A stretch of DNA of 64,000 bases, taken from the NCBI RefSeq assembly GCF_032854445.1, contig NC_088303.1, forward strand, positions 12,469,501 to 12,533,500. The letters run 5' to 3'. A program made the position numbers and the translations under genes. How positions within the stretch are numbered: position 1 is the first letter of the stretch; every line of letters starts with the position of its first letter. The notes under the pieces were generated by a model. It saw only the letters and a list, made by a program, of their open reading frames with translations. It had not been told where the DNA came from and did no database searches. This DNA comes from Liolophura sinensis. Taxonomy: Eukaryota; Mollusca; Polyplacophora; Chitonida; Chitonidae. Of this stretch, positions 1 to 64,000 are shown piece after piece.

Positions 1-270
1 TGTACCTGGCTTTAACACCCATCCAGACTGCCAAGCCACCTACCAAGGCCTTGTCTGGTTTTGACATGCACCCAGGCTTTACCTGGTTGTGACACCCACC
101 CAGGCTCTACCTGGTTTTGACTCCCACTCAGGCTCTGCTTGGTTTTGACACCCACTCAGACCTTGCTTGGTTTTGACACCCACTCAGACTTTGCTTGGTT
201 TTGACACCCACTCAGGCTCTGCTTGGTTTTGACACCCACTCAGACTGCTTGGTTTTGACACCTATCAGTA
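1..270. repeat. Minisatellite, about 28-bp unit
   Basis: Degenerate tandem copies of a unit of about 28 bp with the core 'ggttttgacacccactcag', most regular between about 110 and 260. It lies just upstream of the first visible DCAF17 exon (366-417), so it is presumably intronic. The array may extend left of the window. No coding signal is seen. Confidence 0.85.
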
Positions 271-365
271 CATTCTTGGATAGGGTCTACAACAACTAAC
301 AGATAAACTAAATATATCTGTTATGTTGTCATGGCAATTAGTCCATCAATGTGTTCTCATTTCAG

Positions 366-3300
366 GAATTTGTCTTGGGAGACTGAGGGCCACAGTTTGT
401 CTGTTAAGTCTATACATGTAAGTATGCACAAGTGCTAGTAAAACTTATTCTGTTGTCGCTGTGTGTAAGAATGATTTAGTGTGGGTAAAACTTAATCACA
501 GTTTATCCGTTGTGAAACTTATTGAAAGTGAAACTTATTCACAGTTTGTCCTGTGTCTCTACATGTACATGTGTAAGTCTGATGTAGTGTGAGTAAGACT
601 TATTCACAGTTTGTCCTGTGTCTCTACGTGTAAATGTGTAAGTCTGATGTAGTGTGAGTAAGACTTATTCACAGTTTGTCCTGTGTCTCTGCGTGTAAAT
701 GTGTAAGTCTGATGTAGTGTGAGTAAGGCTTATTCACAGTTTGTCCTGTGTCTCTGCGTGTACATGTGTAAGTCTGATGTAGTGTGAGTGAGGCTTATTC
801 ACAGTGTGTCCTGTGCCTCTGTGTGTACATGTGTAAGTCTGATGTAGTGTGGTTAAGACTTATTCACAGCTTATCCTGTGTCTGTACATGTACATGTGTA
901 AGTCTGATGTAGTGTGAGTAAGGCTTATTCACAGCTTATCCTGTGTCTCTACATGTACATGTGTAAGTCTGATGTAGTGTGAGTAAGGCTTATTCACAGT
1001 TTGTCCTGTGTCTCTGTGTGTACATGTGTAAGTCTGATGTAGTGTGAGTGAGGCTTATTCACAGTTTGTCCTGTGTCTCTGTGTGTACATGTGTAAGTCT
1101 GATGTAGTGTGAGTAAGGCTTATTCACAGCTTATCCTGTGTCTCTACATGTACATGTGTAAGTCTGATGTAGTGTGAGTAAGACTTATTCACAGTTTGTC
1201 CTGTGTCTCTACATGTACATGTGTAAGTCTGATGTAGTGTGAGTAAGGCTTATTCACAGCTTACCCTGTGTCTCTACATGTACATGTGTAAGTCTGATGT
1301 AGTGTAAGGCTTATTCACAGTTTGTCCTGTGTCTTTGCGTGTACATGTGTAAGTCTGATGTAGTGTGAGTGAGGCTTATTCACAGTTTGTCCTGTGTCTC
1401 TGTGTGTACATGTGTAAGTCTGATGTAGTGTGAGTAAGACTTATTCACAGTTTGTCCTGTGTCTGTACATGTACATGTGTAAGTCTGATGTAGTGTGAGT
1501 AAGGCTTATTCACAGTTTGTCCTGTGTCTCTGTGTACATGTGTAAGTCTGATGTAGTGTGAGTAAGACTTATTCACAGTTTGTCCTGTGTCTCTATGTGT
1601 ACATGTGTAAGTCTGATGTAGTGTGAGTAAGACTTATTCACAGTTTGTCCTGTGTCTCTACATGTACATGTGTAAGTCTGATGTAGTGTGATTAAGACTT
1701 ATTCACAGTGTGTCCTGTGTCTCTACGTGTAAATGTGTAAGTCTGATGAAGTGTGAGTGAGGCTTATTCACAGTTTGTCCTGTGTCTCTATGTGTACATG
1801 TGTAAGTTTAATGTAGTGTGAGTAAGACTTATTCACAGTTTGTCCTGTGTCTCTGTGTGTACATGTGTAAGTCTGATGTAGTGTGAGTAAGGCTTATTCA
1901 CAGTTTGTCCTGTGTCTGTACATGTACATGTGTAAGTTTGATGTAGTGTGAGTAAGGCTTATTCACAGCTTATCCTGTGTCTCTACATGTACATGTGTAA
2001 GTCTGATGTAGTGTGAGTAAGGCTTATTCACAGTTTGTCCTGTGTCTCTATGTGTACATGTGTGAGTCTGATGTAGTGTGATTAAGGCTTATTCACAGTT
2101 TGTCCTGTGTCTCTGCGTGTACATGTGTAAGTCTGATGTAGTGTGAGTGAGGCTTATTCACAGTTTGTCCTGTGTCTCTGCCTGTACATGTGTAAGTCTG
2201 ATGTAGTGTGGTTAAGACTTATTCACAGCTTATCCTGTGTCTCTACATGTACATGTGTAAGTCTGATGTAGTGTGAGTAAGGTTTATTCACAGTTTGTCC
2301 TGTGTCTCTGCGTGTAAATGTGTAAGTCTGATGTAGTGTGAGTAAGGTTTATTCACAGTTTGTCCTGTGTCTCTGTGTGTACATGTGTAGGTCAGATGTA
2401 GTGTGAGTGAGGCTTATTCACAGTTTGTCCCCTGTCTCTACACGTAAGTCTGATTTTGTTTAAGTAAAACTGCAGATGTATTATTGTACGTACATATTAT
2501 TTTTATCTTTTGACAGAAAGATAGAAAAAAAAAACAACAGTTGTAAATGTACCTTCATTATGTGGGACAAGTTTAAAGTCATGTTATGTAATGATATTTA
2601 GATGCCTGTAATGACTGTGTGCTGTAAAGGGGTTCTGTCTGAAAGGATTCATGGAATGTAAGGATTTTACTTCCTGCTATATAGGATGTGCCCAAACTAG
2701 ATCTGTAAAGGTTAAACTGACTCCAAACTACATGTAAGGCCCCAGAAATCACTCCAGGGATCAATATGTTGGTTGCAGTCTTGAAGTCCATGGTGACAGG
2801 TGTTACATAAATTATGTGGAGGTGTGCAGGGGTTGGGGTAGTAGCTGGTGGGATCGGTGGGGGTGGGGGTGGTGGTTTTATGTTCTGAAGGTCAGATGGC
2901 TTGGGGGGCTAAGCTGGTGCATTAAGAGTATAAAGTGGATTGTTAGTGTCTTTTGTGAAACTTTCTGACCACTGGCGGGAAATAGAGGGGCAGTGTAAGG
3001 TATAAAATAGCCCAGCATGATATTTTTCATCCAGCTTTAATGTTTAGTAATACAGTTTGAGAATGTCCTCCAAGCTTACGTCCTAAATCTTCCAAGCCTA
3101 CGTTCTAAATTCTCCAAGCCTAAATCTTCCAAGCAAAATTCTCCAAGCCTAAATCTTCCAAGCAAAATTCTCCAAGCCTAAATTCTCCAAGCCTAAATTT
3201 TCCAAGCCTAAATCCTCCGTCTACAGGAGGACTGATAAAGAGGTCTCAGACTCAAAACCATGTCCTACTCCTTTGGTTGCGGATGATCTTTTTAGGAGGG

Positions 3301-6300
3301 GGGGGGAGGCGGGGAGGAGGCTGGTCACTTTTCTCTCACATTTTATATAAGGCTAGTTGCAGCTATATACATGTAAAAGTTTAGTGACTATAGCATGAAA
3401 CAGCAATCAATCAAAAAAACTTGATAATTAAAGTACAGGAAATGTCTGATTTTATGATTTTCTTGAGATATGAACACTGGTCACAAGTGCTACATAAAGG
3501 TTATATGGAGGTGTATGGTTGAATGTACATGTTTGTTTGGTTTTCTCTTTTCAGCTAGAATCCTACGATGACATTGTCCTGGTTCTTGCTCTGTATGATG
3601 TGTGTCGTTTCAGCTTTGTAGCCATGATGGAGGTAACAAAGTCTGTAAGTACCATCATACGTTATATAACATGTTTCAGCTGTTATTCATAAAGACAAAT
3701 ATTACATGCATATGCTTGACTTCATTGTGATTTTGATAGATTTAGATTGAAGATATTTATTACAAAGAACTTAAAGGTTTAACTAAAGGTGATTTTGCTG
3801 TGCATGATGTATTTAATGGTTTGTGAGCTGGCTTGTGATATTTGCAGGTGTTTGGACGACAGGTGAGGGATGCCAGCCTATCTCAGGGCCTACTTATCAC
3901 TATGCACATCACAGGTGTTGTGAAAAATCTACAGTTTTACTGACATCCTTAGCAAGGTAATAATGTTATTGTTCATGAACACCTGTAGGTTGGTGTAAAT
4001 TGCATTAGGCAGCAGTTGAATATGCCTACCAACAGTTTAGTCCACATGCTGTCTATGAGGTATACACCAAGGCAGTGTTCGCCTGTTCTATGACTAGTGA
4101 TGGCAGACTCTGTAGGATATAGCTGCAGTACACTAGTGCCGCATTTTAACACGGAACACCATTAAAAGAATAACATACATATAAGCCTTGTACATCACTA
4201 CAAGTCAAGTTCACAAGGTTAGTGGGGGAAATTTTACAAACACATGGAAACATGACCCCATATATCATTGACACGTGCAGATATCCTCACTTGGAAACAT
4301 GACCCCATGCACCATAGACATGTTCATAGATCACCACCTGGAAGCATGACCCCTTACACCATAGACATATATGTAGATATCCCCACCTGGAAACATGACC
4401 CCATATAGCACTGACACGTGTACAGATATCCTCACCTGGAAACATGACCCCATATAGCACTGACACGTGTACAGATATCCTCACCTGGAAACATGACCCC
4501 CATATAGCACTGACACGTGTACAGATATCCTCACCTGGAAACATGACCCCCATATAGCACTGACATGTGTACAGATATCCTCACCTGGAAACATGACCCC
4601 ACATAAGATAGTCCTACATGTATAATCCAATCAATTTTCTGTTTAATAGCACAAGGTACATCATGCGGAGGACAATGAGGTTAACATACTTCTGAGAGGT
4701 AGGCCACTGTTTCTGAGCTCCAAGGCTCACTACAATTTGGTTTGACTTAAAACATAGATATATAAACACTATTTCATGTATCATCGTTTTTTTTCCCCTT
4801 CCTCAGTTTGAATTGACCTGCAGGTAGCACAGCTATTAAACATGAGGTAAATGTAGATCTGATCAGTCAACAAAATAGATTTATACTTGTTACATTCATT
4901 GACTTGAAGTGTGTGAGAGTCATACATGGACTTGTCCTTTAAACAAACCGAGCTGGGTAATACCAAGGACTTTAAAAATGGTTCTTGTTGCTCATCGTTG
5001 AAAGGTTAGAGCAAGGAAACCTGACTGGTTGGTCTGGTGTAAGTATAGTGTGATAGGGTGAGATGTTGTTTGATTCCTTTGGCATGAAACCTCAGTGGTG
5101 GCAGCACTTTAGCGGCATGGACTGGCCCTGCGACTGCCACAAGAAGACACACTATTTGTACAGACGCCTAATGACTCCTCGTCATCATAAAATTGTTAAT
5201 TATGACATAAAAGCCCGACCCTACACACATACAGCCATACATCTGTTATAATAACAATTTGTGGGAGGATAAGGAGTCATTAGGTGTGTGTACAGAGGCA
5301 TGTAGTATCCATTTTTGTGGAAGAAGTGCTGCTGCCACTGAAATATCATGCCGAAGACATGTATCTATATATTTTAAACTCTATCACTATCTTTCTAATT
5401 TCAGGAGAACCACCTATTTTATTTGAGCTAAAATGTGCAGATCATCTCATAGAAATTGGGGGCTCCCCATGGCATTACCTGTACTCTCCTCCGCATCAGG
5501 AAGGTGTATTTCATGTGAAACACCTGGAGACACACACACAGGTGAGAGAGAAGAGTTGTAGAGGTCATGTGATAGCTATCTGTATCACCTTGTTACTACC
5601 AGTAATCTCCTCCACAGCAGGAAAGTGTATTTCATGTGAAACACCTGGAGACACACACAGGTCAGAGAGGAGTTGTAGAGGTCATGTGATAGCTATCTGT
5701 GTCACCTTGTTACTACCGGTAATCTCCTCCACATGAGGAAGGTGTATTTCATGTGAAACACCTGGAGACACACACACAGGTGAGAGAGAGGAGGTGTAGA
5801 GGTCATGTGATAGCTATCTGTGTTACCTTGTTACTACCCATACTCTCCTCCACATGAGGAAGGTGTATTTCATGTGAAACACCTGGAGACACACACACAG
5901 GTCAGAGAGAGGAGTTGTAGAGGTCATGTGATAGCTATCTGTGTCACCTTGTTACTACCAGTAATCTCCTCCACAGCAGGAAAGTGTATTTCATGTGAAA
6001 CACCTGGAGACACATGCATAGGTAACAGAGAGAAGGTGTAGAGGTCATGTGATAGCTATCTGTGTCACCCTTTTACTACTGGTACTCTCCTCCACATCAG
6101 GAAAGTATATTTCATGTGAAACACCTGGAGACAAACACACAGGTGAGAGAGAGGAGGTGTAGAGGTCATGTGATAACTATCTGTGCCACCCTATTGCTAT
6201 CTGTACTCTCCTCCACTTCAGGAAGGTGTATTTTATGTGACACTTCTGGAGACACACACACAGGTGAGAAAGAGGAGGTGTAGAGGTCATGTGATAGCTA

Positions 6301-9300
6301 TCTGTGTCACCTTGTTACTACCTGTACTCTCCTCCACATCAGGAAGGTATATTTCATGTGAAACACCTGGAGACACACACACAGGTGAGAGAGGAGGTGT
6401 AGAGGTCATGTGATAGCTATCTGTGTCACCTTGTTATTACCTGTACTCTTTCCACATGAGGAAGGTGTATTTCATGTGAAACACCTGGAGACACACACAC
6501 AGGTGAGAGAGAGGAAGTGTAGAGGTCATGTGATAGCTATCTGTGTCACCTTGTTACTACCTGTACTCTCCTCCACATCAGGAAGGTATATTTCATGTGA
6601 AACACCTGGAAACACACACACAGGTGAGAGAGAGGAGGTGTAGAGGTCATGTGATAGCTATCTATGTCACCTTGTTATTACATGTACTCTTTCCACATCA
6701 GGAAGGTGTATTTCATGTGAAACACCTGGAGACACGCACACAGGTGAGAGAGAGGAGGTGTAGAGGTCATGTGATAGCTATCTGTGTCACCCTGTTACTA
6801 CCTGTACTCTCCTCCACATGAGGAAGGTGTATTTCATGTGACACACCTGGAGACACACACACAGGTGAGATAAGATGAGGTGTAGAGGTCATGATCTATG
6901 GTCATCCTGATACCAGCTTGAGATCTTTTGTTCTTGTGTGGATGTCTTTTAAATGAAAGGCAAAGGAAACACTAAAATGAAGTATTTGTCAGTTGAAAGA
7001 TCATTAAACACTGTCCAGGAAAATAGTTTGATTTGTTTTTTTAGAATTTTTCTAAACGAGTAAAATATATGTAAAACATAGTATGCGATGGTGGTCTGTT
7101 GGGACCCACAGGATATCAGTGACATTCACAGCCATATTTTGGGCTTGAAATAGTTTGTCTCAAAGTCCATTTGATGACGGCATCCATAGCTCTAAATGTA
7201 GATGTATTTTGAATGAAGAAATCTAGCAATGTTTGTGTGTTAAGTTGATGTAACATCAGCAGTCCCAATGTCGTCAGAAAGGGCCACTGTTGAATCTAAA
7301 GTTTCAAATGTGATTGAATAGGTCAAAAGATTCTCAAAAAAGAAACCGAACTATTTTCTCAGACAGTATTTAATGTTCTTTTATCTGACATACATCATAC
7401 TAGTGCTTTCTTTGTCTTTAATCTATTATACAGATACCAAAGCACAAGTGAAGCGGGGTTTCACGCTGATAACAATTTCACTGGTTTTCTGGGAGCTGTT
7501 TCTACTTTCAGGCAAAGAATGGTATATTAGAGTTTGAATCATTTGGCCTAGAACCACATCGTGCTATATTCCACCCGGATGACTCTGGACGCATTATACA
7601 TATTGGAGATGGGACCATGAAGTAAGATTATAGTTAGGTTGTACAGTGATGTTAAGTTGGTGGTGTTCAGAGTGATGTCAAATTGAATGTCAGATGTGCG
7701 CAGATGGCTTTTCCTGTGCTATGTGAAACAACTTACTATTCCATTGAAGCAGTCCTTTTAAAACTTGGTAGATACATTGGTGTTCTGATATGATTGTAGG
7801 TTTTTTGTCTTTTTGATTTGTAAATTATAATTTTATTTTCTTGAATGACATACTTGATGATTAATTTTTGATGATAAATAGTGCAGACAGAAAGTCTGAT
7901 TTTAGGATTCTGAAATGAACTTTTTAGCATCAAGCAAGCTATGTTTTCCCAGGCACTCTCTGATGTCTTCATCACAAGTCGTACATCTGAACTTGTTTTT
8001 GTCTTCAGGGTGTACAGAATTGGCTGTTCTGGGAACAAATCACCATTTGTAGAGGAAAGCTTCACAATAACAGCCAGAAGGAGTCAGCCTAGTACACTGG
8101 TAACTTGACTTCCACAAGTAACATGTCAAAGTATCCTAAGTATGTCCATCAGATTTGTAAAGAGAACATTGGATTGGACATATCACAGCTGTTAAAACCA
8201 ATAATTTTACCTTTATGTCTGTTAAAGTTAGTTTTTTGAGATTAGCTTAAAAGAAAAGTGGGCATCACAAAATATACCACTTAAAACTATGCATAAATAT
8301 ACTTTCATTTATTTTTTAAAATTTTTGTGAAAAAAGCATTTGAATTCTAGGGTGGGCTTTATGGACCATACTATGGTTGGGACCTGTGACGTCACATGAA
8401 GTTCTTCCAACTCTAATTACGAATCATGAATGTTGGAATAAAACTTTAAGAACCTGGCCCTGGAATCACAAAGCAATCTGAGACTTAAGTCAAAAGTTTA
8501 ATCATTAAATTTGGTATGTTCCGTTTTGTTATTTTAGCTGAATTTTGTTGTACAACAACTTATCCAGAATGTATGTCAAGAAATATTTTGAGCTGGTTAC
8601 ACGAGAAATAACAAATTTAAAGCGATTTGAAATTTTGATGTAAGGGGCCTGACTCTATTGCTTGGTTACCATAAATTAAGTTGATGGCAGGAATTGATCA
8701 AAGAAGACAATAGTGAAGTTTTGAAGATCTTGCATGGTAAAATGGAAGACTAGGGGCCTAAGTGGCCTCACTGATCAGCGTACCAGCACGGCGCAGTAAC
8801 CTAGGAGCCTCTTACCAATGTGAATAAAGTAAATAAATAAAATGGAAGAAGAATACACTTAACTTAAATGTACATTTCCACTTTTCAGCTTTCGTTTCCA
8901 CAAGTCACAAAATCTGGACGTCGAGTAAAGAAAAGAGTGCAGCATGGTTACACTGAATCTGACACAATGGTAACATGATGAGTTTGCACACCCACATAGA
9001 ATACATGCATCTGTGGCCTAGTTTTGGTCAGAAACTTACAAAAATTATTTTAAGATCCCCTTTCAAAAAAATATTGAAAACCATATTTTCAAATAGTTTT
9101 TCACAGCCTTTTATAAAGTTTGTATCATTTTTCTGCTTTCTTCCCATTAATGATATGAAGATAAATCCTTTTAACGGTCTACCAGATTGTTTGACCTTGT
9201 AAATTTCATGAAAATAAATGATCTTGCAGGCTTGTCTTAAACACTAACCTTGCATTCTCTCTTCAAAAAACAAATGAACTGCACCAAAACTACCCAGAGT

Positions 9301-10940
9301 ATACGTGTTACCTATTTGACATTGTATTTTGTATGTGTACAGCACATAGAAGATGTTGATTATGAGAATGAGCTGGACGTGCTATGTGTGACCTCTGTCC
9401 AGCATGCAGAGACGCTGAAGAGACCTCAGGTTTTTACGGGATTCTACCACAACTGGACTGGTCAACTCCTCAAGGAGACAGTGCTGGAACAGCCCTGGGA
9501 GTCGGTAAGTGGTAAATAGTGGTTAAAATCATTGTTAGGTCTACCACAACCCAGGGAGTCAGTGAATGGTAACTAGTGATTGGAGAGTGGCTAAAATCAT
9601 GGTCAGGTCTACCACAACCCAGGGAGTCAGTGAATGGTAACTAGTGATTGGAGAGTGGCTAAAATCATGGTCAGGTCTACCACAACCCTTGGAGTCAGTG
9701 AATGGTAACTAGTGATTGGAGAGCGGCTAAAATCATGGTCAGGTCTATCACAACCCAGGGAGTCAGTGAGTGGTAAATAGTGGTGGGAGAGTGGCTAAAA
9801 TCATGGTCAGGTCTACCACAACCCAGGGAGTCAGTGAATGGTAAATAGTGATGGGAGAGTGGCTAAAATCATGGTCAGGTCTACCACAACCCAGGGAGTC
9901 AGTGAATGGTAACAAGTGATTGGAGAGTGGCTAAAATCATGGTCAGGTCACAACTGGACTAGTCAACTCCTCAAGGAGACAGTGGTGGAACAGCCCTGGG
10001 AGTCAGTAAGTGGTAAATAGTGGTTAAAATCATTGTTAGGTCTACCACAACCCAGGGAGTCAGTGAGTGGTAAATAGTGATGGGAGAGTGGCTAAAATCA
10101 TGGTCAGGTCTACCACAACCCAGGGAGTCAGTGAATGATAAATAGTGGTGGGAGAGTGGCTAAAATCATGGTCAGGTCTACCACAACCCTTGGAGTCAAT
10201 GAGTGGTAAATAGTGGTGGGAGAGTGGCTAAAATCATGGTCAGGTCTACCACAACCCAGGGAGTCAGTGAATGATAAATAGTGGTGGGAGAGTGGCTAAA
10301 ATCATGGTCAGGTCTACCACAACCCAGGGAGTCAGTGAGTGGTAAATAGTGGCGGGAGAGTGGCTAAAATCATGGTCAGGTCTACCACAACCCAGGGAGT
10401 CAGTGAATGGTAACTAGTGGTGGGAGAGTGGCTGAAATCATGGTCAGGTCTACCACAACCCTTACCACAACTTGCATTTTCAATATTAGTATTTGAAATT
10501 CGACATTACAACTATGTCTCATTGTGCTATGACGTTATCACCTTACATCAGTGGGGGCCTTTAACATTTTAACATGGGTGGGCATATACAGTATTGAAAA
10601 TTATCCACAATAGATCTCTTTTGTTTACTGAACGACCTTAAAAATCCATGGAACTAAATATATTTGGAATAAAAAGTGGCAGAGAGATAATATTATTTAT
10701 TGTATATACATATACTTGCCCATGTTAAACTGCACTTCCTACAACTGCTTCTATGTTTGTACTTTCACTTTTCAGTTTTATGAGCACCGTGTTGTTGTTG
10801 ACCTGGACACAATAGTGCAGACAATCAAACCAAGCTTGGGGCTCTTCAGGTGTGTGGTCTACCGACTGGTCAGAGCAGAAAGTGTTAGCACGGACACGGT
10901 AAACTGTGGTCTACAGATTGGTCAGGGCAGAAAGTGTTAG
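366..10940 (+). CDS. DCAF17: DCAF17-like protein (DDB1- and CUL4-associated factor 17), 5'-partial, multi-exon
   Basis: Ten exons with GT/AG borders and compatible phases: 366-417, 3555-3644, 3848-3956, 4650-4698 (least certain), 5405-5541, 7512-7621, 8009-8099, 8889-8969, 9343-9504, 10776-10898 (or read through to a TAG at 10938-10940). The translated blocks follow human DCAF17 in order: NLSWETEGHSLSVKS; LALYDVCRFSFVAMMEV; VFGRQVRDASLSQG; PPILFEL...IGGSPWHY; GVFHV; AKNGILEFES...FHPDDSGRIIHIG; KSGRRVKKRV; VDYENELDVLCV; FYEHRVVVDLDTIVQ...CVVYRLV. In vertebrates DCAF17 is a nuclear or nucleolar protein that binds DDB1 and is a presumed substrate receptor of CUL4 ubiquitin ligases; that role is from family knowledge. 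Upstream exons are outside the window. Exon 3 carries an apparent +1 A in A5 at 3923-3927: without it the tail reads IYSFTDILSK, as in the family, and the exon is 108 nt (phase 0). The 3' end is unresolved because a 52-bp array starts inside the last recognised exon. Confidence 0.85.
418..2445. repeat. 65-bp minisatellite seeded on a DCAF17 splice donor (about 30 copies)
   Basis: About 30 copies of a 65-bp unit (aagtctgatgtagtgtgag / taaggcttattcacagtttg / tcctgtgtctctacatgta, then catgtgt). The exon 366-417 ends CACAGTTTGTCTGTTAAG / TCTATACAT followed by GTAAGT, and each unit carries a diverged copy of this junction: cacagtttgtcc...acatgt, then GTAAGTCTG. The array therefore repeats the exon tail and the 5' splice site. 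Most units keep a perfect GTAAGT and an upstream ttattcacag that resembles a 3' splice site. Confidence 0.9.
2446..3058. other. Intronic sequence, no gene seen
   Basis: DCAF17 intron between the exons ending at 417 and starting at 3555. It contains an A-rich stretch near 2523-2533 and a G-rich stretch around 2820-2880. The 70-residue minus-strand ORF at 2579-2791 resembles no protein I recognise and has no exon-like borders. Confidence 0.6.
3059..3220. repeat. Short-period tandem repeat (tccaagcctaaattc)
   Basis: About ten imperfect copies of a unit of about 15-17 bp built on 'tccaagcctaaattc' and 'tccaagcaaaattc'. Intronic within DCAF17. Confidence 0.8.
4230..4612. repeat. Minisatellite, about 50-bp unit
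   Basis: Seven to eight copies of a unit of about 50 bp containing 'acagatatcctcacctgg' and 'aaacatgaccccatatagca'. It ends about 40 bp before the proposed small DCAF17 exon 4650-4698. The 88-residue minus-strand ORF across it is a by-product of the repeat. I see no similarity to a neighbouring exon, so this array differs from the donor-seeded ones. Confidence 0.85.
5470..6880 (+). repeat. 120-bp array containing 12 copies of a 42-nt AG...GT cassette from DCAF17
   Basis: Period is about 120 bp. Copy 1 is the tail of exon 5405-5541 (5500-5541). Further copies start at 5621, 5738, 5859, 5980, 6101, 6222, 6343, 6461, 6582, 6702 and 6823. Eleven of the 12 segments between the AG and the following GT are exactly 42 nt. 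The copy at 5621 is 40 nt; the copy at 5980 ends in an in-frame TAG. The rest translate in phase 0 as EGVFHVKHLETHTQ or close variants. Most are followed by GTGAGAG and preceded by a pyrimidine-rich 'ctctcctccacatcag'. The several 70-150-residue plus-strand ORFs here are read-through of these repeats. Confidence 0.92.
6890..7505. other. Intronic sequence, no gene seen
   Basis: Unique-looking AT-rich intron between the 120-bp array and the DCAF17 exon at 7512. No exon-like ORF or obvious repeat is visible. Confidence 0.55.
8739..8849 (+). mobile_element. Short SINE with 11-bp target-site duplication
   Basis: An 89-bp insert (8750-8838) with an 'aaataaataaaa'-type 3' tail. It is flanked by perfect copies of AAAATGGAAGA at 8739-8749 and 8839-8849. 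The body (ggcctaagtggcctcactga...aggagcctcttaccaatg) resembles the tRNA-type head of the larger SINEs in the window, joined directly to the tail. It sits in a DCAF17 intron. Confidence 0.75.
9488..10466. repeat. 68-bp minisatellite seeded on DCAF17 exon 9 donor, with partial exon duplication
   Basis: Units of about 68 bp ('aacccagggagtcagtgaat', 'ggtaactagtgattggagag', 'tggctaaaatcatggtcagg', then tctaccac), about 13-14 copies. The founder junction is ...CAGCCCTGGGAGTCG | GTAAGTGGTAAATAGTGG at 9504. Midway, around 9949-10100, a longer segment is copied again: it includes the last 57 or so coding bases of the exon (cacaactggactagtcaact...gggagtca) and the donor GTAAGT. The copy differs from the exon at a few bases. 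This implies a second, larger duplication of about 500 bp on top of the 68-bp array. Confidence 0.9.
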
Positions 10941-12165
10941 TACAGACACGGTAAACTGTGGTCTACAGACTGGTCAGGGCAGAAAGTGTTAGCACAGACA
11001 TGGTAAACTGTGGTCTACAGACTGGTCAGGGCGGAAGGCGTTAGCACAAACACGGTAAACTATGGTCTACAGACTGGTCAGGGCGGGAAGTGTTAGCACA
11101 GACACGGTAAACTGTGGTCCACAGACTTGTCAGGACAGAAAGTCTTAGTACAGACACGGTAAACCGTGGTCTACAGACTGGTCAGGGCAGAAAATGTTAG
11201 CACAGACACGGTAAACTGTGGTCTACAGACTGGTCAGGGCGGAAGGCGTTAGCACAGACACGGTAAACTGTGGTCTACAGACTGGTCAGGGCGGAAGGTG
11301 TTAGCACAGACACGGTAAACTGTGGTCTACAGACTGGTCAGGGCAGAAAGTGTTAGCACAGACATGGTAAACTGTGGTCTACAGACTGGTCAGGGCGTTA
11401 TGTGTTAGTACAGACAAGGTAAACTGTGGTCTACAAACTGGTCAGGGCAGAAAGTGTTAGCACAGACACGGTAAACTGTGGTCTACAGACTGGTAAGGGC
11501 AGAAAGTGTTAGCACAGACACGGTAAACTATGGTCTACAGACTGGTCAGGGCGGGAAGCGTTAGCACAGACACGGTAAACTGTGGTCCACAGACTTGTCA
11601 GGACAGAAAGTGTTAGCACAGACAGGGTAAACTGTGGTCTACAGACTGGTCAGGGCGGAAGGCGTTAGCACAGACACGGTAAACTATGGTCTACAGACTG
11701 GTCAGGGCGGGAAGCATTAGCACAGACACGGTAAACTGTGGTCCACAGACTTGTCAGGACAGAAAGTCTTAGTACAGACACGGTAAACCGTGGTCTACAG
11801 ACTGGTCAGGGCAGAAAGTGTTAGCACAGACACGGTAAACTGTGGTCTACAGACTGGTCAGGGCATAAAGTGTTAGCACAGACACGGTAAACTGTGGTCT
11901 ACAGACTGGTTAGGGCAGAAAGTGTTAGTACAGACACGGTAAACTGTGGTCTACAAACTGGTCAGGGCAGAAAGTGTTAGTACAGACATGGTAAACTGTG
12001 GTCTACAGACTGGTCAGGGCAGAAAGTGTTAGCACACACACGGTAAACTGTAGTCTACAGACTGGTCAGGGCAGAAAGTGTTAGTACAGACAAGGTAAAC
12101 TGTGGTCTACAGACTGGTCAGGGCAGAAAGTGTTAGCACAGACATGGCAGACTCTGGTGAATCTT
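10839..12165. repeat. 52-bp minisatellite seeded on the 3' end of DCAF17 exon 10
   Basis: About 25 copies of a 52-bp unit (actggtcagggcagaaagtg / ttagcacagacacggtaaac / tgtggtctacag). The first copy is the coding exon itself (gtctaccgactggtcagagc...acggacacg | gtaaac), so the unit is the last coding bases plus the first intron bases. Every unit carries a ctacag and a gtaaac, that is a possible acceptor and donor pair 34 nt apart. Read in the exon frame the segment stays open; unspliced read-through ends at the TAG at 10938-10940. Confidence 0.92.
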
Positions 12166-12870
12166 CATGACACAGACGTATTGATACACTTAGGCCATCG
12201 TAAGATTTTCTGTGTGAAATGCAAGGATGTACTGTGCTGAAGCACTGTTTGATAACCATTTTTATCACAACACCTGGTGGCTTTTCACCAAGCGTTAGCT
12301 CAGTGGTGGATTTTTAGACATTTATAAACATATTGGGTAAACACAAACATCATAGAGAGCAAGCTATGAAATCCGGCAGTGGCACAGATTTTACACGCAT
12401 ACATGATCTGTTGGTCATACTATCTTTGAGAATGGTAACTCATCTTCTCAGGAGTTCAGGGACAATTGCTTGATTTGACACATCTCTTCGGACAGTCAAG
12501 GTGAATTTTAGCTGACGTGAGCGTACATTCCATCGCCAAACACCAAATCCATTATTACCACTGTGCCTTCTTGCTGTTGTCTTGGACATCTTTAAATGGG
12601 GAAAAGAATGTACAAGTACTAAGTGCGTTAGTGATGGGAACTCTCAAGCCTTAGTCCCAATCTCCAGTCAAGAGATAGCAGGCTGAAAGTTTAAATGCAC
12701 ATGAAGGAAGCCCAGTGGATTAGAGCAAAAGCCTGGAGTTACATGTATATTCATATGTCGATTAATATTACACTCAGGCTATTTAATACATATACCAGAA
12801 AGTGTCCTGAAATACAAAATCTTTGGTAGTTTCCATACATTTTCCATCATGTGACTTAAGAATATTCCGT

Positions 12871-12920
12871 GTGAGTGCTTGGGGTTTAACGTCGTACTCA
12901 ACAATTTTTCAGTCATATGA
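12871..12920 (-). mobile_element. Retroelement 3'-tail fragment (gtcgtactcaacaatttttc)
   Basis: A 50-bp piece reading gtgagtgcttggggtttaac / gtcgtactcaacaatttttc / agtcatatga. It is nearly identical to the insert at 31485-31549 and related to 18665-18745. On the minus strand the order is '...ttgagtacgacgttaaaccc' then 'caagcactcac', as expected for the 3' end of a retroposon with a short simple tail. Confidence 0.65.
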
Positions 12921-13179
12921 AAAATGTTTCCATATTTTCCTCTCAGGCTTACAGATTTGTTGATAATTAGCAAAGGCTTTGGCACTGGTGTTTACTGTAC
13001 AGACAGACAGTACAGACAGTTGCGGTTCAGAAGCCACAACATCACCATTGATTTTCTTTGGTCCATTTTTAATGAATTCATATTGACCATGACAGGTCAT
13101 TGCACATTCCTTTGAGGTATGGAATTAGCTACATGTAGTGTTAATCCTGATCTGTACCGGTAATGGAGATGTGGTCATT

Positions 13180-13441
13180 GGTTTGTTTATTTGATTGGTG
13201 TTTTTACACTGTACTCAAAAATATTTCACTTATATGAAGGCAGCCAACATTATGGTGGGAGGAAACTAAGCAGAACTTAGAGGAATCCCACAAACATCCA
13301 CAGGTTGCTGCGGATTTTTCAACATACGACTGAAGAGGAGGCCAGCAGCTGGACTGGAACTCACAGCGACCAAACTGGTGAGAGAATCCTGGGTCATTGC
13401 ACCATCCTGGCAGCTTACCCCTGCAGCCACAGTGGCCCCTG
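13180..13441 (-). mobile_element. tRNA-type SINE, diverged copy
   Basis: Minus-strand copy of the family best seen at 58107-58371. On the + strand it starts with the reverse-complement tail (tttatttgattggtgttttt), then tactcaaaaatatttcactt, attatggtgggaggaaacta, a central region, and a head-like segment around ggaactcacagcgacc. It is clearly more diverged than the copies at 27690 and 57519. Confidence 0.7.
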
Positions 13442-14493
13442 GCCATTGGTGTTTGATAGAACATTCGTCTCTTCAGAGACCAGTTGTTGGTTTCACATTC
13501 TCATGCCTGGGGCATTCTCTACACGTCATAAGCTTTATATATGTTGTTAAACTGATGTCTAAATGTCTGGAGTATCAGTGGAGGCCCATCGTGGTGGTCC
13601 TTTGGCCAGTGTTAATATATATGGAGGGTCAGCCCTACAGTGGCTTAGAATGCCTTTCATTCCAGAAATGTGTACAAACCAGAAATTTGATTGAAACATC
13701 TTCAATTTTGAAGAGGCAGATTTGATTGAATTTGAACTATTTTTTGAGAGTAGCATTATAGCTTTTTGAAACATCATTTATTTATTTGATTGGTGTTTTG
13801 CTTTAGAATCATTTTAACAATACAAGTGTTACAGGCATGAAGGTCATATTTACTTAGAGGCAATAAATTTGAACTAGTCTTGGTAAATAGACAAAATTTG
13901 ACTTGATCGGAAAATATGGAGTTTTTCACTGGTATAGCCTTATTAAATAGGGACCTGGTTCACCTCAAAATGAACCTGCAAAACTGATTTGAAATCTTAA
14001 CCTGAAGAGGTTTTAACTACTATAGCAATCATATCAAGCCCCATTTCAATGCTTTGATAAAATTCAACTACTCACAACATCAGTAGTTCAATTCATATGT
14101 TTATTAAATAGACGCATGTAAATGAAGATGTAAGTTATTTATTGTGCAAAACGGGAAACTCTGCAGGGAGAAACATGTTTTTATAACTTTATTCTTTATG
14201 CTCAAGACAAGAAATAAAGTCTTCATACATGTATGACTCATATCAGCGTTTGTCTGTCTGGTTTTTCTTGAAAGAATTTGAACTCGTTTTAACAAAACAA
14301 AAACATTATTTATCAAAAGATGGGGAAATGACACTACAAACAGTGAAGATTACATAAACATCTGTGAATACATAACTGTCACAGAGAATTTAAACATGTA
14401 ATGGACATAACGAACAGCCAGAATCTCGCATTTAGTAGTATTTTAACTGCTTTGGACAAGCCTTGTTAACAACCTTGCTTAGTCATAATTGTG

Positions 14494-14705
14494 ACCTCCA
14501 TCAAATACCACTTACCAATTGGTCAGACAGCCCTGGCTGGCATCAAATACCTCTTACCAACTGGTCAGACAGCCCTGGCTGGCATCAAATACCACTTACC
14601 AACTGGTCAGACAGCCCTGGCTAGTATCAAATACCAATTTAATTACAGCTGGTTACATAATCCTGACTGCCATCAAATACCACTTAACACTTGGTCAGAC
14701 AATCC
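14494..14705. repeat. 42-bp tandem repeat, about 5 copies
   Basis: Units of 42 bp (catcaaataccacttaccaa / ctggtcagacagccctggct / gg). The first three are close matches and the later ones diverge. The period is a multiple of three, so overlapping ORFs stay open; no protein is inferred. Confidence 0.8.
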
Positions 14706-15465
14706 TTGCTGCAGAAGAATACAGCCAAAGATGACAAGTAAAAGTTTATTAAGCGATTACGTCAGTTTATTTGTAAATGTCAATTCCCACTCTGCACTCA
14801 TGCTGTTTGCTTTGGTGGGGCTTTGGTGATAATAAGAGGTTGACCGAAATGCCCGAAAAACCATTTGTGCAGCCTTGCATTTATTGGAAACTGCTTGTCT
14901 TCAATCAACAAGGTGCACATATCTGTGCGTCACACAACATGGTTGGTCAGTAATTTGCCAGAGGACAGTGGTTTATCCTGGGTACTCCAGATTCCTCCAC
15001 CCATAAAACTGACCCCTATTCCACCACTAAAAAATTACTGAGTATGGTGTTAAGCAAACATATTTTGTGCCATTTTTTTCTGAAAAAAAAATTGATGTAA
15101 CCAAGTTCATTTCTTCAAACTACTCAAATGTATGTCTGATGTTTTCTTGTGTTCTAAAAAAGTAAGCAATACTGAAAAGTCTGGGACATGAACTACACTA
15201 AAATTGTTCGGAGACTGGCAAAAGGTACATGTGCTTTAGATTCTGCTTATTTTTGCCAACTCAAAAACTGTGATCCAAACGATCAAAACACAAGCTTAAA
15301 TTTATTTATTTCAGATGTGAATTATTCTGCTGCAGTTGGTCCTAGGTGCAGCTACATGTAGTTACACAAAACCCCCAAAACATCCACCTATTTCACTGCT
15401 TCAGCAAGCCGAATGTATATGTACTTCTCTTACACTGTCTTTTGTTTCACTGCACTTGGTATCCC

Positions 15466-15920
15466 ACAGGTGTCTGCTCTGTATCCTATTGTTGTCTGCT
15501 GTGTATACCACTGTTGTCTGCTGTGTATCCCACTGCTGTCTGCTCTGTACTGTAATGTTGTCTGCTGCGTATACCACTTGTCTGCTGTGCATACCACTGC
15601 TGTCTGATCTGAACTCTACTGTTGTCTGCTGTGTATACCACTGTTGTCTGCTGTGTATCCCACTGCTGTCTGCTCCATACTCTATTGTTGTCTGCTGCGT
15701 ATACCACTTATCTGCTGTGTATACCACTGTTGTCTGCTGTGTATCCCAGTGATGTCTGCTCTGTACTCTACTGTTGTCTGCTGCGTATACCACTTATCTG
15801 CTGTGTATACCACTGTTGTCTGCTGTGTATACCACTGTTGTCTGCTGTGTATCCCAGTGATGTCTGCTCTGTACTCTACTGTTGTCTGCTCCATATACAC
15901 TGTTGTCTGCGCCGTAGTAT
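15466..15920. repeat. 22-bp-class minisatellite (tgtctgctgtgtataccact)
   Basis: About 20 copies of a unit of about 22 bp, 'tgttgtctgctgtgtatacc' plus 'ac', with variants tatccca and ctctgtact. Six or more overlapping ORFs of 60-140 residues on both strands are by-products. It lies about 80 bp downstream of the stop codon of the minus-strand JmjC gene and may fall in its 3' UTR. Confidence 0.88.
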
Positions 15921-15997
15921 ATCACTACACAATACTGAACAAGATGACATCCAAATAATGGTCAGTTCATGTGTAAGGCCTCATATCATCAGCTGAC

Positions 15998-18900
15998 CTA
16001 TGATCTTTCCACATTGCCCTGCACCTCCTTCAAAATCTTCTCCGTTAGTTTTTGCCCTTTCTCCAGAATATCGGGTGATAACAGTGAAGCTACGGTCTTA
16101 ACCTACAAGAGTGAGAATATACTACTTTCACATCTCTTGGTGGTTGACAGTGTAAACTGAGACAATAAACTATGGCAGTGCAGAATGACAACATGTCATT
16201 TGTCTATATATATATATATATATATATTAAAACGAGTTTCCTGTTAAAATGTAAAACTGTCAGAGATACAGCACGGAATGCAAACATAAAGAGAAAGGCA
16301 AAGACACATTTGGTGAAATACATGTATGAAAACAAATAGGCTATGACAGTGCACCATACCAACATGTAAGTTCAGCGTGGATATTTACCTAATCAGTGTT
16401 TTACCCTGTACTCAAGAACATAACAATTATATATGGTGGGAGGAAACCAAGTAGAGACTGGGGGAAACCCACGACCATCTGCAATCTGCTGACAGCAGTT
16501 CCCACATACAGCTGGAGAGGAAGCCAGCATGAGCTGGACTTGAACTCACGACGGCTGCATTAGTGGGAGGTTCCTGGGCAGCATGGATATACAGGTCAGA
16601 ATAATCTGTGGGATGGACAGTAGGACAGACATGCAGCTATAACTCTCTGAAGATCATAATCATTTAAAATCACACTAAGCAAATAAATTTTGATCAACAG
16701 TTTACAAGATGAAATCTGTACCACCCTTTACTGTGAAGTGTAACGGTTATATGTGTGATCACAAGATGAAATCTCAGCCCTGGTCCAGTCTGATCTGTTA
16801 AATTTGTGACATCTTGCCCCCTAGCAGGGGCCATTCACTTTATAAGGGGCTTCGGCGTAAGATGACATTGATCTTTGTTGGATGTCAGAGCTGTTGGGAA
16901 TTTTCACGTTTAATTCCACATTACTTCTTCAAAAGGCCATTACTTGGAAAAAATAATCACAGAATGCAATAAGAAAAACAATAACGCTCAAAAAAGCAGA
17001 TAGTAGCATGGTGTAGCATAGTAGCATTTCCAGGTGGTTGCTTTAGCCACCAGAAGTCTGACAGCGTTAGACCTAGTGTAAATAGGAAGTGCCTCCTTAT
17101 GAACCTTAATAGTGGAAATGGAATCCCTGTGGGAAACTGCAGGATTTTTAACTATGTTTACATCTTTGAAACCGACCATTTTCCAGAAATTTTATCAAAA
17201 CATGCTCAGCTTACATGCAACAAGCTAGGAAGCTAGTTCATCCCATAACAAACCCAAACACTGACTTAGATTTAGTGAACTCGCCTGTGTAAGACACATG
17301 AATGCAAAACTCCAGCTCAATACATAAAATACTGAAGCTTTGAATTTGGTAATTTAATGCAAATAACATGCACATAGAGCATCAATGATGAAACATCTCC
17401 CATATGCTGATTTATTTGTATGCAAAACCTCAATTCCATACATGCAGGAGATTTTGAGATACAATCCCTCACATTTATGTTAAAATAGATTACTCTACAC
17501 AATACACTAAGTCGTAATTTTGTAAATTATGGTAATTAACATGCACACAGTGCATCAACAAAGGAAAATCCTCCCCCCAACCAACCCCATGCCATTGTGT
17601 CCCCTGCATACATTTTGCTTAACATTGCTATCGCTGTTACTGGACCCCAAGGCAGATGCTTGCGGGGGGTTGGGGGGGGGGGGGGGGTATATGACATACA
17701 TTATGACTGTGCTAAAAAGAAAATCATTATCCAAAGTGCTTGAACTACTATTGTGATCATCTTGTTGGAACTTGCTATTTCCAGTATTGCCACAGAAATC
17801 AGGCATTTGATTGCACCAGCCTCAGTTTAAATAGAAATGAAATTCACATCAATATGAACTAGTATGCCAAATATGAGATCCTTATGTGAGGCAATTTAAC
17901 TTCTATTATCACATCATTAAACTTGCTATTTTTTTCGCTATAGAAACACCATCAAATGTATAGGAATCTAGTTCACGTGAGCATGAACCCACTTATTACA
18001 TACCAACTCTTTGTCTGGAGTGGTTTAACTGATATTGCAATGAAACTAAAAGTGTCAGTTTTTTAGCCATGGAAGCCACAAAATGGACTGAAATAGCACC
18101 AGTTCAAATAGCGGCCTAGCTCATCTCGTATCAATCTGCATATCAAATATGAAATTTTTATCCGGAGCAACTGATTTATGTTGCGATCAGACAGACAAAA
18201 AAATAGATATAATATGCCACTGGGTTAAAAAACAGATGGTTAAATTTAGTGATCACGTATTTGAAAACATACTTTATTTTGTTAAAATGACCTTGATGTT
18301 TTGAGGTCTCATAAATAAAAAACTGTAGGCATTAGTTTACAACACAGACCACAATATAATAATATTTGCATAATAATACTAAACTAGGATTACCTGTCCT
18401 TTTGGTGACAGCGTGGCAAAATGTAAGGGGAGACTACTGCGCTTAATGTTGCCAGCCTTGATGATTTCCTCCAGAACAACCAAGTAGTTTTGGGAGTTCA
18501 TGACCTGGCTGGAAACAGCTAGGGTCACCTCAGAATTATAAGCCTAAAACACACACACATAAAACTAATGTCAGTGAGTATCAAAGCAACGCAGAAACGA
18601 CTAACTCAGGGCTGATGCATAATCCCAGGTACTGTGAGATGTATGGTGAAGAGACACTATCAATGAATGAATGAATTAATGATTGCGGTTTAATGTTGTA
18701 CTTAACAATTTTTCGGTCAAAGGAGGACGAGGAGTGTATGTATATACTGTTCTAAGCATTTCAACATAATTAGCCTGCTGAAGAAACTGAAAATACTCAA
18801 CACTTATGCAGCAGGTCTATAAAGTGACAGTAGATGAACATGTTCATGTACTGTCGAATATGGACACAGAACTGAGAGAACGATGACATCATACATACCT

Positions 18901-21900
18901 GGTGAAACCACCCTGTGGGGATGATCAATAGCTCCCCTGCCTTCTGTTCAAACTCAATGTATCGTGCCTGCTTAAACAAAGGGTACCTCTCCTCATCTAC
19001 AGCAAATGTGTCCACTTCACTACAACACAAACATGAAACACAGCTGTGTGAAAAGACACGGTCTTTCTGACTTGTCTATGTTACAGAAGTGTTTTCATTT
19101 GCAGGAATTTTTTTCACTTTGGATGGTTTTGGTGCAATTTTTCACTACTACAGGTTTGGTCAGGTCATTTGGAAAAGGAAATAAAGAGAGACATTGTGAA
19201 AGTCATACAACAGAGGACGAGGGTTATGACAGGGCTTTCAGTGATATGACGGGATTTTAAGGATATGACAGGGGCCAGTGATATGACATCAAACTTCACT
19301 GATATGACAGAGCGCTTCAGGGATATGACAGGGGAAGTCAGTGAAATGACAGGAGACATCAGGGATATGATAGAGGACTTCTGAGAGATTACAGGAATAA
19401 CAGGGTACTTCAGTGATATGACAGGAGACTTCAGTGATATGACAGAGGGCTTCAGGGATATGACATGGGACATCAGTGATATGACAGGACACTCCAGTGA
19501 TATGACAGGGGACTCAAATGATATGACAGGAGACTGATGACGGGACTTCAGGGATATGACGGGACATCAGGAGACATCAGGGATAAGATAGAGAACTTCT
19601 GTGAGATTGCAGAAAACTTCACAGATATGACAGGGACTTCAGGAATGACAAGGTACTTCAGTAAGATGACACGGGACATCAGTGATATGACGCGAGACTC
19701 CAGTGATATGACAGGAGATTTCATCAGATCACAAGGGACATAAGTGATATAGTAGGGGCTTACCAGGTCAGTATCAATAATGTAAAATACAAATACAGTA
19801 TGTGGGAAAGTCTGCTAGCAACCTACGGATAGTCAGGGGGTTTCCCCCAGGCTCTGCTCAGTTTTCTCCCACCATAATGCTGACTGTCGTTGTATAGGTG
19901 AAATGTTCGAGTATGGTGTAAAACACCAATCAAATAAATAAACAAAATAGAAATATGTGTGTACTGGTCTTGTCCAACCATCTCACTTCCATTCACTGTC
20001 AATCCAGTATTAGTTTAAATATTACATATTGATTAGGATACTATATCAAGACTGAGAGCTTGTTTCACATATGTTTAGTATAACGGCATGATCAAATCTT
20101 CTTAACGAAAGTAATATTGTGCAAATGTAATGAAGTACAGTATCAAATACATTCAAGCAAAATGTCGGGGAAGAAGAAAAAAATTCAATTCATTTGACAT
20201 TTACAGAAATAAGTATATCTATAATTACTACACTGTACATGATCAAAGGTACAAACAATGCCATGCAAAAGTGTATGAGTACAGGCAGATAGAATAATAT
20301 TACACGACACCATAGATACTTAATATCTGAGACACCTAGATCCAGACTAGCATGTAGTCCATAGTAATTCCATCACTAGACCTCGGTATCGTTTATCAGG
20401 GCAAAACAAAGCTAGGACAGAGCCACTCAGCCAGAACATGCAGCCTTACACACTGACCTTGAAGCACAATGCATTATGATACACATGAGGACTTGACCAT
20501 CAAACAAATAAGACCAAAATCAAGACCATGGCATAAGCCCACAATTTCACATTCATGGACGCAAAATTTGAGCCCAGATAAAAACCTTTGACACAGACCT
20601 TAGCACAATGACATACCCAGACACAAACCCTTAACTTTGACAAAGACACAATGACAGGCTCAATTGGGAAAGTTTGAGAAGCATCTGATGCATGGTAGAA
20701 AAAATTTTCCACATTTAGTTGTGTTGACATAGGCTTTAAAAAAATTAGGACACCAGAGAGTTTTGTAAAAGGACAACATCTTTGATAGTAATTGTTTTAG
20801 AGTTGCTTGAAAATATTAAAATAGTCAATGGGTTTTTAACCACAAAGCAACAATGATTAGCCAAATTGTAGTTTTTAACCACAGAGTTTCGGTTTTAAGG
20901 TGAAACCAGTTCTTGTAGCAGCTGTTTATATTAGATTTCCCATGATTCAGTCCGCAATTTCCACCCAAGAGGTTGGCATATTTCTCCACCAGGTGGCACC
21001 AGCTTCTACAGATGACGTAAATGTAACATACGTTAAGTGCCGTGGAGACTAGCTATAGGGAAGTTATAGCTAGTCTCCACGGAGTTATGAACTCTGATAA
21101 AATTGATAGAATTACACTAAATGGAAGTGTAAGTAATACTGCTCATACATGTATGATGTGAATTTGGTGAATTCTGAGTGAAATTTTCAGTGTTCCTATT
21201 ACACAAGTGATTACACAAATGACAACCTGCTTGTACCCTCTTCACATCAGCAAAGCATGTCTACATCACAATAAAGAAAACTATAACGGCTATCAATCTA
21301 TAAATATACATGTCATGAGTTTAAAGGGAGCTCTATCCTTTCATAGCTAGTTTTCACAATGTGCACAACAAATCTGAACTAAAAATCTCAAGAAATGTCC
21401 ACATACATAAAACAAGCTAGAAAATGAAACAAAAGCTATCACAGTCAAAACACAATGATCACAATTTGAATTGTCCACAACAGCTGGTTCACCTATTGTA
21501 TTTGAAACAATCGAGGGGAAAACCACAACGACGATCATGAACTACATACAGAAGATGGTCCTGCCCAGGTGGAAATAACTTAAAACAAGAGAAAGTATAT
21601 TTACACAAATCAGATCAACAAACATTATTTTCATATCTCGTAAAATGTAAAATGCATCTTACAGAAATAAACATTTTTATATTCAAAGACATTTTCCTGA
21701 CTTTCCGATACATTGTAGAATCTTTTTCTGTTATGCTGTGCACAACACAAAGCAGTATGAGTCCTAAGTCTGTGAAATTTATGGCTGCCTAATTCTCTGA
21801 ACTTAATGCCATTAAAACACGAGTAGTATAACTCCGAAAAAAGTCTTCATTGTGACTCGACACTGTATTTAGCCATCAAATTGATGATTGCTAAATAAAA

Positions 21901-24900
21901 TGCCCAAATATTGAGTCACAATGAAGTCTTTTTTCGGAGTCATACTATTCGTGTATTACGAAAAACTAATCAGTGGCACTACAGGATAATACCATTCCGT
22001 CTCTGTACTTATCACCCTGTCTGTATCCAGTATGACCCTTAAATCTGTACTGTAGGACCCCGTCAATCATGTAAAAGTCTGTGCCTGATCCGTGTTAAAA
22101 TAATGTGCTTAATTCATCACCTACTCATGGTAAAGTTCCTCTCCTATTCACGTTACAACGCCCAACAATGGGAAAAGCATGTCCTTAATCGTGGAGCCTT
22201 GCTAATTGTAAAATATTGCTCACTTTGTTTTACGCAGTGATACTGAGACATGATTTTAGCTTTGAACAAAAAACAAAAGCTACAGGAAAATTAAAAAGAA
22301 TTATCTTCTTCAAATCTTTTTAACACAATTCAATCCATAATTCCTGCATAGATACCAGGAGTAATATCACTAGAATAATTTTCTCTCCATTTTCAAACGC
22401 TTATATCATGTTTACTTTTAAAGAATGAAATATTTTGGTCGCATTTTGAGTATGCTACAACACTGTTGCTGTGGTAAACAATACATATATCATTTTATGC
22501 TGTGACGTGCATGTAAGCGTGACATAATACATGTAACTGCAAGGCTACCACCAGAGAGAGTCAACAGAGATGGGACACTGTACTGTTAGCATCTATAGTA
22601 GATGCAACTTCTTATCAGAACTCAGTCCTCTACTCAAAGCTTCTATTGTTTCATTTACCTAACTGATATTCGAGCTGTGACAGTTGCCACAAAAGTCTTT
22701 TGTACTTGTTTATACTTATATACACCATTGTTAATTCTATACTCGAATAACTTGTTAGAAACTTACAGGGAGATTAGTAAGCTCAGAAACCATCAGTTAA
22801 GTTTTTCATGCAAGACTTGCAAGATTCACCGTGGTGCAAAGAGACCGTAATTACATCATCCTAATTCATCAGATCGAGTTTATATTTTCAGTAGAAAGTT
22901 AGCTACTATTGTTAGATACCTTTGTAAAAGTGATGCCATCAAACCTGCAGCTGCAAACCCAAATCATGCACTGCATGGTGTCCCCGACATCTATATTTAT
23001 TATCATTATTGTTATACATATTTGTACTTTCCTGTCTCAGGTAGGTAAAAAAGGTCATGATCAAATACTGATCACAATATCTACACACGCGTTGCAAGTA
23101 CCACACCAATCACATTTCCCCTTATTTGTGGTTATCACTTGTTGCATTTATATGTGTCTGTGGCGACCACCATAGAGTAAGCATTTATCACATTTCTATC
23201 TGCTTGAAGCAAGCATCAGTTATAGTCCATTTCTTTAAGAGAAGCCTATATTTAGCTCTTTGTAAAATCAGTCATACTCACTACGAAAATCACCTTTAGT
23301 CAGTGTTACGTAACAACTCAAGCTCTACACATTAATACATTGGACGTACATATTATTACAAAGAAACACTTTTTCTAATTCATAATGTTAAAGTTCACAT
23401 GCTCTGTTTCTACGGCACAAACCAATTGCCTCGGGTGACGTTAGAATTATTCAAAAACCAGTGGCATGCTGGATATTGGTTGGAGTTCAACATGTTCTGA
23501 AGGAGGGTAACACCAGTCACCAAGATGAAGGTGTTAAAGTCTATTCTTCCCTCCAAAAATGAAGATAATGTGGCAAAAACTGCACACTTCATGCTGCCAT
23601 TCTGTTTTACTCCCTTCACAGAGGTCATGCATTTTAGACCAATCAACGGTAAGCTTAGGCCATTGCAGTTGACCAATATAGGTCAAAGCTGTGTAAGCTG
23701 TGTGACGTCGTGTCTTCTTGTTGCGTGACGTAGAAATGTAAAAGTTTACTGTACTTGAATTATGACGTCATACCGCTGAGCCAAGCTGGTTGCACTATTA
23801 GGTGCAGCACTTTACAAACCTGTGCAGCGTTTAACATGATTAGGCGCAATTACACGATTAGGCTAAACACTTTGATTAGGCATTCAACACCTCCAAGTCT
23901 CTGTATCTGTGACTCGTAAGTGCCTGTAATTATGACCCGCAAATCTCTGTACTTATGACCCTAAGTATGTATACAGTATGACCCCTAAGTCTTTTCTTAT
24001 GACCTGTAAGTGTCTGTACTTATGACTTGTAAGTCTCTGTACTTATGACAAACAAGTCTGTACTTTTGACCCGTAATTCTCTGTATACAGTATGATCCCT
24101 TAAGTCTCTGTACTGTATGATCGCCTAAGTCTCTGTACGTATGACCCGTAAGTCTCTTTACTTATGACCTGTAAGTCTGTACTTGTGACCCAGAAGTCTT
24201 ACTACGTATGACCCTAAGTCTCTGTACCTATGACCCTCAGTCTTCGTACATACGACCCTAAGTCTGTATACAACATGACCTCTAAATCTCTGTTTCTATG
24301 GCCCGTATGTGTCTGTAATTATGACTTGTAAAGCTCTTATAACCCATAAGTCTCTGTAATTATGACCTGTGTGCTTATGATCCCCTAAGTCTCTGTACTG
24401 TATGACCCCGAAGGTCAAAGTCACATTTACCGTAATTTAGGTCAGGGGCCGGTTTCATGAAGTTTACTTAGTGTTGAATTGCCCTTAGCTAAGCACACTT
24501 TATATCTCTACAACATACGTTGTCATGGTGGTTAAGGGCTTACTTAGCTAAGTGAGATTCATGAAAACGGTCCCAGTGCCTCCATTTTACAGGCTGGATA
24601 AATTGCTCACATATTTATAGTGCTGTCACACTGCAATGCCAAAAGACACCAGACACGACACCCCAACTGTCACAGTATACTGTCACCGGGCCAACCAGTA
24701 TTTGGCCTATTCCTCTTTAAACATGCTTAGTGCCCACCCACGAATGAGTTGAGTTTTGCTCACATATTGAATCACTTGCTGTTAAAGTAAAACTCCAGCG
24801 CTGGACCTTCCAAACTGCAAATAGATGCTTTTATGTTCCCCGAATCGATTCCGACCATTTAAAACGTCGAAAACTGAAGAATGACAGTTGAGTTTGGTGG

Positions 24901-27900
24901 TCGAACACGAGAAAATTTACTCCATTACAATCGAGCCACCATTGACCTTGTGACGTCACAGCGGTTCATTCCCGGCAGGCATGTCACACAGATAAAGGAG
25001 ACAATCACTATACCATTACAACTAATTTCGAGATTATTCCATGCCCAAGTGTGGCTTTGCGACTGCAGTAACAGAGCGCAGTGTATTGTAAAGTTATATA
25101 CATGTAAAGTTATATATGGCCTAAAAATGCCACAAATTAAGAAAATATGGACCAGCTCTCATCAAAAAAAACCCTTTGACTACGACTGACTCAATTGTAA
25201 TGTTGTGAGACTTCAGCTATGCCAACTAAAATAAAAGGCCAGTGGGCGAGGCTTATATTAATTATTATTAGGTAGTTATAAATTTAGCCATGTGGTAGCT
25301 TGAGGAAAAGCACACTACAGGTAGGCCTAATACCAGGATTTCTCAATGTTTTGCAAGGCTTTTCAATACATAATCCCGGCAGGTCTATATGGCATGACAT
25401 CACCAGACCAGTACCCCTCGCAGACAAAATAGGCAGGCAGTCCAACTTTAATGTTTGTTTTTTAAATGGAGATAGTTAAAATAATACTTTTTTAAATGCA
25501 GTTTACATACTAACATAGCAAAAATATTGTGTCTAGGGAACGTCTAGTATGAAAGTAAAGGCGTTGGGGTTCTCCTTTAACATGGCACTAATACATGGTG
25601 GTTCGTTTATTGCTGTTTGATGACTGGTCAAGAAGGTTTGATATTGATTTGCAGACAGTACCTTCCATTTTTTGGTCCCGCTCAACACAGCGTTAGTTCC
25701 CGTCCAGTTGTATGGGTCAATGTGGAGGCTTGAGCGAGAGTGAGCAGTCCCCCAGAGCATCATAGCATTCCAGGGAATCACTGACGGAGGGAACAGAGAA
25801 AAGAAATCCTCATTCAAATATTTCTGGAAAAGAAAACACGATGTTCACCAGCATAATATGTAGCAAAATGACACTGTGCCTCTTCTACACATCGAAAAAC
25901 GTCCACAATCATGATGCAGTAAACTCTTTCCACATACAAATGCTTTACAAATTATTGTTTTTTTCTTTCTTGTATTTCAACAAAGTGGGTAATATATCTA
26001 TATATATATATATATATATACACATACATACATATACTTTTCTCCCAGTGATACTAATTTACTGATTTTTACCACTATAAAACACTTCATCTCTATGACT
26101 GTGACATGTTCATGGGCCCAGAAAATCTTGAAAAAAGACACAGCCCTAAGAGACTGGACCGCAGAGGCCAGATTTGAAACCACAACCTCTGCCATGATTG
26201 GATACCTACACAATCACCAATATCTTTCCTCAGCTCTGGTCGAGTATGCAAGAACAATTCATCCTCTAAGTACGTCCACATCATTTCATCAGATTTGTGA
26301 ATGTTTTGGAGAAACAGAAACAGAGGTAGAGCAAGCCCTTTACCAGAATCCATTTTTCCCTGATGACAGATAAATGATACAATGCAATGAAACAGTGCTG
26401 AGGTCAACATGAAAAGTATAACTACCCTTTATTGCAGATGTTCTTAAAAACGTTTATTCTGCAGAAACGTTCAGCATGTTCAGCTTGTGAATCATGCAGT
26501 ACAGCTTGTTCAGCATTCCAAGATGCAGTACAGCTTATTCAGCATGTTCAACATTTCAGCATGCAGTACAGTTTGTTCAACATTCCTCCAAGCAGAAGAG
26601 CTTGTTCAGCATTCCTGCATGCAGAAAAGCTTGTTCAGCATGCAATACAGCGTGTTCAACAATTCAGCATGTCGTACAGCTTGTTTTGCATGCAATATGG
26701 CGTGTTTAACATGTCAACATAAAGTACAGCTTGCTTTAGCATACAGTACAATTTGTTCAGCACAGATATTGTTCAGCATGTTCAGTTTGTTTGGATGTTC
26801 AGTATTTTCAGCTTGCTCATCATATGTGCCTTTTTCAGTTTGTACAGCTTGTTCAACATGTTTGGCATATTCAGCATTTTCAGCTTGTTCATCACGTGTG
26901 ACTTTTTCAGTTTGTACAGCTTGTTCAATGTGTTTGGCATGTTCAGCATTTTCAGCTTGTTCATCATGTGTGACTTTTTCAGTTCGTACAGCTTGTTCAA
27001 CATGTTCAGCATTTTCAGCTTGTTCATCATGTGTGACTTTTTCAGTTTGTACAGCTTGTTCAATGTGTTTGGCATGTTCAGCATTTTCAGCTTGTTCACC
27101 ACGTGTGACTTTTTCAGTTTGTACAGCTTGTTCAACATGTTCAGCATTTTCAGTTTGTTCATCATGTGTGACTTTTTCAGTTTGTACAGCTTGTTCAACA
27201 TGTTTGGCATGTTCAGCATTTTCAGCTTGTTCATCATGTGTGACTTTTTCAGTTTGTACAGCTTGTTCAACGTGTTTGGCATGTTCAACATTTTCAGCTT
27301 GTTCATCATGTGTGACTTTTTCAGTTTGTACAGCTTGTTCAACATGTTCGGCATTTTCAGCCTGTTCATCATGTGTGGCTTTTTCAGTTTGTACAGCTTG
27401 TTCAACGTGTTTGGCATATTCAGCATTTTCAGCTTGTTCATCACGTGTGACTTTTTCAATCTGTACAGCTTGTTCAATGTGTTTGCATGTGCAGCATTTT
27501 CAGCATGTTCCACATGTTTGACTTATTCATCTTGTTCAGTTTATGCGCCGTTTTCAACTTGTTTAGCATATACAGCTTTTTCGGTAAACTTGAAGAGCCA
27601 CGTTCAGTGTTTTCAGCTTATTCAGCATATTTGGCTTGTACAGCATGTAAACTTGTAAAAACTTAACCTAATGTAAAAGTTACATTATTATGTTTATTTA
27701 TTTATTTATTTGATTGGTGTTTTATGCCGTACTCAAGAATATTTCACTTATACGACGGCGGCCAGCATTATGGTGGGAGGAAACCGGGCAGAGCCCGGGG
27801 GAAACCCACAACCATCCACAGGTTGCTGGCAGACCTTCCCACGTACGGCCGGAGAGGAAGCCAGCATGAGTTGGACTTGAACTCACAGCGACCCCTGTAG

Positions 27901-28831
27901 TGAGAGACTCCTGGGTCATTAGGCATTATTATGTCTGTAATATCTGACAATGGTCATGACAAATATTACAGCTATGACAAATATTCTGTAATGTCTGTAA
28001 TTTAATCCCTGTACATATACTTACATGAACTGCCTTCATAGTCACTCTGTCGTCTTTGTAATGCTGTAGGAAAAATTCTGGAGTCCAGTTGGAAGCTTTC
28101 CACGTGGGAACTACATCAGTGATCAACACGGGCCTTGATTATCAAATACAAAAAGCACATATTCATTTTCTTCTTTATTTAACCAATCTGTCAACTTGAA
28201 TTTTAGACGGTACAAAAGACCAAAATACAAAGAATAATTTTTAACATACGAGTAGATAAAAACATGTACAAATTAAATATTGATGATGGCCTCATGGTAA
28301 TGATCTAACCACTCTGATGGACATCTGACAAAAGCTCTGACAATCATGCATAATAATGGATGCAACCTGTCATGATCTTATTACACCTACACAGATGTTT
28401 CTATATCATACCCATAGCGCTAAGCTATTAAAGGTATCATCAGTATGTATGTATCTGTTGAAAGCTTTTCACACATGTAGAAAAAAAGACTTACCATTTG
28501 CTGTCATAAACTTCAATAAACTCCTGAAGGCTGAGATTGCTTCTTCTGTCAACTCCACGGGGAATATATTTGAAGTCATACTTATGCATATTTTCTTGCC
28601 TTACACTATGAGCATGATCATAATTAAATTGGTAAGAACTATTTCTGATGTCAAATGAGTCTAGTACACTGGGCTCCGGCTTTTGAAGGGGCCACAGATA
28701 GGACCAAATTTTTACCAGTCGACCATTCTGTGAGAATATTCCAAGTATCACAGATATTACACCCACAGTTGCCAAGGAAACCATACCAGTCGCCATATCT
28801 GTCAGAGCAGCCCTGTTTGCAACTCTGTTAC
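15998..28831 (-). CDS. JmjC/cupin-like Fe(II)/2-oxoglutarate oxygenase with N-terminal membrane segment
   Basis: Seven coding exons on the minus strand (high to low): 28796-28495 (ATG at 28796-28794; exon may begin at 28831), 28133-28025, 26359-26210, 25823-25582, 19019-18899, 18543-18394, 16102-15998 (stop TAG). Phases agree and give about 392 residues. Residues about 5-21 (MVSLATVGVISVILGIF) form one hydrophobic segment, so a signal anchor is likely. LQEFIEVYDSKWPVLITDVV and the following block resemble the JmjC entry region. Metal ligands are visible as H221-I-D223 (SSLHIDPYNW) and H307 (IPTGWFHQ), 86 residues apart as in JmjC proteins. GTKKWKV holds a probable 2-oxoglutarate or structural Lys, and RYPLFKQAR...AGELLIIP is the usual pre-His block. 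The substrate is unknown: relatives hydroxylate proteins or tRNA. I cannot assign it to JMJD4, JMJD6, JMJD8, HSPBAP1 or TYW5. The 25582 donor (AT|GTTAAA) is weak but is the one that matches phase with the next exon; the 26210 donor is chosen likewise. Confidence 0.8.
16206..16227. repeat. (TA)n microsatellite
   Basis: An uninterrupted run of alternating T and A of about 20 bp just after 'tttgtcta', in an intron of the JmjC gene. Confidence 0.85.
16393..16581 (-). mobile_element. tRNA-type SINE, degraded copy
   Basis: Minus-strand copy of the window's SINE family: ttttaccctgtactcaagaa, atggtgggaggaaaccaagt, ggggaaacccacgaccatct, ggagaggaagccagcatgag, ctggacttgaactcacgacg. Both ends are eroded and no target-site duplication is recognised. 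Confidence 0.75.
17672..17687. repeat. G16 homopolymer
   Basis: A run of 16 G following 'gcggggggtt', able to form G-quadruplex-like structure and prone to length error in sequencing. Intronic in the JmjC gene. Confidence 0.9.
18665..18745 (-). mobile_element. Retroelement 3'-tail fragment, diverged
   Basis: Carries 'gaatgaatgaattaatgatt', 'gcggtttaatgttgtactta', 'acaatttttcggtcaaagga' and 'ggacgaggag'. It is the same tail type as 12871-12920 and 31485-31549, with a (GAAT)n-like simple repeat at the terminal side. Confidence 0.55.
19208..19745. repeat. Minisatellite, about 21-bp unit (gatatgacaggggacttcag)
   Basis: About 25 imperfect copies of 'gatatgacaggggacttcag' plus t, with variants gacatcag and gagagatt. 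It lies in the JmjC intron upstream, in gene sense, of the exon 19019-18899. Open reading frames on both strands (about 67-102 residues) follow the multiple-of-three period and are not taken as genes. Confidence 0.88.
19795..19950 (+). mobile_element. tRNA-type SINE, 5'-truncated
   Basis: Plus-strand 3' half of the SINE family: tctgctagcaacctacggat, gtttcccccaggctctgctc, cccaccataatgctgactgt, gtgtaaaacaccaatcaaat then aaataaacaaaa. The tRNA-like head is missing. Confidence 0.8.
20000..21030. other. JmjC intron, no gene seen
   Basis: AT-rich intronic sequence with no recognised exon. The 76-residue minus-strand ORF at 20500-20730 shows no conserved block. Confidence 0.5.
21040..21082. repeat. 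Perfect 18-bp inverted repeat (hairpin)
   Basis: CCGTGGAGACTAGCTATA at 21040-21057 and its exact reverse complement at 21065-21082, separated by a 7-nt loop (gggaagt). Intronic. Possible residue of a palindromic element. Confidence 0.9.
21817..21954. mobile_element. MITE-like element with 42-bp terminal inverted repeats
   Basis: The left arm 21817-21858 (acacgagtagtataactccg...cattgtgactc) and right arm 21913-21954 (gagtcacaatgaagtctttt...ctattcgtgt) are near-perfect inverted repeats. The centre holds a second imperfect palindrome (tttagccatcaaattgatga...gctaaa). At 138 bp without coding capacity it fits a nonautonomous DNA element. A possible ATTA flank is visible on both sides. Confidence 0.8.
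22000..23890. other. JmjC intron, no gene seen
   Basis: No conserved exon recognised. Several CRE-like GACGT motifs cluster at about 23702-23770. ORFs of 62-88 residues (22602-22850, 22909-23175, 23410-23676) lack recognisable domains and overlap on opposite strands. Confidence 0.45.
23895..24415. repeat. Degenerate tandem repeat, about 22-bp unit
   Basis: About 20 imperfect copies of 'aagtctctgtacttatgacc' plus a short spacer, with variants such as tgtatgaccc and tcctaag. A weaker patch of the same motif occurs around 22000-22100. Intronic in the JmjC gene. Confidence 0.8.
24445..24574. mobile_element. MITE-like element, about 130 bp
   Basis: Terminal inverted repeats: ggggccggtttcatgaagtt(tacttag) at the left and the reverse complement of gggaccgttttcatgaatct(cacttag) at the right. 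Internal ttagctaag motifs are repeated on both sides. No coding capacity. Confidence 0.75.
26100..26205 (-). mobile_element. Possible tRNA-like SINE remnant next to a JmjC exon
   Basis: On the minus strand 'ggcagaggttgtggtttcaa' continues with atctggcctctgcggtccag, resembling a tRNA B box (GGTTTCAAATC) in context. It abuts the donor of exon 26359-26210. Only one copy is seen, so the call is weak; it may be ordinary intron. Confidence 0.3.
26460..27655. repeat. Higher-order repeat of 72/63-bp units built from 9-bp modules
   Basis: A 9-bp module of the type TTCAGCWTG or TTCAACATG tiles the whole region. From about 26800 it is organised in units of 72 bp (sometimes 63, one module fewer) containing 'ttcatcatgtgtgacttttt' and 'cagtttgtacagcttgttca'. 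All periods are multiples of three, which keeps ORFs of 344, 301 and 243 residues open in three frames on two strands. No protein is inferred. It lies in the JmjC intron just upstream, in gene sense, of exon 26359-26210. Confidence 0.9.
27690..27919 (-). mobile_element. tRNA-type SINE, 5'-truncated
   Basis: Minus-strand copy, well preserved: tttatttatttgattggtgt, tatgccgtactcaagaatat, gacggcggccagcattatgg, gcccgggggaaacccacaac, ggagaggaagccagcatgag, ttggacttgaactcacagcg, gagagactcctgggtcatt. It stops before the A-box end of the head, so it is 5'-truncated. It sits in the JmjC intron between exons 28133-28025 and 26359-26210. Confidence 0.88.
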
Positions 28832-29270
28832 CTGAAACAAAAAAGACCAGTGATTTCAGTGAACATTTATTCATATTTTTCATTCCATAAATGTTAAGTG
28901 CCCCTTGAAATAATCTTTATTAGTGTGTAATATAGCAGTAGCTTTTGCGATACTTTATGCGGTAGGGTTTTAGGGTTTAAACATGGATTGGTAGAGAAAG
29001 TTTCATCAACTGTAAGCAGTCGACCCAACAGTTACTGAGCTAGGCCAGTTACGTAACGTTCATAATGTATGCTGTCAACATAGTCAGAAGATCTATAATG
29101 TAAGAACACATGGTTGGGAACTCAGCACTACCGAATGTCAGCTGATGACATTATGTTTGTTAGCGAGAGGTCCTCTGAGGAATGTAATTATGACTTTAAA
29201 TCCACCCAAACAATAAATTTACTACCCTAGTCAATTGCCAGGCAGCCACCCTGTAAAGTTCAGACACCGG

Positions 29271-29278
29271 TGACGTCA
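29271..29278. promoter_or_regulatory. Palindromic CRE-type site TGACGTCA
   Basis: A perfect TGACGTCA about 475 bp upstream of the JmjC start codon. It is the best promoter-like motif in the region where that gene's 5' end should be. No TATA box or first noncoding exon could be fixed. Function is inferred from the motif alone. Confidence 0.35.
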
Positions 29279-29299
29279 TAGACGGCCAACCCAAGACTA

Positions 29300-31040
29300 G
29301 CTGGCCTATATAACATTAATTTGTATCAAAACGATATCATTTTCGAGATAGATTCTAGCTACACAGAAGCAATTATACAGCCATATTAATTTGAACCCAT
29401 AGTGGACAATGTTGAAATTCCAATTTATGACACTTACATCTCTAGCCACACTTAAGATTCCGAGTTTTCAGACCTTGCATTTGATCTTTGTCCGCACATT
29501 TCCAACCGCACTGGCAATACGGACTGGTAAGCTTTGGCTTTATCCTGTGTTACACTGTAGGCCTACATTTTGTGTGTATACCACATTTAATATTTACTGT
29601 TCTTTCCTTCTGTCCGCTTCAAATAATCATTCTATGCCCCGAGTGATTCTAAATTCATACACATATGCGATGACAACTACTTTTACATATTACTGTTGAC
29701 ATTCTAGCCTATGCATATTAGGGGCCTGTAGTCATGTGCAATAGTGTACACAGTATTTTATAGCCAGTGTGCAGGTGTCGTGAAAATTGCTGGCTTGTGT
29801 CTGTCACCGTGGTGACTACGGCTTATGCTTCTGGTTTTAGTTGACTGCTGCCACTATAGTAGCAAAATCTTTCCAAGTTCATCCTTATTCTTCTGCTCAG
29901 CTTTTTGCTAGAAAATAGAGGGAGCAGATACGGCTGTGTTTAGTGGGTATACAATTTTTCCGGCTTGTGCTCTTAATCAGTGCTTCCTTGAGGCCCAAAA
30001 CGTCTGGAAACTGGAAAAAACTAACTCCAGGGGTTACAGATTGGACTTGTATGAAATCATTCTTCCAAGATTACAAAGTGTTGGCAGAAAAAATGCATAA
30101 ACCCAGCCTCATTATCTAGTGATTTTAATATCATATTACTTAGGTTAATATACCTTTGTCAATGTTTTTTTACACTCAATTTAACAACATATACAGGAGT
30201 AGCTAATTGACCAATCTAGACACTAATCCTTCAATTTCCCAATTGAATATCAAGTATGAGTATGGGGGGAAATTGTACTCAAACATGGCCTCAATATATA
30301 AAAATTAACTGTAAGTTCAAATTAATGAGACACCACAGACATCCAGATATTTGCCATTTTACTTCAACCTACAGGCTTTAAGGTACTTATGTAGACAGTG
30401 GGGTGAAAATCTTGTCTATATGACAAGGGGGCTATAAAAAACATCAGTCAAATTTCAAGTCTTCAAATATCAAAGCTAGGCTTTGTCGATGTTCACAATT
30501 TACATATCTTGCACAGCTCATACTATACAATTATTACTGTTATTATCAGCAATAGTTATCATCCAGTGTTGTTTATTCCGCTACACCTTCCTATGTTATT
30601 TTTCTTGTTTACTTGCCCCTGCCTCACACAAATCAAGTGCCAATCATCTCTTGTATCTATAAGCTGCAAATATGTACCTCTTATTCAAGTGGCACGGCAA
30701 CAAGAGTTACAATGTGAAAGAAGATCAAATGTGTTGTAGGATATTTTGCATCAGAAGAGTTTTATTTTCAGCAGATACCTTACCTCTTGACAGCTGCATT
30801 GCTCTGCATGAGTTAAAAAAGTTAAAAATGGAAGCAAGTTCGGATGTGGTGTTAAACCACAACCATTCCCTCATTCATTCATAGTTTGTGGTAAGTAATT
30901 ACATACAATATTGCAACTTTCAGGGACTGTTGTGGATGAAGTCATTGCTTTTGTTAAAAGACCTCACATGCAAAAAAAAAAAACTCCTGCAGGTACTATG
31001 ACTCATCTGAGCTTGTTTTGCATTCAGCGAAACTCTCATT
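29300..31040. other. Intergenic sequence between divergent JmjC and GIGYF genes
   Basis: AT-rich, without recognised coding blocks. The ORFs at 29409-29699 and 30509-30884 lack conserved motifs. It may hold the first noncoding exon of the JmjC gene. Confidence 0.45.
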
Positions 31041-31053
31041 GTTGTGGGTTGGC

Positions 31054-31808
31054 CTAAAGCTGGTCTGAGATCCAGTCTCAACAGTGTCGCCAGTATCAAG
31101 TATTGACTCACAACTGATATGGATCGAATGGTATTGCTTTTCTCTATTAAGCGGTGTATATTGTGTTAAGAATGAAGCAGTATTTACCGAGTTATTGTAT
31201 TTTCATGACACACATTGGAGATCTCTGCTCAATTGCTGGCTTTGCCACAATGGCAAACGACGGGTAATGTAAAAATTTATATAAAATACGAAAACTGATT
31301 ATACCGTCGTTTTATGGTATGCACATAATGCCACATATTGGGATTCATGTTCATAGTATATGATTTCAAACTTTCAGCACAACAGTAATCATATCCTTTC
31401 CAGCTTATGATGGCACATTGGTCTGGCAAAACGAAAAATTACACACACAGAGAAAGAAAAAAAAGAAGAAACATGTGGCTTTAAGTGAGTGAGTGAGTGC
31501 TTGGGGTTTAACGTCGTACTCAACAATTTTTCAGTCATATGACGACGATACATGTGGCTTTAAACAGAATAAAACAGTTAAATGTATTTATGTGTATATA
31601 TATTTACATTATTGTTAAACTGATGTGCGTCATGAAAACATAATAACTTGATAGATATTGATTAAATGTTGACATATTATACATCACTGAATAGAGAAAA
31701 TCAATATCATTCGATCTATATCAGTTTTGAGTCCATATTCATTGCCATACGGCCACAATGCCCAGACTGGATCTCAGGCTGGCAGACCAGAGCTCAGACC
31801 AGCTTTTA
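31054..31808. mobile_element. Possible inverted-repeat element, about 750 bp
   Basis: ctaaagctggtctgagatcc(agtct) at about 31054-31078 is inverted at about 31763-31808 as agactggatctcag...ctcagaccagcttttag, with a 15-bp partial duplication inside the right arm. No transposase ORF lies between. The call is tentative because the arms are interrupted. A younger 65-bp insert (31485-31549) lies inside it. Confidence 0.45.
31471..31563 (-). mobile_element. 65-bp retroposed tail with perfect 14-bp target-site duplication
   Basis: The insert 31485-31549 starts (GTGA)n then gtgcttggggtttaacgtcg / tactcaacaatttttcagtc / atatgacgacgat. It is flanked by exact copies of ACATGTGGCTTTAA (31471-31484 and 31550-31563). 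On the minus strand the element ends in a TCAC-type simple repeat, as expected for the 3' end of a target-primed retroposon with extreme 5' truncation. Confidence 0.85.
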
Positions 31809-32479
31809 GTCTGAGTCCATTGTTGCATCACTCGAATCTGAGTTACGCCTGCATACTTGCAACGTGCTGTGCCTGTGAATCTACACCATGTATATGTACG
31901 GTTTAACTGTTACGATTGTAACACATTTTATTTTTACTTACACATGTACATATCGACCTTTTTTTTCTCATAACACTTATAACGGTGTGACCATGAAAAA
32001 ATTAATTATTTTTGTAATGATGTGTAGTTGTAATTCTGATGACAGCTCAAGAAACATCTTGACATGGACTTAGGTGGTATGAAACAATTTGTGCACAATT
32101 TCTCTAACACCTTGCCTTACCAGTCTGCAGCAGTCTTGCACCACATTCTCATATTATCTGCTGAGGCTCATGACTTCGCTTTTCCACCATTTAAATACAA
32201 ATCACCGCACTGGCATAACATCAGTCATTTTGAAAGCTGTTGTGCTGATATGTTTACCTTTGTCAGGTGACGTACTTCCGGGTCGTCTGCCCTGTGTGTA
32301 GGAACGTCTTTTTGTCAAAATATTCGTTGGAAATTAAGGTTTTGGCGTTTGTATTTGCCTTGACTTACCTACATTTTCCTACACTTTATTTCATTTTTTT
32401 TTTTTTTTTGCATTTAACTTTACCAGCTCTGTGTACAGTGGAAAGGGAATGTCGTTAGGCTGATGCACATCTTGGCTCT

Positions 32480-32611
32480 TTAACCACGCCCCCTTTCAGG
32501 ACTTCCGGTTGTATATACGGGCACTTTGTTAGTCACGTGATACATACAAGATTACGGCCATATTGGTTTTTGTGCTGTCGTGGAGAGCAGACAAGTTGAA
32601 ACACTTCGCAG
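32480..32611 (+). promoter_or_regulatory. GIGYF promoter and noncoding first exon
   Basis: Over about 90 bp: a CCACGCCCCC (Sp/KLF type), ACTTCCGG (ETS type, about 32501), a TCACGTGA E-box at 32533-32540, and acggccatattgg (YY1-like, about 32553-32566). They precede a candidate first exon that ends ...acacttcgcag with GTAAAA at 32612. The next exon (35250-35307) holds the ATG. A TATA-less initiator promoter of a housekeeping gene is the likely type. The transcription start is inferred, about 32555-32580. Confidence 0.6.
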
Positions 32612-33156
32612 GTAAAAAGTTCACATCAGTGTGCCTTTATTCCGATGTTCATCGATGTAGCGGTCCTAATTTTGTTAAGCACACATCCATGTTTCAAGCT
32701 CTTCCAATTTGAAGCTAACTTCATCCATGTTAGTCAGAAAATATGGTATTTCTTTCGACCGTCTGTCATCACTTTTTCAAAAAATTCTCCTCAAACTCTA
32801 TGGAAGTTCGTCCCCCCCCACCCTCCCTTTCGGTTAACCCCTCTTTATTCAGTTTAGATCACGAATGACATTGTGTCAACCTGCCCTGGCAGCTTGTGGA
32901 ATACATGAGTTCACGTCTAGTAGTTGTTAGTGTAAATTATTGTACAGTGAGTTACTGTGCATCAAATCTGATAAGGAAAAAAGCAATTAGTAGACAGTGC
33001 ACTTTTTTTAAGACATGCAGAGACCAGAAGATAATACTTTAAAAAATGAGTATAAAAAGTGCATGTTATTATGTTGCCATCACAAATCCATGGTTAGATG
33101 CAATTCACGGCCCATGACAAAGTTACCTATGCATCGGCCCATACATAGCTGCAACT

Positions 33157-33637
33157 GCTCTGGTGGTTACTGAAATAACGTACGTACCATCGTCGCAAAT
33201 GTGAGCTAGCACAAAGTTGAGGAAATCATTCCCACACCGTTCAATTTAGGCCAGGCGTCGCTACAACTGTGCAATGGGTGAAGCAGAAACACTGGGGAAA
33301 CCTGCAAGCTAATCATAATTTCTCCACACTGCTGCTGTACCTCACTAGGAATGAAATACCTCCCGTGCAATCACCTGAACAGATTACCGGCCACTATGTC
33401 ACTTATCCGAATCAACTACAGTTCATGGTACTGGATGCAACAACTTTAAAAGCGACAAAGTATGTGTCCACTATCACACGGAATTTGGCATTTCGTGAAT
33501 TGTGATGATGAGAACATGACAACATGGTCAAGAGCAAGTGGGAGGTATTTCATTTCTAGTGAGGTATGATTTCCCCGCTTTGAGCTGTTTCACATTTGCG
33601 ACGATGGCACCTATGTTAGTTCAGTAACCATCGGAGC
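33157..33637. mobile_element. Foldback/MITE element with long terminal inverted repeats, 481 bp
   Basis: The left end gctctggtggttactgaaat...ccatcgtcgcaaatgtgagc is inverted at the right end (...cacatttgcgacgatggcac...agtaaccatcggagc), over about 70 bp with mismatches. A second inverted pair lies inside: cctcactaggaatgaaatac(ctccc) near 33343 and gggaggtatttcatttctag(tgagg) near 33539. The 78-residue plus-strand ORF at 33269-33505 lies in the core and matches nothing I recognise. Located in GIGYF intron 1. Confidence 0.82.
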
Positions 33638-34925
33638 ATTTTCGGTAAAACTCCACAGTCATGACATCTTTGCAGAGTAATAGCCTACCTCTCAGCTGTC
33701 GGCCACTTGGGTTGTCTGTAAGATAATTTCGGTATGATAACAAATTATAAGTACACTTAAATAAATATAGGACTTCGTCAGTGTCTGTTGTAATGCAATG
33801 TTCGAGTTCCTGTGATTTTGAGATGTGTAAGTTCTACGGGGAAAACATTCTGAGGTGAACTGTCAATCGAACATAATGACAAGGAGGCAAATGTCATGCG
33901 TAATGTAATCCCATGGCAGAAAGCTGAGATGCTGGAGTTTACTCAACATCTGTCTGCCTTGTCTCTTTGTAAGGATTCCATAGCTCTTGATTTTGCAGAT
34001 GCAGAGAGTGGAATGGGTAATAGAAAACTGTTAGAAAGCTGGTTATGGGCAGGTGCATAGTTACATTGTCTTCATTATCTTTTTTAAGGAGAAAGTGGCC
34101 AGTTACCTGACAGAAGTCTAAATAAGCTTAAATAGTAGCTTTGATCAAAGTTGATGGCTACCATCTACAATTTTTTTCCTGCAGGAAGCTTTTAGCTAGT
34201 TTTTAGTGAGCACTCTTTTGATAACTCTTAAAATGTCATGGCATTGGTACCAGGATATGTTTTAGTGGTTATAACATTATGACCTGTTTTAATTTGGCTA
34301 TGTGTTCTGGGGCAGTGTTTATCACTTAATCTTACTTACCTTATGTAAAGTAGTTTGTGCGGTATGTCGCATTCTGATGATTCATTCATAAGATCTGTGG
34401 AGAGAAAAGGCCACAGTTGTGTCGTATTTGCTGTAGAGAGTATTTAAACATCCCTGGCATCAAGCTAAGTCTCAAACTGAGTATTGCCTATTATGTGATA
34501 TTAGCTAGCCCTCTTTTTCATGATCATCACTGGTAATTGAAGGAAACAAAGCAGTACTTTTTGGTATCATGTACAAACATCACAAGCCAGGGTCTACAAA
34601 TCTTTTGAACAACAGTGAAGTATTCATGTATTAATCCATATTAAGAAGATGGAATAATGGGCACTTGTTTACATGTAATCTCTACCACACTTATAGTCTG
34701 CCACCATAGGTAACGTACTGAAGGAACTTGTGCATATATGATGGTTGATGGTTCATAAATTAAAGCAAGGCCTTGTTAGCAATTTACTCTTAGCAACCCC
34801 AGTTTAATCGTCTTTGTTACATACCTTATATCCAGCTGACACAAGCCATGTATGTGTGTGGTTGAATTCAGCGGTATTTTAACCGGCTCAGTTTCCTTCA
34901 AACAATATACTTGTCCTAGTCATAT

Positions 34926-34980
34926 TAGTGGAATATTCTTGAGTCTGGCATAAAACACCAATCAAACAAATACATAAAAT
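34926..34980 (+). mobile_element. SINE 3'-tail fragment
   Basis: tagtggaatattcttgagtc / tggcataaaacaccaatcaa / acaaatacataaaa matches the last 55 bp of the tRNA-type SINE. Everything 5' of it is missing. Confidence 0.75.
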
Positions 34981-35275
34981 TAAGGGCACCTGTGGCTTCT
35001 CCACTCGATGCCTTAGATTCACGTCAGTTCATAATGAAAGCAACCCAGGACAGTGAGGGAAAATGTTATGGAGACATTCTGATTCAGAGTTTGGCAAAAT
35101 GTATGCTTGGTGCGCTGCATACAGTGTACACCAGTGTCCATATTCTGTGATCAGATGTTATGAGGGATCATGTCTAATGTCTTCATAGAAGCAACATACA
35201 TTCAAATGTTTTTATTAATGATAAAAATTGTTATTTTTTGCTGTTTTAGCTGATACCTCACAAGCAGAAGTTACA

Positions 35276-38200
35276 ATGGCTGACACTTTAAAATTTGGTC
35301 CAGAATGGTGAGTAATTAAAACATTCTGTTATATACAAGTTGTGGACACTTGCTCTGAAGCCAGTGTTAACAGTGTGAATAGCCAGGTGTATTAAATAAA
35401 TGGTATGAACACTGCAAATGTGTCATTGTGGATATAAAAGTCTATGAGAAAGGTATTGTAGGTTCTAAAGACATCCTGAACACCAAACAAAATCTGTGGG
35501 TTTTAGAACTTTGTGGTCTATGGTGTCATCAGTATGTCATTTGTGGCTTTCTAGAACACAAGGTACTGGTATGGCATGAGTAGGAGAATTTAAATGGTTG
35601 AAAGTCTTGAAATGCGTGTACAATGTTGTTCTTGTACATGTACCACTGGTTATGTCTATTTATGCTGTGTTTTACCTGTACTAAAAGGCAAATCAGTAAT
35701 TAAGTTACGAGAGTGATATAATAAGGAGGAACAAAAATGTAGTGCTAATTAGAAAATAGTGCAGATGCACTAAGAAGAACTCTGAAGATTGTAGGTTTAG
35801 TGAGGGGTGGGGGGTCGGGGGTGTCTCAGTGCTTTTGAGATGTGGACAAAATTAACATGGGGGAGGTAGGTAAAATAGGAGAAAACTTCTGGCTAAACCT
35901 ATACCGAAGTCCTACATATACATTAAATTGTATGCCAGACAGTCCTGATGTAAAGGCTCTAACTACATGTACATGTATGTAATCAGATGATCAAGGTGTC
36001 AGATTTCTGTACCACTATATACATGTATACAGTTATAGTCTTGTTTCTGGGTCAGTTGTGAGCTTGTCCGTTGGCTCATAGTGTTGTAATGATGTGACAT
36101 CTACATGAGTGCCTGAAGCCTGATGCAAGTGTGCATTAAAGTCTGTCACCACTGCTGCAAATGTTCCAAGAAGGCCTTTCAGCCAAAATTTCTTAGGCAG
36201 TAGACATTACATATGTGTTTTAGACCATCAACTGTATATATATATACATTTTTTTTTTTATGTAAAAATATTTTCAACAGATAAACTTGTTATCCCTTGT
36301 TCGAACACTATATCCTTGTTCATTTCTCCTGTGTTAGATTTAGCTTCCTTGCTTGAGTCTACTTTCATTTAGCACAAGTATTACAAGGATCCTCTAAAGT
36401 TCAAATTTACAAACGAAATTCATTCATAAGTTGATTTTCTAATCATTATTCTGAAACAATCGTCACCACCTGGCCACTTATTTGGCAATGCCATTTTGCC
36501 ATGTTATAGCTATCTAGAGTGACATCAGAAAACCTAGGAACTCTCCCGTGCCATGGGTAATGACAATGTGACAATGAGAAATTGCAAGCCAAAACACCTG
36601 ATAACCAACCAAATTGTATCAGCTCAGTTCCTTGATCAAAGGGCTGTTGTTTCCCTTAGTTTGACGCTTGTTAAGGGTGAATTTTGTGGACACAAGCATC
36701 CTGTTTTCAGTGGTTCTGCATTGGTGTAAGTATTTGGCCTGGTTGGCTGTACCAACTTCAGGGAATTTACTGAACATAGCAGGACCATCTGATTAATAAC
36801 AGATTCATTCAGATTTTGGGAAGATATTTTCGTAATAAATCTGACGTTGTTATGGAAAACTAATGCCAAGTCACAATATTTTTCTTCAAGCAATGACTCT
36901 CCTGAGGCGGTTTTCTTGCAAGTTCACCTGACAAGTTACTGCTGCCCCCTTCCGCTTGTGTACACATTGTGACGCGGGAAGCCATCCTCATTTCCCTGCT
37001 CATAGATGTGTGCTCCAGAATGCTGGATTCTAGCTGCGAAATCCAATTTATTGCATCAATATCTATCTGTCCACTAGTAGAAACCACACTGAGAATTTAG
37101 AGCTAGTAGGTTCTTGGATGTGACAGCCATTTACTATTTGCCGCTTTCAGAGCAAGTAAGTAGCCAAGTTCATAAGGTCTTCTACAACATGGCCACTCGG
37201 AGTGAATTGTCCGTCAGTGCCACATCCCCAATGTTGAACTTCAGCTCCTTGGCTCTCAAAACTTTACAAATTTTTTTACACTTTTTCCTTTGATAACTGT
37301 CCTGTATCATTTTTTCTATGTAGGTACAGTGGCAGACTTTATGTTCACTTAATCTTTCATAGTGTTTTCATTAAACAGTAACAAGTCTAGAATCATATAT
37401 ATCATATATTTTCAGCTGTTGTACAGTGTCTGCAATAAAAAAAGTGTTCCACAGAGTGAATAATGGATGAGTTGCCTTTATTTTTACAACAATTTCTTAA
37501 GTTTGTATGAAGAATGCATACACACAGACATATAGCAAGGATGAGTAATATTTTGTGGACAGTTTCAAGCCAAAATTATCTTATGATATTTAGTCACATA
37601 CTACAACTAGCATCTGTAACTAATTTCTAATTTAAAATCACATGTAAAGATGTTTTCTTTAGTTATTTTTGCAAGGCTCTATATAAGGCCCCTGTAATGA
37701 TCAGTAGTTCTATAAATTATTTGTTTGTCCATTTAGGATAATCCCCTAAAGCAGGAAACACTTGCTGCAAACACAATTCTATTTCTCTTCCATTTTTTGG
37801 GACATTCTGTCTGCTCTTTTTAACCAGTGTACGCTGTAATTGTAAAACAGGAATAAATATTTTTTTCCCCACATGATTAGTATATCCAGTGAACAACATA
37901 TAGATGTCTTTACTTCTCTGAAAAACTGAGAATTGCAATTTTCTGCCTTAATCACTTTTTGTTAATATGTCTTGAAATATCAAGAATTCAGAGAATTATA
38001 TAATTCTTTTTGTAGTTATTTCTCTGTGTATTTTAATCTGCAATGTATTAAGGGTCAAGACAACATCTGGCTAAAACGTATTCAATCAAAAGCAGAGTTC
38101 TCAGGCTTTCTGAAAATATCATACTTTATTATTTTAATGATATTTCACCGAATAACATGTAGAACAAAGTGTAAGCACTGGACAGTGGCAGACATCTTGA

Positions 38201-41200
38201 GAATTTTGGTTACGTATAGCTGAGGGGCCATTTCACACAGTGTTGTGGGACAGGTCTGTATCAGTTACTGACCACCATAGACATAAAATTCGTTAATTTA
38301 CAAGCCGTGTAATATTCAGCGATGGTATCCCAAGTTATGTTAGACAGTAGCATACCATCTCGATCCTGACTGCGTTAATCTCCCCAGTAGACCGTAGGCC
38401 TACATGTACTTAGACACACTGTTCAAATCATACAAATACATTTTTTGTTGTTCATTTTACTGTTTAGTCAGCCGTTTCTAAATAACAAATGTCAGAGTCA
38501 GGGAAAAATTCACAAGGGATGCCGAAGGTTGATGGGAATGAGAACAATGCTTAAAACTAATTAAATCGTATGATGTAATTTTTTCTCTCAAAGTTTATGA
38601 GAATTAAGGAATTTATATTTTGCTCCTTTGGCTTTCATGCATACAAGGGATGATTTTTTTCTTTTATAAATCACAGTAAAAGTATCGAAACGCCATGTTC
38701 AAATTGAGGTAATTTCTGTGACATCTTCGATAACTTGGTCAGCTCTTCGCTTAACTTGAAAGCCACCACAACAAAACTAAAGCATAAAATTCAGCTGAAG
38801 TTGAATGCCTAGACCAGCCTCTGTGATGCTTAGATTTATTTCCATTTGTTTCAGAATTGAGCCATTAATCTAGTTGTATAACAATCCTATTGTAATTTTG
38901 TAAATATTTAATAGGGGTCACAATCACAGACATAACCACTCTTGAGGCCACAGCCTGAACCAGGAATACCTTGGCCATGCACCTGCAGGCTACTTAAACT
39001 GGAAATGATATAGCAGGCTTACTGTATCAACAATTCAAGCAGTAGAAGAAATATCCTTCCCTTGTGTCCAATTTCCGAGAAGGCTATTCATCACTTGGTC
39101 TGAAGTCCACAACTTTTATCTGCCATAGCCTAAGCTACTGCTTTTACTATAATGCGGAAAATAACTTCAACATTAGAGAGCTACATAAAGTAAACGTGAC
39201 ATCACCTTGCTGTCGATAATGGAGACACGCTGGAGCTGTGACAAGATGAAGTTTCACAAAACTTTTACTAGGTTGAGAAAAATCGAACGAAATATTTACT
39301 GCCGGATTAATATACCATGAATGGCAGTCTTTCAGTGGATATTAACATTAGTAAGATGCTGATTTTAACCTGGATTAATACTTTCCTCCTTTGGACATTT
39401 TGTGAACACTGAAATTCAGGCTCAATGCAGAGAGTACTTGCTTCTGTTTCTACTTTATCGACACAAGAACAATTTTTGGACAACATGGTCAGAGTGAAAC
39501 AGAAAACTGGGCCAACAAGAGTAAGTTGATGCTGGACATGTATGGCAGACAGAACTGCCTTCCAAGACATTCTGAACATTCAACAAATTTATCATACTAG
39601 AATTTTTATCAACAGTAAGCGAAGCAATAATTATTACAAATGTTGTTGATACTAGTCAGATCCGATAACTGATAACTGATTAAAGGTGCGCTGTGAGAAG
39701 TAAAGAGGCGAACGTAGAACTTATGATTTTCAATACTATACAATAGTGACAGCTGGGATTCTCAGATCACCTATTTAAAATAAATACACAGCAGCTGCAT
39801 TGGTGAGAGGTTCCTGTGTCCTTGTGCTGCACTGGCACGCTAACCACTTTGGCCACAGTGGTTCCCTTCATTTTGATGTCCCTGGTGTATAGATCTTTTA
39901 TAATGTTACCTTGCATTATGTTGGAAATGGACAAAGCTAGTTGCTACTAAACTACTGTCCAGTTATCTGAATATTTGTATTTATTGTCTGGTACATGTAT
40001 GTGCAGGAAATCATTGTTTTGTAATCTGTTTGTGGGATTTGTGATTAAGGATGATGATGCTCATGGTGGTTTTCTTGTGTACCAGGTTGAGAGCCCTGTC
40101 TGACGGCAACAGTGTGGGCACCCCGCCCCCATCACCAGCAGGCCCGGCAAAGTACAAACTAGCAGAGCATCGTTACGGCAGAGAAGAAATGTTAGCCTTG
40201 TTTGTGCCAAACACAAAGATGCCAGATGGTCTCAAAGACTTTCCTTTTATAGCCTTGGAGAAGGCACAAGCCCCACTGGCCATAGTTCCTGTAACAGAAG
40301 AGGAGCAGGTAGGTTTGCTCAGTGTTTGAGATAAGCAACTCTGTGTACCAAGCTTCGAACTATTTCATGCGGAATATTGAAATTGCACTAGTATGACATA
40401 GCAGTTATGTGTTCATTTTCATTGCCAGTAGAAACAAGAAATAACACTACCTTTTTCTGACTTATCTGATAAAATGGCACCACCGTGTGAAAGGTAAACT
40501 AAGGGGAGTTACCACAATTCAGGCATCTGATTGGTCCGTCCACCCGGGATAATTTATCGCATTTGCTAAATGAGAGGCAGTACAGCCTCAAGCATCATAT
40601 TTTTTCTGTATACATGTAAGGCTTCTGTCACATGTGCCCATTGATAACATGGCTTGCTGACTTTGTAAGAGTCAACTTTCCATGCCTTCGTTTTCAAAAT
40701 GATTCAGAAACTAACAACATGTGGATAAACTTCTCATGGCTTTGAGACAGTTAAATTGCACACCCTTGCGAATTGAATCTAGTGACTTTCTAGCAGTTTA
40801 CATAAGGCAGGTACCTTCTCTCAGCTTAACCAATGTTCCTAGCCATGCCCTGTGCTCTTCTTCTCATCGTGGCATCTGTTTCGACCATGCAACATCAAAG
40901 CGCCCATGTAAAACAAACACATCTTGGCTGAAGTACTGGTTTTAATTAAAAAAAGAAAGCTTCCCATGATGTTGTTTTTTTGTGATAAATTTGTTATAAC
41001 AGTATGGTTTGTGGGCCTACAGCCTGATATTTCTTCTTGAGGATGTATGTACAAGTAACACATTTCAGGCTGTAAAACGGATATTATCAGAAATATATAA
41101 ACAATGGCATAATACAGATTAAAATTAAGTTTAGTTTGTAAAATATATTTTAACTCAATACAGAATCCAAATTGGTTGGTAAATTCTTTAAAACTCAATT

Positions 41201-44200
41201 TAGTAAAAAAAACTCAGTTTTTGAGTTTGGTTTTGTATGAATCCCTGGGTACTTAACAAAAGTTTTGTGGTTTACTGCTGGCACTGGTTTTCTCAATCCA
41301 TAGACTTGGCCTCCATCATTTAAGTAAAAAATTATTGAGCATGGAAAACACAAGTCAATTTCAGCAAAAGTAGTGGGATTTTGACCAAGCTCCCTATTTC
41401 CATGAATCATGATGGTGCACGTAAAAAGGTTAAAAAACACATCACATGTGGGTAATGTAATCATACAGGTAAGAGTGGCTAATGGCTATCACATGTGGGG
41501 GAAATGTAATCATACAGGTAGGCTAATGGCTGAATTGTGTTCTTGTTGTCAGCGTATTATGTCGCAGTCAGTCAACAGTGCAGCTGCGTATCGGATGACA
41601 GGGCGGGGTGCCCCTCCACTGAGAGGGCGGGGTGGGCCAGAACGAGGACGGGGACGAGGTAAGACTTTGGTAAATGAGGGAAAACACAGAAACAACTTCT
41701 TGTTAATGCTTCAAGTTAGCATTGCATATTATACATGTTTAGCTGGGCATTCTCTAGTCATTCAGCATTTTATCTTACTGTCAGCTTTTGGAATTAAGAG
41801 AGTTGTTAATTGAAGACCAATTAAGTGCAGGTTGTATTGTGATGGTTTTTTTATTGCAGGCCGTGGTCGTGGTGAGGTATACTTACAGAGGGGGATGTCA
41901 TATGATGATACTGACGGGTTTGGTCGACCTCGCCCTGCCAGAGGAGATGCTTGGGAAGACGGGTGAGTGGATCTCAACTCAGCTGGAAGGCCTGGTGGAT
42001 AGATTCTCACTTTATATATGCACTTAACAGGCATTTGAATCTTCAACTGCTGTTTAAATTGACATACATTCTTTCTTGTTTTAGTAATTGTGTTCCAAAT
42101 TATGTGATGAAAATTTGACCCTGTGTGGTAGCTTAAACATAGCGAAGACAAATCTGATCTTTTTTTTGTTGATCATGCCTGGTATGTGTTCCAGAGGCTT
42201 AAAAAGATACGAAAGGCGCTTTGAGGACACAAGCGCCATTTCCCCACGCAAAGAGTACAATCGTTCACTAAGCAGTGACAACTGGCGAGACAAGACTGAG
42301 CGAGAGGAGGATGACGAAGGAGACTGGAGAAGGGCGGGTCCCAGAGATAAGTGGGGTGGGTCCAGTTATCCTACTAGCCAGGAGGAGTTTTTACTACCAC
42401 TGTTGCATACATGTAAAATGTATGTCTGGAGGCGGGTGGGTCCCAGAGATAAGAGAGTGGGTCCCAGAGACAAATGGGGTGGGTCCAGTTATCCATTTCC
42501 TCAGGGAAAGTTGTAGTTTCACTGTTATGTACGTGTAAAAGGTATGTCTGGAGGCGGGTGGGTCCCAGAGATAAGTGGAGTGGGTCAAGTTATCCTGCTG
42601 GCCAGGAGAAGTTGTAATGTCACTGTTATGTACATGTAAAATGTATGTCTAGAGGAGGATTGGTCCCAGAAATAAATTATCCTGTTCCTCAGGAGGAGTT
42701 GTAATGTCACTGTTATGTACATGTAAAATGTATGTCTGGAGGCGGGTGGGTCCCAGAAATAAATGGGTTGGGTCCAGTTATCCTGTTCCTCAGGAGGAGT
42801 TGTAATGTCACTGTAATGTACATGTAAAATGTGCATCTGGAGGAGGATGAGTTCCAGAGATTATTGTGTGAGTCCAGCTATCCTGCCACATTGTGGTTAG
42901 TATTAGTGTACCACAGGTACAACATTCTGACACGAGCCCATTCTCTGTTTGATAAGTATATTTCTAGCCTTATACAGAAAGATCCCTAGCATTTCCAAAA
43001 TATGAATCCATAATCCATCACTCCATCTATAAATATGAAGACAGTTTGAGTGAAGACAATTTGTTTATATAGTCTTTCTGATCTCAGGGTCTCGTGGCAA
43101 CTGGAGAGAACCAGGCCGCCCTACCTCTGAGTTTGAGCGCGGCAAGTCAAATGGAGGCCTTCCTGAACGGGGTGGGTTTGACAGGGCACGAGTTTATCGG
43201 CGAAGCAAGAGTGGCGAGTCGTGGGACGAAGAAGGTAATTTGTTGAATAGAACTTGGTGATTGGTAATAGTAAGTAGTAACTAGCGCATTGTTCTATGCC
43301 GCAGGTATATTTTTGTTAACTGGTCTTATAGTAGTAACTTCCATTCAGAAAAATTAAAACAGTACAGTGTTAAAAGATACATTCTGATTCAAAATGGTGA
43401 GGATATATATAACGTTCATCTATAAACATTTTACATTGATGTTACAAGCATATGATATTTCAAGGACTTCTTTCTATATACACTTTTGAAAAAATAACAT
43501 TTCTCATGAAACCATTAAGATTTATTCAGCTTGGGAATTGTTTAAATCGGTGTTTCATAAATTGTGTTCAGGGCTGTCCTTTTATATAGAAGTAAGTTGA
43601 GGAATCATAGAATGTTGATTTCTCTCTGTAAAGGCTATAGGTGCATACTAAGAGCTAGTTTGCTGTGTTGTAGACGTGTTGCCAGAGTGGAGTATGGCAG
43701 ACACAGACGATCTGGATAATGTGGGTACATTTGATGCCAGTGGGGCATTTGTCTCTGTTAAAGTGAGTATTGCTTTATTGAGTGTTGAGCTGAATAAGTT
43801 AAGGCCATAGGAAAAGTGCACAAATTTCCCAGCCTTCCCCTTTTGAGAGGTGTCTGAAACCGAGAAATAAAAGGAACCAGACCACATTTACCTACATCAC
43901 TAGTTGCCTTATCTACAGTGTAGCCTCGATAGCGTGCCACATTGGGGACAAGTTCCTGAGCGCGTTCTAGGCTACCTCACGCTATAAGAAATGACCTTGG
44001 TATCCAGTATATAGGCCTACAGTCTATCTTACAGGTCCTGATTTTGACATTGAAAGACGTTTTATTGATGTAAAATGTGTTTTGTCAAATGCTTTCTTGT
44101 TGTTGGTTTACTATAAACATGATATTTTTGTTACGTAGGGACTGAAGCATTTCAGCACCGTCAAGTCATATCCTGCGAAGCCAGATTCGTTTCGCATAAT

Positions 44201-47200
44201 CTCAGGCCTGAGTTGATCTGTAGAATGTGCTGTACATTTCCACAATCTGAACTCAAGTAACGTAGTTCCATCCACTTTATTTTTAAAGAAAAAAAAAAGC
44301 CACAGCACGTTTGGTATCCAATACGTCCATGTATGCTCGTATTGGAAATAACTCCTAGAACTGAGATCCCTCAGATTCAAAATGGCGGACTGCAGACTAC
44401 TGTCAACCTGATCATGTCCGCGTTATAGCTGAAAAACAAAACAAAAAAATAATGTTCACCATTTTAATGTATATCATGCTAAATCAATGTATTAAATGAA
44501 GGAAAGCAGGAAAAAATTAAGAAGTCATTGTTAATTTTTAGTTGCGTTCATCTCCACTCTCGCATGTCAGCATGCCCGTAAACCAAATCTCACTCCCTGC
44601 AGTTTAACCCCTCGCAGCCATTCAGTAATTTGATTAAAGTGATAAGCATTTACTGAAAGTGTACAAATATCACTCCCTTTATGAGGTATGCCTTTCACAG
44701 TGAGCAAAATGTGTTCTGCGTTGCAGACGAACACACACACACACACACACACACACGCACGCAAAAGTAAGGCTGCAACAACTGCAATCGCACGGGCATT
44801 TGAAATCAAACTCTCGCGCAAAGAAAATGTAACCAGTTACAACCTCTTCCATTATTCATAGAAAAATCCATTTCTTTTTGCTTATATGCAGGCTCGACAT
44901 AAGGGTGAATGGCACATATATCCACATTACTGTGTGAAGATAATGAGCCCTAATGTACAAGCTATATGTTTTCTTCATTTTGAAAATCAGGTTTGATCAT
45001 GTTTGAAAGAAATCTCATACAGAAAATTGTCATGTATATGTATTGATTTTAATAATATTCTTTGATTGATTTTAATGTGGTAATAGTGTTAATAAAAATA
45101 ATAATTATTAAATTACAGTCGATATTCTGAAGTCATTTCTCACACAAACTCCTCAGAGGTGTGAACATTTATTTGGGATTGTGAAACGAAACATTTCATT
45201 GGTCATGCAATTTTCGCTGAGCCAATCATAGGTCACACTAAATATAAGTAGTCTACCCTCACCGACGCAAGCAGCCATTTTCATTTTACCGTCATCGGTG
45301 ATCAGTTCTTTTTCCATTTAAATCAGCATAAAGTTTGTACGAATTTTCCTGGAAGTAAAATAAATTTAGCTGTTTTCAACCTACTGAAAGCACATTGTAC
45401 TTACCAACACGCGAAATTATCGTTCCCCTGGAGTTTACATGGTGATCGAAAATTTGTTCTTCTGAATTTACGTTCAGCACATAATATTCAAAAGCCATGA
45501 ATGCACTACTTGCTTCAGACAAGTTTGGGTGTACTTAAAATTATAACCTGCCCTGAAAACGATCAAATATAGTTGATGATTGAGAAAAAGGCAATAAGAA
45601 ACTTGGAATAGTCACTTCGAGACAAGGATTCTGGGACAATCACAGAAGAACAAAAAAGGTTAAACTTTGTCACATTAACTAATTCTTATACAATAAAACT
45701 TTCGAATTTGAAGGTAGTTCTAATTTTAGTATCACCCTTAGAGGGCAACATTTAACTGGAAATTTCATTGAAGGCCGAACTATGGAACTATTTTGTACTG
45801 GTACTCATTTACGAAAGGCTCGATATCTGTATTCTTTATGTTCGTGTCACTAATTTACATGAAATTACTCTCGCACATTTGTGAATGCCTTTGTAAAATG
45901 TAACATCAGTACTAAGACTGAAAGAAAGGCATGGTCAAATTTGTAAGTGATATGAACACATCTGGAAATGGTGCGATTTCCATCAGGCCCTCATTCCTGA
46001 AAATGAAAACAGTGGCTAAATGGTATTTTGTAACAAAATGGCATCCAAACGATCCAGTCATGGTGTTTTCAAAAAATCTAATGCTTTAACTCAAGAGCCC
46101 TAAATTGGAAAAGTAGCTCGCCTATTGCGCAGATTGGTAAATTTTTGGGGTGATTTTTAATGGCTAACTGTTGAGAGGGTGGCTGTGTGGTGGCTGGCGA
46201 TTTTATATCTGCATGGTAGGCATTTGCATGCAAATAATACTTTTTTGTCCCAGTGTTGATATATTTTATGTTCTTAGTGGATGGGGCAACTAGTGTTCAA
46301 GGTAAATATGGCCTGGTTCTTTTTATTTCTCTGTTTGATATCCCTCTCAAAATGGGAGGGCTGGAAATTTTGTGCACTTTACTATGACCTTAAATGTCTG
46401 CCAGTCATAAATTATCTGTGGAGAAATATATATATATGTATACGTCACTGATGAAAATAATGCAGCCGATAGATTGTTCTTGACATGTAGATAACATGGT
46501 TTGTGTAATGGAAAATTGGATATTTTTCAATCAGTTTACTTGTCTAGTGTCTTAGGGAGGATGGTATGGTGCATGTTACTGAAGTAATTTGAATAGTGGA
46601 TGTTGAAAGTGAGAGATCACTGAAGAGATGATAACTGGTGTAGCATAGTAAAGAATACCCTGTGTTTTTGGCTGCTAGGAAGCACAGCGTAGGAAGAAGG
46701 AGCGGTCAGAGGGCTCGGCCAAGGACCGAGGGGACATGGAAACTGCGGAGAGAAAAGACGGAGAGAACAACGGTCACAGCCCTAAAGCGGGTCAGGTAAG
46801 AAAGACGGGGAGGACAACGGTCACAGCCTTAAAGCGGGTCAGGTAAGGTCTGTTGACCGTCACCAGGGCATGGTCTCATGAAAAACTTAATATGTCTTTT
46901 AAAAAAAAAAAAAACATGTTCTGCTTTTCGGAAAGGTGAGGAGAGGGTGATGTTTTGAGAACTAAAAATTTGTTGCAAGATTGATCAGGTTAACACTACA
47001 TGTTTGATTCTCTGCCTGTGCAGGCGAAGCTGTAGTTGCCTGATTGCTGGTATAAGTGGAGCTGCACAGTTTACTCATGTGGAAAGTGTAGATCTGACAA
47101 AAACCTGAGTGAGAATATATCTCAACCCATTTGGTCTTCTTATCCTTTCAGCCTTCCATATCGGATAAATCCAAGAAGGATGACCCTGAAATCATTAGAG

Positions 47201-50200
47201 AGAAGAAAGTGCAGTTAGATGACAGAAACTTGACCAGTAACAACAGGCACGTACAAGAAGACAGGATTACTCAGCCAAATAAGTCCCCTGCAGAGCGTGT
47301 GAAAAGGGTTGATCCTGGAGCTGTAGAGATGAAAGCGCAGATATCTGAGTCCACAGTACCCAAACCTGAAGGGAAGGCTTCATTAAAAACTTCCACTCCC
47401 TCTAGTCATAACACATCTGTTGCCAGTACGCAAAAACAGGGCAATGTCACAAAAGACAATAGCAAATTTCAGACGGGTTCCAAAGTGCAAGACTCGAAAG
47501 TGAAAAATTCTGCAAGAAACTCCGAGGCCTCAAATGATAACCAGGTGAACGCTGCGAGTGAAGAGGACACCTTGTTGCGGCTGGAAAAGGCTGCAGAATC
47601 CATGGTGGCGACAGTTACAGATGAAGATGTAAGTTTTCAAAACAAATTATGCTATTCAACAAGACGACTTTGCAGGTTAAACATAGGCTGTGGGATTTTT
47701 TGTGAGCTATATCAGGGAGAACCACAACTGTTGTTGTCAAGATTCTAGCCACAGCTGGTGCACCTCTTTCTTCTGTTAACGTTATATGGGAATTGCTTCT
47801 GCATTACTATTAGACTCCAACCAGTGTTGCAGAGGACACGGGTTTACTCCTCTGATGGTCAGTCACAAATGAGTGTCCTTGACATTTTTCAAGATGGTTT
47901 ATCATATCAAATTGAAATTTGGTACGTGTTTTACAATAGAACTGAAACTTACATACTTTCAGAAACATAAGTTGCAGATCAAATTTCGGATCATTTTCTT
48001 TATAGTCAACAATTATGGTCATGTGAAGACTATTGTGAACAGTTTTGGGGATTTCTTTTCAAATGGTGGTTTATTTTGCATTAACACTGGACAATTTGTA
48101 CTGCTTCTTCCATTTTCATCAAAAGTATGCCAAACCTACTTCCTGATGGCTCAACCTGGAAGGGCTCATGCATTGACAATATTTCTATAATGAGTGATTT
48201 ATTTTCTTTTATAATTCATTATTAACTACTTGTTTGGAAAATTTGGAACTGTTTTATAGTAGATATATTAAATGTTGTTGGTAGCATGAAGATGGTAAAC
48301 CTGCCAATACCTCAAGCTCTCCCAAACCAGATGCGCCTCTGTCCATTGAGAAGGAGAATCCACAGAAGTGGTTTTACAGGGACCCACAGGGCGAATTACA
48401 GGGTATGCTCCTACAGTTCACTCTTAACTCACTTCTACACTCCTACACATAATTCAGAATTTAATGCTGGTGGTAAGCCATAACCCCTCATTCATTATAG
48501 CATGATATAATATTCCTACTTATGAGGTAAAATGAAGAAGTGAAGAATTTTTCCTGTCGTGAAAATGTAAAGAATTTGTTTTGTAAAAGTACATTTGGTC
48601 CATTCCATTACACCTGTTTGAATTATGTATTTTGTGTGGCTATGAGAAGGTCTGATTTACCATAAAATATATTTCTAATGATATGCATGAACACTCCAGT
48701 GAAGTTGACAGGATTGGCCATGTGTATGTATCTTGTAAGTTGTTTTTGTAGGTCCCTTTGCTGCTAACGAGATGGCTGAATGGTTCAGTGCTGGTTACTT
48801 TACAATGAATTTACTGGTCAAGCGAGGCTGTGATGAAAGGTTTCAACCATTAGGTGCGTTTTACACTGCTAACTAACACTCTTTAGCAGATTTCTTCAGG
48901 GCATTGGAGAGAAGTTTAGTGTGAAGTTTGATACATTCAGTGAAAGGAGGCACAAAAACATTGCTGTGTTCAATTTTTGAACTTAATGATGCATATAAAT
49001 TATGTTTGAGTTTGGTTATGCCTATGATGGTTTTAGTAAGGGGCCCCACCTATAAGCTTAAGGTGTTTGCGGTTATATGCATGTTAAGAGGTACATAATA
49101 GAACAATGAGCTTTAGGCCTCAGGGCTGTTATGTCACCACATAAGTTTTTTAACTGAATCAAATTAAATGGTGATAACCTACTTAATTCCTATTTCTTCT
49201 AAAATTTGAGACAGCTATTAGTTGTGTTGAAAGTTGAATATCACATTTCTTTACCAGCCTCTTGGAAAGTAAAGATGAGTATGTTGTTCATTACATGGTC
49301 TAACCATGTGAGAGAAAAGAGACAATATCCCTGCTAGAATTGCATGTATATTTGCTAAAATGAGCAAATCAGGTGTCCCAAAAATTAGAAGAAACAGGGT
49401 AATGTTGTATTCACTGTTGTCCAGTTTTGAGGTACAATTCAAAGGACATGCATTTATAATAGTGTGAGAAATAATCTCATTTTCTTGAACAGAAGTGGTA
49501 TATAGGAGAAGATGGTTTTGCACTGTTGAACATGTACAGTAAGCAGATCTGTGCTTGACTCAGTCTTTGTGTCTGTTTTACACAATTCAACAACCAACCT
49601 GTTACAATAACCCTATAATGAAAGAATGTTTGTTTAGCCCAGAATGATTTCCACTATCTTGTTCTCTTACAGGTGAACTAATAAAGCGTTGCAATGGAAG
49701 GGTTCCTTTCATACCAGGGCCTACACCACCTCCCATACTTGTGAGTAACTTCTCAGTTTCTGTTCATCTAATAAAAAGCCTCCTATAACACGCATATGAA
49801 ATGGCAAAAATGTATAAAAAAGTATTTTAGTACCACTAGTGTTGTTGTGAATTGAAAATGTCATATGACTGTAAAACTTAAAATTTGCCACCAGTGTACC
49901 TCAGTTAGTTTTAAGCTCACGTGCAAAAAGTTGCATTTTAAGAAGTACTGCGTGTATCGGGTTATGCATGCATGTAAATCACAGTAATGAGAGCCTTGCT
50001 ATCAAATGGAAGTTGATGATATACCTGTTTGAATTCATACTTGTCACAGATTTCCTGTGAAACCCTGTCTTTCTCACAAGCATATTTTCTTGCGGATTCA
50101 TGTCTCATCGCTGAGTTTGTTTGTCGTTTGCTAGCGCACACAAAGTGTTGGTTCAACCTATTCTTACACTGGCAATCCTCAAGATTAACCCACTTCTACT

Positions 50201-53200
50201 GATCTTGGACTCTTGTGGCAATATGCAGTCAGCAAAGCTTTCAAGGCTGTTCAGGTCGACTCACATGAAGTTTCTTGCCCATCACTTGCCTCCTTCTGAT
50301 AAGGCATTCACCTTGAGATAACTCTGCAAGTGAAAATTTCTCACAGTTTGGTTTCATCACTTCCTTGTCAAAGTCGGGTTGTTCAGTTTAGATCTCAGTT
50401 TCTTCCACCTGTAAATCTAACCCACCAATTTAGTCTTGCTGCTGGTTTAAGTTTGACTTCTCTTGCCACTGATACACCTGTAAGGTTTGTATTCTTCATT
50501 ATCCCTAGTGTTGTTGTATGAATCCCCTTCACAGAATTCCCCAGTAAGTGTCCCTCCAGCAGATGTACAGCAGCAGCAGCAGCAAGAACAGATGAAAATC
50601 TTCCAACAGCAACTACTTGCACAACAATCACTCTTACAACACCAACTCTTAGTCAGGTAAGACAGGTGTAACATTAGTTTGTAAACAGAAATTTCCAGAT
50701 AAAACAATGGTAAAACTCACCTGAGTTAGAACATGATGTCAGCTAGAACATGCTATAGTTATCTGTGGTTTTGTTATTTGTCTGTGTCATAATACCTATG
50801 AAATGCATGTATGAACTGTTTAACCTAAGTAATAGATTTATTTGTCTATTATGATATACAACATGTACAGTGTGCAAATGTAGACTTCAGGCAGAATGAA
50901 TATGAAATGAACACCCATTTACTGTTACCATACCCATCAAGCATTGTGTGGTTACAGGCAATTTCAGATACAGACCGTCCTACAACAACAGGAAGGGTTC
51001 AACAAGCTCAGTCCACAACAGCAACAACGGCTCGCTCTCCAGGTCCTTCTTAAGCAACAGCACTTACACCCAGACCAGCAGAAGCTCTCTCCACGATCTC
51101 CCCCCAACGAACCCTCTGCTACCCATCCAGTCTTTCAGAGATCATTCTCACAACCTGCTGATCCTAGTCAACAAGGGGAAGAACCCTCTGTGTGGGGCAA
51201 TCCTAATGTTCCAGGTGAGGCATGTTATCTCCCCTGGTTTTATATTAGTCTCTCCAATAGTTGCACAGAAGTAGCAATGTAAGGATTACTCATACTGTAT
51301 TGTGAATTATCATACTAGTATTGTAATGCAATACCAAAATTGCTGTTCACAAATTTTATATTGGAAACTTTATAACAAGGACTCAGTGTCATGAAGAAGA
51401 ATACGCTGCAGAAAACAAGAAATGTGGGACTGAATTTGTCTTTCTTGAGTTGATGAGTTGAAAAACTAGTTGCTCACAATGTAGTAATCAGATTCTGATT
51501 TTTATACCTCCCTTGTTTGTCTTGCAGGAAACTGGTCCCAGCCCACAAGTGTGTGGGATTTAGAACAAACTAAACAGCCTAGAAGTGTTAATGTAAGTCA
51601 CAGTTTGATTTAGAGCTACCTAATCACCTAATGTCGTTCTGTCTGTTGGTCGTTCATTTAATATTTTCGTCATTTTTGGGGGCCTTTCACTGAATGAGTG
51701 CCAAGATGACAGATGTGCTGGGAAAGTCACAGCTATAACACTCATTCTGTACAATCAGCTGTGTGTCCCTGCGAGCGACTTCACCCACTCTTCCTACTTG
51801 GCTTCCTATTCCCCGTGAGCCACCTAAGTCACCTAAGGACCAGACAGTTGGCCCAGTTGAGACATTAGATGCCAAAAAAAAAAAAAAAAAAAAAAGGAAA
51901 TTGATTTCCTTCACCTAATTTTGACACCTGATTTTTATACTTCACTGGTGGAACAAACCAACCCCTATGCCCGGCAGTATCAAGTGAATAAACCGGACAT
52001 CCAGTGGTTTGATGTGACCGTATTTGAAGTGAAGGCCTTTTTAGGTCTTCACATTTTGATGTCTTTCCTACAGCTGCCAACTTACAAGGATTACTGGTCA
52101 ACTAATCCACTGTTTAGAATTCTCTCCATTCCTCTCATCATGTCAAGGATCAGGTTTGAGAAAATCTTGCAGTATTTCCATTGTAATGATAACACAATGA
52201 ACCCAAAGAAAGAACAGCGAGGTCATGACAAAGTGCATCCCATCCATCTAGTTTTTGAAATGGTGTAGACAAATTTGAAAGCTAATTACAATTTGTACAT
52301 AACTGTGACTGTCAATGAGTCAATGATACCATTTAGGGGTTGACTCCGTTACCGACAGTATTTTCCGCAGATGCCCTGCATGTTGGGAATTAAGGTGTGG
52401 GAATTGGCAGACAGGTCAGAACAAAGGTCGCACTCAGCTCGACTTACGCAGATCTGTTGCTATTTCCCTCACTAGTAATTATCACCTGTAAAGGCACTAC
52501 CAACTGACCACTAATGATGAAGTGAGAAGATCGCACTGACCTGTTGTGATGCCAAAAGCCAGGAGATGCAAACAATGTTTGAAAGCCAAAATCAGAAAAC
52601 AGTCCACCTATGGTTGCAGAATTTATGAAGTAAACCTCTGCGTAACATGGTTTGAACCCTACCTTGCATCACTGTCCAAGTCTGCTGAAGAATAATCAAC
52701 TGATACGCATGCAAATGTACATTTCTTAGAAAACCCTGGGAAAAGTTAAAAAAGATAGGTACAAACTATGAAAAAAAAAATATCTATATTTGAAAACTGA
52801 CAGTGAGTTTGAAAAGATGTGCCTTATATCATTTTATTTGCAGATAATTGTATAAAAAATGAAATTTTCTTTTATTTATTTTAATACCACCTGTGAAACT
52901 GAAGACAAGGCAAAAAGTGAATTGAAAAAGGCAAATCAATGTGAGAGTTGTTATGCATGACTATGCCGTGAGATTAGGACAGCTAACTACAGCCTTGGCT
53001 GCTGGTACTAGTAGCCAGTCAGCATAGCAGTAGCTAATGAGTTAAATGTGGGGTGTTGGGTGTGGGCAAGTCAATCGTTTATTAAAAAATACTACCAGTG
53101 TTTATACTGAAGAAGCCTTCCCTCTTTTTGTCTCCTCTCCCCTTGGCTTCGTGCCCCTGTAGCCTCACCTCGTAATATAAATAAATCCAGTAACATAGCA

Positions 53201-56200
53201 GATTTGACATCGGACACCATTATCTAATGGTTACAGGAGGCAGAAGAGCTGGAGAGGATACGACGTTTAGCAGAGGCTCAGGAAAAACGAAAGGAAGAAG
53301 AAATCCAGAGAAAGCAGTCAGAGTTAAGGATGCAGCAGGAAGAGCTACGACGACAACAGGAAGAGATACAGCGTCAAAAGGAAGAAATTGAAAGACAGCG
53401 GCTGCTGGATCTACAGGTAAGGAAACAGTTAATGTTTCTGTTGGCTTGTTATTTGAGGTCATCATTTTGCATGCAGGTATGAGTATATCCCTTTCAACAT
53501 TAGCAAGGACAAGGACGTATTTTGTGACAAAGTGCAAGCTATATGTTTTGTTTTGGAAGCCATGCAAATAAAATCATGTCATTCAGTAAAATTATGCAAT
53601 GTAAATAAGGAAAAATACCGGTACTTCAAATGTGGTTTGTTGTTTTTCTCAGAGGATAGAGGAGGCAAGGCGACTAGAGGAGGAGGAAAAATTACGTAAG
53701 GAGGAAGAGGAGCGAAGAAAAGTTGAGGAGGAGATTCGAAGACAACAGGAAATTCAGAGACAAAAAGAACTTGAACAGCAGCAAGAGCTTCAGCGTCAAC
53801 AGGAAATCCAACGCCAGCAGCAGGCGCTACGGCAGAAGGAACTACAACGTCAGCAGGAGCTACAGAGACAACAAGAACTGGAACGACAGAAGGAACTACA
53901 GCAACAGAAGGAGGCAGAGTTACTTAAACAAAGACAACAGGAAATGCAGCGGAGACAGGTGAGTTAGATCTCCTGGTGGACGTACCTTACATGTGGACTA
54001 TGTTTGAGGAGAACTTTAACTGTGGTGTAGTTATTAGTTAACCTCCATGGAGTTCGTTTTCAGGATTTTCCTCAGGGTCATGACATGTATGAAGGAATGA
54101 GGAAAAAAGAAATTTCATCTTAATACATGAGGACGGTAAGGACACTAAAATTAACCTTTTCAGGAAGTTTGTACAACTTGTTTCTCCATTTAAGGAGAAC
54201 AAGTCAATGAGGTTCCTTCCTGAGTTTAGTTGCCACTGCTTTGTCTGGAGTTTCAGGTTGAAATATTATCCATTATTGTTGCTAAAACTTCAATCGCTAA
54301 TGGACATTCCCTTTGGTGCAGGTTTGACTTTGTTGTCACTGTTCAAAGCTGACAGAAGGTATTTGACTGCTTATGTGGATGGGGTAGGGGGCCTGCTGAT
54401 CAGCTAACTACAAGCATTGTAAGCTAACTACTGTATCATTGTTTTCAGGAACTGCAACGACAACAGGAGCAACAAAGGCAGCAACAGGAGGCACTCAGGA
54501 CGGTTACAACAGCAACAGCAAGAACAGCTGGCCAAGATGCAGGTAATTGCTGCAAATTTTCCATGAGAATTTGAATCTATGAATCTAGTTCTCCCGTAAA
54601 CAAAAACTACATGGTTGTCCCCGACATCAAAAACATACTTTTCAAGTTTTCCTAAGTTTGCAATTCCCAACTACTATGCCTCCCTTGGACAAGTGGACAG
54701 TTTCATCAAAGTTATTAGCATAGACTGCATAAAAATATGTGTAAAACTTTCACTTGGAGCGACAGCTTTGTGGTTCTAGAATTGGGCTAGATTATGATGG
54801 ATTCCCCCAAAGCTACCTGGACGATTCCATTCACATTCTCATAAAAAAAATGATAAAAATAAAGGTCTAAGTAAGTCACTAAAAAAGGAAGGCCCTTTAG
54901 TAAGCCTTAATTATTCTCCTGTGTTGAAAGTAAAATAAAATGTTTTTGTGTCTATTCTCTCTCAGTTGCCTGCATCCACAAACTGGGGCAGTCAGGAAAA
55001 CACTGGATCAAGCCAGACTGTGTCGCTGACAGAAATACAACAGATGCAACAGGAGGAGAGACAGCGCAAAGAGGAAGAGGTACAGTGTTTTCATACTGTC
55101 ATTGTTCCTAGTTTTTGGGTGTGGATTAATAGCCTGTTAAAATGTTCCTTTTGTAAGTTTTTTTTACCTGTTGGCCTGATTTGTCATGTGGTGGTGTTGA
55201 TAGCTTCTGTATATGTCTGCCTGTTTGTTCGTCTAGGCCCGATGCTCGTGTAATTTCAAGCTAACAGTACAAGTGCTAATTATGTTTATTACCTGTAACC
55301 AGTTTACATGTATGTGGAATCAGCAGTTAGAGTTATGATAGAAGCTAATAGAAATGATGAGCAGGAATGAGTTGCCCCTTATAGAAATTATACACTGTAT
55401 CACAAATATATGTAGGAAATGACAATTATGATTTTTTGTTGACATGTAGTTGTTGTAAATTAAGACATACTTTAGAAATTAATATTAATGATGATACAAA
55501 AGAAAAATGTATCCAGAAATACATCGCTATTTTTTTCTTCCATTTTATTTAACTTTTTAGCTACAGAGGCAAACAGAGGCCCAGCAGAGGCAAATGGCAG
55601 CTTTACAACAACAGCAGCAACAACAGCAACAAGCCAAGTCCTGGTCAAAACAGCTGTATGTGTACACTATCAGCAATGATTGACATCTTTTTTACTCCTT
55701 GGCAATCTTTGTATGGAAGGATTTGTTATTGCTCTATTTGTCAGTTAGCGAAAAATCCTCATTACAGATTCATACTTTAATTTGATAAAATACTTCATCT
55801 CTGCTCCACGATATCAAAAATTAAAGTCTTTAGGACAATATTGCAGTGATCGTTGACCGACTTCCTGTGATCTGAAAACATAGGCTAACATTTCTATATA
55901 TGCAATGCTCCTGAACCAAATTCAGTAAAAACTTCAGTCAGTGCCTCATGTTTCAGAACATTTGCACCTGTCAAATCCAATAGTCCAAAGTCTCTGCTGG
56001 AAATACAGGAGGAACAAGCTCGACAATTAGAAATAGAGAAACAGAAGAAACAAAATCAACAAGTAAAGGTAATATTCACCTGTCTTATTCAGGTTAACTG
56101 AAGCTATTCAAAATTAGTTTACATGTTAAAACTGAATATAAACTGCTTGTCAAGAACAGTCTCAGACACAACAGTGAGGCCGTACTTTACACACAATGCA

Positions 56201-59200
56201 GAGCTGGACAACAGTGATTGTTATTTCAAATGTGAGGTGCTGTGTAAAAAAATTATATTCAGGCTTATGTGAATGACCCTCAGTATCGTGTGAATTTGTG
56301 GCTGATCATGGAAATAGTTGCCTCTTCAGTGGCTTTAATCTTCTGTTAATCTATCTAGGTTGTTTTAAGCAGTCTTTGTTGAAGGATTTAATGATCATTT
56401 CCATGCTCCGTTCGTTATTTCAGACTACTTTACCACTAGCTACTGCCACCGTTTGGGGAAATGGAGCCCCAATCTCATCCAACTGGGCATCAGAAGGAGC
56501 ATGGGGTAATGCCCAGAGAATCTCCAGCCCAGGTTTCTGGGAGGACCCCAGCCCAGTTGTACCCACCAAAAACACTACAAGTCGTAACAAGAGTGCTAAA
56601 AATGTGTATGTATACGTAGACTATCTTTCCCATGTCCTGATTTATGATTACATCCACAGATTTCTTATTGCTTGCTGTCATCTCACAATGCTTTTTGGCT
56701 AGCTTGTATTGTGAGAGAGGGGTGGGGGAAGTGTTCGGAAGGTTGAACTTTTTTTTAGGGATCCCGTTCGGGAAGAGCGGGATCCCTATTGTAATCGTTC
56801 TGTTTTTTCTCTTATTATTATTATTATTTTTTTTTTTTTCTTTTCAACGACTTCGTTAGCATGGAAACTTTTACACCGTTCAACATAGAAGTCCTGAATT
56901 TTGCTCATATATTCTGCCAGTGAATATCGTGGGACAAATTGTCCATTTTTTTTGCTATGTCACGTGGTTCGGCCGCCATATTGAATTTTGTGTAAAACCT
57001 TTAAAAATCTTCTTCTCAAGAACCACTGAACCGATTCTTTTCAAATTTGACATGCAGCTAGAAGGTCACGAGTTACAATAAGTTTGCAAAAATGGTTGAC
57101 TTCCGGTCAAAACTCTGGAAGCTCGCCATTGGTCGAAGTTGTAACGTCACAAAAACTTCTGAAATGTCAAACGTTCTCAACGTATTCTGATGTATCTTGA
57201 GCTGCTGATTCCGAATCTGCTTGTATTTTCTTGCTATTCCCACCTTATTTGGAGGTCTGGTGAGTGAAAACCGTTACAGTTGTAAAGCTGAACATCACTG
57301 AGTGGAAAGCGCTACACACATACTCTATATGTGCTGAAAATCTTTGATCTGTGTCAACAACCACAGGACATGAAGGGGAAAACGTCATCGATCCGATCCG
57401 GGATCCCGGCCTAGGATCTGCTATTCACAGATCCATTCTAGTTTTTTTTGCTCTTGTATTATAGGCATTCGTACATGGATTGAAAGCTTTTTTTAACAGC
57501 AAGAGAAATTTTTTTTAAATATATTTATATTTATTTGATTGGTATTTTATGCCGTACTCAAGAATATTTCACTTATACGACGGCGGCCAGCATTATGGTG
57601 GGTGGAAACCGGGCAGAGCGCTGGGGAAACCCACGACCATCCGCAGGTTGCTCGCAGACCTTCCCACGTACAGCCGGAGAGGAAGCCAGCATGAGCTGGA
57701 CTTGAACTCACAGCGACTGCATTGGTGAGAGACTGCTCGGTCATCACGCTCCACTAGCGCGCTAACCAACTGAGCCATGGAGGCTCCATAAATATTTATA
57801 CACCCCCCCCCCCCCCCCACCCCCCACCCCCCCGCCCCATCCCTTCTGCATCTCCCACCAAAACTAATTTTAAGCTGATTTTGATGAAACTTGCCATACA
57901 TCTTGCCTATCATCTGCACGTGTGTATGCTTAAGATAATTACTTTCATAATTGTTCCTATTTAGGATTTACATAATTATGCTTTTCCATGTATTCAGATT
58001 TTGTCTATGTAACTCTTCCTGACGTACATACATCTTCCCTGTTATCCAAGCTTGTAAATGTTTAATTACAGTCGGGTAATTATTTTCATTATTTCCATTA
58101 AGGTACCTTCTTCCGTGGCTCAGTTGGTTAGCGCACTAGCGCATTGTAATGACCCAGGAGTCTCTCACCAATGCGGTTGCTGTCAGGTCAAGTCCAGCTC
58201 ATGTTGGCTTCCTCTCCGGCTGTACGTGGGAAGGTCTGCCAGCAACCTGCGGATGGTCGTTGGTTTCCCCCGGGCTGTTCCCGGTTTCCACCCACCATAA
58301 TGCTGTCCGCCATTGTATAAGTGAAATTTTCTTGTGTACGGCGTAAAACACCAATCAAATAAATAAATAAAATTAAGGTACTTACACTGTAGTTCAGTAA
58401 TTGATTTTCATGTACACGGATTTCATCTGAGCAACTCCCGCTGAACCAATTTCCCTGAAATTTTGTGTCATCTTTTATGTCATCTAAACATCTCACAGTT
58501 TTGTTTTCACAGTTACCCCCATTCAGGCACACAGCGTAATAATGCTCTTCATGCATGCAGCTAAATGGGCAAGCACATTTCATTATCGTGATGTACTAAA
58601 AGTTTTATATTTCACACTGATGATATCTGTGAACAATAGGACATGTGCATGATGATGTCACTCTACTTTATTTTGCTTTACATGTCAGTATTTGGATTAA
58701 TCACCTGGTTATTTTACGAGGTGCTCAATCAGGCGGGCTACTTGTGTTCTAAGAAGATCTTGTTCCATTACTGATAGGACATTTTTGAAATATTGAAAAT
58801 TATTAGCAGTTAGATACTGCAGTATAGTCTAGACATTAATCGGCAGATTTTCAGGTCCTGTAAAACAAATTTGTGCACGGAAGTAAGACGGTAAGAAGGC
58901 ACTTCATGCATTTTTAGTTTCTATGGGGCTTCCAACTTCTGTTAAGGATTGTAATGGCACATACATGTATATGTAAATCTTGAACTTGGTTGATGGTCAG
59001 AGTTATTAAGTTTTCTGGCTAACTGTTTACTTTCTCTACCTTTTTGTCATGCAGAGATAACTTTCCAGCGCTGAGTGGAAAACCCTCCAGTACGTCCAAT
59101 AGGACTACAGCTAAGTCTACTGCCAAACCTGCCAAGACCTCTCGGGATGAGGTATGAATGAAATACATGAAACAAGCACAGCCCAATAAGTGGTGTTAGA

Positions 59201-62080
59201 CTTCAGTGGAAATGTTGTGAGAGCCACAGGCCTTAGGAAGGCATTGTAACATTGAATGCGTGTCACATTGCTCTGTATTTCTTAGTATGACATAAACATA
59301 CAGACATGAGCTCAATGGATGAATTGATATCAGAAGATAATTATATCTACTTTTACTGTATGTGTCTGCTAAGTTCTAAATCGGGTGTTTTGGAATGTAT
59401 TTGTATTTAAGACGTTAAAAGGTGCATCCTTCTTTGTAAAATGCAGTGTAATGTCACAGGCTTTCATGCAGTCTATTAGCTCTACTCGCAAAATTGTGGG
59501 GCTCTTGTGAAATTTCTGCGAAGCAAAGACTGTTTATACTGTCTAAAGGAAACACCTAATTTTTAAGTTTTGCCTGAGGATTGTATTGAAGATAGTGGAA
59601 TTGTCAAAATTTTTTTGTCTTCGTGTTTATTTTGTGTCACATATTCACATACACCTGTAGGCATCTTTGAAAATTGATTTATCTTATTTGTTAAGTCTAA
59701 GTATTTCAGTGCCATTAGCACCTCTGGTAGTATATCTTTGACGTAAGTGTAAAATTCCCACATATAGATGGAAGGCTTTTATGTTGAGCCAGTGTAAATT
59801 GCCCAAATGATTAGAAGATTTAATGGTATTAACAATCAAAGTCATAACTTTACCAGTAAGTTCCTTAATTCTGCACAGCGGGAAAATACAATTAGGGAAA
59901 TAATTAGAATATTGATTTAGTGCAACATGTTTTTCTTGGTGTTACAGGAAGCTGTCCAGCGGTTGTTTAGAACAGTCACACCTGAAGATGAGTTCACACA
60001 GTGGTGTGAAAAGGTCCTGAAGGGCATGGCTACTTCAGTTGATGGTCAGTTGGATTAACAAGGCACATTGACACATATTTCTACTTAAAAATTTGTATGT
60101 TTTTCATGCTTTCCTTGTATTTGAGGTAAAAGTGATAGATGTAAGTTCCTCTGGTCAAAGAATTTTAAAGCATGTACATGAATGTTTCTAACTGTTTGCT
60201 GCTGGGGTGGGGTACAAATGAAATACAGAAATACATATATAAAGCATTGGTTACTGCGACACACATCGACGCTGCAGCATAGTTATTTATCCCACTCTGT
60301 GTTGCACATACAGGGATATACACAGTAAATCATATCTGAAGTTATGTTGACTAGCTTGCTTTGGGGGTGAAAATACCTTAAAAGTAATCTTTGTGATTTA
60401 TGAAAACTTGAGTCTCCAGCATGTTGTAGGATATAAATTTTCTCCTTTTAAACTATGCAAATACAAGTGACCATTACAGATTCCAATTTTGGAAATAAGT
60501 ACTTTAATATACCCAAATGCGTGATCATTTTTGTTAAGTAGGTTGACCAACTCCAGTTATTCCCACAAAAATATTTTTATCCATATGTTTAGAACAATGC
60601 GTTAAAAATTGTGGTTACAGAATGAATTTGGGAATGAGTGTAACAATTTATATCAGTTTCATTGAGTGAATCTCTTTTTCATTTTCTGTAGTGTATTTCT
60701 AGTGAGTATTTTTGTGTGTTTCAGTGCCAACATTTGTAGCTTTTCTACAAGAAGTGGAGTCTCCATATGAGGTTAGTTCAACAAATGGCATCTTTTAATT
60801 AACCCCCGCCCCCCCACCAACCCGAAAAAATTCTCAAGTTTTCAGGAAAGTTTCTATTTTAAGTAATATAAGATGTGTGTTAGCACAATAAGGCTGACAT
60901 GTTATATCCAAAATGAAACTGTTAACATGTATAAATTGTATCAAAGCATATATGTATATATATATATAATGTGATGGCCCAAAACTGTAATGATGTTTAA
61001 ACGTCACAAACAAATGTGGCAAAATAAGGTATATAATTTTGAAGAACATCATTAATGGTGTTTGGTTGAATTTGATGTAGGTCCATGATTATGTGAGGTC
61101 TTATCTGGGAGAAACCAAGGCATCAACAGACTTTGCTAAACAGTTCCTTGAAAAAAGGAGCCACTACAAGAATAAGGCCAAGCAACAACTGAAGGAAGAA
61201 GAGGTAAGCAATGGTGTTGATTGATATATGTCTTGATGTACATGTATTATGTATAATCTGTCTGTGGGGGCTTATCCTCACCAATATTAAAAAAATATTT
61301 GTTTTTGACTCTGTAAGTAGTGTTACATGAAAACAAAAATGTGAAGCCCACAAAACCACAACGGTCTTGTTCTGGCTATCTCAGCCTGTTTTACTCCTTG
61401 ATGGCGCATAATTTAAGTGAAATAGCTGCGCTCTTAGTTCAACCTTTTTACGCATGTCATGCAATTTATCTGCCTTAATTCTTGGTTTTGCGGGTAATTT
61501 ATGTTACGGTGTGTTTGGCAATATCAGGGCTTCAAAGAAAATTTAATTTTTTCAGTCTGAAGAGCAGTGCCCCAAAATGCTTAAGTGAATATGGCAAAGG
61601 GTTGAAGAAAAAGGGTAGTGTAAGCAGCTGTTTAGGACTTTGGTGCTTGGAAGCATGTGATTGTAATGAAATACCTTTGATGTTAACTGCACATGTACTT
61701 TTACTGTAGGATAGTATTTGAGCTGGTGCTTGATGTTACTTTGTTGTGTTCTTGGACTATACTTGAGCTGGTGATCATGTTACCTTGTGCTGTAGGGCTA
61801 ACTGGACTGGTACTTAATTATAATCTGTGATGTTAATGGATAGTGTTTAAATTGTTTTGTTTCTATTCTTGTGTTGTAGGACAGTATTTGGGGCCCCGCT
61901 CCAGCTATCAACCCCAAGGAGTCCCGTCCACTTAGCTCCTATGGGGATTCTGACAGTAGTAGGAACAAGAACAGGAAAGGCAAGAAGAAGATGCAGAGGC
62001 TGGATGCCAGTAACCTAGGCTTCACCGTGCACGCTGCACCAGACAGGATTAATGTGGGACAAATCGAGAGTGCCGAGTGA
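35276..62080 (+). CDS. GIGYF2: GIGYF1/2-like GYF-domain protein (GRB10-interacting GYF protein), about 1277 residues
   Basis: Coding exons: 35276-35307, 40086-40308, 41553-41658, 41860-41962, 42195-42355, 43088-43234, 43674-43762, 46679-46795, 47152-47628, 48285-48402, 48752-48853, 49673-49740, 50535-50656, 50958-51214, 51528-51592, 53237-53416, 53653-53958, 54449-54542, 54966-55079, 55561-55655, 55957-56068, 56424-56605, 59055-59151, 59948-60044, 60725-60771, 61081-61203, 61880-62080 (TGA). All phases agree except the 54449 exon, which is one base too long. Conserved blocks in family order: N-terminal [28 protein letters not shown] (4EHP-binding region); SVNSAA..R.TGRG with RGRGRG; LPEW...[13 protein letters not shown]; the GYF domain; VWG and VWDLEQ blocks; a long Gln/Glu/Arg coiled coil; [23 protein letters not shown]...[41 protein letters not shown] (in three-exon context); C-terminal [19 protein letters not shown]. 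Family role: cytoplasmic repression of selected mRNAs with 4EHP (eIF4E2) and CCR4-NOT, and ribosome-collision response. Invertebrates usually have one gene, so GIGYF1 versus GIGYF2 is not meaningful here. Confidence 0.93.
36630..37260. other. GIGYF intron segment with unresolved minus-strand ORFs
   Basis: Two minus-strand ORFs (36636-36893 and 36860-37087) overlap and read through a non-repetitive segment. I see no domain, start context or splice partners. It could be the relic of a retrocopy, but nothing supports a specific call. The rest of intron 35308-40085 shows no gene. Confidence 0.25.
37260..39780. other. GIGYF intron, no gene seen
   Basis: AT-rich intronic sequence. The ORFs at 37717-37938, 37972-38223 and 39307-39579 lack conserved motifs and exon-like borders. 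Confidence 0.5.
39783..39868 (-). mobile_element. SINE head fragment
   Basis: gctgcattggtgagaggttc, then tgctgcactggcacgctaac, cactttggccacagtggttc: the reverse complement of the tRNA-like head of the SINE family. No 3' half is present. Confidence 0.6.
42338..42855. repeat. Tandem array copying a GIGYF exon tail and 5' splice site
   Basis: About six imperfect units of 85-120 bp starting near 42331, 42430, 42551, 42651, 42735 and 42838. Each begins 'ggaggcgggtgggtcccaga' and most contain gataagtgg or aaataaatgg, then 'gtccagttatcctg...cagg'. The founder is the coding tail AGGGCGGGTCCCAGAGATAA / GTGGG | GTGGGT of exon 42195-42355. A shorter donor (G|GTCCCA, exon end 42337) is also in phase, so six residues (PRDKWG) are ambiguous. 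Confidence 0.85.
43763..45120. other. GIGYF intron, no gene seen
   Basis: Intron between exons 43674-43762 and 46679-46795. It contains the CA microsatellite listed next. The ORFs at 43648-43940, 44111-44380 and 44567-44821 on the minus strand have no conserved motifs. Confidence 0.5.
44731..44756. repeat. (AC)13 microsatellite
   Basis: An uninterrupted dinucleotide run of 13 units followed by gcacgc. Intronic in GIGYF. Confidence 0.92.
45190..45320 (+). promoter_or_regulatory. Promoter-like cluster in a GIGYF intron
   Basis: Within about 70 bp: cattggtc (an inverted CCAAT), atgcaattt (octamer-like), GCCAATCA (CCAAT box), then aaatataagtagt (TATA-like) and a compact segment ggacgcaagcagccatttt-like (actual: ccgacgcaagcagccatttt). 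The spacing is that of a TATA-type promoter, reminiscent of histone genes. No ORF follows, so it could be an alternative GIGYF start, a relic of an inserted gene, or chance. Confidence 0.35.
45350..46640. other. GIGYF intron, no gene seen
   Basis: AT-rich sequence with no recognised coding block or clear repeat. Confidence 0.5.
46749..46842. repeat. 47-bp tandem duplication of a GIGYF exon end with its splice donor
   Basis: The end of exon 46679-46795 (gagaacaacggtcacagccc...gcgggtcag | GTAAG) is repeated at once, with 47-bp spacing, as gaggacaacggtcacagcct...gcgggtcag | GTAAGG (second donor after 46842). Using the second donor adds 47 nt and shifts the frame. Confidence 0.93.
48285..49740 (+). 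other. GYF domain of the GIGYF protein (three exons)
   Basis: Exons 48285-48402, 48752-48853 and 49673-49740 encode [15 protein letters not shown], then [32 protein letters not shown] and [16 protein letters not shown]. The GYF signature (W-x-Y-x-D-P-x-G-x2-G-P-F ... M-x2-W-x3-GYF) is intact. The family domain binds proline-rich PPG-phi ligands such as those of 4E-T, TTP-type and CCR4-NOT-linked partners. All key aromatic residues are present, so ligand binding is expected to be conserved. Confidence 0.95.
50565..50582 (+). repeat. Coding CAG/CAA tract
   Basis: Six Gln codons (five CAG then CAA) in exon 50535-50656, beginning the Gln-rich linker after the GYF domain. Confidence 0.85.
51690..52720 (+). 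pseudogene. Decayed piggyBac-type (PGBD) transposase fragment
   Basis: The ORF 51921-52268 encodes [20 protein letters not shown]...[20 protein letters not shown]...[10 protein letters not shown]...[19 protein letters not shown], typical of the piggyBac transposase N-terminal half. After a stop, '[12 protein letters not shown]' and 'GIKVWELAD' correspond to the first catalytic block, but the usual Asp is Asn and a stop follows. The middle of the catalytic domain is missing. Around 52540-52690 a Cys-rich C-terminal block ([10 protein letters not shown]...YGC) remains. An A21 run at 51876-51896 precedes the ORF. Non-functional, in the GIGYF intron 51593-53236. Confidence 0.85.
53237..54542 (+). 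other. Long coiled-coil segment of GIGYF (three exons) with a frame break
   Basis: Exons 53237-53416, 53653-53958 and 54449-54542 encode an almost uninterrupted Glu/Gln/Arg helix with recurring RQQE and RQKE motifs, as in the family. In the last of these exons the frame breaks at aggacgg (54497-54503). Before it the frame reads QQQEALR; one base later the expected [14 protein letters not shown] continues and joins LPASTNWG of the next exon. Confidence 0.85.
56745..57440. mobile_element. Unclassified interspersed repeat with terminal GGATCCCG palindrome
   Basis: Begins ttagggatcccgttcgggaa / gagcgggatccctattgtaa, containing a perfect 10-bp inverted repeat (AGGGATCCCG / CGGGATCCCT). It ends near 'gatccgatccgggatcccgg / cctaggatctgctattcaca / gatccattctag'. 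The interior is non-coding with a (TTA)n and T-rich stretch at 56813-56840 and the phrase 'tctcaagaaccactgaaccg'. It looks like a nonautonomous element in GIGYF intron 56606-59054; no transposase is visible. Confidence 0.55.
57519..57790 (-). mobile_element. tRNA-type SINE, full length
   Basis: Minus-strand copy with all parts: tail (tttatttgattggtatttta), body (ccgtactcaagaatatttca, cggcggccagcattatggtg, gaaacccacgaccatccgca, ggagaggaagccagcatgag) and the tRNA-like head (gcgcgctaaccaactgagcc, the reverse complement of an A box). AT-rich flanks of the type aaatat..ttat occur on both sides, compatible with a target-site duplication. Confidence 0.88.
57803..57837. repeat. C-rich homopolymer tract
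   Basis: About 35 bases almost entirely C with three A and one G. On the minus strand it is G-rich and could form quadruplex structure. It directly follows the SINE head. Confidence 0.88.
58097..58381 (+). mobile_element. tRNA-type SINE, full length with 10-bp target-site duplication
   Basis: The insert (about 58107-58371) starts cttccgtggctcagttggtt / agcgcactagcgc (A box TGGCTCAGTTGG) with a B-box-like 'ggtcaagtcc'. The body follows (cttcctctccggctgtacgt, gtctgccagcaacctgcgga, cccaccataatgctgtccgc) and the tail (cgtaaaacaccaatcaaata then aataaataaaa). It is flanked by ATTAAGGTAC at 58097-58106 and 58372-58381. This is the reference copy of the window. Confidence 0.92.
59160..59940. other. 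GIGYF intron, no gene seen
   Basis: Ordinary AT-rich intronic sequence between exons 59055-59151 and 59948-60044. Confidence 0.55.
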
Positions 62081-64000
62081 AAAGCAGTTCAATTAGATCA
62101 TGGTGACAGTGTTTTGGGATTTCCGTTATGACAAACATGGGAAAGCCATGTGTGGAATGTCTGAGCTCTCCTGACATACATATTAAAAGAGACATTACAC
62201 AAGGTGGAATTGATAGATAGGTCTATCTATAGTGCTGAATCCTGTCTGGTCTTGTAAGGGCTGTATTTGGTGCTGTGTGAGCTGCTGGCACCACCTTGTG
62301 CTGTGGTTACTAGGGGAGGACTGGTTCAATGAGTGGTTAGAGTTGCTGGCCAAGGCAGACCAGTATTACGTGTAGGGCGGCTCCACTCGGTGGATGATAA
62401 CCAGCAGACAATAAACCATGATTTCTGTCTAGAAGGACACATGACTGACAAACTCCTGAGCTGTACCCCCCCCGAATACTTGCCCCCTCTGCTACCCAGG
62501 CAGAAAGATGTCAACTACCCAAAGACAGGGGCAGTTTGCTGTGATATCTTTCTTAAGTTTAGGTTTTCTCCCTTTATGTTTTATTTGGTCTTGAACAGCT
62601 TGTATACGAGGTGTCATGTGATGATTGTGTTAATAAGTCTGAATCTGCTACTAGAGCTCACTGTCCACTGACTGTGTCTGTTTAAGCTGTGAGATTAAAA
62701 TATCTAAAAGGTCTGCTAGTTCCCATAACGTTCCTCAGTCACGTGAAGTATGACATTCGAAGAGTAGCATTTCTAGGGTTTTGGTCACCTTTTCCTGATA
62801 AATATTTGGATTTTTCCTAAAATGCAGCACAGAAACACCTGTCAGCTTTCAGTATATTTATATTATCTTCTGTTATTAGCACAATAGCTATATTAAGTGA
62901 TTAAAAAAAAAAACTTGTAATGGCATTTGTACCCAAATGAAAAAAATAATATGGACTATTTTAAAGGCTAATAAGGGAGCAACATTAAATGTTTCATCCT
63001 TAATCCTACGCAGGAAATTTTTGTTTCATTTGCCAGTCATTAATATAGTCTGGATATTTTTCTCATTTCTGTATGTCCACTAAACAATCACTGTGAGTTG
63101 TATTATTCCCTCAGTTGGTGCACAGTTTAGCCAGCACTCACAGTGAGTGGTATTGTAAATTTAGCAGATTGTATGCATGCTCATCACCTTAACGAACAGT
63201 TTGAATAATACTATGCATATTATCATCTTATTCATTCGGCTAATGAAAGTAAACTTGTATGGAGTGAAATTTATCACCGCTCCAAATTAGAGGTCTGCTA
63301 TAATACAAAGTGCGCAGCCAAACATGCAACACATTTAGTGACAACCAACCAAGAGGATTTGATGTTTAATAATGCATTGGGATAATATCCATTTTTGGTC
63401 GTGTATAACAATGTGACTTAGTTAAAATTTGGTCAGTTTTGAAGTCAGCACAGTTTCATGTTGCATTTTACATCTCTCGTAATTTATCATTGTCATAAAA
63501 TGCTGGAAGTTAAGCACATAAATATTGGTTATGTACTCTTCCACCAAAATTAAAGGGTGCTACTCTCAGATTGTATACTATGTCTTGAAATACTGTATGA
63601 TACGGTATTTCAAGATGGTTTGATGGAAATGAAGAATTGTTGAACATGATTGGGAAACAGGTAGAAAGGCTCAAAGAAGGTGAATATTAGCACTTTTGCT
63701 CCCTTACCCCACATTCTGCCCATCTTCTGGGCTAAGTAGACAAACTCTTTGGCAATTATGGTGCATCGCCCCTGTAGGGGAGATAACTTGTGTGTGTCTG
63801 TAAAGCTGTATATTTTCTTGTTACAGCATGTATGAAGTGTTGTGTAGATGGGTGTTTCTTTGTACATATGGCGTGTTTGAGCGAAAGAGTGAGTAACAGA
63901 TTCACTTGAGTTCGATGAATGACATGAAGATGATATTTTTATTTTTTGTGTGAAAGTTTTGTTGATGTTATTAAGAATTCGGTCACAACAGTACTGAAAA
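62081..64000 (+). other. GIGYF 3' UTR and downstream sequence
   Basis: Non-coding after the TGA at 62078-62080. Possible poly(A) signals are AATAAA at 62410-62415 and ATTAAA at 62694-62699, with a further ATTAAA near 63549. Which is used cannot be decided from sequence. The ORFs at 62333-62671 and 63610-63867 lack conserved motifs. No further gene is recognised before the window ends. Confidence 0.5.

Follow-up and report, generated by a model that had tools for sequence, protein, structure and literature searches.

Minisatellites that straddle exon-intron junctions are widespread in the genome of the chiton Liolophura sinensis. The arrays were analyzed in a 64-kb stretch of genomic DNA (the window) and in a genome-wide sample of conserved exons. 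Judged by their sequence, they resemble the amphioxus minisatellites called 'mirages', a kind already known (PMC3087553). They are probably (we estimate ∼0.6) of this type, having arisen by local tandem duplication with breakpoints unrelated to the splice site, followed by expansion.

All named window arrays were recovered by TRF, and all window features given here lie on the + strand. The first array of the DCAF17 gene follows a coding exon at 366..417 (acceptor read at 365/366), which has a single open frame in phase with the next exon (LESYDD); the Pfam DCAF17 match begins one exon after it. From its donor, predicted from sequence at 418 (CAT|gtaagt), extends a 65-bp minisatellite of ∼29 copies (418..2473; TRF 534-2441, 65 bp x 29.4) that shows a weak likeness to the exon tail. 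The exon at 5405..5541 (tail ...GVFHVKHLETHTQ; donor 5542, CAG|gtgaga) is overlapped by a 121-bp minisatellite of ∼12 copies (5460..6902; TRF 5476-6893, 121 x 11.8), which was placed by TRF and exon-tail alignment and starts ∼66-82 bp inside the exon. All 12 genome matches found for this unit fell in its own array and its own exon tail. By the same means a 68-bp minisatellite of ∼13 copies (9440..10472; TRF 9518-10461, 68 x 13.5) was placed at the exon 9343..9504 (tail ...LEQPWES; donor 9505, TCG|gtaagt). Inside this array a longer copy of the exon occurs at ∼9949-10004. A PDB search for DCAF17 gave no match.

The 52-bp array of DCAF17 (∼25 copies, 10847-12163; TRF 10853-12158, 52 x 25.1) had been assigned to a donor at 10899. 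On the reading of the frame, 10899 is probably not a donor and the array lies in the last codons of the terminal exon (10776..12163), because the Pfam model PF15802 is matched through to its end (474/474) at ...CVVYRL and the final copy stays in frame through VYRLVRAESVSTDMADSGESS to a stop. Reading through the first copy hits a stop within the second, and the coding tail is common to the first and last copies. Human DCAF17 presumably likewise ends shortly past the matching segment. A spliced C-terminus (TWQTLVNL...) was considered and held less likely than the terminal exon. For the 52-bp unit 21 genome matches were found, all local, and units were local in all three cases tested.

The second array-bearing gene, which we take to be GIGYF-like, gave no Pfam match. 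Its exon at 42195..42355, placed by its reading frame into the next exon, ends at a weak donor (42356, GGG|gtgggt), the best phase-compatible candidate. TRF and alignment placed an irregular ∼100-bp minisatellite starting in the tail of this exon (42319..42889; TRF 42336-42885, several rows with periods 101-122 among them). They also placed a 47-bp duplication of an exon tail and its donor (46796, CAG|gtaaga), with 2.0 copies at 46754..46847; the first copy ends after 5 bp of intron, and at lag 47 the matching run is one unit long. This array and a sampled 104-bp case (L035) have two copies each and show the starting step of such arrays.

The similarity between exons and arrays was measured by aligning the last 40 exon bases, without the donor, to the array behind them, with 500 letter shuffles as control. 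The scores were 40 at 5542 (best shuffle 16), 37 at 9505 (12), 34 at 10899 (15), 34 at 46796 (12), 26 at 42356 (16) and 16 at 418 (17; about 0.006). Fifteen other donors of both genes, listed by hand, scored 7-11, each under the best of 200 shuffles. The alignment to adjacent exon tails that the initial annotation had called for thus placed four of its six named donors (5542, 9505, 42356 and 46796) far beyond shuffled controls, and its claim that six arrays copy the exon tail and donor holds for these, weakly for 418 and probably not for 10899, in the probable terminal exon. The observation of exon-straddling repeats in the window is largely real and partly confirmed, while 'six in about 37 exons', held to be far above chance, reduces to four clear donors and a weak one. 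Taking the figure of 37 exons as given, our own arithmetic at the genome-wide rate reported below (16/220) gives ∼2.6 straddled donors expected among 36. With a Poisson chance of ∼0.12 for five or more, the window does not clearly stand out within its own genome.

The same arrays had been read as ongoing intron gain by tandem duplication of AGGT-bearing segments. The units do bear donor-like sites, and in potato an RdRp gene is described as having gained an intron by one duplication crossing an intron-exon boundary (PMC4974935), a layout that the acceptor-straddling chiton cases share. The chiton segments resemble this case and the AGGT model in carrying splice signals, but the five window duplications lie inside existing introns and no new intron was seen. 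Behind donors 418, 5542, 9505, 42356 and 46796 the next acceptors are read past the arrays, at ∼3555, 7512, 10776, 43088 and 47152, so that each array extended a pre-existing intron rather than creating one; by this reading the duplicated segment does not appear to supply both splice sites, as the AGGT model has it. The terminal array of DCAF17 breaks into coding sequence, and splicing could in principle take it out as an intron (donor-like CG|gtaaac, with an AG in the last copy), but its last copy stays in the former frame until it meets a stop of its own, and no splice was found that restores the terminal frame exactly. We therefore regard intron gain as a very improbable account of the arrays.

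To extend the analysis beyond the window, 239 conserved exons of myosin, kinesin and SNF2 genes were collected through Pfam matches, blind to repeats. Before repeats were inspected, matches with at least three stops (8/132 for kinesin, 5/58 for SNF2) were dropped, together with the final 10 of the 130 merged regions. Donor calls scoring ≤3 and acceptor calls scoring ≤-1 were excluded as well; the donor and acceptor weight tables were general values. Straddling arrays were present at 16 of 220 donors (∼7%, about one in fourteen; in 14 of them the array takes in 15 or more exon bases), spread over three unrelated gene families and 9 contigs, and at 7 of 221 acceptors (∼3%), where L011, L056, L159 and L068 have 15-48 exon bases in the array. 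These counts were made with four donor repositionings after inspection (L072, L170 and L060 shifted by one unit, L130 into the intron) and a reset acceptor-side array end (L174); the repositionings and the division into strict and short calls were judged by eye. L023, whose array ∼100 bp downstream contains a short copy of the donor, is not counted among the 16. A junction recurrence score of at least 20 was reached by 18 of 221 donors and by none of 1,753 cross-pairs; two of the 18, L087 (an in-array copy) and L130 (a misplaced donor), were rejected after inspection.

Abundant intronic minisatellites with uniformly placed starts must hit junctions at some fixed share, and arrays are indeed frequent near exons, with 33 on the donor side and 27 on the acceptor side that have a period of at least 20 and lie within -120 to +150. 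Uniform starts near the junction predict 5.4-6.5 acceptor cases, in line with the 7 observed. They predict only 6.6-8.7 donor cases against 16 (P 0.0004-0.005), despite the constraint on exon sequence. In the comparison with exon 5' ends that had been proposed for array starts, donors thus stood about twofold above uniform starts and acceptors at expectation; the direct donor-acceptor difference reached only P 0.031 (14 v 4) or 0.093 (16 v 7).

Motif searches gave chance overlap more room. Runs of three CAGGTAAGT copies with successive spacings of 29-54 bp matched 85+166 times genome-wide, vs 104+49 for the reversed motif used as control; these matches were dominated by long arrays. On C1 a hand count found 10 donor-motif and 6 reversed-motif loci among the matches listed, in line with the 2.0-fold frequency of the single motif there (9,807 vs 4,854). 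Clusters of at least three, also counted by hand among the first 100 sites listed, occurred at ∼5/46 independent donor-motif sites vs 4/60 reversed, so that neither motif-based count showed a clear donor excess. Starting from arrays, we took 9 of the 10 C1 donor-motif loci with 2 further arrays, and 9 of the 13 control loci listed. An upstream exon candidate with a positive coding score was found for 5/11 donor-motif arrays vs 0/9 controls, 8 of which were testable, as L188 is array throughout; one candidate (L182) ends 15 bp ahead of the TRF start. Pfam confirmed one of six donor-motif candidates submitted (L181, GH31, 7e-13) and gave nothing above cut-off for two control candidates. This result is supporting evidence only; with the donor excess, it makes chance overlap a rather doubtful explanation.

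The initial annotation had further suggested a genome-wide process acting at splice donors. Its genome-wide part agrees with the spread of straddling arrays in the sample, but targeting of donors in themselves is not supported, given the scattered unit ends, the straddled acceptors and the flat motif count on C1. A process aimed at donors or at transcription there (R-loops, break-prone exon ends) would account for an excess at donors with none at acceptors, for the somewhat higher scores of straddled donors (8.7 v 7.5, P 0.035) and for array starts being densest at -50 to -10 (before repositioning, 11 in 40 bp vs 20 over the 120 bp between +10 and +130). Across the sampled exons, however, starts and periods put unit ends at scattered offsets from the donor, in no fixed register, and G over C skew, a sign of R-loops, was alike in straddling arrays and array-free introns (P 0.22). 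We consider such a process unlikely. Mean G+C ranged from 0.38 to 0.45 among the groups of arrays, above the 0.363 of array-free introns (P 2e-11); at exon edges it is close to 0.46. Straddled exon tails did not differ from others in G+C (0.483 v 0.464, P 0.19), and since the G+C step is similar at donors and acceptors, composition alone does not yield the donor excess.

Under the preferred reading, local tandem duplication would copy tens to ∼150 bp straddling an exon end, with breakpoints independent of the splice site, and slippage or unequal exchange would then expand the duplicated stretch. Arrays may persist because an intact exon end and donor remain in the copy closest to the exon body, so that the mature message can stay as it was. 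Splicing is assumed, from sequence, to use the first donor. Acceptor copies may be riskier, as an upstream AG may be used first, which would explain the preponderance of donors, and the higher G+C of exon edges may aid the start or persistence of arrays there. In 20 arrays GT was kept in 124 of 131 donor-side copies, bearing out the claim that the arrays leave decoy donors, and 54 copies scored at least as high as the authentic donor. GT-keeping copies averaged 1.6 bits under it (Wilcoxon 0.0006), a pattern that selection acting chiefly on the first copy would produce.

Mirages have been described at a few lancelet loci, namely Adh3 and the globin genes BflGb6 and BflGb9; the passages on them describe units of 10-72 and 150-160 bp that span the exon-intron boundary at either exon end, AG/GT signals kept in many copies and a proposed model of intron gain (PMC3087553). 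Length polymorphism, somatic instability and undisturbed normal splicing also count among the traits of mirages. The chiton units likewise span the boundary, at 14-16 of 220 donors, 7 of 221 acceptors and in the window cases; both 5' and 3' exon boundaries are affected, and most, not all, donor-side copies keep GT. In contrast to that report, the host is a mollusc, the rate is given over 239 exons rather than at single loci, and donors are apparently favored over acceptors. The 27-bp minisatellite in intron 3 of an abalone TSSK1-like gene (PMC6905558) is similar in unit size and in its tandem copies inside a mollusc intron; the chiton units include coding exon and splice site, on which the abalone passages at hand are silent.

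With ∼7% of sampled mollusc donors straddled, the arrays suggest a common route of intron growth and exon-end copying. They are natural experiments on how the spliceosome, faced with up to 16 or more similar copies, chooses the right donor, and with them the old idea that introns arise from tandem duplication can be tested in one genome and its relatives. More tentatively, exon ends might be privileged birthplaces of minisatellites, with about one donor in 14 heading an array of near-consensus decoy donors and some thousands of introns across the genome having grown outward from their exons. If so, straddling arrays would keep splice sites and pieces of exons continually available as raw material for new introns or exons.

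All six tandem arrays that the initial annotation had placed at splice donors were detected by TRF. The claim that they copy the tail of the adjoining exon held for those at 5542, 9505, 10899, 42356 and 46796, where the exon-tail-versus-array score was far above letter shuffles, and was marginal at 418. At 15 further donors in the genes that carry these arrays (a hand-made list), the exon tail showed no similarity to the sequence behind it. The genome searched was a 609,464,459-base assembly of 632 contigs, in which the window is C9:12469501-12533500, and the array units tested are local. The 121-bp unit of intron 5 (array at 5542) had at least 12 genome matches and the 52-bp unit at least 21, those found all lying in the unit's own array or exon. 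Exact matches to 28 bases taken from the first array were confined to the window (7/7; repeat counts are lower bounds). The case at 46796 is a plain two-copy duplication. At lag 47 its match extends over a single unit, so the breakpoints show no additional microhomology. In the 68-bp array, one exon-tail copy (∼9949-10004) is longer than its neighbors, pointing to a second duplication or exchange on a larger scale.

The window holds DCAF17 on the forward strand (Pfam PF15802, 6.7e-70), a reverse-strand gene that includes a Cupin_8/JmjC exon, and a forward-strand gene without a Pfam match that we take to be GIGYF-like. An open frame at 51861-52265 resembles a fragment of a piggyBac-type transposase. 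One dispersed repeat is present in several copies on both strands (13207-13500, 27667-27897, 57484-57702 and 58058-58595), which were recognized as alike in translation (e.g., ..YGGRKPG..) by visual inspection alone. For the chiton Liolophura japonica, the published assembly comprises 609,495,693 bp in 632 scaffolds, with a longest scaffold of 96,433,062, an N50 of 37,343,639, and lengths of 25,057,479 and 19,479,325 bp for scaffolds 12 and 13 (PMC11068029); the species name was corrected to L. sinensis (PMC12441733).

So that repeats played no part in the choice of loci, exons were sampled elsewhere in the genome by Pfam family matches (myosin head 81, kinesin 132, SNF2 58). After exclusions, 239 exons (81, 114 and 44, respectively) with flanks of 350-500 bp gave 221 distinct donors and 221 acceptors; as the flanks stop 350-500 bp from the match, arrays beginning far out are under-detected. 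Comparison of each junction segment with its own flank gave a recurrence (score ≥20) at 18 donors and 7 acceptors; the cross-comparison control gave 0/1753 and 0/1755. Locus L087, in both sets, proved to be an in-array copy, and at L130, one of the 18, the donor was misplaced and the straddling false when read by eye. TRF rows straddled 17 donors and 7 acceptors. On reading by eye, 14 donors had at least 15 exon bases in the array (L072, L039, L050, L035, L086, L090, L059, L076, L139, L145, L079, L030, L029 and L005) and two had fewer (L060 and L170); L023 had a short donor copy within an array farther downstream. Four acceptors had 15-48 exon bases in the array (L011, L056, L159 and L068) and three ∼10 (L174, L032 and L140). 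Straddling thus affected 16/220 donors (95% interval 4.2-11.5%) and 7/221 acceptors (1.3-6.4%).

Introns are generally dense in minisatellites: around the myosin exons (L001-L055), TRF returned 87 rows of period ≥8 in ∼86 kb, overlapping rows counted. With array starts placed uniformly from one unit inside the exon to +150, +200 or +250, 8.7, 7.3 and 6.6 straddled donors were expected versus 16 observed (P 0.005, 0.0008 and 0.0004), and 6.5, 5.5 and 5.4 acceptors versus 7 observed (P 0.3-0.5). The direct contrast between donors and acceptors was weaker (14 v 4, P 0.031; 16 v 7, P 0.093), and motif-only counts, of the donor motif three in a row against a reversed control motif, gave no clear donor excess. 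One control-motif array (C9:14546132-14547237) has a unit that also contains CAGGTAAGA, and is another donor-like array.

At straddled donors the TRF periods were 26-170 bp and the arrays, after repositioning, began ∼6-115 bases inside the exon. The unit sits at no fixed offset from the donor; whatever forms the arrays does not seem to recognize the splice site. Donor copies were scored in 20 arrays (15 sampled and 5 from the window; the L072 row is uninformative, its donor register being off). GT was kept in 124/131 copies, and 54 scored at least as high as the authentic donor, but GT-keeping copies averaged 1.6 bits weaker, a pattern that fits selection acting on the first donor while the other copies drift. 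G+C was higher in arrays than in array-free introns, and higher at exon edges than in introns on both sides. Tandem duplications may arise locally, with exon-edge DNA perhaps duplicating more readily, and arrays would persist where the exon-adjoining copy stays intact; acceptor copies may be lost more often than donor copies.

Like the chiton arrays, the "mirages" of the amphioxus Adh3 and globin genes are tandem repeats across exon-intron boundaries, and a role in intron gain has been proposed for them (PMC3087553). In a potato gene, a new intron came from one boundary-crossing duplication (PMC4974935). An abalone gene carries a 27-bp minisatellite in an intron, the available text of that report making no mention of exon sequence in it (PMC6905558). 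Our literature search, whose limited coverage says little of the wider literature, found no boundary-spanning minisatellites outside amphioxus.

The array at 10899 had been described as seeded at a donor, a reading that gave way when the Pfam model end and the frames of the copies were considered: the 52-bp × 25 array (10847-12163) probably lies in the last DCAF17 codons, within the terminal exon. The Pfam DCAF17 model ends at ...CVVYRL, the frame of the first copy continues to a stop inside the second, and in the last copy translation gives VYRLVRAESVSTDMADSGESS-stop, probably the old C-terminus. If the array stays unspliced, the DCAF17 protein would now end in ...STDTVNCGLQIGQGRKC and not in ...STDMADSGESS.
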